Shown piece after piece: positions 1 to 64,000 of a stretch of DNA of 64,000 nt. Every line of letters starts with the position of its first letter. The stretch's first letter is position 1. Where the stretch lies: assembly GCF_963678975.1 (NCBI RefSeq), contig NC_089281.1:3278926-3342925 (forward strand). Direction: 5' to 3'. The notes beneath the pieces are model-generated. The model was not told the origin of the DNA, ran no database searches, and was given only the letters and a program-made list of their open reading frames with translations. The stretch comes from Dysidea avara (lineage: Eukaryota; Porifera; Demospongiae; Dictyoceratida; Dysideidae). The position numbers and the translations under genes were made by a program.

Positions 1-1651
1 TCAGCCAATCACTACCACTAAATGGCAGGACTTGTAGCAGCTGTGGCCACAGTTTAAGCACGCTTCAGCTACACCGAGAGCATATGACTATACCTGCTAA
101 GTGACCAGCACAGTGTAGTCAGTCATCAACTTGAGCGTTAGCACCAGACTATATTATTTGCTGTAGCTAGACGTGGCAGCGATGTTCAGTAACACATGTA
201 CAGTACACACATATCAGCTAAATCAATAACCAATAATCAAGATGACCAGCTGCGACTAGTACAGCTCACTTGCTGGGAACACCTTGACTAGAACTCCTAG
301 CAATCAAAAAAAAGAAAAACAAACAAAAAACAGACTAGAATATTCTATATCCAGCTAGTCAGGATGTGACAGATAAGCAGCACACTATAACAGCTATGGT
401 GACCACTGAACAAAGCAACCGAGTGAGTCTAGATCTAGTAGCACTACTTCAGGCAACAAGACAAAGTTGCACTAAGGTATTTGATCACTACCACATGCCA
501 GCGGTATCATGCACTAGTTTATTGAAATCACACCAGGCATGGTTAACACACATACTTACACTATAAACAGAGATGTGAGATCGCCCTAAGCAGTATCAGA
601 TTAGTGATACATAGACACATCAGACTGGGCTGTGCCTCAATTCTCCGGATACGGGGAACACGTCATTTATGATTGTGTCAAGAGTACACAAATAGGTGAG
701 CCAATATTACTCACTATGACTGCACTGCGAGCTGGGGACAGAGCGCAACTGCACATCACCTAGGTCATCCCATGACTACAGTGCAAAAAATCCAACAGGC
801 CATGCAGCCACTAAAACGCACTTGCATACACACGTACATTATAGATTAATAACAAGCTATAGCTACGGATACTGATACTGTCAACTTGGCACCACGCTGG
901 TGACACACCAATAGCAAGCAGTCTTAGCATAAGTCATAACTATGACCATAAAACTTCAATCAAACAAAGGCTGTAGTGTCACGCAGCTAAGTATCGATGA
1001 AGCTGGGGTAGTCTGCTGACAGCGGATTGCTCGCCAGACCAGGGCATGGCACTGATACAACATCACTCACTTAAGGTTTTGAAATATATTCCTTTCTATA
1101 CCGGCCAGTATCAACAACCAATAGCAATTTGCAGCTCCTAAACTGTGCTGCTGGCACGGTTTACAGAGGTGGCCAGGTAGCCATGAATAGGCAGACACAC
1201 GTGCTAACCCTATGGCGCTAACGCTTAACAGTGCCTATCAAAGGTGACAAGACCTCATCTGGGCGATAGGAAAACCAAGCTCAAACAAGATGATCATTTT
1301 TGACAAGGTTTAAACTACTCCAACTAGCCACTTAGAACCCCCTGCTACCCCATTATGAGCTTTCTTTGGGCTATGGAACTCTCGTCCAGATAGGCTCGAG
1401 TTAGCTGCAGGGGCCAAAAATCCTACATCGAGCCATACAGATTACAACAAAGGCTCGAAAACGCAATAGCAGCTACGTGCTTGTCACCGACCTGCGTTGA
1501 GAGGGGATCACGTGCACCTGATTAAACAACCTGACCACCTGCCAAAAATATAGTTAATAGCGATACTACCAGCATCTACTAAATGCAATTCGATGAATAC
1601 TTAATACCACCAGCAACCACAATGCGTGATTCGACAAATATGTGCTAACCC
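1..1651. other. no gene recognised
   Basis: AT-rich sequence with an A-rich stretch near 306-331. Only short ORFs without recognisable domains occur. No RNA gene or repeat structure was recognised. Confidence 0.5.
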
Positions 1652-1730
1652 GTTTTTATAGCGTATTTCGTTATATTACTTAGTTACCACAAAAGTAATA
1701 ATATTATGTAACGCGTTACTCCCAACACTG
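1652..1730 (+). repeat. right-end fragment of a hAT-like MITE
   Basis: This stretch ends in CCCAACACTG and closely matches the right-hand 80 bases of the complete MITE at 59599-60120, including the AACGCGTTAC run before the end. The left half is absent, so this is a truncated relic. Confidence 0.75.
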
Positions 1731-1990
1731 CTGCCTGATGCCTTCAGACAAGTGTAACTCGATAAAGGCTAAGGGCTTGATTTTTCACTGTTCAACGTTG
1801 TTTCAGCCCGAGAGGTGCCTTTTGGCATACCACAGTATGTACAATGCATTCTTCTTGGACTTACTAGTGTCCTCCTTTGTGTCCCATTCATCTTTGCTAA
1901 CAGCGAAAAGCCGTCGATTTGGTGGTAGCATGTGATAGCTTCCTTTCATAACGAAAATTGCCCGTATTTTCGTAGTGGCTACTTTGATTG

Positions 1991-2271
1991 CAGAAGTGTT
2001 TTTAAAACAGTTTTTGGTTTGTATTGCTGTATAATGGGTTGAACATAGCCAACAACGAAGCATAATATATGGATACTTCACTTTTCAGACCATAATTTAT
2101 ATGACTGGAGCACACGGCACAAACCCCTTCTTTCAGTATGTGTGGGTTGCAGAGATGCTTTTCGAACAGCTCTCGATTCGTACTGCTGTGTAACGGGTTG
2201 AACATAGCTGACAACGAAGCGTAATGGATACTTCACTTTTCAGACAATATAGCTGGGGTGCACGGCGCCAT
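1991..2271. repeat. imperfect tandem duplication, two units of about 120-135 bp
   Basis: Two copies sharing GGGTTGAACATAGC, ACAACGAAGC and GGATACTTCACTTTTCAGAC start near 1991 and 2150. They differ by substitutions and small indels. No coding sense was found. Confidence 0.7.
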
Positions 2272-2327
2272 TTCAAATGCAGTATGCATCACCAATCATA
2301 ATAATATTATTTACAAAAAAAAATTAA

Positions 2328-2930
2328 CAAGTTCTTCAAAAAAAAATTGGAATTTTTAGCTAGAGTGGGGACCATAGCACATCGATAAAAAGTGCTGAAA
2401 CAAGCTGGAGTAGTGCACGATATTAAATCACAGTAAAATGTTATATCCCTACTGTGCATTTCCATTATGGTATCTTGAAGCACAGTAGGGATATAATACT
2501 TCTTATTGTTTTACTGTGATTTAATATCGTGCACTACTCCAGCTTGTTTCAGCACTTTTTATCGATCAAGGGGTAGTCACTTCCATACCGCCAATTGATG
2601 CGCTCGCGACCGGGATCAAAAAGTTTGATCGACAAAATTTGCCTTGATCACTTGATTTCATCTATTTAAGAGCCTTGATTCTTGATCGTCAACCGTAAAA
2701 CTTAGTAAATTCTCGTGTTTCCCAAAGTTAGCTTTCCAAAGGTGCTTGATTGCCACTTTTGCGAAAGCCTTGATCGCTTGATTCAGTGCAAAAATACCCC
2801 TTGATCGCTTGATTAAATCTTGATCCCGGTCGCAAGCGCATCAATTGATGGTATGGAGGTGACTACCCCTTGTCGATGTGCTATGGTCCCTACTCTAGTA
2901 ATAAATTCCAAAGTTTTTGAAATACTTGTC
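2328..2930. mobile_element. composite fold-back element with two nested inverted repeats
   Basis: The outer arms (about 2328-2381 and 2873-2930) share GGACCATAGCACATCGA in inverted orientation. Inside are two back-to-back hairpins. Hairpin 1 (2381-2566) has nearly perfect 55-bp arms ending in ATCGATAAAAAGTGCTG. Hairpin 2 (2567-2872) has 50-bp arms beginning CAAGGGGTAGTCAC and contains several CTTGATCGCTTGATT-like phrases. No transposase is encoded, so this reads as non-autonomous elements nested in one another. Confidence 0.75.
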
Positions 2931-3644
2931 ATATATAAATATTCATTATGAACTCATCACTGTGTACCGTTACATAGATAGAAGCTGTGTGTGCCTCTAA
3001 TATGCAAGACAAGACTTGAGCCAGTTAGTGGTTGAAAAGCAATGTTGAAAAGGATACGTACATGTGGGGGCAAATTTTATGTCAGTGAGTGTTGTCCAGT
3101 TCAGTAACAGTAACCCAGTATGGATACACCCACTGTGAACGTTACACCTATGGATCACGTCAGGGTCACCAAATATGGCAAGGATGCCATATGGGCGAGC
3201 GGTTGCTCGCGAAGGAGCGTGTTCGGTTGGACCACCACTTGAGCGCAACTTGAGCACTACTAATAAAAGTACAGCTGTACAACATATTTATACACAAATA
3301 GGAAAATGACCTAATTATAAGGTGCTGTGTGTGCATGAGTTCATGTAGCTACAAGGTGAGTCAGCTCTGAGGTAGTTGCCAGTGTAGTGAGCTGGTTGCT
3401 GATGCAACTGCTGTGTCAGGGTCGATAGGTCAGTGAACTGCTGAGTGAGCTGGGTCAATCACTGGCTGCTACACACCCATTCTAGACGACCTGTTTACAA
3501 ATAATTTAATGTGGGCCACACCCTGTGATCTAACACCAATCACTCTCTACGCCCATGGCAACTTCCAGATATAGCTATTGCAGCTACAGCTACTGGATTA
3601 TAGTCAACTTGATTATAGTGGATTAAGATAAGAAGCATAACTAA
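2931..3644. other. no gene recognised
   Basis: Only short ORFs without domain signals. Several TGCTGAGTGAGCTGG-like repetitions near 3350-3470 are too irregular to call a tandem array. Confidence 0.4.
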
Positions 3645-3653
3645 CCTTCAATC

Positions 3654-6366
3654 GGTGGGGTCTATTCTACGGAACGGAACGGAACGGAATGATGGACTAA
3701 ACTGCGGAACGGAATGCTTTCTCAGATTGAAGCTTGCAGCTTACCATTGCTGTACAAGTTATCAGTGGCACTTCCAGCAGGTAATCAAACGTACCCCAAG
3801 AAAGATAAAACGAATTTAAGGATCGATTGTGGGTTCTTGTTGGTTGTCATTAGTAACGAAGTACTAATTGTGGGAATAGCTGACTCAGTGTGTTCATCTT
3901 CGGATATATCAAGTTGTGAACTTAATGCATGACTTGTTTTTACTAGTATGTGAGTTATTTTTACTTACTTTGACTTTAGAATATACAGTCTGAGGCCCAG
4001 CCTTTCTAATCGGCATAAATCAGTATGTGTATAGCTACACTACAAAGGAAACAAGTATGGTGACAAGCTCAGTCTAAGCAGAATCTAAAGGAATTTTGTG
4101 CGGTGTGTGAAGAGCAAACATTCAGTTACCTCAAGGAGGCTATATTGTGTGAACATCAATGATTCATTAACAGAGTAGTGGACTATTGCCAGATATCTCA
4201 GCCTGAGTACTGAGTTGAATTATGGATGGGGTCTATTTTACAGAATGGAGTGTTTTCTGAATCAACTTTCAGCTTGGCTAGCTGCTATCATTGCTGAAAT
4301 TGCATTTTATCAGTGGAACCTCCAGGAAAATAGAATAGGATAATTATAAAACATTAATTAAATGATTGTTCTACTACCTGATAAATTAAGCAGGTCTCTT
4401 CAATTCATTTATTACATGACCAAGGCAAGTTTTGTTACTACAATGCAGTAGCCAATTGGATGTCAGTTGTTTCTGCTTATCTTGACAAGATAAATAGTTT
4501 AGAAGACCACTCAATTTCTTCAGTTTCAGATGATTATATCCACAGAGAAATTAACTAGAAAGTTACTGGTGACATGAAAAGGCTAGGTGATCATGACTTT
4601 ATTCAGTCTAATAAACAGAATATATGGTTGATTGAGTGAGGTATCACTTTCAGAATGTTCAGACAACCAGTGATGAGATGCATAGATTCATCGAATTTTT
4701 GTTGCGGTTGGAGACATTAAATATCCAAAAACAAACTGACTGTATAATATTAATTCATTTTCTTTATATTTTCTCAATTTTGAGCCTGTATACAAATAAT
4801 TGAATTTTCCTAGTCAATAGAAATCCTAGAATAAGATGGGAGAGAAACTTATCTTTGTTTACCTATACTGTACAACCAAGAGTTCATAATATTTGTATGG
4901 GGGAGAGTGTCTAACTCTCAGTATGGCCTGTACAAACACCCTGTGTAAAGTTCACCTTTCATCAAGTCAACACCTTTACTGGGGGATAGAAAACTGTTGA
5001 TTAGTGTTGCTGAAGGTAAAGCCTTTGTTCTGAAATAAGGCCAAGGTGTTACTTTAAGCAGGGTGTTTGGTGAATGCATTCAAGTTAGACACTCTCCACC
5101 TTATTATGAACTCTTGGTACAATTTCAAAGGAAAATGAAGAAAACATACAGATAAATCAATAAAATCACCACAATAAGGTGAATTACAGACTAGTGAGAT
5201 CTTGGTTAATTAACGACAGTGGTTGGAGATTAAAAGTGTGGTAACTTCTTGCTCTTGAATATGTTGCAAAGTGGAAGTACAAATCAAAATGGGATATCAA
5301 TTTCATTATGAAAAATTTGTATACATAAATAATCTAACATTACTATTTCATTTGTCCTCCACTTAAATATGCTACAACAATACTAGTGTCAGTACATTGG
5401 CAGTGAGTCTACCTTGAAATCTTAACTCTAGAGTAGATCCAACACAGGACAGCCCGCACTGTAACAAATACATGTGATCCCACTGTAATTTCATGGACCA
5501 GCTGGACTGGGAATCACTTGAAAATAGACGAAAAAATTTAACCTGTTTTGTTTGAAGTGAAGCATGTGAAATGTTACACTTAAGAAATCCTAGGATTCTT
5601 AGGTGGTATGTAATTAATGTGAGTGTTCCATTTCAGGTCTGACTAGATACATTGAAATTACACACACATCCTGGTCCAAATCATGTTTGCCTGGTGGCTA
5701 CGGGCATGGTTTCACATGCAGCTTATAATTGAGATTTGGCTGATCTTGGAGTTTTGGCATTTACCCTGATTCAAGGCTAGCAGTCAGACACATCCTTGAA
5801 TTGTGCAACAGATAAAATCAGCTCACTATTGAATACGGCATTAGTCCACTGCACCACCTGTTAATATACAAATAACTCCATGCATACACTTCAGTGATGT
5901 TTGCAGAATATACCCTCCTTGCGGTCTGCCAAAATATTTGCTCCTCACACACTGCACAAAATTCTTCAAGTTTCAATTCAGCTGGCTCTTTCCTGTTACC
6001 AGTATCTTCCTGCTTGCTTTATTTGTACACTGACTTATGACTTGAAAGGCCAGCCCAGACTGTTTTCTAAAGTCTAAATAAGAAAAACAGCTCACATAAA
6101 GTTCCCTTCTATAGATGAACCATGGATGAACATCACTGATACAGCTCATCCCACAATTAATACTTCGTTACTAATGACAACCAACAAAAACCCACAATCG
6201 ATCCGTTAATTCTTTATATCTTATGTTTAATCACCCACTGGAGGTGCCACTGCTAACTTATAAGGGCAGTTTCAGCAATGGTAAGTTGCAAGCTTCAATT
6301 TGAGAAAGTGTTCCGTTCCGTGGTTTAGTCCATCATTTCGTTCCGTTCCGTAGAATAGACCCCACC
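3654..6366. mobile_element. MULE-like TIR element 1 (9-bp TSD)
   Basis: The termini are inverted copies beginning GGTGGGGTCTATTCTACGG, with alternating GGAACGGAAC motifs. The element is flanked by a perfect 9-bp direct repeat CCTTCAATC (3645-3653 and 6367-6375). The arms extend about 500 bp inwards as a diverged inverted repeat. A related GGGTCTATTTTACAG fragment lies near 4228. No transposase-like ORF is visible, so it is non-autonomous. Long TIRs with a 9-bp TSD are the Mutator/MULE signature; that assignment is inference. Confidence 0.85.
4876..5117. mobile_element. small MITE inside MULE-like element 1
   Basis: The inverted ends CCAAGAGTTCATAATA and GGAGAGTGTCTAACT are flanked by direct repeats TACAA (4871-4875 and 5118-5122). 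It is 242 bp with no coding capacity. It lies inside the larger element and is therefore younger. Confidence 0.75.
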
Positions 6367-6472
6367 CCTTCAATCTTGCATAACACGATTGTGACAGACT
6401 GGCAATTCCTCGATCACGGATCATAAATTTCTTCCTTCGGCGTCTCCAAAATTTACTTTTCCTGGCTGACCC

Positions 6473-7161
6473 TAGTCTCGCGTGGCCAGACCGCTTTATC
6501 TCCGTCACGGCGCTTATCGATTAGAGATTATAAGCGCCTACTCCGAAAATAGTCTCGCGTGGCCAGACCGCTTTATCTCCGTCACGGCGCTTATTGATTA
6601 GAGATTATAAGCGCCTACTCCGAAAAAGGGTCTGGTCCAGAATCAATACGTAAACTTGTTTTCACACCCCAAGCTAGAGCTCGGGGTGTTTAATTAACCT
6701 TCGTCATAAAACGTATACTTCCTTTTAACTTTCAAGCCATGTACGCACTGGAAATGCCATGAACGATTGCCGGTAGCTAACGGTGATGAGAGCCACTGGG
6801 GCTGGTTTTCTAAGGTTGAAAAGGACACGGGTTGATTCTTTGTTCAGTTCTCCTTTCGCCTTTTCGTTTTCACAAGGAATCGTTCTGTGACCTTTTCAAC
6901 CGTAGAAAAACAGCCTCAGTGTCTCTCATCACTGCTACCGGAAATCGTTCATGGCATTTCCAGTGCGTACGTGGCTTGAAAGTTAAAAGGAAGTATACAT
7001 TTTATGACGAAGGTTAATTAAACACCCCGAGCTCTAGCTTGGGGTGTGAAAACAAGTTTACGTATTGATTCTGGACCAGACCCTTTTTGGGAGTAGGCGC
7101 TTATAATCTCTAATTGATAAGCGCCGTGACGGAGAAAAAGAGGTCTGGCCACGCGAGACTA
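6473..7161. mobile_element. MULE-like fold-back element 2 (9-bp TSD GGCTGACCC)
   Basis: It begins TAGTCTCGCGTGGCCAGACC and ends in the reverse complement. A perfect 9-bp repeat GGCTGACCC flanks it (6464-6472 and 7162-7170). Almost the whole 689 bp is one imperfect palindrome with a centre near 6850. The terminal 77 bases of the left arm are tandemly duplicated (6473-6549 and 6550-6626) but are single on the right. No ORF of note. Confidence 0.9.
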
Positions 7162-7314
7162 GGCTGACCCCACGTACGTGTGATAGTGATTCGCACCGTG
7201 GATTACTTCGATTACAGTGCATACCTGCGGGATAGTGTTTCTGATTCCTTGAATTAGAGCTGAAAGCGTTGCAAATGCTTTACTTGATAGTCTCGTGGCG
7301 CCCGACCCTAAAAA

Positions 7315-8701
7315 TAGAGATTTTCAACTAAATTAAATAACTAACATTCCATGCATTCATTAGTATGACAAATATTGTGCTATTTTTCAGGTTCATTTTA
7401 GTCCAAACCCCACCTCAATCGGTGGTTCCTATCGAAAGATATAAGTAAAAGAAGTTGACAGTTTGATGATTTTTGTGTACAGCATTTTCAATGCTTTTTA
7501 TGTATATCACATGGCACCAAACACAATATTCAAAGTGTCATAAATCTAGATAGAAAACTATTAATAACATAAAATTTTCACCACGTATCTATTTTATGGA
7601 CAACAGCATATGAGCTAGGTAAAACCTCTCAAGAGTGACCACTTCTTTGTAGACTGACCACTCAGAATATTACACGAATAAAGCAAGTGATTCACAAATA
7701 AAACTGTGTATATTGTGTAACACTAAGTATACACAGGTACCTAATACATTTTCAGGGATAGCTAGCTAGAAAAATCAGTAATACTATATAACATGGTAAG
7801 TAGTGACATCACAAGTCACAATCAACAAATACTTTGGAAACATGACAATCAGATAAAATATAAGACCAATATTATTTAAAAAATTGATTTGTTTGGACAC
7901 TGTTCAGCTTTATTTGTCACATTGTAAGCACTAAGGATGATAATTATTATATAACACAATGACATCAGTATACTACAAAGAGAAATTATAAATAGTTTCT
8001 GACCAAAATTACAATCACTGAAGCTGCTATAAAATGGATCAAAACAGCAATAAATACACCAGAATATAACAACAGGTAAGTGTGAAGCCATGCAAGGCTG
8101 TTAACACGTGCCAGTCTCCACTTTTGAAAAAATTACGTCCAACCTTGAACCTTATATTGCAATTCCGCACAAGACAACAAACTGCTCACCTTCAAACTAT
8201 ACTTGCATCAATGCAGAGGGATGCCTTGAAGTCCCGGGTGATTGTAATGCTGGATTCTGAACAGTGCTAGTTGGCGATTTACCTTTTAAAGAGCCATATT
8301 TTCGTCGTAATCCAACTTCAATCGTCCTCCAATCAAAAAACACATGGCAGAATCGAAATCAGCGTATAGGGTTTGCCCAGGAACACTTTTTTCGTCCTCG
8401 TCAGCCATAGGTTCACGCAGAAACACTCGGAAACTTTGGCTATCACCGGTGCCGCATTTTTCCAATTAGAATTACGTATGCAATTATTTGTATGGGATCC
8501 CTATGGGGATTTTTATTTCTCAAACTTTGATTTGACATATTTCAATAAATACCGCATGGATTTTAATTCAGTAAAGTGCATTACGAAGTATGAAGTATTG
8601 ACTACCATTAACTGGAACGGCAGCTTGTGAAACATTTATTGAAGGTGTGTAATTTAAGTAGCAAAAATATGTGCGAAAAATTGGTTGGTTGGAAATCGCT
8701 A
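7315..8701. mobile_element. hAT-like insertion in the left arm of MULE-like element 3
   Basis: The ends TAGAGATTTTCAACTAA and its diverged inverse (14 of 17 positions match) are flanked by CTAAAAA (7308-7314 and 8702-8708). The excised sequence would read straight through the MULE-like arm. TIRs of the TAG-purine-G type and a 7-8 bp TSD suggest hAT, but the duplication is 7 rather than 8 bp as read. No transposase was recognised. Confidence 0.7.
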
Positions 8702-8778
8702 CTAAAAAGAGGGTCTGGTGAAACTGTGTACAAAAAATTTGAGCTCTAGAATGTTTATGAACATGAGAAACATGTCTT

Positions 8779-10720
8779 CTAGATGATGGCACATTTATAG
8801 GTACTAGATCTTGTCTTCGCGCATTACTTTCACATTTTACTGAGTCGGGTCCCAGTTTTGGTCTTTAGGCCCTTATTCGGTGATTATTAGTTTCTCATCC
8901 ACCGCCCGCATCCTTCTTAAGCTACCGCATGGTAAGCCATTATTTACTCTGTGCATGCTCAGAAGAACACGTGATGCCAAACTCTTATAATTTTTTGTTG
9001 ATGAACGCTACAATGCGCTATATATCGCCAGGAGAACTGTTGTTTTCCTTAGCAAATTGCTGCAGTGCCAGTTGCAATCGTGTTCTATCGACTTCGCTTT
9101 CAGTTGACTGTCGAAAAACAGTTGGCGATCACGAAAAGTAGAATCAGCTGGTGAAGGAAATGTTTGTAGTAAGAAAGAAAGACAATTTGGACAAGGTCTG
9201 TACATCAGTGAAAATAATGGCATAATGGTAATACCCTCCCGCCCGCATCATAATAATTAGAAAGGCTGGATGAGAAACTAATAATCACCAAATAGGGGCC
9301 TTACATCAATCTATCCAAGTGTGAACTATACTGGCCTTCTGGTGACACTTCTTTTCCTAACTTTCATCCTGCCATCAAGCGTATCAACCCCAAGAACAGT
9401 GGTTTGGAGCTTCTTGGATCTCCTATTTGGGGACCTCCACAGTTTTTCGATGCCTTTTTATCTGTTCAATTTGATAAAATAGTTGCAATTCAGGATAAAT
9501 TGGTTGACCTCGAGGACCCTCAAGTAGAGTTGCATCTGCTTAGGAGCTGTCTTAGCGTTTGCAAGGTCACTCACCTTTTACGTTGTGTGCCATCTTCCTC
9601 TTTGGGTTCCTTTCCCTCACATTTTGACCTTAGGTTGAGAGAATGCCTTAGTAGAATCTTGTGTTGTGGAATTTCTGATAGTAGTTGGACACAAGCCACC
9701 TTGCCATTTAGGTTAGGAGGCCTGGGCCTACGTGAATCTGAGCGTTCTGCTGCTCCTGCATTTGTGGGGTCCTGTAATTCTTCCCGTATTTTAGTGTCGC
9801 GTTTAGTGGAAACTTTTGATGTTTTTATGCCATTTCCCGGGGAAGATTGTTCCCTCGCTTTCTTCGAAGGTATGTCTGTTTCTGTGTTGCAAAACTCCTC
9901 TCAAACTGACCTTCAAGCCATTTTAGATGATTCACTTTTTAAACAGCTTGCAAGCAGTTCCACCATTCGTGATCAAGCACATCTGCGTGCTTTATCACAT
10001 TCTTCTGGCACCAGCAGTGGTTGGCTTAAAGCACTTCCACAGCCTGCTTTGGGTCTAGCTATTCCTCCTCACGATTTTACTATAGCTTTATGTTTGTGGC
10101 TTGGCATTCCTTTGTTCCCTTCTTTACCACTCTGTACTTGTCTATCTGTCATTGACCAGTTTGGTGATCATCTGCTGGGGTGCTCTCATGGTCCCTTGAG
10201 GATCCAGCGTCATAATGCTTTAGTGTCTGTTGTACACCATGCCTTGCTCCAAGATCACCCTGGTGTTCTTAGGGAGCAAGGCATTCCATCTGACCGATCT
10301 CGTCCTGGCGACATATACCACCCTGACTTTCATCTTGGTCGACCTGCCTATTTTGATTTCTTCGTCAGGAGTACCGCTCAGTCTGCTGTCATATCTTCTG
10401 CTTCTTCTCAGGCTGGGGTGGCTGCTGCTGTTGGTGAGATAGCTAAGGACAACCAATACCAGGACATTGTAAATGATAATGGAGGAGATTTTATCCCTCT
10501 TGTATGTGAGACCTTTGGTGTTTGGTCACCATATGCCCTATCAATTTTAGGATCCATAGCTGACAGAACAACTGTTAGAAACGGTTTACCTAGAAAGTTT
10601 GCTAGGCGCCAACTTCTCCAGCAACTGTCTGTGACTTTGTGGAGGTACAATGCAAAAATGATACTCCGCCAGTATTCGCTTACTGCTGAGGACGAATTTC
10701 CTGACTTTGACATTGGTTAA
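8779..10720 (+). pseudogene. retroelement B1 polyprotein remnant: RT motif C, thumb, zinc knuckle, PD-(D/E)XK-like nuclease
   Basis: The remnant opens at the reverse transcriptase catalytic motif (LDDGTFIG, 8779-8802) and continues ESGPSFGL before a 433-bp MITE at 8868-9300. It resumes in frame as YINLSKCELYWPSGD and stays open to the stop at 10720. After the thumb (ELLGSPIWG) comes a CTC...GDHLLGC knuckle at about residues 255-272 of the 438-residue uninterrupted part. A block RPGDIYHPDF...YFDFFVRS follows, resembling the D...D-x-K/R core of restriction-like endonucleases. The palm before motif C is missing, so it cannot be active. The nuclease reading is inference from architecture (knuckle then PD-D/EXK, as in R2-type elements). 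Related copies are B2 and B3; family A shares the layout. Confidence 0.75.
8868..9300. mobile_element. PIF/Harbinger-like MITE interrupting retroelement B1 (TTA TSD)
   Basis: The inverted ends (left GGCCCTTATTCGGTGATT) have about 37 bp of TIR and are flanked by TTA at 8865-8867 and 9301-9303. Removing the MITE and one TTA rejoins the B1 reading frame as SFGL-Y-INLSK. TTA target and GG-starting TIR fit PIF/Harbinger. No transposase ORF. Confidence 0.88.
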
Positions 10721-13404
10721 GTTAAGTACGTATAGGTAGTAATAAGTATATAGTTAGGTAATAAGTAGTAGTATGTTGTAGTTTTCAGAATGTTTATTGG
10801 ATGACGTTTAAGTGTTACGTTAGTGTACTGATTACGTCACAACATCCATTCAACCAGATCCGCTTACAGCATTACCAAACTAATAGTGCTACTTTATTTA
10901 TTCAACGTTATAACGAACCCAACAGAATTGTATGGCCGTTTTTCTCAACGATTTTAAGCGGCAAGGTCACCGGATGTAATTAACCGTAAGCCGCAAATCT
11001 TTTGAAATGTACGCATTACATAATCAATTTGAAATGGAGCGATCTGATTGGAGCTTCCAACATTCCGGCAGCGCCAAACTTTTTGTACACAGTTTCACCA
11101 GACCCTCTTTTTAGGGTCGGGCGCCGCGAGACTATTTACTTGATAAAGCCGAGGGACTCTGTAAAGCAGTAGTCTGGCGGCGCCCGCCCCTTCGCATAGA
11201 GTAAGGGTCTGGTATGCTTAGTATAGTCATAGATAATGTATGCGTTCCTACTGGATTGGAAACGCCAGTTAAATTATTTTCCTATCCTAGTTACGGCATA
11301 GATAGTATATTACTTAAAAGACCGGGATTGGAAACGGAGTTCGCGCGTTGAAACACTCCGTGTTACCGGAAGTGTGGAGGTCAAGCTTCAGGAAGGACCG
11401 AATACACGGCTATTTTATGTGTTGGCGAAGGGTTTCTTTACTTAGCCTTAGGTGCACAATTTCATTGGGAAGCCAGTCAATTCAAGTACATATGGGAAAC
11501 TAGCCGCGCTACACAACCAATGACTGAACATTTTGTCACCAACTGTGCGTTCTAATAGAATAGCGTGTGTTGTATTAGAGTCACTTCATCACACCTCTGA
11601 CTAAACGAACGGTCTCGATGACTGTTTCGGAAAATCGGTCCTAGTCAATTCATGCACTACCCATATTAACAATAATATAGTTTATCACACAGGCACACAC
11701 TTCCCACAAGGGGAGTCATAACAATCTAATTATGGAGAAAACATTTTCTTCTGACAACTGCAGTTGCTATCCAAGTCTTTACTGGACATCTTAGTCCATC
11801 TCCATTAAGTACACACCACAGAATCAATAAGATGATGATGACTTAACGTTACATCCTTTCCTTGCTGACACTTCTCCATGTACTTGCTGACACAAGCACA
11901 ATCCTATACAGCATTAAAAGTAATACACAATTATCCACTAAATACAATAATGAGTTGATTAATAAATACACAAGAACACAACACGTACTTTGTATGGTAT
12001 TAGTAGTGTACTACATCAGCATATAGCGTAAGGGACCGTATGTAAGTCATGCACCACAATAAGTCATGTGGTTCTCACTTGTACGTGATATGGGCCTTCA
12101 AATTACTTATATTTACAGATGGTGCCTAGTGTCTTCAGGTCCTGTTTGATGGGGTAAACATGTGATATCATGGCACTGTATAGTTTGGTTTCTTTTTGGC
12201 TTGTTATTATCAATTTTTGAAAACCATTGCACAAGGCTAGTTATGAGTGGCGATGTAAAAAGTGTGGACTTACAGTCCCTCACACTACTACATACTCAAA
12301 CATAGTTGAAAATTAACCAGCCAAACTAACAACTAACTATTTACTGTACAACCAATGGAGCTAAAGCCTTTACCACCCAGACTGGGTCAGCACTACTTTA
12401 CTTAATTTCTCTTGGTGCACAGCTTTATTTACCCAGGCTTTCGAAGGCCGGAACCCTTTTCACAGCTCAAGTTGCTTTTGTACAGTACAACTATACAACA
12501 AAAATATAAAACCAGTGATCAGTTTAGGCCATGACAAATTAATCTTATGTTTCAGGGATGCGGATGCGGTGGGTCAATGTTTTGGCAAACTCAAAAATAA
12601 AATATTGTGCAAGCAGTAACAGGTATAGTAGCCAAGGAGAAGGAAATGGAGCTCCGTCACTTTATTATGGAAGGACTTCAGCTTTTGCACCTGTCAAGAT
12701 CAAGATACTCTAATAGAGCAGTCATATAACTTTATCAAAACCTGCCAGCTCACTACTAGAGGGCAAACAATCCGTGAAACACATGATTAATTTGGTATGG
12801 CCTTGGTATAGTAAATTACTGTGGACATGATAGTGCCACAAAATTTCAGAATGGCCAGACAAATGTACCAAATGATCAGCACTTCAACATTCGCAACAGT
12901 TTCACTATTCCTTACCCTTCTTATTTGTGCATATTTACAGCAGTAACGATGGTACACTAACCAAATAATCATTGTCACCTTCAAATTTACACCAGGTTGG
13001 TTACAATGAAATTTTGAACTAACACACTTAACACGATTAAAACTCTTTACCTCACATCCTTAGATATTGTGGCACCATTAAAACCGAACTTGTATTAGTA
13101 TTAGTATTACAGGTAAAGAAGGCTCAAGGAGCCTGTAAAGCCTGTATCTAGAAGAATGACTCACATTTAGGGTCCATACACAAGGAAGCAAAGATTGTTG
13201 GCATGAAACCAATGGATGGTCTGTTGTTCTTAATCTACTACAGATACCAACTCAAAACATAGCCTAAGTGATGTATTTTATCACAGACAATCACCTTGGC
13301 GACTCAAAACGATCAAAAGATGCTTGTCTGGATAGTTTCACGCCCATTTGTGAAACAGGCAAAAATATACCACTGGCTAAAATTTGGCACAAGTCGCGAA
13401 TTTG

Positions 13405-13672
13405 TTATTATTATTATTATTATTGGTAATACTGTGCAGACCTCTATTAGAGTATGGTGCACAGGTCACAACATACATACAAGTATACAAATTAAATAAT
13501 TGCTAGTTTTTGTTTGAACTGATCAATATCATTGGAGTCAATCACATTTTGGGGTAGATCATTCCAGATTTTGATTGCCGAAGGGAAAAAGGAGTACATA
13601 TAAGAATCAATCTGTGTCATTGGTTGCATAAATCTCATATTATGACCTCTGGTACTATGTACAGTGGATATG
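13405..13672 (-). pseudogene. LINE ORF2 C-terminal fragment with (AAT)n tail
   Basis: On the minus strand this encodes RGHNMRFMQP followed by FPSAIKIWNDLPQNV, the typical C-terminal block of CR1/Jockey-type ORF2 proteins. The stop is followed by about 75 bases and an (AAT)n microsatellite at 13405-13424. The 5' part is missing. Confidence 0.7.
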
Positions 13673-14342
13673 GATGTCAGTTACAATAACACCTCTAAAC
13701 TCACAGTACAGTATCACTATTGAATAGCGCATCAATACAGCATAAATTCGTGACATAAAACACTTTAGAATTTTCGCTTGCTCTAGTGAAAGAGAGAGGA
13801 AGCAAAAATGGCGCATTTTTTCAAAACGCGAATATGCACTTTTTTCGTACAAAAACTGGACTAGCGTGTACAACATGTTATAATATGACTAACCACGTCG
13901 ATAACTCTTCAGTTTTCAGATTCTCGAGTAACGTTTCAGCGTCCAAAGGTAATTATTTTTTCCCTAGCGCGGATAACAGGGATTGTTTCAAGAGTGCCTA
14001 CGTCATAACTACAGTGTATATTGGGTCCGCGAAAACCGTTTCCAATCCAGGTGTTATAATATATCTATGGTTACGGTGCGCCAAACATTGGGAAATTTGT
14101 TGAGTGGCTGTTTGGCTTTCTCTTGCTTGTTTGAAGGCCGGTTCGAAGGCGTGGACATTCCTTTTACATTGTTTATTGTGTTGCGTTGTGTACTGAACAA
14201 GAACACAGCGTGTCTGTGGGCACTGGGAGAAATATTGTTTGCGACAGGTGACAATGGCAGGTACGCACCAGCTAATAATTCAACAGCAGTACTATTAGCC
14301 AACTTCTCGTCACCGCATTTACACAACCAAAGAAATGTGTGA

Positions 14343-15886
14343 TAGAGCAGCTCATGTATTTTCGACCCCCATGAGTGTTCGGACGCGATATTTCCTAGAA
14401 GAACAATGAGAGCCGATCATTTATGGCACTATTATGAAGACCTATCACTATAACCTCCATGTATAAAATTTGAAAGGATTTAGTTATATCGTGTGGCTGC
14501 AGTGTCCTTCGAAAGCCACTGTCCAAAAAAATGGATGCTCGGACAAAGTAACGTTCGTTCGGACTCCTCCATCTCTACCCTTCCCATGCAACTTATATGC
14601 TATTGTGTGGTAGTGATTGGTAGAGTTATCCTTGAGCTATCCTGTGATATAAGCAGATTAGATATTTATCAGCTACAGTTGCAGCTATCGCCCTTTTTCG
14701 AGACGTGGTAACTTGACGAATCGTCGGACACAAAATTGCAATTATAATTCCGGACACAGCAACTTATTGCGATTACTTTGGCATTTTTTGAGTTTAAGTA
14801 TAGTACTAGCTAAGAAACATTTGAAAACAGCTATTTAGGCACCTGTGTAGAGTGATTTTTTTATCAATTCGAGATGGAAATAGTAGCTACCTCATATAGC
14901 TACAATACATTAGTTCTAGAATAGCTACATAAAATTGCTCAAACTTAATAATTTTATATATTTGAACTTACTTGAGACAAGAGAGGTAAGAAATAAACTA
15001 CAACAATACACAGGAGGTCACCACTGCTTTATAGCCTTAGTGAATGTTCTATTAGAGTATATTAAATGCTATATTAATTAAACTTCGTTAATTGCATCCA
15101 TAGTATAATTTTATGCATATGCAGACTATCTAAAGGTGAATTAGTGCGAAAACCAGTTAAAAAACTGCGTTAAATTAATATACTCTAATAGAACAGTCAC
15201 TAAGGCGATAAAGCAGTGGCGACCTTCTGTGCATTGTTGTGGCTTATTTCTTACCTCCCTTGTCTCAAGTAAGTTCAAATATATAAATCATTCTAAGTTT
15301 GAGCATTTTTATGTAGCTATTCTAGGCCTAATGTATTGTAGCTATATGAGGTAGCTACTATTTCCATCTCGAATTGATAAAAAATCACTCTACACAGGTG
15401 CCTAAATAGCTGTTTTCAAATGTTTCTTAGCTAGTACTATACTTAAACTCAAAAAATGCCAAAGTAATCGCAATAAGTTGCTGTGTCCGGAATTATAATT
15501 GCAATTTTGTGTCCGACGATTCGTCAAGTTACCACGTCTCGGAAAAAGGCGATAGCTGCAACTGTAGCTGATAAATATCTAATCTGCTTATATCACGGGA
15601 TAGCTCTACCAATCACTACCACACAATAGCATATAAGTTGCATGGGAAGGGTAGAGATGGAGGAGTCCGAACGAACGTTACTTTGTCCGAGCATCCATTT
15701 TTTTGGACAGTGGCTTTCGAAGGTCACTGCAGCCACACGATATAACCAAATCGTTTCAAATTTTATACATGGAGGTTATAGTGATAGGTCTTCATAATAG
15801 TGCCATAAATGATCGGCTCTCATTGCTCTTCTAGGAAATATCGCGTCCGAAAACTCATGGGGGTCGAAAATACATGAGCTGCTCTA
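14343..15886. repeat. 1.5-kb palindrome with arms of about 700 bp
   Basis: The left arm (14343 to about 15062) is nearly identical to the reverse complement of the right arm (about 15174-15886). The ends read TAGAGCAGCTCATGTATTTT. The 110-bp centre is bordered on each side by the dispersed ACTCTAATAGAACAGTCAC motif. A convincing TSD was not found. The low arm divergence suggests a young fold-back element or recent inversion-duplication. Confidence 0.85.
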
Positions 15887-16823
15887 CATTGAAATAAATT
15901 TTATGCTTCAGTACTGCTCAGCTTGAGCTAAACAATAGCACAAAGTAGTGCTTGTTTTCTGAAGTTTTATCGAGGCAGTGGAAATATACAGTGAAGCAGT
16001 GAATATCTAGCTAGCCTACTACACTCTACCTGCTACAAGTGGTGTAAACAACAGCAAAGAAACAATGTTACACTTTCTGTTTCTTCAGGAAATTTGCACA
16101 ACCATTTTGAAACACCATATTTCACCTTTGAACCTGAATTTCTTACGCTGTTGTTTACTGCCCTCCAGCGTCCCTACCCAGTCCAGCCTCCAATTAGTGT
16201 AGGTGATAACTAACCCAGCTGTAAACAACAAACACTAATTTGCTGGTTACAAGAACAGCGAAATCTTCCACCTGTCGAGGCCATAAAGTTTACGCGCAGC
16301 GAAACGAGGATGGCCTATGACGTCAATACGTAAATAATACGGGCGTTTCCAATCCAGTAGGAACGCATACATTATCTATGGTATAGTGGAGTTGTACCGG
16401 ATTACCAAAAACTGGTGCAACCAATCAGAACGCTCCACGTTTAATCAGCGCATTTTTGTTTATGTTACGTCAAAAGAATGAATCAAATGCCCTAACAGTA
16501 CTGAAAGAAACAAAAGGAGTTAGAAGAAAGTGTTATTTCGGTAAGGGATTTTCGCCTTGTTTGATATGCGAAAAACCCGGATTACGCTCTGATTTCCTAG
16601 GTAGGGAGACATGTCTATTCTATAAAAGTAGACCAAGGATTCCGTAGACCAATCCACTTTCGCCTGTGTAAAGGCGAAGGAAGTTCAATATCACTGCCAC
16701 AATTTTGAGTGAGGCACTTCCGTTAAGACCATTTTCGTTACGTCATTACATTCAAATTAAATTCCTCCAGAACAACTCGGTGATACTAAGCAAACCAGAC
16801 CCTTACTCCATGCGAAGGGGTGG

Positions 16824-17023
16824 NNNNNNNNNNNNNNNNNNNNNNNNNNNNNNNNNNNNNNNNNNNNNNNNNNNNNNNNNNNNNNNNNNNNNNNNNNNNN
16901 NNNNNNNNNNNNNNNNNNNNNNNNNNNNNNNNNNNNNNNNNNNNNNNNNNNNNNNNNNNNNNNNNNNNNNNNNNNNNNNNNNNNNNNNNNNNNNNNNNNN
17001 NNNNNNNNNNNNNNNNNNNNNNN
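16824..17023. other. assembly gap (200 N)
   Basis: Exactly 200 unresolved bases. The gap begins inside a GC-rich terminal inverted repeat. Translations across it are meaningless. Confidence 0.99.
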
Positions 17024-17279
17024 AAATGTGGTTTATTACTTGTAGCTGCTACAGTAGGAGAAATAGTGCTTGTGATTTAAAAAGCCAGAAATCAAGCAAA
17101 TTGCCAGAAATGTACTGTACTAAGCATTTGGTGAAGGTCTTTCAGCAGCAGTGATATAGTTTAGAAAGGAAGAGCTGGTATCACATTCATCTCCAGTAGG
17201 AAACTGTCAGAACTGTAGTAAACTCTGTGATTTGTTTGGTTGTTGCTGAATACACTATAAACACTTACACTGACCTTGG
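17024..17279. other. no gene recognised
   Basis: Short AT-rich interval between the gap and the degenerate modules. Nothing recognised. Confidence 0.4.
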
Positions 17280-18060
17280 TTATCAAGACACACGATAGTG
17301 TGTCGTGCGGCCCAAGAAGCCGGCGCGCCACACCGTGAGTATATTGACAGGAAGAATGAAAACGTCATTTTCACACCTTTGTATCTCGGTGATCACTTAT
17401 CTGATTGGAACCAAATTTGCTACACAGTTGCCCGCCAGCCAAGGGAGTCTACATTCCAAATTTGAAGGAAATCGCTCAAGCCATTTCCGAGATACGAGCT
17501 GCCAAAGTTACGTTTTTTTTTCTTCTTCTTCTTCTTCGTCTTTTCGCACGCTTGCAAAAATTGCTATAACAAGCAAACGCGTACTCCGATCGCCTTGAAA
17601 TTTGGCACACAGAATGGGAGTCCAAAGGCGAATCCTAGCATCAAATTTGGTACACATCCGATGAATGGTTCAGGAGTTATGACCGATTATTCGCGTAAAA
17701 CAAGATCGATTTGTTGTCACGCCTACAGGATAAACCGCTTCATGGAATGAGTTGAAAATTGCTATGTAGATGGAGTAACCATCGTAGGAGTGCCTTTTGG
17801 TGGTTTGAAAGGAATCGAGATAAAGACCACGGAGATATGACACAAAACCCAACCTGTGTCACAATTACGCGATCGATTTTTATGAATAAAAAAGTATTAG
17901 TTTTCACGCCTACTAGGCAAACCGCTTAGAGCAATGAGCTGAAAATCGGTGTATAGCTGGAATAATCTTCATAGAAAGTCCTTGCAGTAGTACAGAAGAA
18001 TCGGATTACAAACCACTGAGTTATGATTCGAAAGCCAACTCCGTGTAGCAAATGCGAGAT
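17280..18060. repeat. four degenerate modules of about 150-190 bp
   Basis: Successive blocks starting near 17370, 17560, 17700 and 17870 share phrases in the same order. Examples are CACGCCTAC plus AAACCGCTT, ATGAG(T/C)TGAAAAT, GAAATTTGGCACACAG, and an end such as GAGATATGAC or GAGTTATGA. Identity is low but the order is conserved. No reading frame persists across the blocks. The array abuts the dispersed 18-bp motif (18067) and then the minisatellite. Confidence 0.6.
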
Positions 18061-18149
18061 CGAGATACTCTAATAGAACAGTCACCCTAATAGAGCATTC
18101 GGCTAATTTATTTACTCCATTATAGAATTTTATTACATCACAAGTTATT

Positions 18150-20845
18150 CTGTAGGGAGTTCAGCTGCAAACAGTTAATCTTATAGACAGTTCAGCAAGA
18201 AGACAGTCACCATGTGGAGAGTTAAGCAAATATATCACTATAGAGATTCAGAACATTACAAGTCACACTGAAGAAAGTTCAGCTATAAACGAGTCATGCA
18301 CTGTGTAGAGAATTCAGCTACAATTAAGTCACTCTCTAGAGAATTCAGTTACACAGAATTCAGCTACACACAAGTCACTGTGGAGAGAGTTCAGCTACAA
18401 ACAAATTACCCTTTAGAGTGATCAGCTACAAACAAAACACTTTGCAGGGCGTTCAGCTGCAACAAATCAACCTTTAGAGCGATCAGCAATGAACAAATCA
18501 ACACAAATCTACCTGTAGAGAGATCAGCTAGAAACAAATCACCCTGAAGAGAGTTCAGCTACAAAAAATCACCCTGTAGAGACATCAGCTAGAAACTAGA
18601 CACAATGTAAGGAGTTCAGCTACAAGCAATCACCCTGTAGAGAGTTCAGCTAAAACAAATCAACCTGCAGAGAGATCAGCTACAAACAAATCACCTTATA
18701 GAGAGTTCAGCTACAAACAGATTACCTGTAGAGAGATCGGCTACAAACAAATCAACCTGTAGAGAGATCAGCTACACACAAATCAACTTGTAGAGAGATC
18801 AGCTACAAACAAATCACCCTGTAGAGAGATCAGCTAGAAACAAATCACCCTGAAGAGAGATCAGTTACAAACAAAACACTTTGCAGAGAATTCAGCTACA
18901 AACAAATCAGCTTGTAGAGAGATCAGTTACACACAAATCAACCTGTAGAGAGATAAGCTAGAAACAAATCACCCTGTAGAGAGTAGCTACAAGCAAAACA
19001 CCCTGTAGAGAGTTCAGCAACAAAGAAACCGAAACCACCATGTAGAGAGTTCAGCTGCAAACAAATCACCTTATAGAGAGTTCAGCTACAAACAAATCAC
19101 CCTGTAGAGAGATCAGCTAGAAACTAGACACAATGTAAGGAGTTCAGCTACAAGCAAATCACCCTTTAGTGAGTTCAGCTTCAAACAAATCAACCTGCAG
19201 TGAGATCACCTACAAAAAAGCACCTTGTACAGAGTTCAGCTACAAACAAATTACCTTGTAGAGAGATCGGCTACAAACAAATCAACCAGTAGAAAGATCA
19301 GCTACACACAAATCAACTTGTAGAGAGATCAGCTAGAAACTAGACACAATGTAAGGAGTTCAGCTACAAGCAAATCACCCTGTAGAGAGTTCAGCTAAAA
19401 CAAATCAATCTGCAGAGAGATCAGCTACAAATAAATCACTTTACAGACAGTTCAGCTACAAACAAATTACCTTGTAGAGAGATCGGCTGCAAATTAATCA
19501 ACCTGCAGAGAGATCAGCTACACACAAATCAACTTGTAGAGAGATCAGCTACAAACAAATCACCCTGTAGAGAGATCAGCTAGAAACTAGATACAATGCA
19601 AGGAGTTCAGCTACAAGCAAAATCACCCTTTAGTGAGCTCAGCTACAAACAAATCAACCTGCAGTGAGATCACCCACAAAAATGCACTTGTACAGAGTTC
19701 AGTTACAAACAAATCACCCTGTAGAGAGATCAGGTAGAAGAATTCACCTTGTAGAGAGTTCAGCAACAAAGAAACCACCATGTAGAGAGTTCAGCTGCAA
19801 AAAAATCACCCAGTAGATAGATCAGCTAGAAGAAGTTACCTTGTAGAGAGTTCAGTTACAAAGAAACCATCATATAGAGAGTTCAGCTACAAAGAAATTA
19901 CCCCGTAGAGAGTTCAGCTAGAAGAAGTCACCTTGTAAAGAGTTCAGCTACAAAGAAACCATCATGTACAGAGTTCAGCTACAAAGAAACCACCTGTACA
20001 GAATTCAACTACAAACAAATTACCCTGTATAGAGATCAGCTAGAAGAAGTTACCTTGTAGATAGTTCAGCTACAACAATTCACCCTGTAGAAAGATCAGC
20101 TAGAAGAAGTCACCTTGCAGAGTGTTCAGTTACAAAGAAACCATCATGTAGAGAGTTCAGCTGCAAACAAATCACTCTGTAGAGAGTTCAGCTACAAAGA
20201 AACCGCCATGTAGAGAGTTCAGCCTCATACAAACCACCTTGTAGAGAATTCAACTACAACAAATCACCCTGTAGCGAAGAAGTTACCTTGTAGAGAGTTC
20301 AGCTACAAAGAAACCATCATGTAGGGAGTTCAGCTACAAAGAAACCACCATGTAGAGAGTTTAGCTGCAAACAAATCACCTGAAGAGAGTTCAGCTAGAA
20401 ACAAATCACCCCGTAGAGAGATCAGCTGGACGAAGTCACCTTGTAGAGAGTTCAGCTACAAAGAAACCATCATGTAGAGAGTTCAGCTGCAAACAAATCA
20501 CCCTGCAGAGAGTTCAGCTACAAAAATATCACCCTGTAGAAAGTTCAGCTAGACGAAGTCACCTTATAGAGAGTTCAGCTACAAAGAAACCATCATGTAG
20601 AGAGTTCGGCTACAAAGACACCACCATGTAGAGAGTTTAGCTGCAAACAAATCACCTGTAGAGAGTTCAGCTAGAAGAAGTCACCTTGTAGAGAGTTCAG
20701 CTAGAAACAAAATACCCTGTAGAGAGACCAGCTAGAAGAGGTTACCTTGTAGAGAGTTCAGCTACAAAGAAACCATCCTGTATATAGTTCAGCTACATTT
20801 CAAGTCACCCAGTAGAGAGATCAGCTGCAAAAAAATATCCTGTGG
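18150..20845. repeat. 31-bp minisatellite, about 2.7 kb
   Basis: The unit is GTAGAGAGTTCAGCTACAAA followed by CAAATCACCCT, with roughly 85-90 copies. Variants alternate AGTTCAGCT with AGATCAGCT, and CAAATCACC with GAAGTCACC or GAAACCATC. A longer phrase (AGAAACTAGACACAATGTAAG or its near-copy) returns near 18591, 19118, 19336 and 19585, which shows a higher-order structure. The 3' half is enriched in the GAAACCATCATG variant. There are no unique spacers and no ORF. Confidence 0.95.
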
Positions 20846-21040
20846 GGAATAATAGGCATGTAATAAATATATTTATATAATTTGTATAATTACTAATAAA
20901 ATCAAAAATAATTGAAGTACTAAAATTCTTCTTTAAGTTCTTTTCTTCTTCCTGTAGTAAAGAAAATAACACATGGGTTAAAAAAGCCCCAAAGCCAGCC
21001 ATAGGCCGGCTTTGCAGTATACAAATACAAAAAGAAGTGA

Positions 21041-21366
21041 TATCTAATCAAAAACAGCCAAGCTGTAAAAAAAGGTGCGGCCCCCAAAAAGGCCATGGTG
21101 AAAAAAGATGTGAAATCCAAGGTGGCGGCCAAGAAATGGCTGTGATGGTAGGTTAATGGTTATATTTTAATAACGACAATTCAGGTGAATTTTGTGCCGC
21201 TTGGTCTTGGCACCAAATTCACCTGAATTGTTGTTATTAAAATGTAACCATTAACCTACCATCACAGCCATTTCTTGGCCGCCACCTTGGATTTCACATC
21301 TTTTTTCACCATGGCCTTTTTGGGGGCCGCACCTTTTTTTACAGCTTGGCTGTTTTTGATTAGATT
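21041..21366. repeat. perfect fold-back, arms of about 150 bp
   Basis: The arms are virtually identical in inverted orientation (ATCACAGCCATTTCTTGGCC and its complement in the left arm). The centre is a short loop between GGTGAATTTTGTGCC and GGCACCAAATTCACC. The near-lack of divergence indicates a recent element or ongoing homogenisation. ORFs across it are by-products. Confidence 0.9.
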
Positions 21367-21984
21367 ATATAAGCTGGATCACTCTGTTGAAGAGTAATTG
21401 ATGAAACTATAATATACCAAATAATGAACATATAGCTGCTCAGTGTCAAAGTGATATGTGGCAAACTATAGCAACTAGTATGTGAACATACTGTATGCAG
21501 TCATTGAAGCAACGTTTAGTGCATTAGAAAACATGAATTAGCTACACTGCTTGGAGTATCTTAGTTTACTACAGTGGTATATCCCCAGTATATGGAACAG
21601 TTAATTGTTTATTATTTTAGTAGTTTTTCAGTACACCCGCATTCACTGATGTTTTACTGAGAGTTTAAAACTTAGTAAAATAATTATGTTCCATATACTT
21701 AAGTTTACTGACACTTTACTATCAGTATAACTACAGTAAGGCATCTTAACAAATTAGTAAACTAAGAACCTTCAAGCAGTGCTATAACAAGCTAATTAAC
21801 ATACTAAATTGTATACTCAGTTTTAATGCAGAAATAAAATCATATATAAACCAAAAACTGCCACAGTGCATATAAAATGTTACTAAATGGTACACACAGG
21901 CCTAACCTAAAATGCATCTACATTTGACAGTTAGCAATAAACCATGTCAAAGTTTATGTTCAAATGGAAACATCTATATAGTCT
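21367..21984. other. 3' flank of gene 1, no other gene
   Basis: AT-rich. Small inverted pieces around 21570-21790 (CCATATACT, CTAAGTTTACT). No clear polyadenylation signal for gene 1 was identified. Confidence 0.4.
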
Positions 21985-24693
21985 TTAAGATGCTGGATAC
22001 TTTGGCACAAGACTGCAAGAGTAACCAATCACTTGGGTTCCCTTCAAAGTCATTGAAGAACTAGCTTCGTCGAAGGTGTAGTCTGCTGTTTCCTTGTTGT
22101 ATTCACCACTTGAGTTAGCTCCAAAACTGAAGAGACCCCACTAAAAACAAATATATAAATACACATTGTTCCATATAGCTATGTACAATATATATGCTCA
22201 CCATAAAGCCAACTTTAGCAGATGCATCAAAATGCTTCATAGTTTCAATGATTTCCTGGTTAAATTTAGAGGCAGTAACTGTGATGTCTCTGGCCACTAT
22301 CATCTGAGTGCTGATGAGAGGCAGGGATCCATCATTTTTACTATTAACCTCCCCAGTCGACCAGCTTCCAGCTTTCTCTCCCGGAATATTGTAGTTTTGA
22401 ACTTTCAGTGCTGAAAGATCAAGCCAAGGACGATTAATTTGGACAGAGCGCACCTTGAAACTAAGGTTCAAATCTCTACTGCCATCTGCTGCAATTTCTT
22501 TCTCCATTTTTCCTTCAGCCTGTCCTCGTACACCAATGAATGCATAGGATACTCCAGCTGCTCCACCCAACTGATCATACTCCTTGGAGGCAGAGTGCTC
22601 CTCGCTGTGTTCTCCAATAGTAATCTATAAATCAAACCACTGCCTTCAATAACATATATATGATCTGCAGTGTTGAGCATTATTACTGCATACCACTGTC
22701 TATGTATTTACATAATGAGTAACTATCAGTTGTTTATGTATGGATATACTTACTGTCTCCCATTCTTTGCTATCTGCAGGTTGTGCAGGATCAAACCATT
22801 GGTACCAGTTAGCTGGGCTCATTGAAACATTATAGTAATCCTTATCAACACCATCATTCCCAGTCACAGTTCTTCTGTTACTGTCAAATGCTACCAGTGC
22901 ATAGATAAATCAAATGACAACTGTGTCCATATATGAGGGTGTAAATTGTGGTATAAATGATATATACCACTTACCTAAATAGGTGAAAGCTTGCAACTCT
23001 TTTGTTTTATACACAGGGGCAGATCCAGGAACTGGCAAGGGGAGGGACACAAACAGGCTAAATTGTAGTAGCCTGGTGGCCGCCGCTCCTTCACAAAAGT
23101 AAGAGTGGGCGGCGCCAGACTTTACCTACTTTCCTTAGTTTCTACCTTATATGTCTCCGAGTGGAGTAACTACTATATATATTGAAGACAAAGGTGGAGA
23201 AGAAACCAAAGCTGAATCCGACCTTAACCCTAATACTACTTGTCACGTACCCTAAAGTTGAACACTTGGGGTAACCTACTATAGATGCATGCCCAAAAAG
23301 TCAAATACACCGGGCAGCTACTACTTGCGTTCCCTAAAGTTGAGTACTCGGGGTAACTATCAGACGCGTGCCCTAAAGTTAAATGCTTGGGGCATAGCAT
23401 ACAACTAGCGTGCTTGATAGTGAGAGACATCCAGTGGACTGCTGGAACAATATAGCCCTGACAAAATATTTCTGGCTGCCGTAATAATAGCAACTTCGTT
23501 TATAAAAAGTGAAAACCTACTTTTTCTCCGTCACGGCGTTATCGATGAGAGATTATAAAAAAGGAGTAGGCGCTTATAATCTCTAATCGATAAGCGCCGT
23601 GACGGAGAAAAAGTGGTCTGGCCACGCGAGACTACCCCATACTATCTCTGCTGAACTGCGCTTGGTAGTTCAGCTTGACTCATCTGTTTAATGTGTTTGT
23701 TTTTGTTAATGTGTTTGTTTTTGTTAATGTGTTTGTTTTGTATTCAATTATAGATCTACTAAAAAAGAAACTATAGCTACGTGTATATAGTCTAGTTAAC
23801 ATTTTCACGGCCCCTCATGCCGTAATAGCGATAGGCGGAGAAAGTTACACGTGGGAAAAGTTTCGCGAAGTTCGCGATTAACTACAGTGACCATTGCAAG
23901 CCTTTTCGCCGCTTAGCTTGCTACATGCCTGTATTTATACACCAAGACATTAGCATACACGGTTAGTATCGCGAGACTTTTCCACTGGTAGCTATAAAGA
24001 TTACTTTCCCACGCGTAAGATTTTCCGCCTACGCCGCGGTAGTCAACAGGTTCAGGTGAATTTGCAAATGCATGCAGCAATGTAAGATATTTAAGCTACC
24101 ATGTTTGCACCTTTTCTCATGGGAACTAATGTTCCAGCGAGTGGTCCATACGTCCATTCCTCAATAGCTTTCAAGTGTGGAGCAACTTCCTTTTGTATTG
24201 GCTGAAAATCCATGTATTCATCCGTGACGGCAAAGTCTTTGTCAAAACGACTCTTCCATTTATCTCCATACTCTTTCTGATACTCATGTTCCATTTCGAC
24301 CCTCTTCTTGCGAACAGTTTTCTCTTTATTGAGGTAATCTTCATAGTAATCTGTGTGCTCAGTATCATAGACTTTGTACAGAACACCTCTTGCCTTTTCA
24401 AAAGCTGCTTGTTGCTGTGGGCCAGCATTTGGTCCCTTGCCTTGAGTCAGCAGTTGTTCCCACTTGGTAGAAATCCGCGATCCGGTCACGCTGTAGTTAG
24501 TAGCACAAGGGATGCCATTGTCGAGTAGCTCAAATGTATTGTAAGCTGCTAAACCGGCGTTACCACTGACATCATAATCAGAATATAGCAGTCGTTGACC
24601 AGTTGCCAACACAAAAGTAGATTTTCCGCTACCCTTAAATTTGTTGTTCAGAGCTTGCCAAAGCAGGCGATGATAGTTGATACCCTTTTTCAT
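21985..24693 (-). CDS. five-exon host gene, uncharacterised protein of about 450 aa
   Basis: The exons are 24693-24111, 23031-22975, 22890-22754, 22624-22202 and 22140-21985; lengths 583, 57, 137, 423 and 156 sum to 452 codons with all junction phases compatible. All introns are GT-AG. The start ATG (24693) opens the protein MKKGINYHRL; the end is LVPKYPAS-stop. Visible features are a lysine/glutamate-rich probable coiled stretch in the second half of exon 1 (NKEKTVRKKRVEMEHEY), a tryptophan-rich YYNVSMSPANWYQWFDP block, and a beta-rich C-terminal region ending MTLKGTQVIGYSCSL. There is no signal peptide and no membrane segment. GSGKST near residue 21 lacks the upstream glycine of a Walker A motif. 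I recall similar uncharacterised proteins in fungi and bacteria, but no function. Exon 2 could instead begin at 22998 (24-nt microexon, same phase, 440 aa). Intron 1 is full of repeats. Confidence 0.8.
22975..23031 (-). other. exon 2 of gene 1 with a transposon-derived acceptor
   Basis: A transposon terminus (CAGGGGCAGATCCAGG on the plus strand, starting at 23014) overlaps the 5' half of the longer exon 2 form. Its inner sequence supplies CCCTCCCCTTGCCAG, a strong acceptor. The alternative acceptor at 22999-23000 (ACAAAAG) lies outside the transposon. Both keep the frame, differing by 33 nt. Confidence 0.55.
23074..23110. repeat. GC-rich TIR remnant in intron 1
   Basis: TAGCCTGGTGGCCGCCGC...GGCGGCGCCAGAC is a small palindrome related to the GC-rich end of MULE-like element 4 at 11170. 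Confidence 0.55.
23222..23415. repeat. tandem repeat of about 40-46 bp, four degenerate units
   Basis: CCCTAAAGTTGA plus ACTTGGGGTAAC recurs three times, with one more diverged unit, inside intron 1 of gene 1. Just upstream lies AAGCTGAATCCGACC, also found at 45070. Confidence 0.65.
23521..23634. mobile_element. solo MULE-like terminus in intron 1
   Basis: It ends in GGCCACGCGAGACTA, the terminus of MULE-like element 2, and folds back on itself (CTCCGTCACGGCG and CGCCGTGACGGAG). The opposite terminal sequence is missing and no TSD is visible. Confidence 0.7.
23687..23746. repeat. 18-bp tandem repeat, about 3 copies
   Basis: TTAATGTGTTTGTTTTTG repeats in intron 1. Simple local duplication. 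Confidence 0.8.
23815..24045. mobile_element. short inverted-repeat element in intron 1
   Basis: GCGATAGGCGGAGAAAGTTAC...CGTGGGAAAAG at the left is matched by the inverse (CTTTCCCACGCGTAAG...CCGCCTACGCC) at the right. Arms of about 45 bp are diverged. It sits between exon 1 and the solo MULE-like end. Confidence 0.5.
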
Positions 24694-24761
24694 AGCTAAC
24701 TACAGCTAACAACCTTTGTAATGTAGTTACTAGAAAGTGCTAGCTATGGCTGATGATTTAT

Positions 24762-24870
24762 GATTTTATAGTAGGCATTCCAATATCCGTGATTTTTTAA
24801 TGAAAAAAATCTCCGTATATTCCCCAATAGAACCCTGGCACAAAATAACAACTCGTGTTTAACTTGGGAT
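24762..24870 (-). promoter_or_regulatory. upstream block of gene 1 shared with the ATPase gene
   Basis: On the minus strand this block (AAACACGAGTT, TTATTTTGTGCCAGGGTT, GGAATATACG, GGAATGCCTACTATA in order) ends about 70 bp before the gene 1 ATG. It matches 57828-57937, which ends about 45 bp before the internal ATG of the plus-strand ATPase. Similarity over about 105 bp is roughly 85% by eye. The two coding regions are unrelated. A promoter or 5' UTR role is inference. Confidence 0.6.
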
Positions 24871-24930
24871 TGCTCCGTCGTCCTAGCTCCAATGAGGATG
24901 AAATTCGCTGTGGGGTTTGTCCACACGCTG

Positions 24931-26068
24931 ATCATCATGAAAATCTTAGTTTTATCATGCGTGTTACATATAAGTAAGCTTTGTGTTGTTTTGTAATCTT
25001 TTCAAGCCTTATAATGTATGTAGAATACTTTACAACTTTAAAAAACGTACTGTCGGGTGGAAGGTAGTCACTGGTGCTTACTTTAAAGTACGTAGTTACT
25101 CTGGTTAGCGATTTTCAGCTCCAGAGCAATTTTCTGATGGCTGTGTCATCAGCTCAAAAGTATAAACCACTTCAAAGTCGGCATAACAATGCCATAATTG
25201 AAACCACAACGGTATTGTTGCATCATTGTGGCACCTCCACTACCTATATAAGTTGTTAACTTGATTACTTGACATAGCCTCTTGCCTATGGGTATACACC
25301 ATTGTATTGAGAAGTGTGTAGTAGGTGAAGCATATTTGCTCACCACAAAGCATACAAAGATCTCTGAGATCTGATACAATCTGCTCATTACATGTATAAA
25401 CTTGCAGCTAGAAGCAACTGCAGTTTCAAGATAGTCCAGATTGCTAGATGGCTTCCTGATTTAATTGTGCCATTTTTCCCTTTAAAATGTATGGGGAACC
25501 CCGAGAAAAAATGTACCTTTTTTCAGTTTTTAAGCACTGTGCATGCCAAAGTAGCTAATTCCAGCCCAACAAACTATATATTTCTGAGATCAGCAATCAA
25601 TACTCTATCTATTGAGCATATAAAAAGCCAATTTTTCCAAAATTTAAAAATTGGGCTGGAATGCCTATTAATTTTATAGTTATATGTGACCAGAGTTTAC
25701 AAAACAGATCCAAATCGCACATCAGGCAAAATCAAACTAACACCACCAGTGGATAGCTACACTATCGTACTACTAGTTTTGACCCTCAGTACTACTCAAA
25801 CTACTCGTGGCTGGTTTTAACAGACATCTTTTCTGGGTGGTGTGGAGTGCTCAAATGGCGGTTTCAGGCCTTGTGAAGGACCTGGCTTGGCAAGAATCAG
25901 TGGTTTACTGGTGGACAGCCTTATAATGTTGGCCAGACATTTTCTCTGTTGATTTTACTACATATCAGCCACTAAGGAGCCAGCACAGCATTGTAATCTC
26001 GTGTCTGGACTCCAATCGTGGTCTGCTTCCATTTTGAGGTCTATCTCTTGCCCTCCCCGTCACCCCCC
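24931..26068. other. no gene recognised
   Basis: Contains a dispersed-repeat fragment at 25684-25725 (GATCCAAATCGCACAT, shared with 32345-32410 and 35250-35330) and a small inverted repeat (ATTCCAGCCCAAC at 25558, inverse at 25646). Pyrimidine-rich tract at 26055-26090. Confidence 0.4.
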
Positions 26069-26918
26069 ACCCTCCCCCCCCGCGAAAAATTTTTTTGAGC
26101 ACACTTTGGACTTAGAAAATTTTCACGAAATATTATTTTCCGGATAATGTTGTGTACGTATCCTGGATACTGACATGTTCAAGACTAGTAGCAGTGCCAA
26201 CAACGTCGTGCTCTCCGCCTCGCTCTCCGCCAGGCTGGCAGCCGCTAGAAAAGAAGGGCGAAAAAATTGAGCCAGTTTAGAAGAACTCTTAGTTTCTCCT
26301 GCCGTTTTTTCAGAAGGACTGTTCTTACCTTGTTTCTCTCACTGGCTGCCTTGCTGGCTGCCTCATCATTATGAACTGATTTGTCAGTGGCGTCTTGCAT
26401 TATCTGGCAGCACAGAGCTATTCACAGGTATTGGTGAAACTGATTATGTGAGTGTGAAGCAGCTTGTGTTTTATTCTTGTGACACCACTATGTGATTCTT
26501 GTGACACCACTATGTGTGTGTGTGTGTGTGTGTGTGAGTGTGTCTCGTTTTTGTGCTATGTAATGTACCTATCAATGTCACGCCCCACCTACCCCAGGTC
26601 GGGCAGTAGGTGGGGATTTGTAGGGGATTTGTCACCCAAGCTCGTCCCCAGGGTAGGGGCATTTGCAACATGAATATCCGTACTTTTCCATACTGTTGTG
26701 ATTCCCGGGATAATTACAGGTAGTAGGGGATTCGTAACTCAAAGTTGTCCCCAGGGTTGGGGAATTTGCCTTCTCGCATTTGCAAATCCCCAACAGTCCC
26801 CACCTCTGCCCGACCTGGGGTAGGTGGGGCTTGACATTGATAGGTGCATAACTGTTTGTACCTCCTGCAAGGAAGAACAGCTTAAGCCGATTGCATTGAG
26901 TTTAAACAATAAATCAAA

Positions 26919-26949
<31 letters not shown>

Positions 26950-27120
26950 CACTATAGGTGTTACGAATTCTCTCATGGAAGAACGGCTCTGCCGAATGTG
27001 TTGAGTTTAAATTTTAAAAAATTCTGACATTTGTTAACTTATCTGCTTTACCAGTTATAACTGAACAAGGGATGGTCACTACCTATGTATGGTCCTGTAA
27101 AACCATCTGTGACTGTGATC
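26069..27120. repeat. left arm of a large inverted duplication
   Basis: Matches the reverse complement of 31424-32150 over most of its length, interrupted by a 286-bp MITE and (GT)n tracts (26511-26541, 26921-26949). It includes a minus-strand ATG exon-like piece (26398 downwards, QDATDKSVHNDEAASKAASE then a GTAAGA donor) and a plus-strand piece after an acceptor at 27050 (VITEQGMVTTYVW). Both pieces recur in the other arm in mirrored orientation. They could be remnants of exons of a divergent gene pair or of a transposon. Confidence 0.7.
26563..26848. mobile_element. TA-target MITE, empty site present in the same window
   Basis: TIRs of about 45 bp start ATGTACCTATCAATGTCA and run through GCCCCACCTACCCCAGG. 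The flanks are TA (26561-26562 and 26849-26850). The inverted duplicate at 31690-31720 lacks this segment, so it acts as an empty site. The interior has repeated GGGGATTTG phrases. TA target fits the Tc1/mariner superfamily or a similar TA-targeting group. Confidence 0.85.
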
Positions 27121-27384
27121 AAGATATTTGATCAACCTTGATTTCATCTCAGGAAAAGGGGACAAAGCTTAATTTACTGTTTTGCTAATACAAGCCACTT
27201 GATTGCCTCTTTTAAGTCAGTAGAAATTAACATCACAGTGTTGATCTCTTGGTTGATCGCTGTCGTGGATAGTTTTACAGGAGTATTATATATGTGTGAA
27301 CAAGCAGTTGTGCTTTTGATGGGTTTAATAAAGAGATGTTTTGGTCCTTGGACGCTATGATATTTGTTGTATTGGAGATAACTT

Positions 27385-27750
27385 TGATTCAACCAGTTCT
27401 ACGACTATGCTGCTGTAATCTATGGGCCTCATTATTAGGGTGACATTAACAGAGTTGAATCACTTAAACACAGAGCTTCAAAACTAGTTAGTGACTTTCA
27501 TCGTTATGAAAGATTACAACCACCCACCTTAGTATACAGAAAATTTAGAGAGCCACATATCAAAAATTGAATGGTAACATGCACCAATCCTTGCAGCTTA
27601 CCAGATCCACCATTTCCCATTGACATTCAATTGTACAAACATGCAGTGCATGAAAATTTGTGAAGAAATAATTATTTTCTAAAGAATAATAATTGAATAT
27701 TGGAATGCACTACCGAAACATGTTGTAATGGTTGACAATTTTAAGTGAGA
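27385..27750 (+). pseudogene. degenerate LINE ORF2 C-terminal fragment
   Basis: Readable pieces are YDYAAVIYGPHY, INRVESLKHRASKLV and, after frameshifts, YWNALPKHVV. These match the YAAVxWxP...RRAxR...WNxLPxxVV arrangement of CR1/Jockey-type LINEs. Both ends are eroded. Confidence 0.65.
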
Positions 27751-30209
27751 TTACTATAAAAATTAAAAAATGTGATTTGAATTGATCAGCCATCTGTCTT
27801 AACCTTATTAAGTATTAAAGGAAGACATACAAAAGCATGATAATCATGTGTTTGTTATTTTATTGTTGTAATATCAAGTGACTACAAGTTTAAGACTGAA
27901 TTGCATCACAATTCACAATATAAAGTAATATTTTTCCCTAATTTGCCACTCAGATGTTCCTTGTACTACAGAAATGTTGCTGTTTTTATGTACATCATAG
28001 GTATATTAGGTAATGATTCACTAGTTTATTATGTGGTGATGATTTTGTGTGATGATCTATGATTGAGTGTAATGTTCTTAATTTGTAGGTGAATTCACAT
28101 TGTTATTGTGAATGATTTACTTCTCGTCTAAATGAGGTGTGGAACAATGAGTCCGTATTATGGTGATCTTGTGAGATGACTGATCTATGTTTAATGATGA
28201 ACAATTTGACTGTGAGCATTCAAGGGTAACAGCAACAACAAAAGACATGATTGAAGTTTTGCATTTAGGTGTATATTACAATAGCACCAGTGTGTGTATT
28301 GTAAAGCACCTTTACACAACTAATTTTTGTTGATGGCTACATGTTATTGATATCACCCTCTTTAAGAAAATGGTATATTCTTTTTGCTGGAGTGTAGCCA
28401 ATCGTATTTTGCTGTACATAGAGTGTATGCTCACCTCAATATGCTAGCTGTATCCTCACACCTGAAGGCTGCATTAGTGTTAGTGTAGTAGATTTAGTGC
28501 AAGTTATTTGCTATTTTATCCAATGGTAAATTTGCAGAAGTACTTTTATTACTCCATGATTTATAAGGTAGTTGTGCTTGAAAACTTATTGTCCTTTACT
28601 GTCTAAATAATGCCTGCATGGCTGACAGCTGTAAAGAAATTACTCGTACAGTGCTTCCTGACCCCTAGGTACCAAGACATGTTCAGATAATCAAAGCCTA
28701 TTTTTATACAGGGTTACTCTAATGGAATGAACGCCTTAGACGAAATACTCTAATAGAACAGACACATCTACTGTAAGTAAGTGTGTTGATAGTCGAAGGT
28801 CAGATAATCAAGTATTCACTTCTATTAGGTGTGATATATTTAATCCATTGTTGTGACAGCTATAGTGGATACTTTGTGTGTGTACTAATTGTGTCACCAT
28901 TTCATCTCTTGTACAACTAATGATAGCCTAAAGAATTAAGGGGATAAAAAATGAAGTTGTGAAGTTTACTCCCATATACTACTGGTATCAGTTCTCAGGT
29001 GCTATAATATAAGAGCACATGTCATTCAAAATTTCTGCAATAAAAATCAATGCATCCTCGTCAATTTTATGGAGTACATCTGCTGTCCTTCTTTATGAAC
29101 TTGAAGTGCTATTGTTATTAACACTTTACAGTGACCAGCACTGAAGGTCTATTAGTGTGTTAGTGTCAGGTTATTTGGGTTGCATTTCAAGGGACTTAAT
29201 GTGGAGCCGTACTCATGCACCATTTGAGAATGTTTTTGGTGTCTTAAGTGATATATGGAGCCACACCCACATCCTCTATGGTATTATGTCCACTTATTGG
29301 GTTTGTGTTGTTGTACGCAACAAGTCTGCATGGCATCAAGAAAAGTGCTATGCCTGCTTATGGGAGCCTGTAGACTACCATGGAGCCACACCCACTTATT
29401 GATCATTGAATATGTGTGTTTTGATACCTGTAGCTACTTGTTCATTTTCTTTTGCATACAATTCTTCCTGTTGGTCGACAACCTTGACTTGCACCATGTA
29501 ACTCTTACTCCTGAATTTAAAAAGCATTGATGGATTATCTAACTGTAGAACCTCTCTTAAAGTACCCTCCACTATAAAGAAAAATTTCTGTGGTTCCTAT
29601 AGAATACAATTTAAAGGACAAACTCTCAGTAAGATTTCATCAGTTGGTCTCAAACTGTTCGTTACATACGTACGTAGTGGTTCGTTACATAGTGGTTCCA
29701 ATAGATAAGTTTATATGTACGTACATAATTATACCATACATACACTAGGTCATTCAACAGTTCAAGTATGCTTGACTCATACTGTATGGGAGCAGTTCTA
29801 ATTACCATTAATATTAGAAATGTTCCTGTACAATAACCTGTATAAGAGATAGCACTGAGAATTTACAAATTTGTCTACAATGAAACCTCTTAAAGATTGG
29901 TAATTTTTGTCCTTTATAAAAAAGATGTACCTTAACTGTATGGTTGAGTCATATACGTAGAACTATGTACTACATTAGCCAGCAAGTAGATTGTCAGTCA
30001 CTCAATTAAATGGTTAACAGTAATCACATCTGTGGATCACAATTCCTGCACAGTATGTAACATAGTTATTAGAAACTACAGTGAGTTTCTTTTCTGTTTT
30101 CATCAGCTCCCACATATGTACCCATTATTGCAGATTTAACAATTATTTTGTCTGAATAACAAAAAACTTGAATATGCAGCAAAAGTACAACATTTGTATA
30201 TAGGTACCT
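27751..30209. other. no gene recognised; AT-rich, with old repeats
   Basis: A copy of the dispersed motif (28747) is present. GGAGCCACACCCA recurs at 29255 and 29380, with a related copy near 29203. Sequences resembling Tc1/mariner-type MITE ends (GAACCTCTCTTAAAG near 29547, GAAACCTCTTAAAG near 29885) suggest an eroded element. The longest ORF here (81-91 aa) is repeat-derived. Confidence 0.4.
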
Positions 30210-30685
30210 AACTAGTCTCACATGCCAGACAGTTTGTGTGGGGGCGAGAAATAAACAGTCTGATCACTGTTGTACACTTTCCATGAATAAACTGACATGC
30301 AATTAGATTACATCACACTATTGTTTTGTGGCAAGGATGAATCGTGCCAGTCACGTCTGAGCAAGCTAAGGCGAAAATTGTACTGGTGATGTCATGATGT
30401 ATTTGAAACATTGCTGAAGGTCTTCCTCGACAATTCCACTACTTCACAAATCCAATGATTATAAGAGCTCTGTACAAGGGGAACAAATATCCTAAGCCTA
30501 TGGCATTGTTAAACTTCAGTCCTTTATTACAGTAAGAATTTGAATAATTGGTGTTTGTTTTATAGAGCCCGCAAGGCAATCTGATTGGCTCTGCCAACAT
30601 TCCACAGTGGTCACAGAATGTGTGCAACAGTGACTAGAAGCTTATTTGCCACCCCCACACAAACCGTCTGGCATGGAGACTAGTT
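30210..30685. mobile_element. TIR element beginning AACTAGTCTC
   Basis: The left end AACTAGTCTCACATGCCAGA and the right inverse share about 60 bp, including TTTGTGTGGGGG. The TAGTCTC...CCAGAC start resembles the MULE-like family, but no flanking duplication is visible. Confidence 0.65.
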
Positions 30686-30936
30686 GGAACAATGAGTCCT
30701 TATTCTCACAGTGATTGCATAAAGATGAGATGACTTCGATCCAATAAGCATTTCTTGGCATTCTGTAGAGTGTTAGGTTACCTCATTAGACGTTGAATTC
30801 CCTAGCCAGTTGCTTGCAATATCTGAGTTTCCACCTACAAATAAGAACATCATACCCAATACACACAACATCACACAAAATCATGACCACGTTACCACAT
30901 AATAAAGTGGTGATGAAAATTAAAATATCTATAATA

Positions 30937-31181
30937 CACCTATCAATGTATTTACAGGGAGAATTGACACAAAACTGTTGCCGCACTATAGGACATTAAT
31001 TTTGATAATCATTCATTAAGCACACAAGTATACTTTTTCTTGTAACTTGTCATATCTCTGTGTGGATAAGTGAGGATTTGACACAATAAGTTTGCCCTTC
31101 TATGGGTCATTTGACATTCGGCTGTTTGAAATCCCCATGTATGCCCAAGGGCAGGATAGTAGGGTAATACATTGATAGGTG
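30937..31181. mobile_element. MITE related to the one at 26563
   Basis: Ends CACCTATCAATGTATT and AATACATTGATAGGTG. It shares the CACCTATCAATGT start with 26563-26848 but not its interior. TSD unclear. Confidence 0.65.
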
Positions 31182-31423
31182 AATTAACGTATATAACAGT
31201 AGCATCTCTATAGGGCAAGGAACATCTCTAAGTAGTGAAATGTTATTTTCTATTGGGACTTAATGTCACTACAAATATCAGTCACTTAATTGTTACTACA
31301 ATAGAATAGCAAATGATTTTTCATATTTCTTTCTGAGAAAGTAGAATTTGGTAATACTAATAAGATGACAAAAACCACAACTGACGTTCAGCAACATAAT
31401 ATTATAGTTCCAATACTCAGTAG

Positions 31424-32150
31424 GACCATCTGCACAGTCGTAGATGGTTTTACAGAACCACACATAGGTAGTGACCATCCCTTGTTCAGTTATAACTGGT
31501 ACAACAGATAAAAACAAACAAGTTATCTAATGTCAGATTTAAAAAAAAAATTTAGACTCAACACATTCGACAGAGCCGTTCTTCCATGAGAGAATTCATG
31601 ACACCTATAGTGACACACACACACATTTGATTTATTGTTTAACCTCAATGCAATCGGCTTACTGTAAGTTGTTCTTCCTTGCAGGAGGTACAAACAGTTT
31701 AATACATAGCACAAAAACGAGACACACACACAGTGGTGTCAAGAATAAAACACAAGCTGCTTCACACTCACATAATCAATTTCACCAACCTGTGAATAGC
31801 TCTGTGCTGCCAGGTAATGCGAGACGCCACTGACAAATCAGTTCATAGTGATGAGGCAGCCAGCAAGGCAGCCAGCGAGGCAGCCAGTGAGAGAAACAAG
31901 GTAAGAACAGTCCTTCTGAAAAAACGGCAGGAGGAAAGAGTTCTTCTAAACTGGCTCAATTTTTCCGCCCTTCTTTCTAGCGGCTGCCAGCCTGGCGGAG
32001 AACACGACGTTGTTGGCCCTGCTAACTAGTCGGCTTCAACATGTCAGTATCCAGGATACGTACACAACATTATCCGGAAAAAAATATTTCGTGAAAATTG
32101 TCTAAGTCCAAAGTGTGCCCAAAAAAAAAATTCGCCCGCCCCCCACCCTC
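31424..32150. repeat. right arm of the inverted duplication
   Basis: Mirror of 26069-27120 without the MITE. The plus strand carries ATG at 31817 (RDATDKSVHSDEAASKAASE, with one extra EAAS repeat) followed by the same GTAAGA donor. The minus strand carries VITEQGMVTTYVWFCKTIY and then DCADGPTEYWNY after a GTACCAG acceptor. The DCADG-x-x-E string is reminiscent of an LDL-receptor class A repeat but is isolated. Confidence 0.7.
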
Positions 32151-32453
32151 CACCCCTTTGTGAGCACTCGTGATACTACTTCGCTCGTCCAACTGCTCAG
32201 ATTTTCTATCTTATTTGGCGGGAAACTCTACAAGCAGCTACAAGTACTGGAAGTGGCCTGAAAGGTGACAGATTGATGCATCTTTTGTGTAAATTTCATA
32301 CGCGTGCTTGCTATCTTTGGAGACTTATGCTGGCTTCAATTCTTTAAAACCGTTTATCTCGAAACTTCTAATGTGCGATTTGGATCGTTTTTCCAAAATC
32401 CAGTCACATATACTCAATGAATGCGAGGACTGCATACATGCATGCTTACAACT

Positions 32454-32782
32454 CAGTGGCGGATCCAGGGGGGTTTCATTGGTTTCCACGGAAACCCCCT
32501 TTGAAAAATGATTGCGTAACAATTAAATGTTTTAATTATCGCGGCGTGCGTCTCGATCGAGATACTGTAATTAGAGCAGTCACAGTAGCTACTAAAGTAG
32601 TGTGTAGGAAGTTTTTAATATATTTTATGTACTATTACTAGGCTGTGACCTTTTTTTTTTTTTTTTGGTCTCACCTTACCAAACCAGACGATGTAGTGCA
32701 AACGTTTGCGTATCTCATGTCAATATATATCTCCACCTTCTAAACTGGAAACCCCCTTTATAAATTCCTAGATCCGCCACTG
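32454..32782. mobile_element. hAT5-like MITE copy 1 (5-bp TSD CAACT)
   Basis: Ends CAGTGGCGGATCCAGG and its inverse, flanked by CAACT (32449-32453 and 32783-32787). The interior has AAACCCCCTTT on both sides, a poly(T) run and a variant of the dispersed 18-bp motif (32563). A 5-bp TSD with CAG-starting TIR fits hAT5-type elements; assignment is inference. Confidence 0.8.
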
Positions 32783-33089
32783 CAACTAGCTAATTATCTG
32801 CATGCATGCAGGTTATATATACGTACAAATAACAGAATGCCTTATCCGAAATTGCATAAAAATGGCCACTGTAGTGTGGGAACTCTCGTAAAATTTGTAA
32901 GGGCTACTATCAGGAGAAAAATTTGAACTGAAATATCTCAGCCAAGAAGGAAGATATCAAGCTCTAACCAGCTCTAGTAGGTATGGTTATAAATTAGCTG
33001 AAAGAAATGAAAAGTAAAATGCAAAGGGAATGTGGAAGAACTTTTAATAGATACATGTTCAACTCCATTCATGATCCTTATCCCAACTA

Positions 33090-33780
33090 CTATATTGTTC
33101 CCCATTGTGGCATCCATACCTTATCCAAAATATCTCTGCTCTTGAAAGAACACAGCGACGAGCCACCAAATATATCCTGAATGACTACATCTCTGACTAC
33201 AAAACACGCCTTATCAAACTCAACTTGTTACCATTAATGTATACCTATGATCTATGTGACATCCTGTTCTTTATTAAATCAATAAAAAATCTATCTGATC
33301 ATTTTTACATCCAAACCTTCATCAAATTCTGCCACCATTCTACCAGGTTTTCTTCCTGTAACAAACTTGAACATGTTTTCACATCATCTAACAAACAAAG
33401 AAATTTTTTCTTCTACAAACTACCTAGAACTTTCAACAGCCTACCTACAATTGACTTAACTAAACCATTTCTTACCATCAAAGCTCAGTTAATCCAAATT
33501 CTATGGCAGCATTTTACGAAGAACTTTAATCCTGATAACATACACAGTTTTCATTTTTCTTTTCCCTGTAGCATCTGTTCTAAACACCCCAAGCCACCGA
33601 ACTTTTATGCACACAATAGTTAGTTATTATAAGTTATTAAGTATATAACTTCAGGGTCTGGTACTTGTTACCAGATTCCTTTATTGCAACTTGCTCATAC
33701 AGCTATAGCTAACTACTGTTTGTATAATTTTGGATTTTTAACATTGCACTATAAAGCTTTTACTACTACTACTACTACTG
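33090..33780 (+). pseudogene. 5'-truncated LINE: ORF2 C-terminus and 3' UTR with (TAC)n tail
   Basis: An open frame to 33623 encodes LWHPYLIQNISALERTQRRA and continues to a Cys/His-containing end (CSICSKHPKPPNF). The 3' UTR ends in (TAC)n near 33763-33780, a microsatellite tail used by CR1-like elements. The frame is intact but the RT is missing. Confidence 0.75.
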
Positions 33781-33829
33781 TACTTACTTAAGTGGCAAAA
33801 AGAAAAAAAACTGTACCATTACATCAAGT

Positions 33830-34258
33830 CATCATGATCAGATCACTGTGGAATAAGCACACTGATGAAGAACAACACTTGCTACACTGATAACCAGACC
33901 AAAGCAGACATCTTAAATTCACAGTTTTCCTCTGTATTCACTAGAGAAGATAAGTCTACTCTACCTGACTTAGGAACAAGTCCTTACCCTGACATTTCCA
34001 CTATTAAAATTAATACTCCTGGCATTGTCAAACTTTTGAATGAGTTGGACCATTCAAAATCTTCAGGTCCTGATAAAATCCCACCATGTAAAATTATTGA
34101 AACTGTCAGCTGATGAAGTTTCACCTTGCCTTCAACTCCTGTTCTCTGCTTGTTTACAACAAGGTATTGTACCAGCAGATTGGAAGAAAGCTATTGTGTG
34201 TCCAATATTCAAGAAAGGTGATAGAAAGAACCCCTCTAATTACAGACCTGTTCTTTGA
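33830..34258 (+). pseudogene. LINE reverse transcriptase N-terminal fragment
   Basis: Encodes ILNSQFSSVFTRED, then LLNELDHSKSSGPDKIPP, then after a frameshift near 34112 IVPADWKKAIVCPIFKKGDR and NYRPV. These are the conserved blocks preceding RT motif A in CR1/Jockey LINEs. It breaks off at a stop at 34258. Confidence 0.75.
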
Positions 34259-34276
34259 CCTCTATTAGTAGCAAGA

Positions 34277-34900
34277 TCATGATTATGATTATGATGTGAT
34301 TTGGGTTGAGGCTTAGAAGTCTGTACACCCATTCAATTACATACATATACATACATAACAGGGGCGTACCGAGGGGGGTTTCCAGGGGTTTCAGGAAACC
34401 CCTTTGGGTTTTACACACTACTTGAAACATCAAGAAATTGAAACTTCAGATTTCCAGAATCTGAAATATATCATGGAACAGGACATAATAATAGTAGTTT
34501 ACACATGACAGAAACACCTATAGCATTGTTCTGAATTATGATTTTTAGTGAAAAGATCGAGATACTCTAATAGAGCAGTCAGGTAATACAAACTACTCTA
34601 ATATAAAAGTCACTTAGCTGTAGTGGAAACCCCTTTTCAAAATTCCAATTAGATGAAATAAACAAAAATTAACTATGAATATAATTATTACATTAACATA
34701 AATCTAAAGTATTATCTATAGCTGATTTAATAAAGTATCACTTGTAAGATTGTTCCAGTCATTAATCACTCTAGTACCAAAATAGTTGACCCGACATGAA
34801 TGGTGGGTAGGGAGCTTAAGTAATTTATATGCATGACCTCTAGTTTGTGTATTGTGGGAAAGAGTGAAACAGTAGGAGTGATCCATGGAACATGCATGTC
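34277..34900 (-). pseudogene. LINE C-terminal fragment with later insertion
   Basis: On the minus strand RGHAYKLLKLPTHHSCRVNY, then VINDWNNL and a stop, followed by a 3' region ending in (ATAATC)n near 34277. A segment from CAGGGGCGTACCGAGG (34363) to about 34648, with the dispersed motif inside (34564), interrupts the 3' UTR. The adjacent copy at 34895-35110 shows the uninterrupted 3' UTR. Confidence 0.65.
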
Positions 34901-35110
34901 ATGATTATGATTATGATGTGATTTGGGTTGAGGCTTAGAAGCCTGTACACCCATTCAATTACATACATATAAAGATGCAATAAACAAAAATTAACTATGA
35001 ATATTATTATTACATTAATATAAATCTAAAGTCATAAAAGTAATTATCATAGCTGATTTAAAATTATTCAATGAAGAATTTCCCACAATTTCACTCATAA
35101 GGTTGTTATT
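34895..35110 (-). repeat. second copy of the same LINE 3' end
   Basis: Direct repeat of the 3' portion of the preceding entry (GATTTGGGTTGAGGCTTAGA at 34920 and 34300), in the same orientation, ending in the same (ATAATC)n tail. Confidence 0.75.
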
Positions 35111-35199
35111 TATATATAGTAACATTATGTCTCACCTTGAAGCTAGCTTACGACAGTCTTCACCTGATTAGTTTAGTTTCTGTAAAGACCACTCAGCTG

Positions 35200-35330
35200 A
35201 GCTTAATTTCATATGTGTGCTTGCCGCTATCCTTGGCGAGTTATACTGACTTGAATTCTTTAAAACCGTTTATCTCGAAACTTCTATTGTGCAATTTGGA
35301 TTGTTTTTCCAAAATCCAGTCACAAATGTT
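35200..35330. repeat. dispersed repeat shared with 32290-32410
   Basis: AAAACCGTTTATCTCGAAAC and TTTTTCCAAAATCCAGTCAC occur in both copies in the same order. A shorter relative in opposite orientation is at 25684-25725. Confidence 0.75.
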
Positions 35331-35625
35331 GATTCTACACAATTCTTTACCCTGTCACCAATTCATTGCACAAGAGGTCATGATTATAAACTTTTTAAGC
35401 CTAGAGCTAGATTCTTTGCTAGATATAACTTTTTCTCTATCCGTGTAATTGATCAATGGAACACTCTACCCCTGAAGTGATTAATTCTCAATCAATTTCT
35501 GAATTCAAGAGGAAGCTTGACCTATTTGGTCAGAAACTGGACATGGACACAATTAAAGGCCAATGTATTTAATTTGTGTTGATTTTTTGTCCATTGAATA
35601 TAATAATAATAATAGTAATGGACAC
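35331..35625 (+). pseudogene. LINE ORF2 C-terminal fragment with (AAT)n tail
   Basis: Encodes CTRGHDYKLFKPRARFFARY, then RVIDQWNTLP, ending in an (AAT)n tract near 35600-35617. Homologous in layout to the fragments at 13405 and 34277. Confidence 0.7.
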
Positions 35626-35814
35626 TGTACTTTTATGGCTTCCACAAAGGAAATGTATGGTGAAAATTTTGATTGACCATAAATATTATGTCAGTCAGAC
35701 ATTTGAATGAAAAGATTTGAAATATTTTTAGCGGGTTAAGCAGTGCTACAAATGAGCAAAATTTCAAGATCATGTGGAATTGCATCCACGAAAATGTTTT
35801 TGAGTTTTGTTACA

Positions 35815-35941
35815 TTTCAGTAAGGCTTTCGACCATGTATCTCACCGCTACCTAATGGCAAAACTTGACCACTATGGTATTAGAAACTTTGAATGGACAT
35901 CGGCTTTCTTATCTTCTCACATCTGTAATAATGTTGCATAG
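35815..35941 (+). pseudogene. LINE RT motif A fragment
   Basis: KAFDHVSHRYLMAKLDHYGI corresponds to the RT motif A region of a LINE (usually D-x-x-KAFDxVxH). The fragment stops where the fold-back element begins. Confidence 0.65.
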
Positions 35942-37821
35942 TAGAGGAACTCACCTAATATCGGACGGGCTCCAAAATCGGACGCAATTACTCGAGCTAC
36001 AACAGGAATTTTTGAACAACTCATATGTCTTTAGATAGTTCAAGGCTGTGGGACTTTGGGCACCAAGTATCAACTTTCTCGGCTTCTTTGTCTGGTGGCA
36101 GTAGCCCTGCAAAGTCGTTTCTGATTAATACGTATAATCGGAAAAAAAACAGTCGATTTACGGACACTCACCATCTACATATCAGACTTGCATTCAATCA
36201 ACAGTTTTCTACCTTAAAGTAGTAGAGTAACTCATCTACTTTCTAAATATACCTGGTTTATTTAATCAAATCCTTTTAATCACGAATTACAAATCAAATA
36301 AAATGAGACGTCACTGGAGTAATAATCACACTGCATAAGTTCGCGTTTCACGATGCCGTGGCACTACGTTATGGGTGGTCTCCTCAGCGGACTCCTGCTC
36401 ACTGTGCATGTGGGACTTTCTTTTCAGTGGAGCATGCTTTATCCTGTCCCAAGGGTGGCTTACCTTCTATCCGACACAATGAGATCAGAGATCTAACTGC
36501 TACCCTGTTGACTGAAGTATGCTCTCAGGTAGCTGTCGAACCAGAGCTCCAGCCGGTTTCACAGCAGGACTACCCTGCTTCTGCCAATATCCAAGATGGT
36601 GCCCGTCTTGACATCGCCATGAATAGTTTTTGGGGTGGAAGAAGTGAAAGATGTTTTGTGGATGTGCGGGTGTTCAACCCTCTGGCTGCTTCTAATGCGT
36701 CCTCATCACTGGCCTCTTGTTATCGGAGGCACGAGAACATTAAGAAACGTGCGTATGCTCAGAGAATTCGTGAGGAGGAGCATGCCTCTTTTACCCCCTG
36801 GTAATGTCTGCCTCTGGTGGTCTGGCACATGAGGCTTCTGTTTTTTATCAACGCTTGGCTCATCAACTTTCAAATAAGTGGGGCGATGATTACTCTGTTG
36901 TCATGGGGTGGTTAAGGTGCTGTCTATCTTTTTCTCTCTAGCGGTCCTCCATACAATGCATCCGCGGAGCCCGCTCATCCATCGGTCACTATGTTAATAC
37001 TCCCCCAATTGTGGAGCTGATTCGGGCAGAGTCTCAATTTGCCGTGGACTAAGAAAGTCACGGCTTGTCCAGCACAGGCCATTTATGTGCTGGGGTGGTA
37101 GGCAAGGGCAGTCCATCAAGCCCGGGAAAATAAAAAATAATAATAAAAAACTATGAATTTAAGTATACGGAAGTAAACGGTGTTTGTAAAAGTATACGGC
37201 GAACATTTCCCGTAAACGTATCTCAAACAACGTATACTTAATCAAGTTTCCGTATACTTAAATTTATGGTGCGATTATTACTCCAGTGACGTCTCATTTT
37301 ATTTGATTTGTAATTCGTGATTAAAAGGATTTGATTAAATAAACCAGGTATATTTAGAAAGTGGATGAGTTACTCTACTACTTTAAGATAGAAAACTGTT
37401 GATTGAATGCAAGTCTCATATGTAGACGGTGAGTGTCCGTGAATCGACTGTTTTTTCCGATTATACGTATTAATTGGAAATGACTTTGCAGGCCTGCTGC
37501 CACCAGACAACGAGGCTACCTAGGTCCAGTCATGGATTTTTTCTCCTTTCTCCAACTTTTCAAACACACCTTAAGTAGTTAAAGTCTAAGTAGCTAAAGT
37601 CTTTGAGCAGGCTGTAGGACCAGGTGTCCTACAGACCTTCAGCACTTGTGCTGTAAAGCATTAATAAATAAACAAAGAAGCCGAGAAAGCTGATACTTGG
37701 TGCCCAAAGTCCCACAGCCTTGAACTATCTAAAGACATATGGGTTGTTCAAAAATTCCTGTTGTAGCTTGAGTAATTGCGTCCGATTTTGGAGCCCGTCC
37801 GATTTTAGGTGAGTTACTCTA
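35942..37821. mobile_element. fold-back element F with retroelement A2 at its centre
   Basis: Arms of about 395 bp (35942-36340 and about 37265-37821) start TAGAG(G/T)AACTCACCTAA and are highly similar. The right arm holds an extra segment of about 155 bp (37520-37677) ending in TTAATAAATAAACAAA, a retroposon 3'-end-like insertion with ACAAA at both edges. The centre contains retroelement A2. No TSD was recognised for F. Confidence 0.8.
36345..37052 (+). pseudogene. retroelement A2 C-terminal domain (zinc knuckle plus PD-(D/E)XK-like)
   Basis: It begins HDAVALRYGWSPQRTPAHC and shows CACGTFFSVEHALSCPKGG, then RHNEIRDL, ARLDIAMNSFWGG and FVDVRVFNP, the conserved blocks of family A. A one-base loss near 36799 shifts the frame. 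The other frame continues SGGLAHEASVFYQRL, then WLRCCLSFSL, a TAG, and IQCIRGARSS to a stop near 37050. The 3' UTR ends in GGGCAGTCCATCAAGCCCGG and an A-rich tail (about 37135). 5'-truncated and dead. Confidence 0.75.
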
Positions 37822-37824
37822 ACC

Positions 37825-38003
37825 TGTTATATTTTTATAGGTATTTGTATATTAGGTCTTTGACACTATTAACACATCTTTGTACATGCACACAGAGGCA
37901 GATTTGTAAGAGTGTATGCCATGCGTGGTTAGAGATTCACTGATAAGATTGTGGTGGCTGCTGCTTATTGTAACGAGCTCACATTGGCGTAGTCGGCAGG
38001 ATT
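37825..38003 (+). mobile_element. possible LTR end with primer-binding site
   Basis: A sequence ending GAGCTCACA (37983) is followed by TTGGCGTAGTCGGCAGGATT, which has the form of a retrotransposon primer-binding site. TGG plus the complement of a tRNA acceptor/T-stem 3' side gives CCTGCCGACTACGCCA. The LTR left edge is not defined and internal coding is missing. Another element end (CAGGGGCGTATCTAGCC, 38080) follows. Confidence 0.35.
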
Positions 38004-38439
38004 GGGACCGCCGCGACTCCACTCAAACTCTACCAAACGCCGAAGCTGTTACCGAGCCGGGAAAACTATTGATAACGGCAGGGGCGTATCTAGCCCAAAC
38101 ATGATGCCCGGGCAAGCTCAGTTTCCTGTACACCTACTCCAGTGAGCAACCTGTGTGTGTTCATACGTACATTCATCAAATTGTTGTTTTCAAGTGCATG
38201 GCATGGCTAGTCTACCTACACTCTATACTAGTCTCTAGCTACGATTCCAAGGCCGGAGGAGACGGTCCGGTTGGTTAGGCCTGAGCCAGACCAGTAATCT
38301 GGAGTTGAACCAACTAGCTGACCAGCTCGAACTACATTACTCTCATGCAATCTTTGGATGATCACATCTACATGTAGCTACGTACATTTTACAGGTTATT
38401 GAAAATACATGCCACGAGTAGTTACCTAGTTTCTCAGCC

Positions 38440-38738
38440 TAACTAAAGCACAGAACTACACGTATAGTTTAAGGAACGCTCAAGACTATTATGTAGATCT
38501 AATTACTTTATCAATAGAATCACCAACAATTGGAATAGTTTGCCTAATTATGTTGTAAATAGTTCTTCGATTAACACTTTTAAATCATTATTAGATAGTC
38601 ATTTAATTGATTCAAGATTTATTTTTGTATAAGTTATTTAATTGATTCAAGAGTTATTTTTGTATAATTACTGCATTGATCGGGTATGCAGGCTGTGCCT
38701 TTACCCGTATTTAATCATAATCATAATCATAATCATAG
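38440..38738 (+). pseudogene. LINE ORF2 C-terminal fragment with (AATCAT)n tail
   Basis: In frame: RITNNWNSLPNYVVNSSSIN, then FKSLLDSHLIDS and stop. A partial tandem repeat TTATTTAATTGATTCAAGA follows. It ends with GTATGCAGGCTGTGCCTTTA and (AATCAT)n at 38712-38738, like the tails at 34277 and 34895 (other strand). Confidence 0.7.
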
Positions 38739-38971
38739 TACCTCCAATTACCTTACAGTACAGCATAGCATTCATATCGTTTTGTACAGAAATGATTGTG
38801 GGTTCTACGTACAGTATCACGTGTGCTGACAGTTGGCATTTATCACGTGTAAGGCTGGTGCCTTCTTTGATTCTAAACCAGCACACTTATATCGCAATTC
38901 ATAAAATAATCATTAGCATTCCTTGGCTTGTCTCTCTTGGCTTCTTTTACTGGGCGAAGGGTTGCCGGCAG

Positions 38972-39212
38972 TGATAAACCAGATGACTCATTCCGCGGCA
39001 AGACGCTGTACACCCATACATTACATGGTGGCCATCTGGATGAGATGTTGAGTAGAAATCACTCCTCTTCAACTACCCACTCGTCCTGTCGAGATACTGA
39101 GCAAACTCTCAGTCTCACCCACATCGCGCCATTTTCGAATACTGATTGGTCTCGTGACTGTCCACCAGTATATTTACGTGATGATCCATTCACTTCATAC
39201 AAACCAGTATAG
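38972..39212 (+). CDS. candidate terminal exon of a host gene (partial)
   Basis: After a pyrimidine-rich stretch and GCCGGCAG acceptor, an open frame runs to TAG at 39212. It encodes a hydrophilic Ser/Thr/His-rich chain (DKPDDSFRGKTLYTHT ... VYLRDDPFTSYKPV). The composition resembles a cytoplasmic tail. Upstream exons were not identified. Alternatively it is a chance ORF. Confidence 0.3.
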
Positions 39213-39299
39213 TAGTATACTGTATTTTGTAGCTGTGTAGCTTTTTATTGTAGCTGTGTGAATTCACTGTATAGTAATTATATCCTAGTTAAAGGGGGC

Positions 39300-39690
39300 C
39301 ATGCTGCATGGGTTCCCTGTGAAATTTGGGGGGAAGTTGCAAGTTGCTAGCTAGTTTTACTTTAAAATTTAGCATCAATTTTTAATTTTAAGGGATTTTC
39401 AAACCTTTAAATTGCAAAAATTCTGCAGCTCCTGGGGGTTGCACCCTCAAACCCCCCTTGAACTTCTAATTACTAGCTATAACTAAATGAACCATATACA
39501 GCAAGTTTCATGCTGTGTCCCCTGTATGTCAGGTCTACAATTATAGAAAGTCTGAAGAACAAATAGGCTTGAGCATGTTTATATAGCTAGCTAGCAGTGA
39601 AATATCCCTAAAATTGCATATCTGAGTGTCAAAGTTTCAAAAATTTCCTGTGGGGGCATGCCCCCAGACCCCCTAGAATGCTCATCCTTC
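39300..39690. repeat. repeat with CCCTCAAACCCCC-type phrases
   Basis: GGGGGTTGCACCCTCAAACC and GGGGGCATGCCCCCAGACCC are characteristic low-complexity phrases of an old interspersed repeat. The ends are not defined. Confidence 0.4.
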
Positions 39691-39896
39691 GCACTTCGCA
39701 GATTGTGGTTTGCACACTGTGCAACAGCTCCTCTCTGATTGGCATGCATATAATAGCAATTTCAACATTATAGTCAATGGCCTGACCAACTCAATTTTCC
39801 CTCCTCCGGCTCTGACGATGCATGTATCGATTGTGGGACTGCAGCATCACGTGCCACACAAAAGGATACTTCCAACTCATAATGAACAATACTACT

Positions 39897-40387
39897 CAGT
39901 GGCGGATCTAGGATTTTTAAAAGGGTGTTTCTGAAAGTTGGTATAGCTGAATAAGGTATCTGATGACAGTTGTCCAGAAAATTTAGAGATTTTAGAAGCT
40001 CTGAGATTGGATTTTAGGCTACTTTTAGTTAGGAATTACAATAAACCTAATACTTTAAACTGCATAGCTATATAGGGAAAATATAGTGACTATATAAGTT
40101 GTAGCTTTGATTGCTCTATTAGAGTAGTTATTTGACTGCTCTATTAGAGTATCTCAATCGTTTTTAATGCAGTGGGAGATGAAAAGTGAAGTGTTGCTGA
40201 GGGTTTAATAGCTATAAATGGCGTCAGTTAAGTGCAGCTGCACGCATGCTATTGAAATACAGTGGTATATAGTTGTTTTATATGATAAATTGTCAGTACA
40301 ACAATGTTTATTTATTTAGACTTCTACTGAGCTAAATTTAAAAGGGGTTATGTCGAAACCCCAGAAACTCATCTAGATACGCCACTG
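39897..40387. mobile_element. hAT5-like MITE copy 2 (5-bp TSD CTACT)
   Basis: Ends CAGTGGCGGATCTAGG and the inverse of CAGTGGCGTATCTAGATG, flanked by CTACT (39892-39896 and 40388-40392). The interior carries two inverse copies of the ACTCTAATAGAGCAGTCA motif (40111-40152). Confidence 0.85.
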
Positions 40388-40904
40388 CTACTGAACCGAT
40401 AGATTTCTTGCACTGACTCGTACATGTGCAGATCACAAAACGCATGACACCGGTTCATCTACGTGCTCAGTAGGGGCATCATCTATACGTACTCAGTAGG
40501 AGCATCCATTCCCTGCAACCACTCACCACATCCTGCTGAGTGGTCCTACAAAGTATCGTCAGCAGTTCTCTCACGTTATTTCCTCGTCGTAGTTGTATCA
40601 CAATAAATCGGGGCACAGATTATTCTCCACCTCCTGAAATCAAGCAGCCAAACAGCTAGTCGTCTTGAGTATCTTCCACTTCACGCGGTATATATACAGG
40701 CAAACTCCAAACTATCATCACTTCGATGCTCGCTTCGATGAAACTACACTATGGACCTTATCCGCAATGACGTCATAATTGACAAAATGGCCGTGTTTAG
40801 CGTGGGCACTTCGTACGTAATCACTAAAATGAGCTTTGTTTTTTTTCCCGGGCTTGATGGACTGCCCTTTCCTACCACCCCCAGCACTGATTGCAAGTGC
40901 TGGA

Positions 40905-43427
40905 CAACTGAACAAAATTAAGCAGACAAATGGGATTCCACAGTCACTAAGTCCACTGACTGTGGAGTCCTGGTGTAAACACCAATGGAAGACCGTGCCC
41001 CACGAATACACTGAATTTCCCAGCGAAACAACGAAAAGCTCAGGCAGCAACGCAGCCAACTAAGAACCACAGAATAATCATCTCCCCACTTTGTGGCCAG
41101 AAGAGAAGCAAGTCGCTTATAAAAAACAGTAGCCTCATGGGCTAAACCGCCAGTGGCAGCCAAAACAATTGGAGTGAAAGTGGCATGCTCCACTTCTCGA
41201 CCATAAGCACGATGTTTAATCTTTTCATGCTTCCTAAAGGTGGACGACAGAGAGGAGGAACTATTAGAAGGAGCAAAAGGGTTAAAAACACGGACATCAA
41301 TGAAACATCTCTCCGAACGACCTCCCCAGAAACCGTTTACAGCAACATCCAAGCGAGCCGAATCCTGAGTATTAGAGGTGGCAAGAGGGAACTCATCAGA
41401 ATGCTGAACCGGCTGTAACTCTGGCTCAACACACACCTGGGAGCAAACCTCAGTAAGAAGGGTAGCAGTAAGGTCCCTAATCTCGTTGTGATGCAAGGAA
41501 GGTAAACCCCCTTTGGGACAGGATAAAGCATGCTCAACAGAAAAGGAGGTTCCTCAAGCACAAAGGGAAGGAGGACGAAGTGGGGACCAACCATACCTCA
41601 AAGCCAAAGCATCCTGGAAAGCAGATCTATGGAGAGTGAAACCATGCTCACTCAAAGGTAAGGTGGTGAGCCAGCTTGAAGCACCTCTAACAGTAGCCAA
41701 GTCCATCGCACGCCTCAAGGAAGGCCCAAGCTGTAGGTATAGCTCAGCAAATTGTGTAGAACAGTGTTCAGATTTGGCTTTCCTTAAAAGGGCCTTTCTG
41801 GCCTGCTGAGAGGCAACAGCCTCAACAAAACTCAAATCATGATTCAATATACATTGGCTAAGAGGTTCCGTGACATCACGAGATGCAGCCAACTCACTAA
41901 CACATCTTCTTGTGGGGACAAAAATACCCAGGCCTCCCCACCGAGCAGGAAGGGCAAACAGGAGCCGTGAACTATCACTGGGCGGTGAACAGCCAGTTAA
42001 AGTAGGAGCAAATACTTGGCGAATCATATCTTCAAGTGGCTGAAAAGCATCACACACACAAGGAACTGTTCAAAAAACAAATAGCCAACGACTGGATAGA
42101 CCATGGGTGAAGGCACAGTATGCAGCATGGGGCTGACTCTCTGCAAATCTTGATAACCTCTTAACCTCTGCAGACCAGCCCTTAACCTTCTCAACAACAA
42201 AACTATTCACATAACTATCAGACCCAATAGCAGCCCCCAAATAAGGGCGGCCCTCCATAGATATTCTAATTCCAGAACCACTGAAGACTGAAGCAGCATC
42301 CTGCTGCAAATGTCCCTTGATGATAAGCCAAGTTTTGGTCGCGTTAACAAAGTACCCAAACGAAGGGCCAATTTCACAGACAGTCCCACCACTTACACAA
42401 AACAGTCAACTTCCCACAAGCACAAGCTTCATCAGCATACCAAACCTGCTCCACTCCCGAAGGGAGACACCTCAGAAGTGGAATTGTGGCCAAAGCATAA
42501 AAGGGCATGGACAACAGATCCCCTTGGGTAGTTCCCTCTTCCGACAGTATTACATCACCTGAAATGAATAAACTAGCTGGAGACCGGTAAATATTAATCA
42601 AGATTGGAGCAAAGGGTGGGCAGAGCTGTCTAATGTTGTGTAAAGCAACTATCCTGTTCAACGAGTTAAAAGCATTACTTGCATCCACAAGTAAAACAGC
42701 ATCACAATCCTCATTACCAAAAAGCTCACGTACTGAATGAACAGCAGCCTCCACACCCGCCATTTGACTGGCACACATTTGCAGAGGACCAGCCACAATC
42801 TGGATGTCCTCTCTGATAACGGAAAGGACTGCCTTGGCCACAATTCTCCTCACAACTTCACAAACTCCAATAGGCCTCACTCCTGGCCTCTTGTCTAAAG
42901 CAATCAACCTACAAGCCACAAAAGGGGAAAGAATTTCTGGGGAAATAAATGAAGTACAGATACGTCTAGCAAACAAAGCCAAAGCAGCACACAACTCACT
43001 TGAAGCTGAGTGGAAACCAGTGCAGAGACGTCTCCAACAGCGAGCATCCACACCAGATGGACCAGCCGCACCCGTGGTCCGGAGTGCAGCAGAACGAATG
43101 ACACAGCCATCTAAAAGGTTAAATATTACAGGATGGATGACAGGTGGATTAGCCCAATCAGGCAGCAAACAGTTCACATGTAAAGGCTGTGCAGAAGGAT
43201 GCTTAGACTTAAGGACATCTCTAACTGAATAAGTTGTGGAATCAACAACAACATTGTCATTCAAATTCAGAACTCCTCCATGTCCCTGTTCATCCAATAG
43301 CTGGAGGGCAGCCTTGGTCTTTCCTTCAAACATCAACTTGGCAAAGAGACGAGAGGAGTGATCACTTGACTGACGCCCCCATCCAGATTTCAAACTGGCC
43401 TGAATAGTTTTGCCTTCGTGTAAGAGA
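40905..43427 (-). pseudogene. retroelement A1 polyprotein: N-region, reverse transcriptase, thumb, zinc knuckle, nuclease-like domain
   Basis: The frame opens LLHEGKTIQASLKSGWGR and runs to 42374. It shows KSKHPSAQPL, TGAAGPSGVDARCW, LIALDKRPGVRPIG, VLLVDASNAFNSLNR (motif A), EEGTTQGDLLSMPFYAL (motif B) and VWYADEACA (motif C; YADE instead of YADD). A frameshift near 42385 leads to IGPSFGYFVNATKTW and a stop at 42070. The thumb (42057-41554: RWGGLGIFVPTR) follows, then a break, then SVEHALSCPKGG, HHNEIRDL, ARLDVAVNGFWGG and FIDVRVFNP, TGGLAHEATVFYKRLASLL and WLRCCLSFSLFRWEIQCIRG. Clearly inactive. No apurinic endonuclease domain was seen, consistent with a C-terminal nuclease type of element; that part is inference. 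Confidence 0.8.
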
Positions 43428-43436
43428 GGGCAAAAC

Positions 43437-43600
43437 TATTCTTTTTCTTCTTCTTGTGCTGCAGCAGCTACCCCAGCACAAGAAGAAGAAAAAGAAATGT
43501 GAGAAGTCTGGGTAGTGCTACGAACAGACACATCAAAATAAGCTGGACGACCATGCTGAAAATCAGGGTGGTACACATCACCCGGGCGAGAATTAAAGTG
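43437..43600 (-). pseudogene. family B fragment fused to the 5' end of A1
   Basis: On the minus strand NSRPGDVYHPDFQHGRPAYF, then SSSCAGVAAAA, the nuclease-like block of family B. It is almost identical to B2 (43840-43960), which lies in the opposite orientation 250 bp away. Its inner end carries a perfect 22-bp inverted repeat (43440-43461 with 43476-43497; TTCTTTTTCTTCTTCTTGTG and complement). Confidence 0.8.
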
Positions 43601-43701
43601 CAATCCGTAAACAAAATGAGCTTTGTTTACGGATTTCACGACATGGAACTATAGACGATATGCACACTTTATTACTCGAACGAAAAATGATCAATTAAGC
43701 G

Positions 43702-44357
43702 AAGAATGTTCTCATGGTCCTATGAGAATTCGTCGCCATGATGCTCTAGTTGACATTGTTTGTCATGCTTTGTCCCAGAGTCACTCAGGAGTTTTGAAGG
43801 AACAACGTGTTTCTTATGAAGATAATTCTCGCCCCGGTGATGTGTACCACCCTGATTTTCAGCATGGTCGTCCAGCTTATTTTGATGTGTCTATTCGTAG
43901 CACTACCCAGACTTCTCACATTTCTTTTTCTTCTTCTTGTGCTGGGGTAGCTGCTGCAGCTGGTGAGTTAGCCAAGGACCAGAGACATCAAGATGCCGTA
44001 GAGGAGGCGGGGTGTGACTTTGTCCCACTTGTAGAAACTTTTGGTTTTTGGTCACCATTTGCGCTTCAAACCCTTCGTACCATCACTGAACGCACCACAG
44101 CCAGAAGTGGTGCATCAACCAAACAGGCTCGTAAACATTTGTTACAACAACTTTCAGTTTCTTTATGGACGAACAATGCCCGTATGATATTACGGTACTG
44201 GGCTTTGCAGTGTGAGGACTCTGATTTTCCTTTCCCCAAACCCCTGTTGTAATTAATTGTGTTTGTAGTTTAGTTGTAGAGTAATTTGTATTTTAACTGT
44301 ATTATTTTTTTTAAAAAATGGCTTACCAGTAGTAAAAAATAAAAAAAATAAAAAATT
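43702..44357 (+). pseudogene. retroelement B2, 5'-truncated C-terminal part
   Basis: It encodes CSHGPMRIRRHDALVDIVCH, RPGDVYHPDFQHGRPAYFDV, then ETFGFWSPFALQTLRTI and ends at a TAA (44252). It is uninterrupted but only the last 180 residues or so. It is followed by an A/T-rich tail. Flanks (T)TAAGCG (43695-43701) and TTTAGCG (44356-44362) approximate a short TSD. The open frame upstream of 43702 (ATG at 43623) belongs to element E, not to B. Confidence 0.8.
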
Positions 44358-44398
44358 TAGCGTAGACGGCGCAAAACTCGACGGTAACTTAAAAGCGG

Positions 44399-44815
44399 AA
44401 GTCCCATGGGAAGCAAATGCGGCTCGAGCAATAACTCACCACTCGAGCTAAGGACAGGCCATCTCGCTTGCCATACACCACTTTCCGTGGTGTATGGCAA
44501 GCGAGATGGCCTGTCCGGAAAGTGGTGTATGGCAAGCGAGATAACTCACCACTCGAGTGGTGTATGGCAGGCGGCTCGAGCAACAACTCACCACTCGAGC
44601 TAAGGACAGGCCATCTCGCTTGTCATACACCACTTTCCGTGGTGTATGGCAAGCGAGACACCACTTTCCGTGGTGTATGGCAAGCGAGATGGCCTGTCCG
44701 GAAAGTTGTGTATGGCAAGCGAGATGGCCTGTCCTTAGTTCGAGTGGTGAGTTATTGCTCGAGCCGCATTTGCTTCCCATACTTTTGTATGGGACTTCCG
44801 CTTTTAAGTTAGGCT
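44399..44815. repeat. cluster of interlocking palindromes
   Basis: The phrases GGCAAGCGAGATGGCCTGTC and GTGGTGTATGGCAAGCGAGA appear many times in both orientations, together with CTCGAGTGGTGAGTTATTGC. Outer arms (GCAAATGCGGCTCGAGCAAT and inverse) enclose several inner hairpins. Long ORFs exist on both strands here only because the repeat is open in several frames. Confidence 0.9.
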
Positions 44816-44904
44816 GCTGATATTTAGCCGGTCATTGCAATTGAAAAAAAAAAAACTTAGAAAAAATCGTGACACAAAAAGGTTTAAGAAACTAAGAAAA
44901 ATGT

Positions 44905-44977
44905 GCGACGTGACCTAGACTCGAACCCACACATTCAGGTTTAGAGTACCAACGCTCTACCACTGTACCACCGGTGC
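44905..44977 (-). repeat. tRNA-like sequence (SINE head or tRNA relic)
   Basis: On the minus strand GCACCGGTGGTACAGTGGTA contains a good A box, and GGTTCGAGTCT is a good B box, at tRNA-like spacing. Acceptor, T-stem and anticodon stem do not pair, so a working tRNA is unlikely. A pol III promoter of a tRNA-derived SINE is the better reading. Confidence 0.6.
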
Positions 44978-45054
44978 TTGCTGGCTACTCCTCTTGTTTT
45001 TGTACTATTTAATGTTACAAATATAAAATACTATATAGTCTAACTATACCAGTG

Positions 45055-45110
45055 AAGAAGAAACCAAAGCTGAACCCAACCCTAACCCTAACGCTAACCT
45101 GACGTTTGCC
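45055..45110. repeat. interstitial CCCTAA-like repeat
   Basis: AACCCTAACCCTAACGCTAA follows GAAGAAACCAAAGCTGAACC, which also occurs near 23196 before TTAACCCTAA. Only about three units. Confidence 0.6.
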
Positions 45111-45148
45111 TGTTAAACGTAATGATGACTTTCACTGCCTGTATGAAG

Positions 45149-45254
45149 GTAAGTTTTTGGGTGAGTTCGAGGCGAGCTAGGGTTGGCCCGGCTTCGCTGG
45201 GACGCTCGCTTCAACCCTAGCTCGCCTCGAACTCACCCAAAAACTTACCTTCAT
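45149..45254. repeat. perfect hairpin with 40-bp arms
   Basis: AAGGTAAGTTTTTGGGTGAG to CTAGCTCGCC and its exact inverse flank a GC-rich loop of about 26 bases. It is the centre of the right half of element E. Confidence 0.9.
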
Positions 45255-45455
45255 ACAACTAGTGTGTTTGATACTAGAGTTATAGGTGACACTTCCCAAC
45301 AAACGACCGGCTAAATAAATATTTGAACCGTGACCGGTGACCGGCTAAATATCCACTTCGTTTAAGGCTTAAGGCTAGTTACCGTCGAGTTTTGCGCCGT
45401 CTACGCTTAATTGATCATTTTTTTGTTCGAGTAATAAAGTGTGCATATCGTCTAT

Positions 45456-46105
45456 TGGATAATAAAGGTAAAAGGCTAGTTAGCGTGATGTGGCTATGCG
45501 AAATAGTCCCAGCAGACGAAACCAGAGTTAAGTTTGCTATCGAAGCAAAACCATGCACATTTGTCTTGTAATTAAGTAGGTATGCCTCATCTTGCCCCTT
45601 GCTGCAGTATGTAAACGTTAACATAGCGAACCGCCATCTATCCCAATAGTTTCCCGTTCCACTGTGGCCTTCGAGGTGGCCTTATAATTACTAGTATGCG
45701 TACGTGTTGTACAACTTCTGATCGAGATACTCTAATAGAGCAGTCAGTCAGTCAATACTCTAATAGAACAGTCACCTAACATCTACAGTTGCATTGTTAC
45801 ATTTAACCTGCTAAGGATATCTTGCAAATGAAATGTATGCGATCTTGTGTATGCCATTATTTGGGGTCTATAATAATAATCTGCTGGCATGATTGTCACT
45901 TTGATGCCCCTATACAATTCTTGATGAATGTAGTCCACATAAAAAGCAGTATGATCTAATCCATTCAAGATATTTTGTTCTGCAAAAAGCTTTAGCTTCT
46001 GGGGGCACAGATCCCTACATAATTATACTGGTGCACCCCTTTTGATAAACCCTGGATCAGCTACTGTAAACATTTGGGTTAAAAACACTATAGCTAGCTA
46101 GTACA
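45456..46105. other. no gene recognised
   Basis: Contains paired copies of the dispersed ACTCTAATAGAGCAGTCA motif at 45729 and 45757 and otherwise AT-rich sequence. Confidence 0.4.
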
Positions 46106-46107
46106 TA

Positions 46108-46302
46108 TGATGGAACCTCTCTTAACAAACTCCCCGAATTAAGGACACAATAAAAATAACATCCACAATAATGACAAAAATTTTGGTCCCAAACGGTCTG
46201 GTCAATGCATTTTTACCTCTGAAAAGGAAAACCTCTATATTACAGCAAAAAGTGGCCAAAAATTCTGGGTCCCACAATGTCCATAATAGAGAGGTTCCAC
46301 CG
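46108..46302. mobile_element. Tc1/mariner-like MITE (TA target)
   Basis: Ends TGATGGAACCTCTC and GAGAGGTTCCACCG between TA dinucleotides (46106-46107, 46303-46304). GGTGGAACCTCTCT-type ends are common in mariner-derived MITEs. It is 195 bp, non-coding. Confidence 0.7.
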
Positions 46303-46589
46303 TACAATTAAACTTGCAGCTTAATGCCGACAAGATAAATTACATATATATGACATAATAACAAAACTTTACTAACTATTAGTGTTCACAGTATTGAAGA
46401 TGACTGGCACAATCCACTGGCAGAGCATATAATGTACCCACATCCACACATTACAGCTACATTGCTATCTAAATGATGATGAAAGTATAATGGCTTAATA
46501 TACATCACATAAATGCAATTATAAGAGGTTCTTGGAAAGGTAATCTTATTTTGTTGACATAAAGCATGATTGAATTAGGAGCCGGATTT

Positions 46590-46800
46590 TCATACAAGTA
46601 CAGTAACACTTTCACTGATCCCATGCACAACACTATAATGCAGTCCACGATGACCTGATATTGTAGTCATTAAGTCACCAGGAAGATCAGTGCCATCTGA
46701 ATCAACAGCTAAGTAGCAGTTGTAAACTGGATCTGCAATTTTGCCATCTATAATTAAAGTACTTGAGCTCTTTACAGCTATATTGACCATTATCCTGCAC
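46590..46800 (-). CDS. candidate exon of a host gene
   Basis: After CTGTGCAG on the minus strand a frame of 66 residues runs to a stop, with LIIDGKIADPVYNCYLAVDS and ending SESVTVLV. The ending resembles the last strand of an Ig-like beta sandwich. The alternative frame reads DNGQYSCKEL, also Ig-like, but stops soon. No neighbouring exon was identified. Weak. Confidence 0.2.
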
Positions 46801-46802
46801 AG

Positions 46803-47152
46803 TCAAGGAGTATAATGCACAAGAAAAGAATGTCATAATATGAAGCAATAGAGATACCAGATATCATTTTCAAGGATAATTGTTTGTAATGATCATGTGA
46901 TCAATAACTAACTTATTCACACTTAATTAATAATATTATTTTATATTGCATGCATACTCTTTTAGAGTCCTGCAACTTTGAGTGGCCAGTACAATTGTGT
47001 GTCAGTGCTTTTGGGAAGTGTTGTTGTGAACATGCATGTGAAATCTTTCCTATACATATAACCATGTGACACCCACGACCATGTGTAAAATGGTGAAATA
47101 TACAGTAACTTAAATAGTTGCATGGACATCAAATCAAGTGCATGGAGCTTTC
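46803..47152. other. no gene recognised
   Basis: AT-rich sequence without recognisable structure. Confidence 0.4.
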
Positions 47153-47157
47153 AGATT

Positions 47158-47460
47158 CAGGGGCGGATCCAGAGTTTCGAAAGAGGGGGGGCACCTTTCT
47201 GAAAAACAGTTGAAGACCAAAAAAAAAAAAAAAAAAAAAAGGTCACAACAATAATAGCTAGTTATCCTTACCAACTATATCACGTCTGTTATGTAAAATA
47301 AAATCCTATTTGTAGCTTCATAGGTAAGCTACACTGCCTCATGAACATTGTGACTGCTTTATTAGAGTAATTGACTGCTCTATTAGAGTATCTCGATCTT
47401 GAAGGGGGGGGAGGGGGGGGGGGCATTTGCCCCAAATGCCCCATCCTGGATCCGCCACTG
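47158..47460. mobile_element. hAT5-like MITE copy 3 (5-bp TSD AGATT)
   Basis: Ends CAGGGGCGGATCCAG and CTGGATCCGCCACTG, flanked by AGATT (47153-47157 and 47461-47465). The interior has a 22-base poly(A) run and two inverse copies of the ACTCTAATAGAGCAGTCA motif (47351-47390) followed by a G-rich tract. Confidence 0.85.
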
Positions 47461-47465
47461 AGATT

Positions 47466-49638
47466 TGGCAATTATTTAACTTGATTGGTAATCATCCTAA
47501 CCTACCATAGCACTGGCCAACATTGAGGGTAGTCTGGTCATAAAACTGATGTTTTCACACATTTATGGGTGAAACAGTGGATATTACTAAACTTAATGAA
47601 AATTTGCCAATGCTGGTATGAATCTTTACTACATGCAGGATTCAAGAAATAGAAAGTGTGAAAGTACATAGCACTGACTCATTATCACAATAGAAAATAC
47701 AATTCCTCCTTTTCATCCCAAAAATTTCTTGTACAACTCATTCAACTTGTCTTTATCAGTGACCTTTACTGACTCCACGCACGCACGTATGCACGCACGC
47801 ATGCACGCACACAGTCTGCTGACAACTGCTAAGTAACATCACTGAGTATACAGTATCTGCGGTAAATGTACCTGATTTTCTACATAAGTAAGTCCTAAAA
47901 TGTGACCGGGCCTGCAAAAACAAGGCATGTGGGCACAAACTACACCCCATCACACAACAGGTCATATCTCAGTACTGGAACAGAATATTTGTATCCTGTA
48001 ACTTGCAGCATAAAGCCAATTAAATGCTTACTAAGAGTGGAAATTTGCAGTACAATAGCATGATGGTATAAAAATATATCAGTGATGGCAGTTTGAAAAA
48101 GTAGGCAAACATTGTGTCCACATGCCCTATTATCGCAGGCCCAGTCACAAATATTAATCCTTGCTGGTTGTCACAATCAGGTGCTCCAAGTTCAGTTGCT
48201 CCAAGTAATTGAAAAGCACATCAAGTTAAATTAAAGGAATAACAGATTTTAAAATGGAGAATCTACATAACTGAACAAATGATTTCTTATTTTCAACTAA
48301 CCAAGTTGTGTTTATACATGCATGCTGCTTAGGCTCATTGCCAGAAAGACAGCTTTTTGCATTAGCTTTGGTTATTCTCTGCTAGGCTTGAGCTAATCAT
48401 CATTTGAAAATAGCCTATTATGCTTTTGAGCAGTGCTCAAAAATCCAGCGTATTGTGCTTATTTAAACATTGTTTTTGAACATCGAGAGGTGGTCAAGTT
48501 TGAATAGCCACCACATTGATTTTTGAAACTGAGGTAATAAATGCTGCAGTGTTTAACTAAGTAAATAAGGTATAAGATATGGCTGGTATAGAACAATAAA
48601 ACCATTGTGTGCAGTGATTCAATTAAACTATTACGTGTCACACTCTAAGTTTTCTAACTTATTGGCTTGTAAGAACCACTTAAGGTCACCATACTGCATT
48701 AGTTATAGTATCATTAATGGAGAGTTTGAAGTTTATGCACTAAGACTAGTCTAAGAATAGAACCCTTCAACTATAGCCTGCCTGTATATACCATTTTCGA
48801 TGAAACTGACATTTTAGTGCATGCCGGCATGTTCAAATAATTATTGTCTATAGCTATTGAAGCCTGCATATGAGGTGTGAAACATACAGCTAGTGGTTCC
48901 CGATCACTGTCCAAGTCTATATATCCAAGTGAATTAATGGTTTTCACCATTAGTAGAACAGCTGTCTAACCCATACTCAAGCCTAAATCAGAGTATAGAG
49001 ATTAAATCATGTTTTATTATGGAACTGAGAGAACTATAACCAACCATTCAGTTTTTGTGTCATGCATGGCCTCTGGAAAGTGGAGATGGTATATTGAGCA
49101 TTACAAGTTACACCAAAGTGATGGAGGTTCCCAGAAGTTACCTCTTCCAAAGATGCATCTTAGTGTTATCCTGCCACATACTGCTGGCAACTGCATGTGG
49201 ATGACTACATGATGTCATAGTGATGACTGTTCTATTTGACTGATTGCTCTATTAGAGTACGTTTGTTAGTATTTTTGAAATGAGGGGATCGAAAGGGACA
49301 CCAGTACCCACAACGCATTACACGAATTAAGAACCACGTGCAAATGCAAAACAATGCAATGTTCAGATTTATATGTTTAAGAATAGGTCATGCATTACTC
49401 AAATTCCGCTTCACCGCTTCAAGACAAGTATACAAGTAAACAAAAGACTCATATTTCGTGGAGGGCAGTGCGTTTTGATCAAGACGTTGAGCTAGTAGTG
49501 ACTGGGAGGCTGATAGTGGAGATTTCATTGGGGGGACCATCTGCAGCAGGGCGGACCATCTGCAGCAACTTTACATAGTCCGGCCGGACTACTTGAGGCG
49601 TGGTAGTTGGTCCGGCCGGACCACTTGCGGCGGGAGAC
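47466..49638. other. no gene recognised
   Basis: AT-rich. A CACG-type microsatellite lies at 47776-47811. One copy of the dispersed motif is at 49243. At 49540-49630 GGACCATCTGCAGCA repeats twice and GTCCGGCCGGAC twice, a GC-rich repeat of unknown origin. Confidence 0.4.
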
Positions 49639-49647
49639 CACCTGTAG

Positions 49648-50302
49648 TAGTCTCGTCCTCGCAGACCCATTCTCCGGGGTGGCGCTTATCGATTAGAGAT
49701 TATAAGCGCCCCCTCCGAAAGGGTCTGGTGAAATGCCCATACCTTTTTTGTCCGAGAAATCGCCAACTCTGGCGAGTGATAATTTTTTTTCTTTTTCCCG
49801 GGCTAGATGTAATGCCCTTTCCTACCACCCCCAGCACAAGAGGCAAACGTGCTGGACAAGAACTGAAAAGCGAGACATCTAAAAGTCCCTAGGGCCATTT
49901 GTTAGGCCCATTTCCGGGGAAGCATCTGGTGATCTAAACGAGATGGAGCGGCTTCCACAGATGCACATCGTCGCTGACCTAAACAGGGAGAAAGACAGGG
50001 TACAGCGAATCCACTCGCCAACTCTGGCGAGTGATAATTGGTGTTTAATAACTACACAAGAGGTGACGATTTGAGGTAAGCTTTGCTTTTGTAAAGCCTG
50101 TACTGCACAGCCATAAAATGATAAATACTGTTTAATCGTCGCCTTTTGTAAAATCTTGTGTAAGTAATTATCACTCGCCAGAGTTGGCGATTTCTCGGAC
50201 AAAAAGGGTATGAGCATTTCACCAGACCCTTTCGGAGGGGGCGCTTATAATCTCTAATCGATAAGCGCCACCCCGGAGATTGGGTCTGCGAGGACGGGAC
50301 TA
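49648..50302. mobile_element. MULE-like fold-back element 5 (9-bp TSD CACCTGTAG)
   Basis: Ends TAGTCTCGTCCTCGCAGACC and its near-inverse, flanked by CACCTGTAG (49639-49647 and 50303-50311). TIRs of about 135 bp include GCGCTTATCGATTAGAGATT, the same internal phrase as element 2. Retroelement fragment A3 is inserted at the inner edge of the left arm. Confidence 0.9.
49785..50014 (-). pseudogene. retroelement A3, 230-bp 3' fragment (25-bp TSD)
   Basis: It is bounded by a perfect 25-bp direct repeat (49760-49784 and 50015-50039; TCGCCAACTCTGGCGAGTGA plus five bases). On the minus strand it encodes RCTLSFSLFRSATMCICGSR, the extreme C-terminus of family A, then the 3' UTR (GGGGGTGGTAGGAAAGGGCA) and an A-rich tail. 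Extreme 5' truncation. Confidence 0.85.
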
Positions 50303-50458
50303 CACCTGTAGCGTGACAGGTCACCATATGCCCTATCAAGTTTAGGTTCCGTAGCTGACAGAACAACTGTTAGAAACGGTTTACCTCGAAAGTTTTCTAG
50401 GCGCCAACTTCTCCAGCAACTGTCTGTGACTTTGTGGAGGTACAATGCGAAAATAAAA

Positions 50459-52420
50459 GAGGGATATGAAGAGACGCAAACAATTATACAACATAGCTAA
50501 AAGAACCAAATCTAGTAATGACTGGAATGCCTATCGCTAGATTAAAAACTCTATAAATAGCAAGATTAAAGTAGCACACAATAATTATTTCAATAGAATG
50601 TTTGACAACTCATTTAATGGAAATCGTAGACAATTTTGGAAGTATATTAGAGCAAACGTAAGGACTACCATAATATCTCCACCCTAATTGTAGATGGTAA
50701 ATCTATCTCAGATACAAAGAGTAAAGCCAATGCATTAAACAACTATTTTGAGTCAGTCTTCGCTAAAGAAAACTTATCAAATATCCCTTCCATGAATGGT
50801 TGCAACAACCCTGTGAATGCTCTGCCTACTATGCCAAGTATTACATTTTCAATGGCTGGTATCCAACATCAATTATCCCTATTAGATACCAACAAAGCCA
50901 GTGGGCCAGACAACATTCATCCATATATCTTGAAGAATTGTGCAAACGATATATCTCCTATACTGCAAGTTATATTCACTCAATCACTAGACACAGGTAT
51001 ACTACCTTCCGATTGGCTCATGGCCAATGTATGTCCAGTTTTCAAGAAAGGAAACCATACTAGTACTGCAAACTACCGACCAATATCATTGACTTCTGTA
51101 TGCTCCAAAACTATGGAACATATTATATATCATTCCATAATGAATCATTTAAACTCTAACAACATTCTCATTGATACCCAGCACGGCTTCAGATCCCAGC
51201 ACTCTTGTGTTACCCAACTTATTCCACTGATAGAAGACTTGTCATATGCTCTAGACCAACAGAAACAAACCGATGTCATTCTCTTTGACTTTGCTAAAGC
51301 GTTTGATAGTGTCCCACATCAAAGACTATTAGTTAAATTAAGACACTATGGTATCAATGATCACATCTGTCAGTGGGTCAATACTTGTCTGACCAGAAGG
51401 TCACAGCAAGTAGCTTTGGATGGTATTTTTCTGACTCGATAGGTGTTCACTCAGGAGTCCCTCAAGAGACGGTCCTCGGCCCTTTGATGTTTCTTCTATA
51501 CATTAATGATATAACAGAACATGTAAATTCGCCACTACAGTTATTTGCTGATGACTGTTTACTTTACAGAATTATCACCACCAAGGAGGATGCCATTCAA
51601 CTTCAGCATGATCTTGATCAACTACACAAATGGGCAACTAAGTGGCAATTAAGATTCAATGTAACCAAATGTACTATTATGCAGTTTACCAGATCATTAT
51701 CACCAATCATTTTCAACTACAAGCTAAACAATCACAACTTGGGTACATCAATCCAACACTCCTACCTTGGTGTTATATTGGATAACAAACTATCATGGTC
51801 TCCACATATTAGTAATATAGCTGCTAAGGCCAATAGAACATTAAACTTCTTGAAACGCAATCTGAGTTGCTGCTCGTCTAACATCAAAGCAACAGCCTAC
51901 CTTACAATAGTACGACTGTAAATGGAATACGCTGCAGTCATCTGGGACCCATACCACCATAACAATATTCAACAGCTAGAGAAAGTACAGCGTAGGGCAG
52001 CTAGATGGGTCCTAAATGATTTCAATCGATTCAGCTCAGTCACAGCTATGTTACAGCATCTTTCTTGGCCAAGCCTTCAGCCGAGACGTAAAATATCCAG
52101 ATTACAAGCACTTTTTAAAATTTTACATCAAGATTATTCACTGTCAATTCCTCCTCATTTTATTTCAATGACAGACTATATCACCCACATTGTTTTATTC
52201 TACCAAACTCATCCACCTATTCATACCAACAGAGCTTTTTCTCCAGATCAATTAAGGATTGGAACAACTTACCATCTTCCATCATTGAGAGCAACAACAT
52301 TGACTCTTTTTCAGTGGAACTGCAAACATTGTATGGAACTCAATAATCTGTAATCTTTGTAACTACGTAGCTAAATTCATTTTATGATTGCTTTTTTCTT
52401 GAGCATATCAGCTGTGCTGT
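50459..52420 (+). pseudogene. LINE1: 5'-truncated CR1/Jockey-like element
   Basis: It encodes the pre-RT linker (FWKYIRAN), then LLDTNKASGPDNIHPYIL, SDWLMANVCPVFKKGN, NYRPISLTSVCSK, ILFDFAKAFDSVPHQRL (motif A), GVPQETVLGPLMFLLYIND (motif B), LQLFADDCLLY (motif C), HSYLGVILDNKLSW and, after a stop at 51919, MEYAAVIWDP and VQRRAARWVL. One frameshift falls near 51420 and an early stop near 50539. The endonuclease and ORF1 are absent. Its 3' end is probably the (AAT)n at 57332-57349, displaced by LINE2. Confidence 0.85.
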
Positions 52421-52496
52421 TATTATTATTATTTAATTTTGCTGTGAAAACTTCACAAACAGAAGAATATACACAGATATAATATAATAAATAATG

Positions 52497-55400
52497 CTAG
52501 CTATTGATTGCAAAATAATAGTTACGTAGCAGAGATTTGAATATGTCAGTGTTTTCCGCTTCAAAGATGTAGCGAGGTAGCATGTTCCATTGCCTTGATG
52601 TTGATGGTATAAAGGAATATTTGTAGGTGTCAGTGTTACAAAATGGTTCGATGAGTCTGAACATATGGCATGATCTGGTCTGTAGCTGGTACTGTGATGT
52701 CTGTAGATGAAACTCAGGTATGTATTCAGGTGGTAAATAGACATTTTGTTTAAGAATGTTGTATAGCATAGTTAAGGAGAGCTGTTCTCTTCGAGACTCT
52801 AGTGATTCCCACTTAAGTTCATTAACCATCTGTGTTACACTAGCATGATAGGAATATATACCTTTGACATATCGTGCAGCACGCCTCTGAACTTTTTCTA
52901 AAGCAATCTTGTCAGTTGTTAAATGAGGGTTCCAGACTGTAGTTGCATATTCAAGTTTAGGGCGTACTAGGCTAAGGTACACAGTAAATTCAAAAGGATC
53001 AATTCAACCTCCATGGGTAAATTTAAACTACAAACTTTTTTGTTAAAATGACCATCTAAAAGTGGTTATAACTAGGGTTAGGCTTTTGGACTAATTCAGT
53101 CAAAATAACTAGGGTAGGTCATTATAACTGTTCACTTAGGATGTTGAAATAACTTTTTTGGGTAATTTCAGTGTGTATAGTCAAGTCTACTATGGCACAG
53201 ATTAGATGACCAGCTACATGGTTAAATTTACAGTACACTGACCATTGTAACATTTGTGTTACATCCCACAATCAAAAGTGAACATGGAGAACATAGGTTT
53301 TATATACAATTTGAAAACTCTATAAGATCAGGTATGTTTAAAGTATTAAGATGCAGTATGTAACAATTATTGTGAATATGTGTCATTGATAGATTAATGT
53401 ATGTTATTACTAATGATGATTGACTTGTTAATTAATGTAAATAAACAAAATTATTTTGTGACGTGAGTTAATTTTACCACAGATGGTTAAAATAACCATG
53501 ATGGCAAGGTTATTTCAAACACTTGGCTAGAGGTTGAAGAGACTTTAGGGCATCTGGGTAATATGACTATATCTTACAAAGTTAAAATAACCAAGTACAT
53601 CCTTGGGTCATTACTACCAAAAAATCGGTCGTTTGAATTACAGGTAAAACAACCCAAAATTTTGGGTCATTTGTACCCATTTGAATTTACAGTGTAGGCT
53701 CTCTCTCTAAGGTGAATAGATGATGTCCTCGAGTTACGCTTTAGCAGACCAAGCATCTGATTTGCTTTGGAGGTGATAGATTGGATGTGTAGGTGCCACT
53801 TCAAATCACTCTGAATAATGATGCCTAAATATTTGTAATGTTCAACAGGCGAGAGGAGATGATAGTGTAGTCTGTAGGGAGTAATGATTTTATTTCTTCT
53901 AGGATGTAAAACAGTCATGGTAAAGCACTTTGATACATTTAGTCTCATCAGCCATCTCTGCTGCCATTCTTGTAACGCACATAAATCTTCTTGTAACCTC
54001 TCAGCATCTTCAGGGGTACGGATAGCCCCATATATTATACAGTCATCAGCGAAAAGTTTAATAGAACTATGTAAAATGGATTCCGGTAGATCATTGATAT
54101 AGATGGAGAAAAGAGTAGGGCCAAGGACTGTGCCTTGAGGGACACCAGACAATACTGGGCATCTGGGAGATGAAATACCATCTAGCACAACACACTGCGT
54201 TCGATGATTCAAAAATGAGGAGATCCAGTTTTTCAAATTTCCTCTAATGCCAAACCAGTCTAATTTGTACAGCAGATGTTGGTGTGGTACTGTGTCAAAA
54301 GCCTTTGCAAAGTCAGTGAAGATAATATCTGTCTGTATTCCAGTATCATAACAACAGGATAGATCATGTAACAGTGTGATAAGTAATGTTTCACAAGAAC
54401 GAGAATGACGAAAGCCATACTGATGATCACTTAGGATGTTGTTGGTTTCTAAATGTTTCATGATGTTTGAGTTTACAATTTGTTCAAATAGTTTAGAGAC
54501 AATGGAAGTGAGTGAAATTGGTTGATAATTGGAAGGTTGTTGTCGGTTACCCTGCTTAAAGATTGGTGTAATATTTGCAGATCGCCACTCAATAGGAATG
54601 ACTCCAGAGTCTAAGGAGCACTGAAGCAATGTTCTTAAGAAGGGGGATATAACATCAGCTGTTTCTTTAAGTACTCTTCCATGTATTTGATCGGGTCCAC
54701 AAGCTTTATTGGGGTTGATGTTAAGCAAGAGATTGTAAATGCCTTCTACAGATGTGTCACATCAGACATTGTTGGATGGGGGCTGGGACCCTTGTCTGGT
54801 AGTGAGGAGTTTGGTTCCTTAGTGAACACAGACTGGAACTGTTGGTTTAGTACTTTAGCCTTATCCAAACTAGTTTCATAACTAGTGCCATCGCATTTCA
54901 GTACAGGTATATTGGTATTTTCCTTCTTGATGTAAGACCAAAACCTTTTCTGGTTTGAGTGAGGATGCCCTTCTGGAGAAATAAGGTTATTTGTATAAGA
55001 CCAGTATGCAGATCTTAGTTCCTTCTGGACAAGATGTTTCAAAGATTTAAATTCAGCATAGTTGGCTTCTGAAAACGAATTTTTACATAGTTTATGCAGC
55101 CTGTCCCGTTTTCTCATCAGTCTTTTGATGTTTTGATTTATCCATGGCAATCCCCGTCGTGCTTTTGTATGTTTATGCGGGATATATTTGTCTACAACCT
55201 GGGCAATGGAGTGCTTAAATTTTGACCACAACTCTTCTACATTTGTTTCTTCAAAAGTGCCAATGTGGTCAGATGTGAGAAGGGTGTAAAGTTCCTCTTT
55301 GAGTGCATTCCAGTTTTTACCTGTTGTACATGTAGATGGATTGTGGGATTTGTCTGGTATGATCTACTTTAGCATTTACTTCAAAGCAAACAATATCATG

Positions 55401-56010
55401 GTCACTAATTCCAGCTATGCTTTGAATGTTGAGTATGGTGGAAGGTTTATTTGAAGATACTAAATCTAGTGTGTTGAAATCGCGTGTAGGAAAAGTGACA
55501 AGCTGTTGAAGTCCATGATCTTGCAGGATTTCTAATGAATATTCATGTATTGCTCTGAATGATGAGCTATGTTTTACGAGGTTTTCTGACCAGTCGATAC
55601 CTGGTAGGTTGAAATCACCAGTTAATAGGATAGTGGGGTTGTTCGTAGTTTCATTTAATTGGTGTAATGATAAGTCTAGTTGGGTGAGAGAGTATTCGTC
55701 ATTGATATGTGGTCTATAGTATGCTGCTATGTACAACGGGGAGCCAGAAATTATTAGTTTTGCTCATATGATCTCGCAGTCCGTGCTGAGAGAAGGTAGA
55801 TCAACAGATGAGAGCTTATTAGAAACTGCCAGGAGGACTCCTCCATACCCATCAGGCCTGTCTTTGCGGTAGATACTATAACCAAGTTCAGGTGGGATTA
55901 TTTCACTATTCATGACATCTGGGGTTAACCACATTTCTGTTCCAGCAAGGATGTCTGGTTTCTCTTTATCAGTCAAAGCTATCAGATCAGGTTTTTTATT
56001 CCGGATTGAT
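52497..56010 (-). pseudogene. LINE2 ORF2: AP endonuclease and reverse transcriptase
   Basis: From the 5' side: INFQSIRNKKPDLIALTDKE, AGTEMWL, IYRKDRPDGYGGV, a TGA near 55763, YIAAYYRP, TGDFNLPGIDW and ISDHDIV (AP endonuclease). The linker WINQNIKRLMRKRDRL follows a frameshift near 55310. After another frameshift near 54740: NINPNKACGPDQIHGRVLKE, FTDFAKAFDTVPHQHLL (motif A), GVPQGTVLGPTLFSIYIND (motif B), IKLFADDCIIYG (motif C), YKYLGIIIQSDLKW. The C-terminal block YLSLVRPKLEYATTVW to WNMLPRYIFEAE lies beyond a 715-bp MITE; excising it restores the frame. The gene is recent but broken. Confidence 0.85.
52980..53694. mobile_element. TA-target DNA transposon relic inside LINE2
   Basis: Ends CACAGTAAATTCAAA and TTTGAATTTACAGTG between TA dinucleotides (52978-52979, 53695-53696). 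Removing it and one TA rejoins LINE2 ORF2 as RERAY-LSLVRPK. Internal phrases (AAAATAACTAGGG, AAAATAACCA) repeat in a diverged way. Tc1/mariner-type target; no transposase. Confidence 0.9.
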
Positions 56011-56073
56011 TGAAAATTTATAAGTAGAATTTTAAATGATTAGAAGTCTTATTACATGTTGCAGGTACCATAG

Positions 56074-57306
56074 TCAATTAGAAGCTAGGTCAGGAGGTGG
56101 CGTTTTTGTAGCAGTTGCAGATAATGTGTTCATAAGTTGCAATTGTTGGTTCTGAATTGTTGCATGAAGTTTATTAAGTACGAATAAGCTTTGATTTCGG
56201 ATCTTTATGAATTGCCTGGCTACTCCCTTTTCTATCAAACATCTTCTTTCTTTTAGCAAAAGAGATTCTGCAACTCTTTCTTCAGCAGTAAGATCAGGCT
56301 TCACAAAAACTGGTTTGGTAAGCTTGCTCTTTCCGTTCAGGATGCTGGAGGCATCCGCGTATCTTAAGAACTTGACTAGGACAGGTCTGGGTCTGTTTGC
56401 CTCAGGATTATATTTCCCCAAACGATAACAGTCTTTGATTGAGCTTTCATCAATTGGAGGACTTTCTAGTTTTGAAAAAGCTGATGTAACATTTTTAACA
56501 TCCATTTGCAGCCTGTCTTGTGTAGTAGTATTGGAAGGGTTTCTTCTAGGCCATACACAACTACATTTAATTTTCTTTCAGGTGGGGCTGCTTGCTGGCT
56601 TTTTGGTTCACTGGGCTTTGTAGGAACAGGTGGAGTAGTTTCATTGATTGGGGCTGGTAAAGGCTCTTGAGCTCCTTCTAATTTTGCTAGTTTATTAGAT
56701 AGTGTTTTTACGGTTTCCTTCAGATCACATATTTCCTTGTATTGCTTAGTGCATGTACAAAGACTGACTGTGTTGAAGAATTTAAGCAAAAATCACCCCC
56801 TTCTATGTATATAGTTAAGTAACTTATCGGAATTGTATGTATTTTATAGTTTTAATATTATCGTAATTGTACATATGTATATAATTAAGTAACTTGTCGT
56901 AATTGTACATACTTATAAGTAACTAATTGAAATTGTACACATGTAATTGCACATCAGCATTATACCCCTGGAGGGTCCTGCTGATTAACAATAAATAATA
57001 ATAATAATAACAAAATGAACACAAATAAGGGGTGGACTCGCTCAAATTGTTAAAAGCAGGGCGTGAAAAGCCAGCACACATACGATGGATCCACCCTTGG
57101 CAGTCCCCTTCACAGAAAACTGCGTCTTGGCCCTCAGTGGATTCACTAGCCTCTAGTATAGTGCAGTCACAAACTATACATACCTCGCATTTGTCGTCTT
57201 CTTCGAGCGTACCCTTCGTCTTCTTTCCAGCAACGCCGGACGGAGGAGTGTTGTGTACTGGTTGCTTCCGCTTCGTAGTCCTTCTCGTGTGTTTAGGGGT
57301 GCTCAT
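56074..57306 (-). pseudogene. LINE2 ORF1: PHD-finger protein plus C-terminal RNA-binding-like domain
   Basis: It starts MSTPKHTRRTTKRKQPVHNT. A PHD-like zinc finger follows: CEVC...CD...CEGDCQGWIHRMCAGF...CSFC. The reading then meets a 216-bp insertion, resumes with a coiled stretch (KEICDLKETVKTLSNKLAKL), LNVVVYGLEE, and after a frameshift near 56510 DCYRLGKYNPEANRPRPVLV, KPVFVKPDLTAEER and ends DLASN. This is the usual ORF1 layout of CR1/L2-type LINEs with a PHD module. Not functional. Confidence 0.75.
56797..57012 (+). repeat. LINE 3' UTR fragment with (AAT)n tail inserted in LINE2 ORF1
   Basis: Phrases AAGTAACTTATCGGAATTGT and AAGTAACTTGTCGTAATTGT repeat, then CCCTGGAGGGTCCTGCTGAT and an (AAT)n tail. 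CAAAAAT and CAAAATG at the edges look like an imperfect TSD. It splits the PHD part from the rest of ORF1. Confidence 0.65.
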
Positions 57307-57827
57307 TTCGTCTTGGGCATTGCACAGTAACAATAATAATAATAATAATGATACTCCGCCAGTATTCGCTACTGCTGAGGACGAATTTCCTGACTTTGAC
57401 ATTGGTTAAGTTAAGTACGTAGCTAGTAATAAGTATATAGTTAGGTAATAAGTAGTAGTATGGTGTAGTTTTCAGTATGTACGTGTGTTTCTACTTGTAA
57501 TCTTCTTGTAAATGATGGTGTTTTAGCATTCAGTAGTTTTATCCTGTTCTTTGTGTGGAGAACGAAATTTTAAAAATTTTTTTGCATCTCACGAAATATT
57601 AAAAATCGATATTTCTGTGAAGACAACAACCGTGCCTCCGGTTTCATGGTGGATCTAGTAATGGGATACTACAATGAACATGCCATAATGATGGGGGATC
57701 GATTTGTAAAAGTTGATTTTTCGGATTGCGGACCCTACCTACGTGGAAAAAAAACCCTACGTGGAGCTAGATCCATCCGTGGCAGCCCGTGTAGTGATTG
57801 GAGCACTTGACCTTACAGCATCTGAAG

Positions 57828-57937
57828 GTCAGGTGAAACACGAGTTCTTATTTTGTGCCAGGGTTGTGTTGCGGAATATACGAGAATTTTTATTTAAAAA
57901 ATCTCGGATACTGGAATGCCTACTATATAGCTACATA
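57828..57937 (+). promoter_or_regulatory. upstream block shared with gene 1
   Basis: Matches the minus-strand block at 24762-24870 (AAACACGAGTT, TATTTTGTGCCAGGGTT, GGAATATACG, GGAATGCCTACTATA). It lies inside the N-terminal extension of the longest ATPase ORF, which argues that the extension is 5' UTR or promoter. Confidence 0.6.
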
Positions 57938-57979
57938 GGCTTGTCACTCTTGCAGTTGTTGTTACTCTTGGGATTTGTA

Positions 57980-59245
57980 ATGGCAGCTGTTTGGTTGCTA
58001 CAGCTGTTCAACTTAAGTCGCAAACATGGCAAAGCAGTTCTAACGTTTGCATCGACCCATCCTAAGATTTTTGGGTCCGTTGTAGGAACAGTTGGAATTT
58101 CGGCAATATATTCAATCCAGAAACCGATGGGAAGCAGACTTACGAGGGGTCAGATTGACGATAATTTCATGTCCGGATCTAGACCAAATCCTCACAGTTC
58201 TCAGGGGCGCTTTGTGTATAATTCTTCATCCGTACACTCCATTAAAAAGTTATTAACTGAGTTGGAACCTGAAAATGGAAAGTTTGGAATAATTATGGGT
58301 CCAACAGGTACCGGGAAAACTCAAGCTACGATTGTTGCTTGCAACGATAAACCTGAATGGATTCTCTACCACGAGATAACTCACCCATTTACTGCTGCCA
58401 AACAATTAGCAATGACAGCTGGTATTCCGATAAAGCCAAGTATTGCTCAAAGAATTGAGGAATACTTTTTGCCAAAATTTCGCACTTTCTATTTTCCTCA
58501 GGATCCTGTGAAGGCAATGACTTATGTGCTTGACTATGTCGCCTGGAGAGCTGAAGAACTAGCGAAAGATAGGGGACTCCAGAAATTGCCATGTTTTGTA
58601 ATTGATGGTGTCGAAGCTCTAGCTAAATACCAACCTGATGTATTTAATGCCTTAGTAAGATTGGCAAAGTATTATGCTCGCACGAAGAAGTTGCGCATTG
58701 TGTTGGTATACAGTGACGGTGATGTACTTTCTTCGATAGAGGAAACATTGAAGCATCGTCTGATAGAAATTGTTGAAGTTGATGACTTGAATGATGAAGA
58801 AGCAGAGAGATACTTGGTTAAGAACGCTAGTCTCATGCCCAACCAGTTAGTCAAGCGTATAGTTAGTCTGATTGGTGGACGACTTTTGCACCTCAACTAC
58901 GCCTTGGATATTTATCATGAAAATGACAATTGTAGCGAGGATGAAATTTATGAAATGATAAGAAATCGCCTGTATTCAAGTGTTGCTGTCAGTGCAGATA
59001 ATGCTGTTGTTGACAATGCACCCACATCCGAATACACCATCCAGTGCATTGCTACAAATGGTCCTCTCTTTCCATCAGAACTGAAGAAGAATATTGGTGA
59101 TAAAAAGGATATAAATCCTGCTAAAGTACAAGAAACGATTAATAATCTTATCAGCTGCAATTTATTAAGATATCGATCAGATGGAAGATTAATTTGGCAC
59201 AATAAGTTTATATTTAACACTATTGTTTCCCAGTATCAGTATTAA
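57980..59245 (+). CDS. STAND/archaeal-type P-loop ATPase, single exon, 421 aa
   Basis: I chose ATG 57980 (MAAVWLLQLFNLSRKHGK). The frame stays open from 57713, but the extension contains the block shared with gene 1. A weak hydrophobic segment lies at residues 28-45. Walker A GPTGTGKT is at 107-114, Walker B FVIDGVEAL with Asp at 209, and a sensor-like LVYSDGD near 245. VDDLNDEEAERYL and IGGRLLHL near 270-305 are typical of ATPase_2/STAND proteins. The C-terminal 75 residues (FPSELKKNIGDKK to LISCNLLRYRSDGRLIWHNK) look like a winged helix. ATP hydrolysis or switch activity follows from the motifs; the cellular role is unknown. If 57713 were the start, a strong transmembrane helix (LLQLLLLLGFVMAAVWLLQL) would anchor it. 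The gene lacks introns, unlike gene 1. Confidence 0.85.
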   Translation: MAAVWLLQLFNLSRKHGKAVLTFASTHPKIFGSVVGTVGISAIYSIQKPMGSRLTRGQIDDNFMSGSRPNPHSSQGRFVYNSSSVHSIKKLLTELEPENGKFGIIMGPTGTGKTQATIVACNDKPEWILYHEITHPFTAAKQLAMTAGIPIKPSIAQRIEEYFLPKFRTFYFPQDPVKAMTYVLDYVAWRAEELAKDRGLQKLPCFVIDGVEALAKYQPDVFNALVRLAKYYARTKKLRIVLVYSDGDVLSSIEETLKHRLIEIVEVDDLNDEEAERYLVKNASLMPNQLVKRIVSLIGGRLLHLNYALDIYHENDNCSEDEIYEMIRNRLYSSVAVSADNAVVDNAPTSEYTIQCIATNGPLFPSELKKNIGDKKDINPAKVQETINNLISCNLLRYRSDGRLIWHNKFIFNTIVSQYQY

Positions 59246-59443
59246 AACTCATTTGTGCAGTGAGATATAACGTATGCATGCGCTGTGTAGCAAAAATTAA
59301 CTGCATACCTGCAAATATAGTTACTGGTATACGCTATTATGTAAACTATATGTACATAAATAACTATGAAATTATTGGTAGATAGCTAACCATTTATTAT
59401 TTGTTTAGATTAATGAATGTGCGTATATACATGTTTTAAATTA

Positions 59444-60493
59444 GGGCTCAAGCGTTTTCTGCATTCGAATATTCACTCAACTATTATTCGAACATTCGAT
59501 TAATCGGTGTAAGGTTTCGTTGCTATGAGTGCAATATAGTGATTAAGGCGGCCACTACCAAGAAGCCTATAAATAACCACAAACAGGTTTGTGGCTTCCA
59601 GTGTTGGGCAAGTTACTTTATAAAAGTAACTAGTTACATATTACATATTACTTGCAGCTGAACTATTTAGTTACAGTTACATATTACCCATAAAATAAAG
59701 TAACTGTAATAATATTACATATTATATTACTTTGTATCCATAGCCTTAAGCTGTCACGTGTGAAACTACCACCTTATCACGTGACACGATTGCGTTGTTG
59801 GACAATGTGCAAGTCTTGATATAAGTAAGTAGCTGGTGAATAAGCCTCACTTAGTAGGCTTCATTACTTCGTTGTGGCAAGGCGTTACTCAGTGGGTTAC
59901 TAACGAGATTAGTAACTTCGTTACTTTTAGTAATAATATTACGTAATATTAGATTCGTTACAGTAACTATATTACTTAGGTAACGCGTTACATTTGTAAG
60001 TAAAGTAACTTGAGTTATATTACCTGTTTTTATAGCGTATTTCGTTGTATTACTTTGTTACCACAAAAGTAATAATATTACGTAACGCGTTACATAAGTA
60101 GCGCGTTTCTCCCAACACTGGTGGCTTCGTATAAATAACTTACGGAGAAGAAAAGGATAGCATAGTGTCCTTTCTGAAAGGATTACCGCAGCGACATTGT
60201 GATGGAAAGAAAGTAAAAGTACCTGTAGTAAGCCACGAACCCGTACAAAGTATTACATTTACGGAGATTCGCCACAGCCTTGGTACATCTTTACCAATTA
60301 GTAGCTGTTTCTTGCCTTTGCTTTATCACCACCATCCTTTCCTTTCATTAGTATCGTCTTCTGCTACGTTAATTGCTGACAGCTAATCACGTGCCTTTGT
60401 ATAACGATCACGTGCGAATAACCGAAGCTTAATTTTTTTCGAATACAATTCAAACTAACATTAATTCGAATAATCGGTTATTCGTTTGAGCCT
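59444..60493. mobile_element. hAT-like element with a second MITE inside
   Basis: Ends GGGCTCAAGCG and CGTTTGAGCC(T), with ATTCGAATAT-type subterminal repeats on both sides, as in the common hAT MITEs. Flanks (TTTTAAA and TTTTAAT) are only approximate. A short ORF (60165-60386) crosses the inner junction and has no domain. Confidence 0.65.
59599..60120. mobile_element. hAT MITE (8-bp TSD GTGGCTTC)
   Basis: Ends CAGTGTTGGG and CCCAACACTG, flanked by GTGGCTTC (59591-59598 and 60121-60128). AGTAACT/AGTTACT phrases fill the interior. A right-end relative is at 1652-1730. Confidence 0.92.
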
Positions 60494-62010
60494 TGATTTT
60501 AATACAAAATTAAAAGCTTAGACATTATATATACACATTTTTTCAATTTACTACTGTAAAATAAGGTTAACAGACTAAGAAGGCTGGATTGAGTGGTCTG
60601 AAACCACCCAAAAGTCATGTGTATAAAGTTATGAATCTCACTAATATTTTGCAGATTCCAGATTCCAAACTCCAAATTATTATTCCACTTTGAAATGTAC
60701 ATAGCACATGTGCATTAACACTTTTATCCACTCGGCTGGCTGTCAGAAATGTTGGCTTAACTTGAGCCACTCTGTTGTCTGTATACAAATGTTTGTGAGA
60801 CTAAATTGATTGCAAGACTGCACACAACACAGTTTACAGTATAATTTACAAAAAATGTACAGAAATAATCGGACATATGAAAGATTCATTGAGATTCCAT
60901 TTTACCAGAGATTCTAGAATCTTGACCAAGATTCCAGATTCCTCTTAGATTCCAAGTGATTTGTGTTGGATTGCAATTGGTATCAGACCCCTCTGCCTGG
61001 GTATGGTTGATATCAAAATTCACCTATACTGAGAATTAGACCCCACAGTTAATAATATTTAACAGCATTACACATGCAGATGTTCTCGCAATCTCTATAT
61101 ACTCATAGCAAGAAGGGTACTATTTGGAATCACTTGTGCTGAATCCTGTCACAAAGATTGAATCCACCACGAAAAAGCCGTAACACCCACCTACGCTTGA
61201 GACTAAACATTGGTAACCCTAACTTGACCAATGCAATCGTGCATGTTTGCATAATTTGTATAAATAGATTAACACACTTACGTGGGCACAGTCAGGCTGC
61301 TTGACTTGACTATAAGTATTCCCTATAGCAATAGAAACACAAAAGCTATACTATGCAGAGTTCTAGTGCATGCCATGTTGTACGACATGTAGTGGAAGTG
61401 CATGTGGGCCAAGTGGATGTAGGGTTTATATACTATAGTGTGTTCGTAATGATTATACTATGATATGTATGTGTGTTCAATGAGTCATATCATATCAGGC
61501 AAACTGGCTAACTTAGAAAGTCATAGAGTTCTCCTTGTTAAAAGGATTATGCACTCATGATCAGCCACTCACAACTGTCACACAACACACACCCTGATAT
61601 AGTTAGTTTAGAGTACTGCTATACATATAGTCACTATAGAATGCATGCAGCTATCATATAGTACTACCTATATACAGTATGGTAGTACTGTATATTAGGG
61701 ATCATGCAGTTTTGGGCTTTCTTGTCCAAAAATGTCACCCTAAAACCAGCCTCACATTTCTTTCATAACAGCTTGGCAATATTGGTTAGGCATAGCCAAG
61801 CCCAAAAATGCCTTCAGAGTGACCCCAAACCCTTCCAACAAGTTTCTACAGAATTTAAAAATTTTCTATTTAACACTGAAGATTTTATTCTGACTGATGA
61901 ACCAACGAACCAACGAACCAATGAACCAACCACCGATGCCTTCAACCAAGCATAACTCGACAATGGATAAGGCTAATTGCTTTCACTCCTTTAGTTTTTT
62001 CATGCACTAG
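60494..62010. other. no gene recognised
   Basis: AT-rich. An 8-bp tandem repeat GAACCAAC (about four units, 61900-61933) ends a short ORF (61704-61955) that has no recognised domain. Confidence 0.4.
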
Positions 62011-62089
62011 TGGCATGGTCTTTGGCCACAGTGGTGTACAAGAGAATAGCCACTCTGCTGTCAGAAAAAATGGACAGTCTTACAGCAAG

Positions 62090-62250
62090 ACCCTGTACTG
62101 GCTAAGATGTAAACTGAGTTTTTCCCTACTCCGAGCAGTCATCACTTCTTTGAGAGGTTCTAGATCTTCCTACCACTGTTTTGGCCTCAAAGAGTCTGCA
62201 GCTATTGACCTTGTGTGCGCAGAGGGTAGGATCAGCTCATTTGATTGAAT
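62090..62250 (+). pseudogene. family A C-terminal fragment A4
   Basis: The frame ending at 62248 encodes YSKTLYWLRCKLSFSLLRAV followed by ITSLRGSRSS, the terminal signature of family A (compare WLRCCLSFSLFRWEIQCIRG in A1). Upstream homology fades. Confidence 0.65.
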
Positions 62251-62344
62251 CTTTATCTTTAAGTATTAGTCACTTTGTGTGCTGTTATTTGTAATTCTGC
62301 TGTTATTTGTAATTTGTGTAATTTTGCTTGTTTGTTCGATTGTA

Positions 62345-62540
62345 AAAAGGTGGGATAGTGAAAAAAGTTTTGTTTCACTATCCCACCTTTCCAGCTATAC
62401 ATTATTCTTTCTACAGTATTCTTTCTTCATTATTCTTACATTATGCTTTCCTTTCCAGCTTTCTGCCTTCCAGCTATCCTTTCTTTCCAGTTATACATTA
62501 TTCTCTGGCCGAGAATAATGTATAGCTGGAAAGAATTATA
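62345..62540. repeat. hairpins downstream of A4
   Basis: AGGTGGGATAGTGAAA with its inverse 10 bases later, then TTCCAGCTATACATTATTCT repeated directly and inverted (62391-62540). Possibly the 3' end of the A4 element or a small fold-back. Confidence 0.7.
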
Positions 62541-62879
62541 GCATTGCCAACTAAGGGACTCGAGTGTGGAGAGCTTCCATGTGCTAGGAAATTAAAGTTG
62601 GCTGTCAGTATATATGCTGTCTGGAAGTGAAGATTAGTTAGTTTTACAATAGGTTTATAGATTCTATAAGCTGCATAAACAGTAGTGTGTAGGTTTTAGC
62701 TAGTTGGATGCGCAAACAGCATTTTACTGTCTAAGGGCACATTTTAATTTGTGTATGCATCGTTTTCGTTCAAACATGGTCTAGGGGGAAGCACTCAGGC
62801 CTTTACCTTAAGACATTCCACTTTAAATCTGAACCCCCTTCAAAAAAATTCTGGCTACGCTCTTGCTGATTGGTAGGGG

Positions 62880-62990
62880 AAAGTAATAATAGTTTCAGTT
62901 GGTGCTTAAAAATTTGTAATGATTGTTTGTTGGATTAGGTCAGGTGGGAGTGAATTCCACAGTCAGCTAAGTTCAGAAAGTATTCTTTCT
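62880..62990 (-). pseudogene. LINE ORF2 C-terminal fragment
   Basis: On the minus strand LWNSLPPDLIQQTIITNF and stop, the WNSLPxxL block of LINE ORF2 ends. Very short. Confidence 0.5.
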
Positions 62991-63129
62991 TCTCTGATTC
63001 CATCATTTCACTTCTCCCCTCTATGTGTTGAGACCCTGGGTGCTTGGGGATCATGTGCATGCTCATTAGTGAGGTGGATAGGTTCCCAGGTAATGGAACA
63101 GTCTGGTGATAATAGGGCACCCTGGCCAC

Positions 63130-64000
63130 CCAATTTTTAATTCAGAAGATTGCTATTGATGTTCAGCGTGGCAATACTGCTTCTGTAATGGCAACAATTC
63201 CATCATCACAGGATTTGACAGAGTTTGTTTCTTTGCTCACTGTTTGAGCATAAAGACCTTTTCTTTTATGATTGATTTATATTATTAAACAGAAAAAAAT
63301 CTATACGCATTTCTCTTTCTTATGAAACTGCCCTGTTAGGATGCAGCACGGATCATCTTTTAATGTCTGATATCTCTTCTACATATCTTATTCTATCACT
63401 GTTATCTATTACTTTCGTATTTGATAAGTTTAGGCAGAATTTTAATGAAGAATTTAACTTGGGCCATTACCAGCCAGGTACAAAAACATGGCAACTGTTC
63501 CATTACCATGGTTTTGAAACTGCTCTATAGGCTCAGATTATTTAGTGCGATATAAGCGGCTCTTTTTGTCTTTGTAAATGTTATTACTAATTGTTCCGTA
63601 ATAGAAAATGCTTAGCTATGATGTTCTGTGATTCTTTGGTCCACTGTATATATAGCCAGCTGTCACCTACACTGTGAAAAAAGAGGAATATAGAGATGGT
63701 ATATCTAATGGCTTAAACTCTACAAATCATCTCAGTATAGTCTTGCGTTATACTAACTATCTTATACTGTAGTATAAACCCCATCTTATATTATGGGAAA
63801 CAGACTATACTTTAGTTTAATACACATTCTTTGTATGGCTTTGTTTACTTAACTAAATGTGATAACTTTTTAGCTTCACCATCTCATTATTCATGGATTT
63901 GTTTATACAGACAGCACGTGACTTAAGATTCTTTTACTGTATCAAACAGAGTCATGATAATTTTACAATAAGTACACTTCTGTTAATCACTATAGCTAGC
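63130..64000. other. no gene recognised
   Basis: A short open piece at 63140-63246 (IAIDVQRGNTASVMATI) looks coding in composition but is unassigned; it may be retroelement debris. The rest is AT-rich. Confidence 0.35.

Follow-up and report, generated by a model that had tools for sequence, protein, structure and literature searches.

A sequence block repeated before two genes of Dysidea avara is the 3' end of a high-copy, non-autonomous DNA transposon

Results

Two similar blocks lie before two start codons

The window, by which we mean the whole stretch of 64,000 nucleotides analysed here, corresponds to C10:3278926-3342925 of a 551-Mb genome in 108 contigs. It holds a predicted reading frame (ORF A) and an ATPase-like gene (gene B), each preceded by a copy of the repeated sequence that is the subject of this report. 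The features discussed below are as follows.

24091-24693, minus strand: predicted ORF downstream of copy A, 200 aa, no Pfam match
24765-24771, minus strand: likely 3'-side target duplication of copy A, CTATAAA, with the same 7-mer at 25673-25679
24772-24783, minus strand: 3' terminal inverted repeat of copy A, TTGGAATGCCTA, one mismatch to the family
24772-25667, minus strand: copy A, a near-complete element of 896 bp out of about 938, delimited by end-to-end alignment with the majority sequence of 47 full-length copies
25656-25667, minus strand: 5' terminal inverted repeat of copy A, TAGGCATTCCAG, exact match
57620 to about 57740-57756, unstranded: a different high-copy repeat upstream of copy B, judged from the best 40 of 1414 candidates
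57830-57922, plus strand: copy B, a 93-bp 3'-terminal stump, 91% identical to the majority sequence
57923-57929, plus strand: CTATATA, which by its sequence resembles the 7-bp target site of the family; the 5' counterpart end is lost
57980-59242, plus strand: host gene B, ATPase-like, 421 aa from its Met, Pfam AAA_22 at 6.8e-06, just under the cut-off

The original prediction had described similar blocks of about 105 bp before the two start codons, and these are real. In a blastn comparison within the window, 24866-24767 (minus) and 57830-57927 (plus) are identical at 87 of 100 positions with 2 gaps (E 1.6e-28), and the best match remaining to either block after this pair has an E value of about 0.02. 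Both copies stand in sense orientation to the frame that follows. The prediction placed the ends of the blocks 45-70 bp before the ATG, which is about right when counted from the block limits it used; counted from the ends of the element defined below, the distance is 78 bp for copy A (ATG at 24693) and 57 bp for copy B (element end at 57922, ATG at 57980). Other repetitive features of the window include foldback stretches at 14343-15886, 6550-7161 and 21042-21365 that match their own reverse complement at 89-95% identity. No Rfam family matches in the window at gathering scores, and a structured RNA was accordingly set aside as a candidate.

The block is the 3' end of a repeat of about 938 bp

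Across the 551-Mb genome we counted 365 exact occurrences of a 27-mer taken from the 3' end of the repeat, 182 on the forward strand and 183 on the reverse; its reversed control had none. The family must be larger than this, since only exact 27-mer matches are counted and copy A, for example, is not among them. Searching the genome with copy B produced 843 first-look candidates, and the best 40 of them were scored; all 40 matched, they are spread over 13 contigs, and the 39 that are not copy B itself fall within query positions 10-118 of 126. When 27 genome matches were aligned together with copy A, similarity continued for about 950 bp in most copies. We collected 47 distinct full-length sequences, copy A included, which range from 896 to 970 bp, with 31 of them between 935 and 940 bp. 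Substitution from their majority sequence has a median of 3.2% (range 1.9-9.1%), and the longest ORF of that sequence is 112 aa, leaving the element with no transposase of its own. The best conserved stretches across the 47 are the last 38 bp (98.6%) and positions 101-150 (98.5%).

The ends of the family can be written TAGGCATTCCAG...CTGGAATGCCTA around a length of about 938 bp; complete copies start TAGGCATTCC and finish GGAATGCCTA, with small variation. TAGGCATTCCAG forms a terminal inverted repeat at both ends, perfect over 12 bp and extending imperfectly to about 26-30 bp. Copy A retains both terminal inverted repeats and is 3.9% substituted relative to the majority sequence, and the block originally noted there is its final 100 bp or so. 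A third match to the terminal repeat in the window, at 50522-50533, adjoins a LINE-like reading frame and was taken by eye as chance. The downstream limit of the similarity between A and B is thus the true end of the transposon, and upstream the similarity stops at 57830 only through the truncation of copy B, copy A extending some 800 bp further. Three more copies (L011, L027 and L057) share with copy B the loss of the 5' part, in a search whose 3'-end queries can detect 5'-shortened copies and not the opposite case.

Two head-to-tail dimers of the 938-bp element were also seen, L041/L042 and L044/L045, the units of the latter being separated by a single base and not by a 7-bp duplication. The window further carries a tandem array of about 2.5 kb with a 31-/62-bp period (18309-20843), and by eye similar units appear beside some transposon copies elsewhere.

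Insertions are flanked by 7-bp target duplications

Perfect 7-bp target duplications flank 37 of 45 full-length sites, and 4 more have one mismatch; shuffled flank pairs gave a mean of 1.4 perfect duplications and a maximum of 6. The 4 sites with no matching duplication are both units of the tandem dimer L045, plus L030 and L052. This count excludes L041 and L042, which have no recognisable end, and copies whose alignment does not span the whole element, and L009, a separate copy, was merged by the de-duplication key and stands outside it; another key gives 38 perfect sites. The target consensus is approximately CTATWAG, with most information inside the 7 bp, and in raw frequencies over the 38 sites the complementarity of flanking positions is slightly raised; at two pairs, for example, it is 0.47-0.50 where 0.27 would be expected. 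Inverted ends, fixed 7-bp duplications, nearly uniform length and the lack of a long ORF together mark the family as a cut-and-paste DNA transposon that lacks an enzyme of its own. A SINE or LINE 3' end was ruled out by the inverted ends and fixed 7-bp duplications of complete copies; some 5'-shortened copies do exist.

At copy A the 3' flank CTATAAA recurs 5 bp outside the 5' end, a coincidence with a chance of about 0.003 within 19 offsets, which makes this the likely target duplication. A 5-bp spacer, ATTAA (25668-25672), separates the putative duplication from the 5' end of the element.

Copy B is a stump between another repeat and an ATPase-like gene

Copy B agrees with the family majority at 86 of 95 aligned positions, with 2 gaps, and carries two single-base deletions. 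Protein matches had hinted that the element might extend upstream of 57830; alignment of that region to the family is no better than alignment of shuffles, 297 of 500 of which reach the anchored score and 78 of 500 the local score, and the extension was rejected. Upstream lies the different repeat, which covers the window from at least 57620. Among the best 40 of its 1414 candidates, the 39 matches other than the one in the window all start at query position 1 and stop at positions 118-137 of 210 (57737-57756), so that the ends of the scored copies differ by no more than about 20 bp.

Gene B has a paralogue on the same contig (C10:5746233) that is 51% identical; the alignment starts at residue 104 of the 511-residue query, in which the Met is residue 91. 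As the alignment begins only past that Met, the stump lies outside the protein part common to gene B and its paralogue. The 4.2 kb examined near the paralogue contains no copy of the transposon.

ORFs beyond the 3' ends show no sense excess

To relate the copies to genes we used 56 loci, 28 of them best matches to copy B (B included) and 28 taken from the first places listed on contig C1 after two duplicates had been dropped; at L041 and L045 the flank is itself a second unit of the transposon. Within 1 kb past the 3' end, 81 ORFs of at least 60 aa point away from the element and 94 towards it, counts that come from a small, non-random sample with ORFs as a proxy and no random-region control. 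At a threshold of at least 75 aa, and leaving out the locus of B itself, the same flanks contain 38 sense and 39 antisense ORFs. A Pfam scan of these 77 ORFs, which reports families and not which frame matched which, found 11 families. These were reverse transcriptase (2 frames), a Pao peptidase, three phage-integrase-type models, and host-like families that account for at most 7 frame-matches: Med31 (2, weak) and one each for fn3, a DSCAM fn3 model, ARID, a purple acid phosphatase N-terminal domain and a PKD-like domain. In this modest sample, the predicted frames past the transposon 3' ends do not look like a set of genes under a common promoter.

Candidate source of the transposase

A 7-bp duplication fits the P superfamily, whose target duplications are of 7 or 8 bp; for its member Galileo, 7-bp duplications GTAGTAC and GTATTAC are given (PMC2775673, PMC4168063). 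This length is not exclusive to the superfamily, because a Repbase paper uses hAT families annotated with '7-bp TSD' in an example extraction command (PMC4455052).

P-type transposase domains abound in the genome, where PF21787 has at least 151 matches. In five families with loci among L059-L064 and L075-L084, the copies compared pairwise are 96.7-99.9% identical over about 4.6-5.5 kb, and such near-identity suggests that these P-type families were active recently. By eye, two of these families have 7-bp duplications in 3 of 4 copies (AGTGAGT, GTAATAT, ATATTTC); the fourth copy, L077, adjoins another end that makes its duplication unreadable, and three further families could be read at one end only. 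The termini seen in these resident elements are CATAGAT-like, unlike TAGGCATTCC. Exact TAGGCATTCC is absent from the 16 P-type loci read, though for six of them the sequence extends just 1.5 kb to either side of the domain and may stop short of the ends; 10-mers with one mismatch to the MITE end occur once each in L063, L077, L079, L080 and L083. A pattern search for other elements that keep the last 20 bp but have a base other than A at four positions of the A-run before them found 0 matches. Neither the 16 loci nor the 20-bp 3'-end pattern thus yielded an autonomous element with the ends of this family, and a literature search with the terminal 10-mer returned no transposon paper by title among the matches listed. 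From these sequence features, membership of the MITE-like family in the P superfamily is plausible but unproven.

Discussion

The repeated block before ORF A and gene B is the 3' end of a non-autonomous DNA transposon of about 938 bp belonging to a MITE-like family, and the pair represents two insertions, or remnants of insertions, of one high-copy family. We regard it as nearly certain that this is a fairly young cut-and-paste family; the positions of A and B most likely reflect its high copy number rather than shared regulation. Points that count against this reading are the 4 of 45 sites with no matching duplication, the 5-bp offset of the duplication at copy A, the copies that have lost their 5' part, and the failure to find an autonomous element with these ends among the loci and patterns searched. 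In the model that we propose, copies would have been moved by a transposase encoded elsewhere, possibly one of the P superfamily. One copy would have landed by chance before ORF A, and another before gene B, where it would later have been reduced to its 3' end.

The original prediction had offered, as one reading, a promoter-bearing transposon co-opted twice. Its transposon part is borne out by family structure and copy number, and its promoter and co-option parts have found no support. That a transposon end with promoter or leader activity was taken up by both genes is suggested by the sense placement of both copies, 57-78 bp before the ATG, and by the strong conservation of the last 38 bp and of positions 101-150, though transposition itself predicts conserved ends. 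Set against this are the hundreds of copies in the genome, the lack of a sense excess among the ORFs past the 3' ends of 56 copies, the paralogue of gene B that does without a copy in the region examined, and the state of copy B as a stump with two deletions; on balance such a double co-option seems very improbable. Co-option of copy A or of copy B is possible in principle, and nothing seen here supports it; retention of the stump in the 5' untranslated region or core promoter of the ATPase gene, a single-locus exaptation, would be a long shot. It had also been foreseen that hundreds of matches unrelated to gene starts would speak against a regulatory role. The number is there, with the 365 exact 27-mers, and the relation to genes, weakly tested, gave no sense excess. 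Because the block occurs hundreds of times in the genome, what the two loci have in common is ordinary debris of a transposon and gives no hint of a shared gene switch, and the idea of a shared leader is likewise without support.

Could the block instead be a coding exon, or an N-terminal extension common to both proteins? Copy B does lie inside an open frame, 57710-59242, and a protein search yielded many weak matches that fall within residues 17-131 of the query, for the most part 25-75, and several of these coincide with known transposon copies. The majority sequence of the family is, however, also open in the frame of B, so the open frame across copy B is not a sign of selection. With the two single-base deletions in B, alignment to the family at shuffle level upstream of 57830, and a paralogue that aligns from residue 104 only, we consider a common exon scarcely credible. 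The presence of two copies within one window might also recall a segmental duplication that carried one promoter region to the other gene. Yet the 2-kb upstream regions share nothing else at E 0.01, the 40 scored places (the best of 843) lie on 13 contigs, and most full-length insertions have target duplications of their own. These duplications contradict the duplicated promoter that had been suggested, and we put the chance of such an event close to nil.

Insertion of a mobile family at both loci, then, makes this repeat pair routine transposon content. With its exact ends and target site in hand, the family can be masked ahead of promoter or gene prediction here, and the many resident P-type elements can be searched for those ends.

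Comparison with known systems

Like MITEs and other non-autonomous cut-and-paste DNA transposons, the family is short and non-coding, with inverted terminal repeats and a target duplication of fixed length, and it resembles MITEs further in numbering hundreds of similar copies that vary little in length. It differs from a typical MITE in that its terminal repeats are perfect over 12 bp only, with the imperfect extension described above, and 938 bp is long for a MITE. With the P superfamily, as represented by the sites given for Galileo in the passages cited earlier, it has in common duplications of 7 bp whose consensus is A+T-rich and partly palindromic, although its own consensus of CTATWAG differs from those Galileo sites. 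From the resident P-type families it is set apart by its termini, TAGGCATTCC here as opposed to CATAGAT there.
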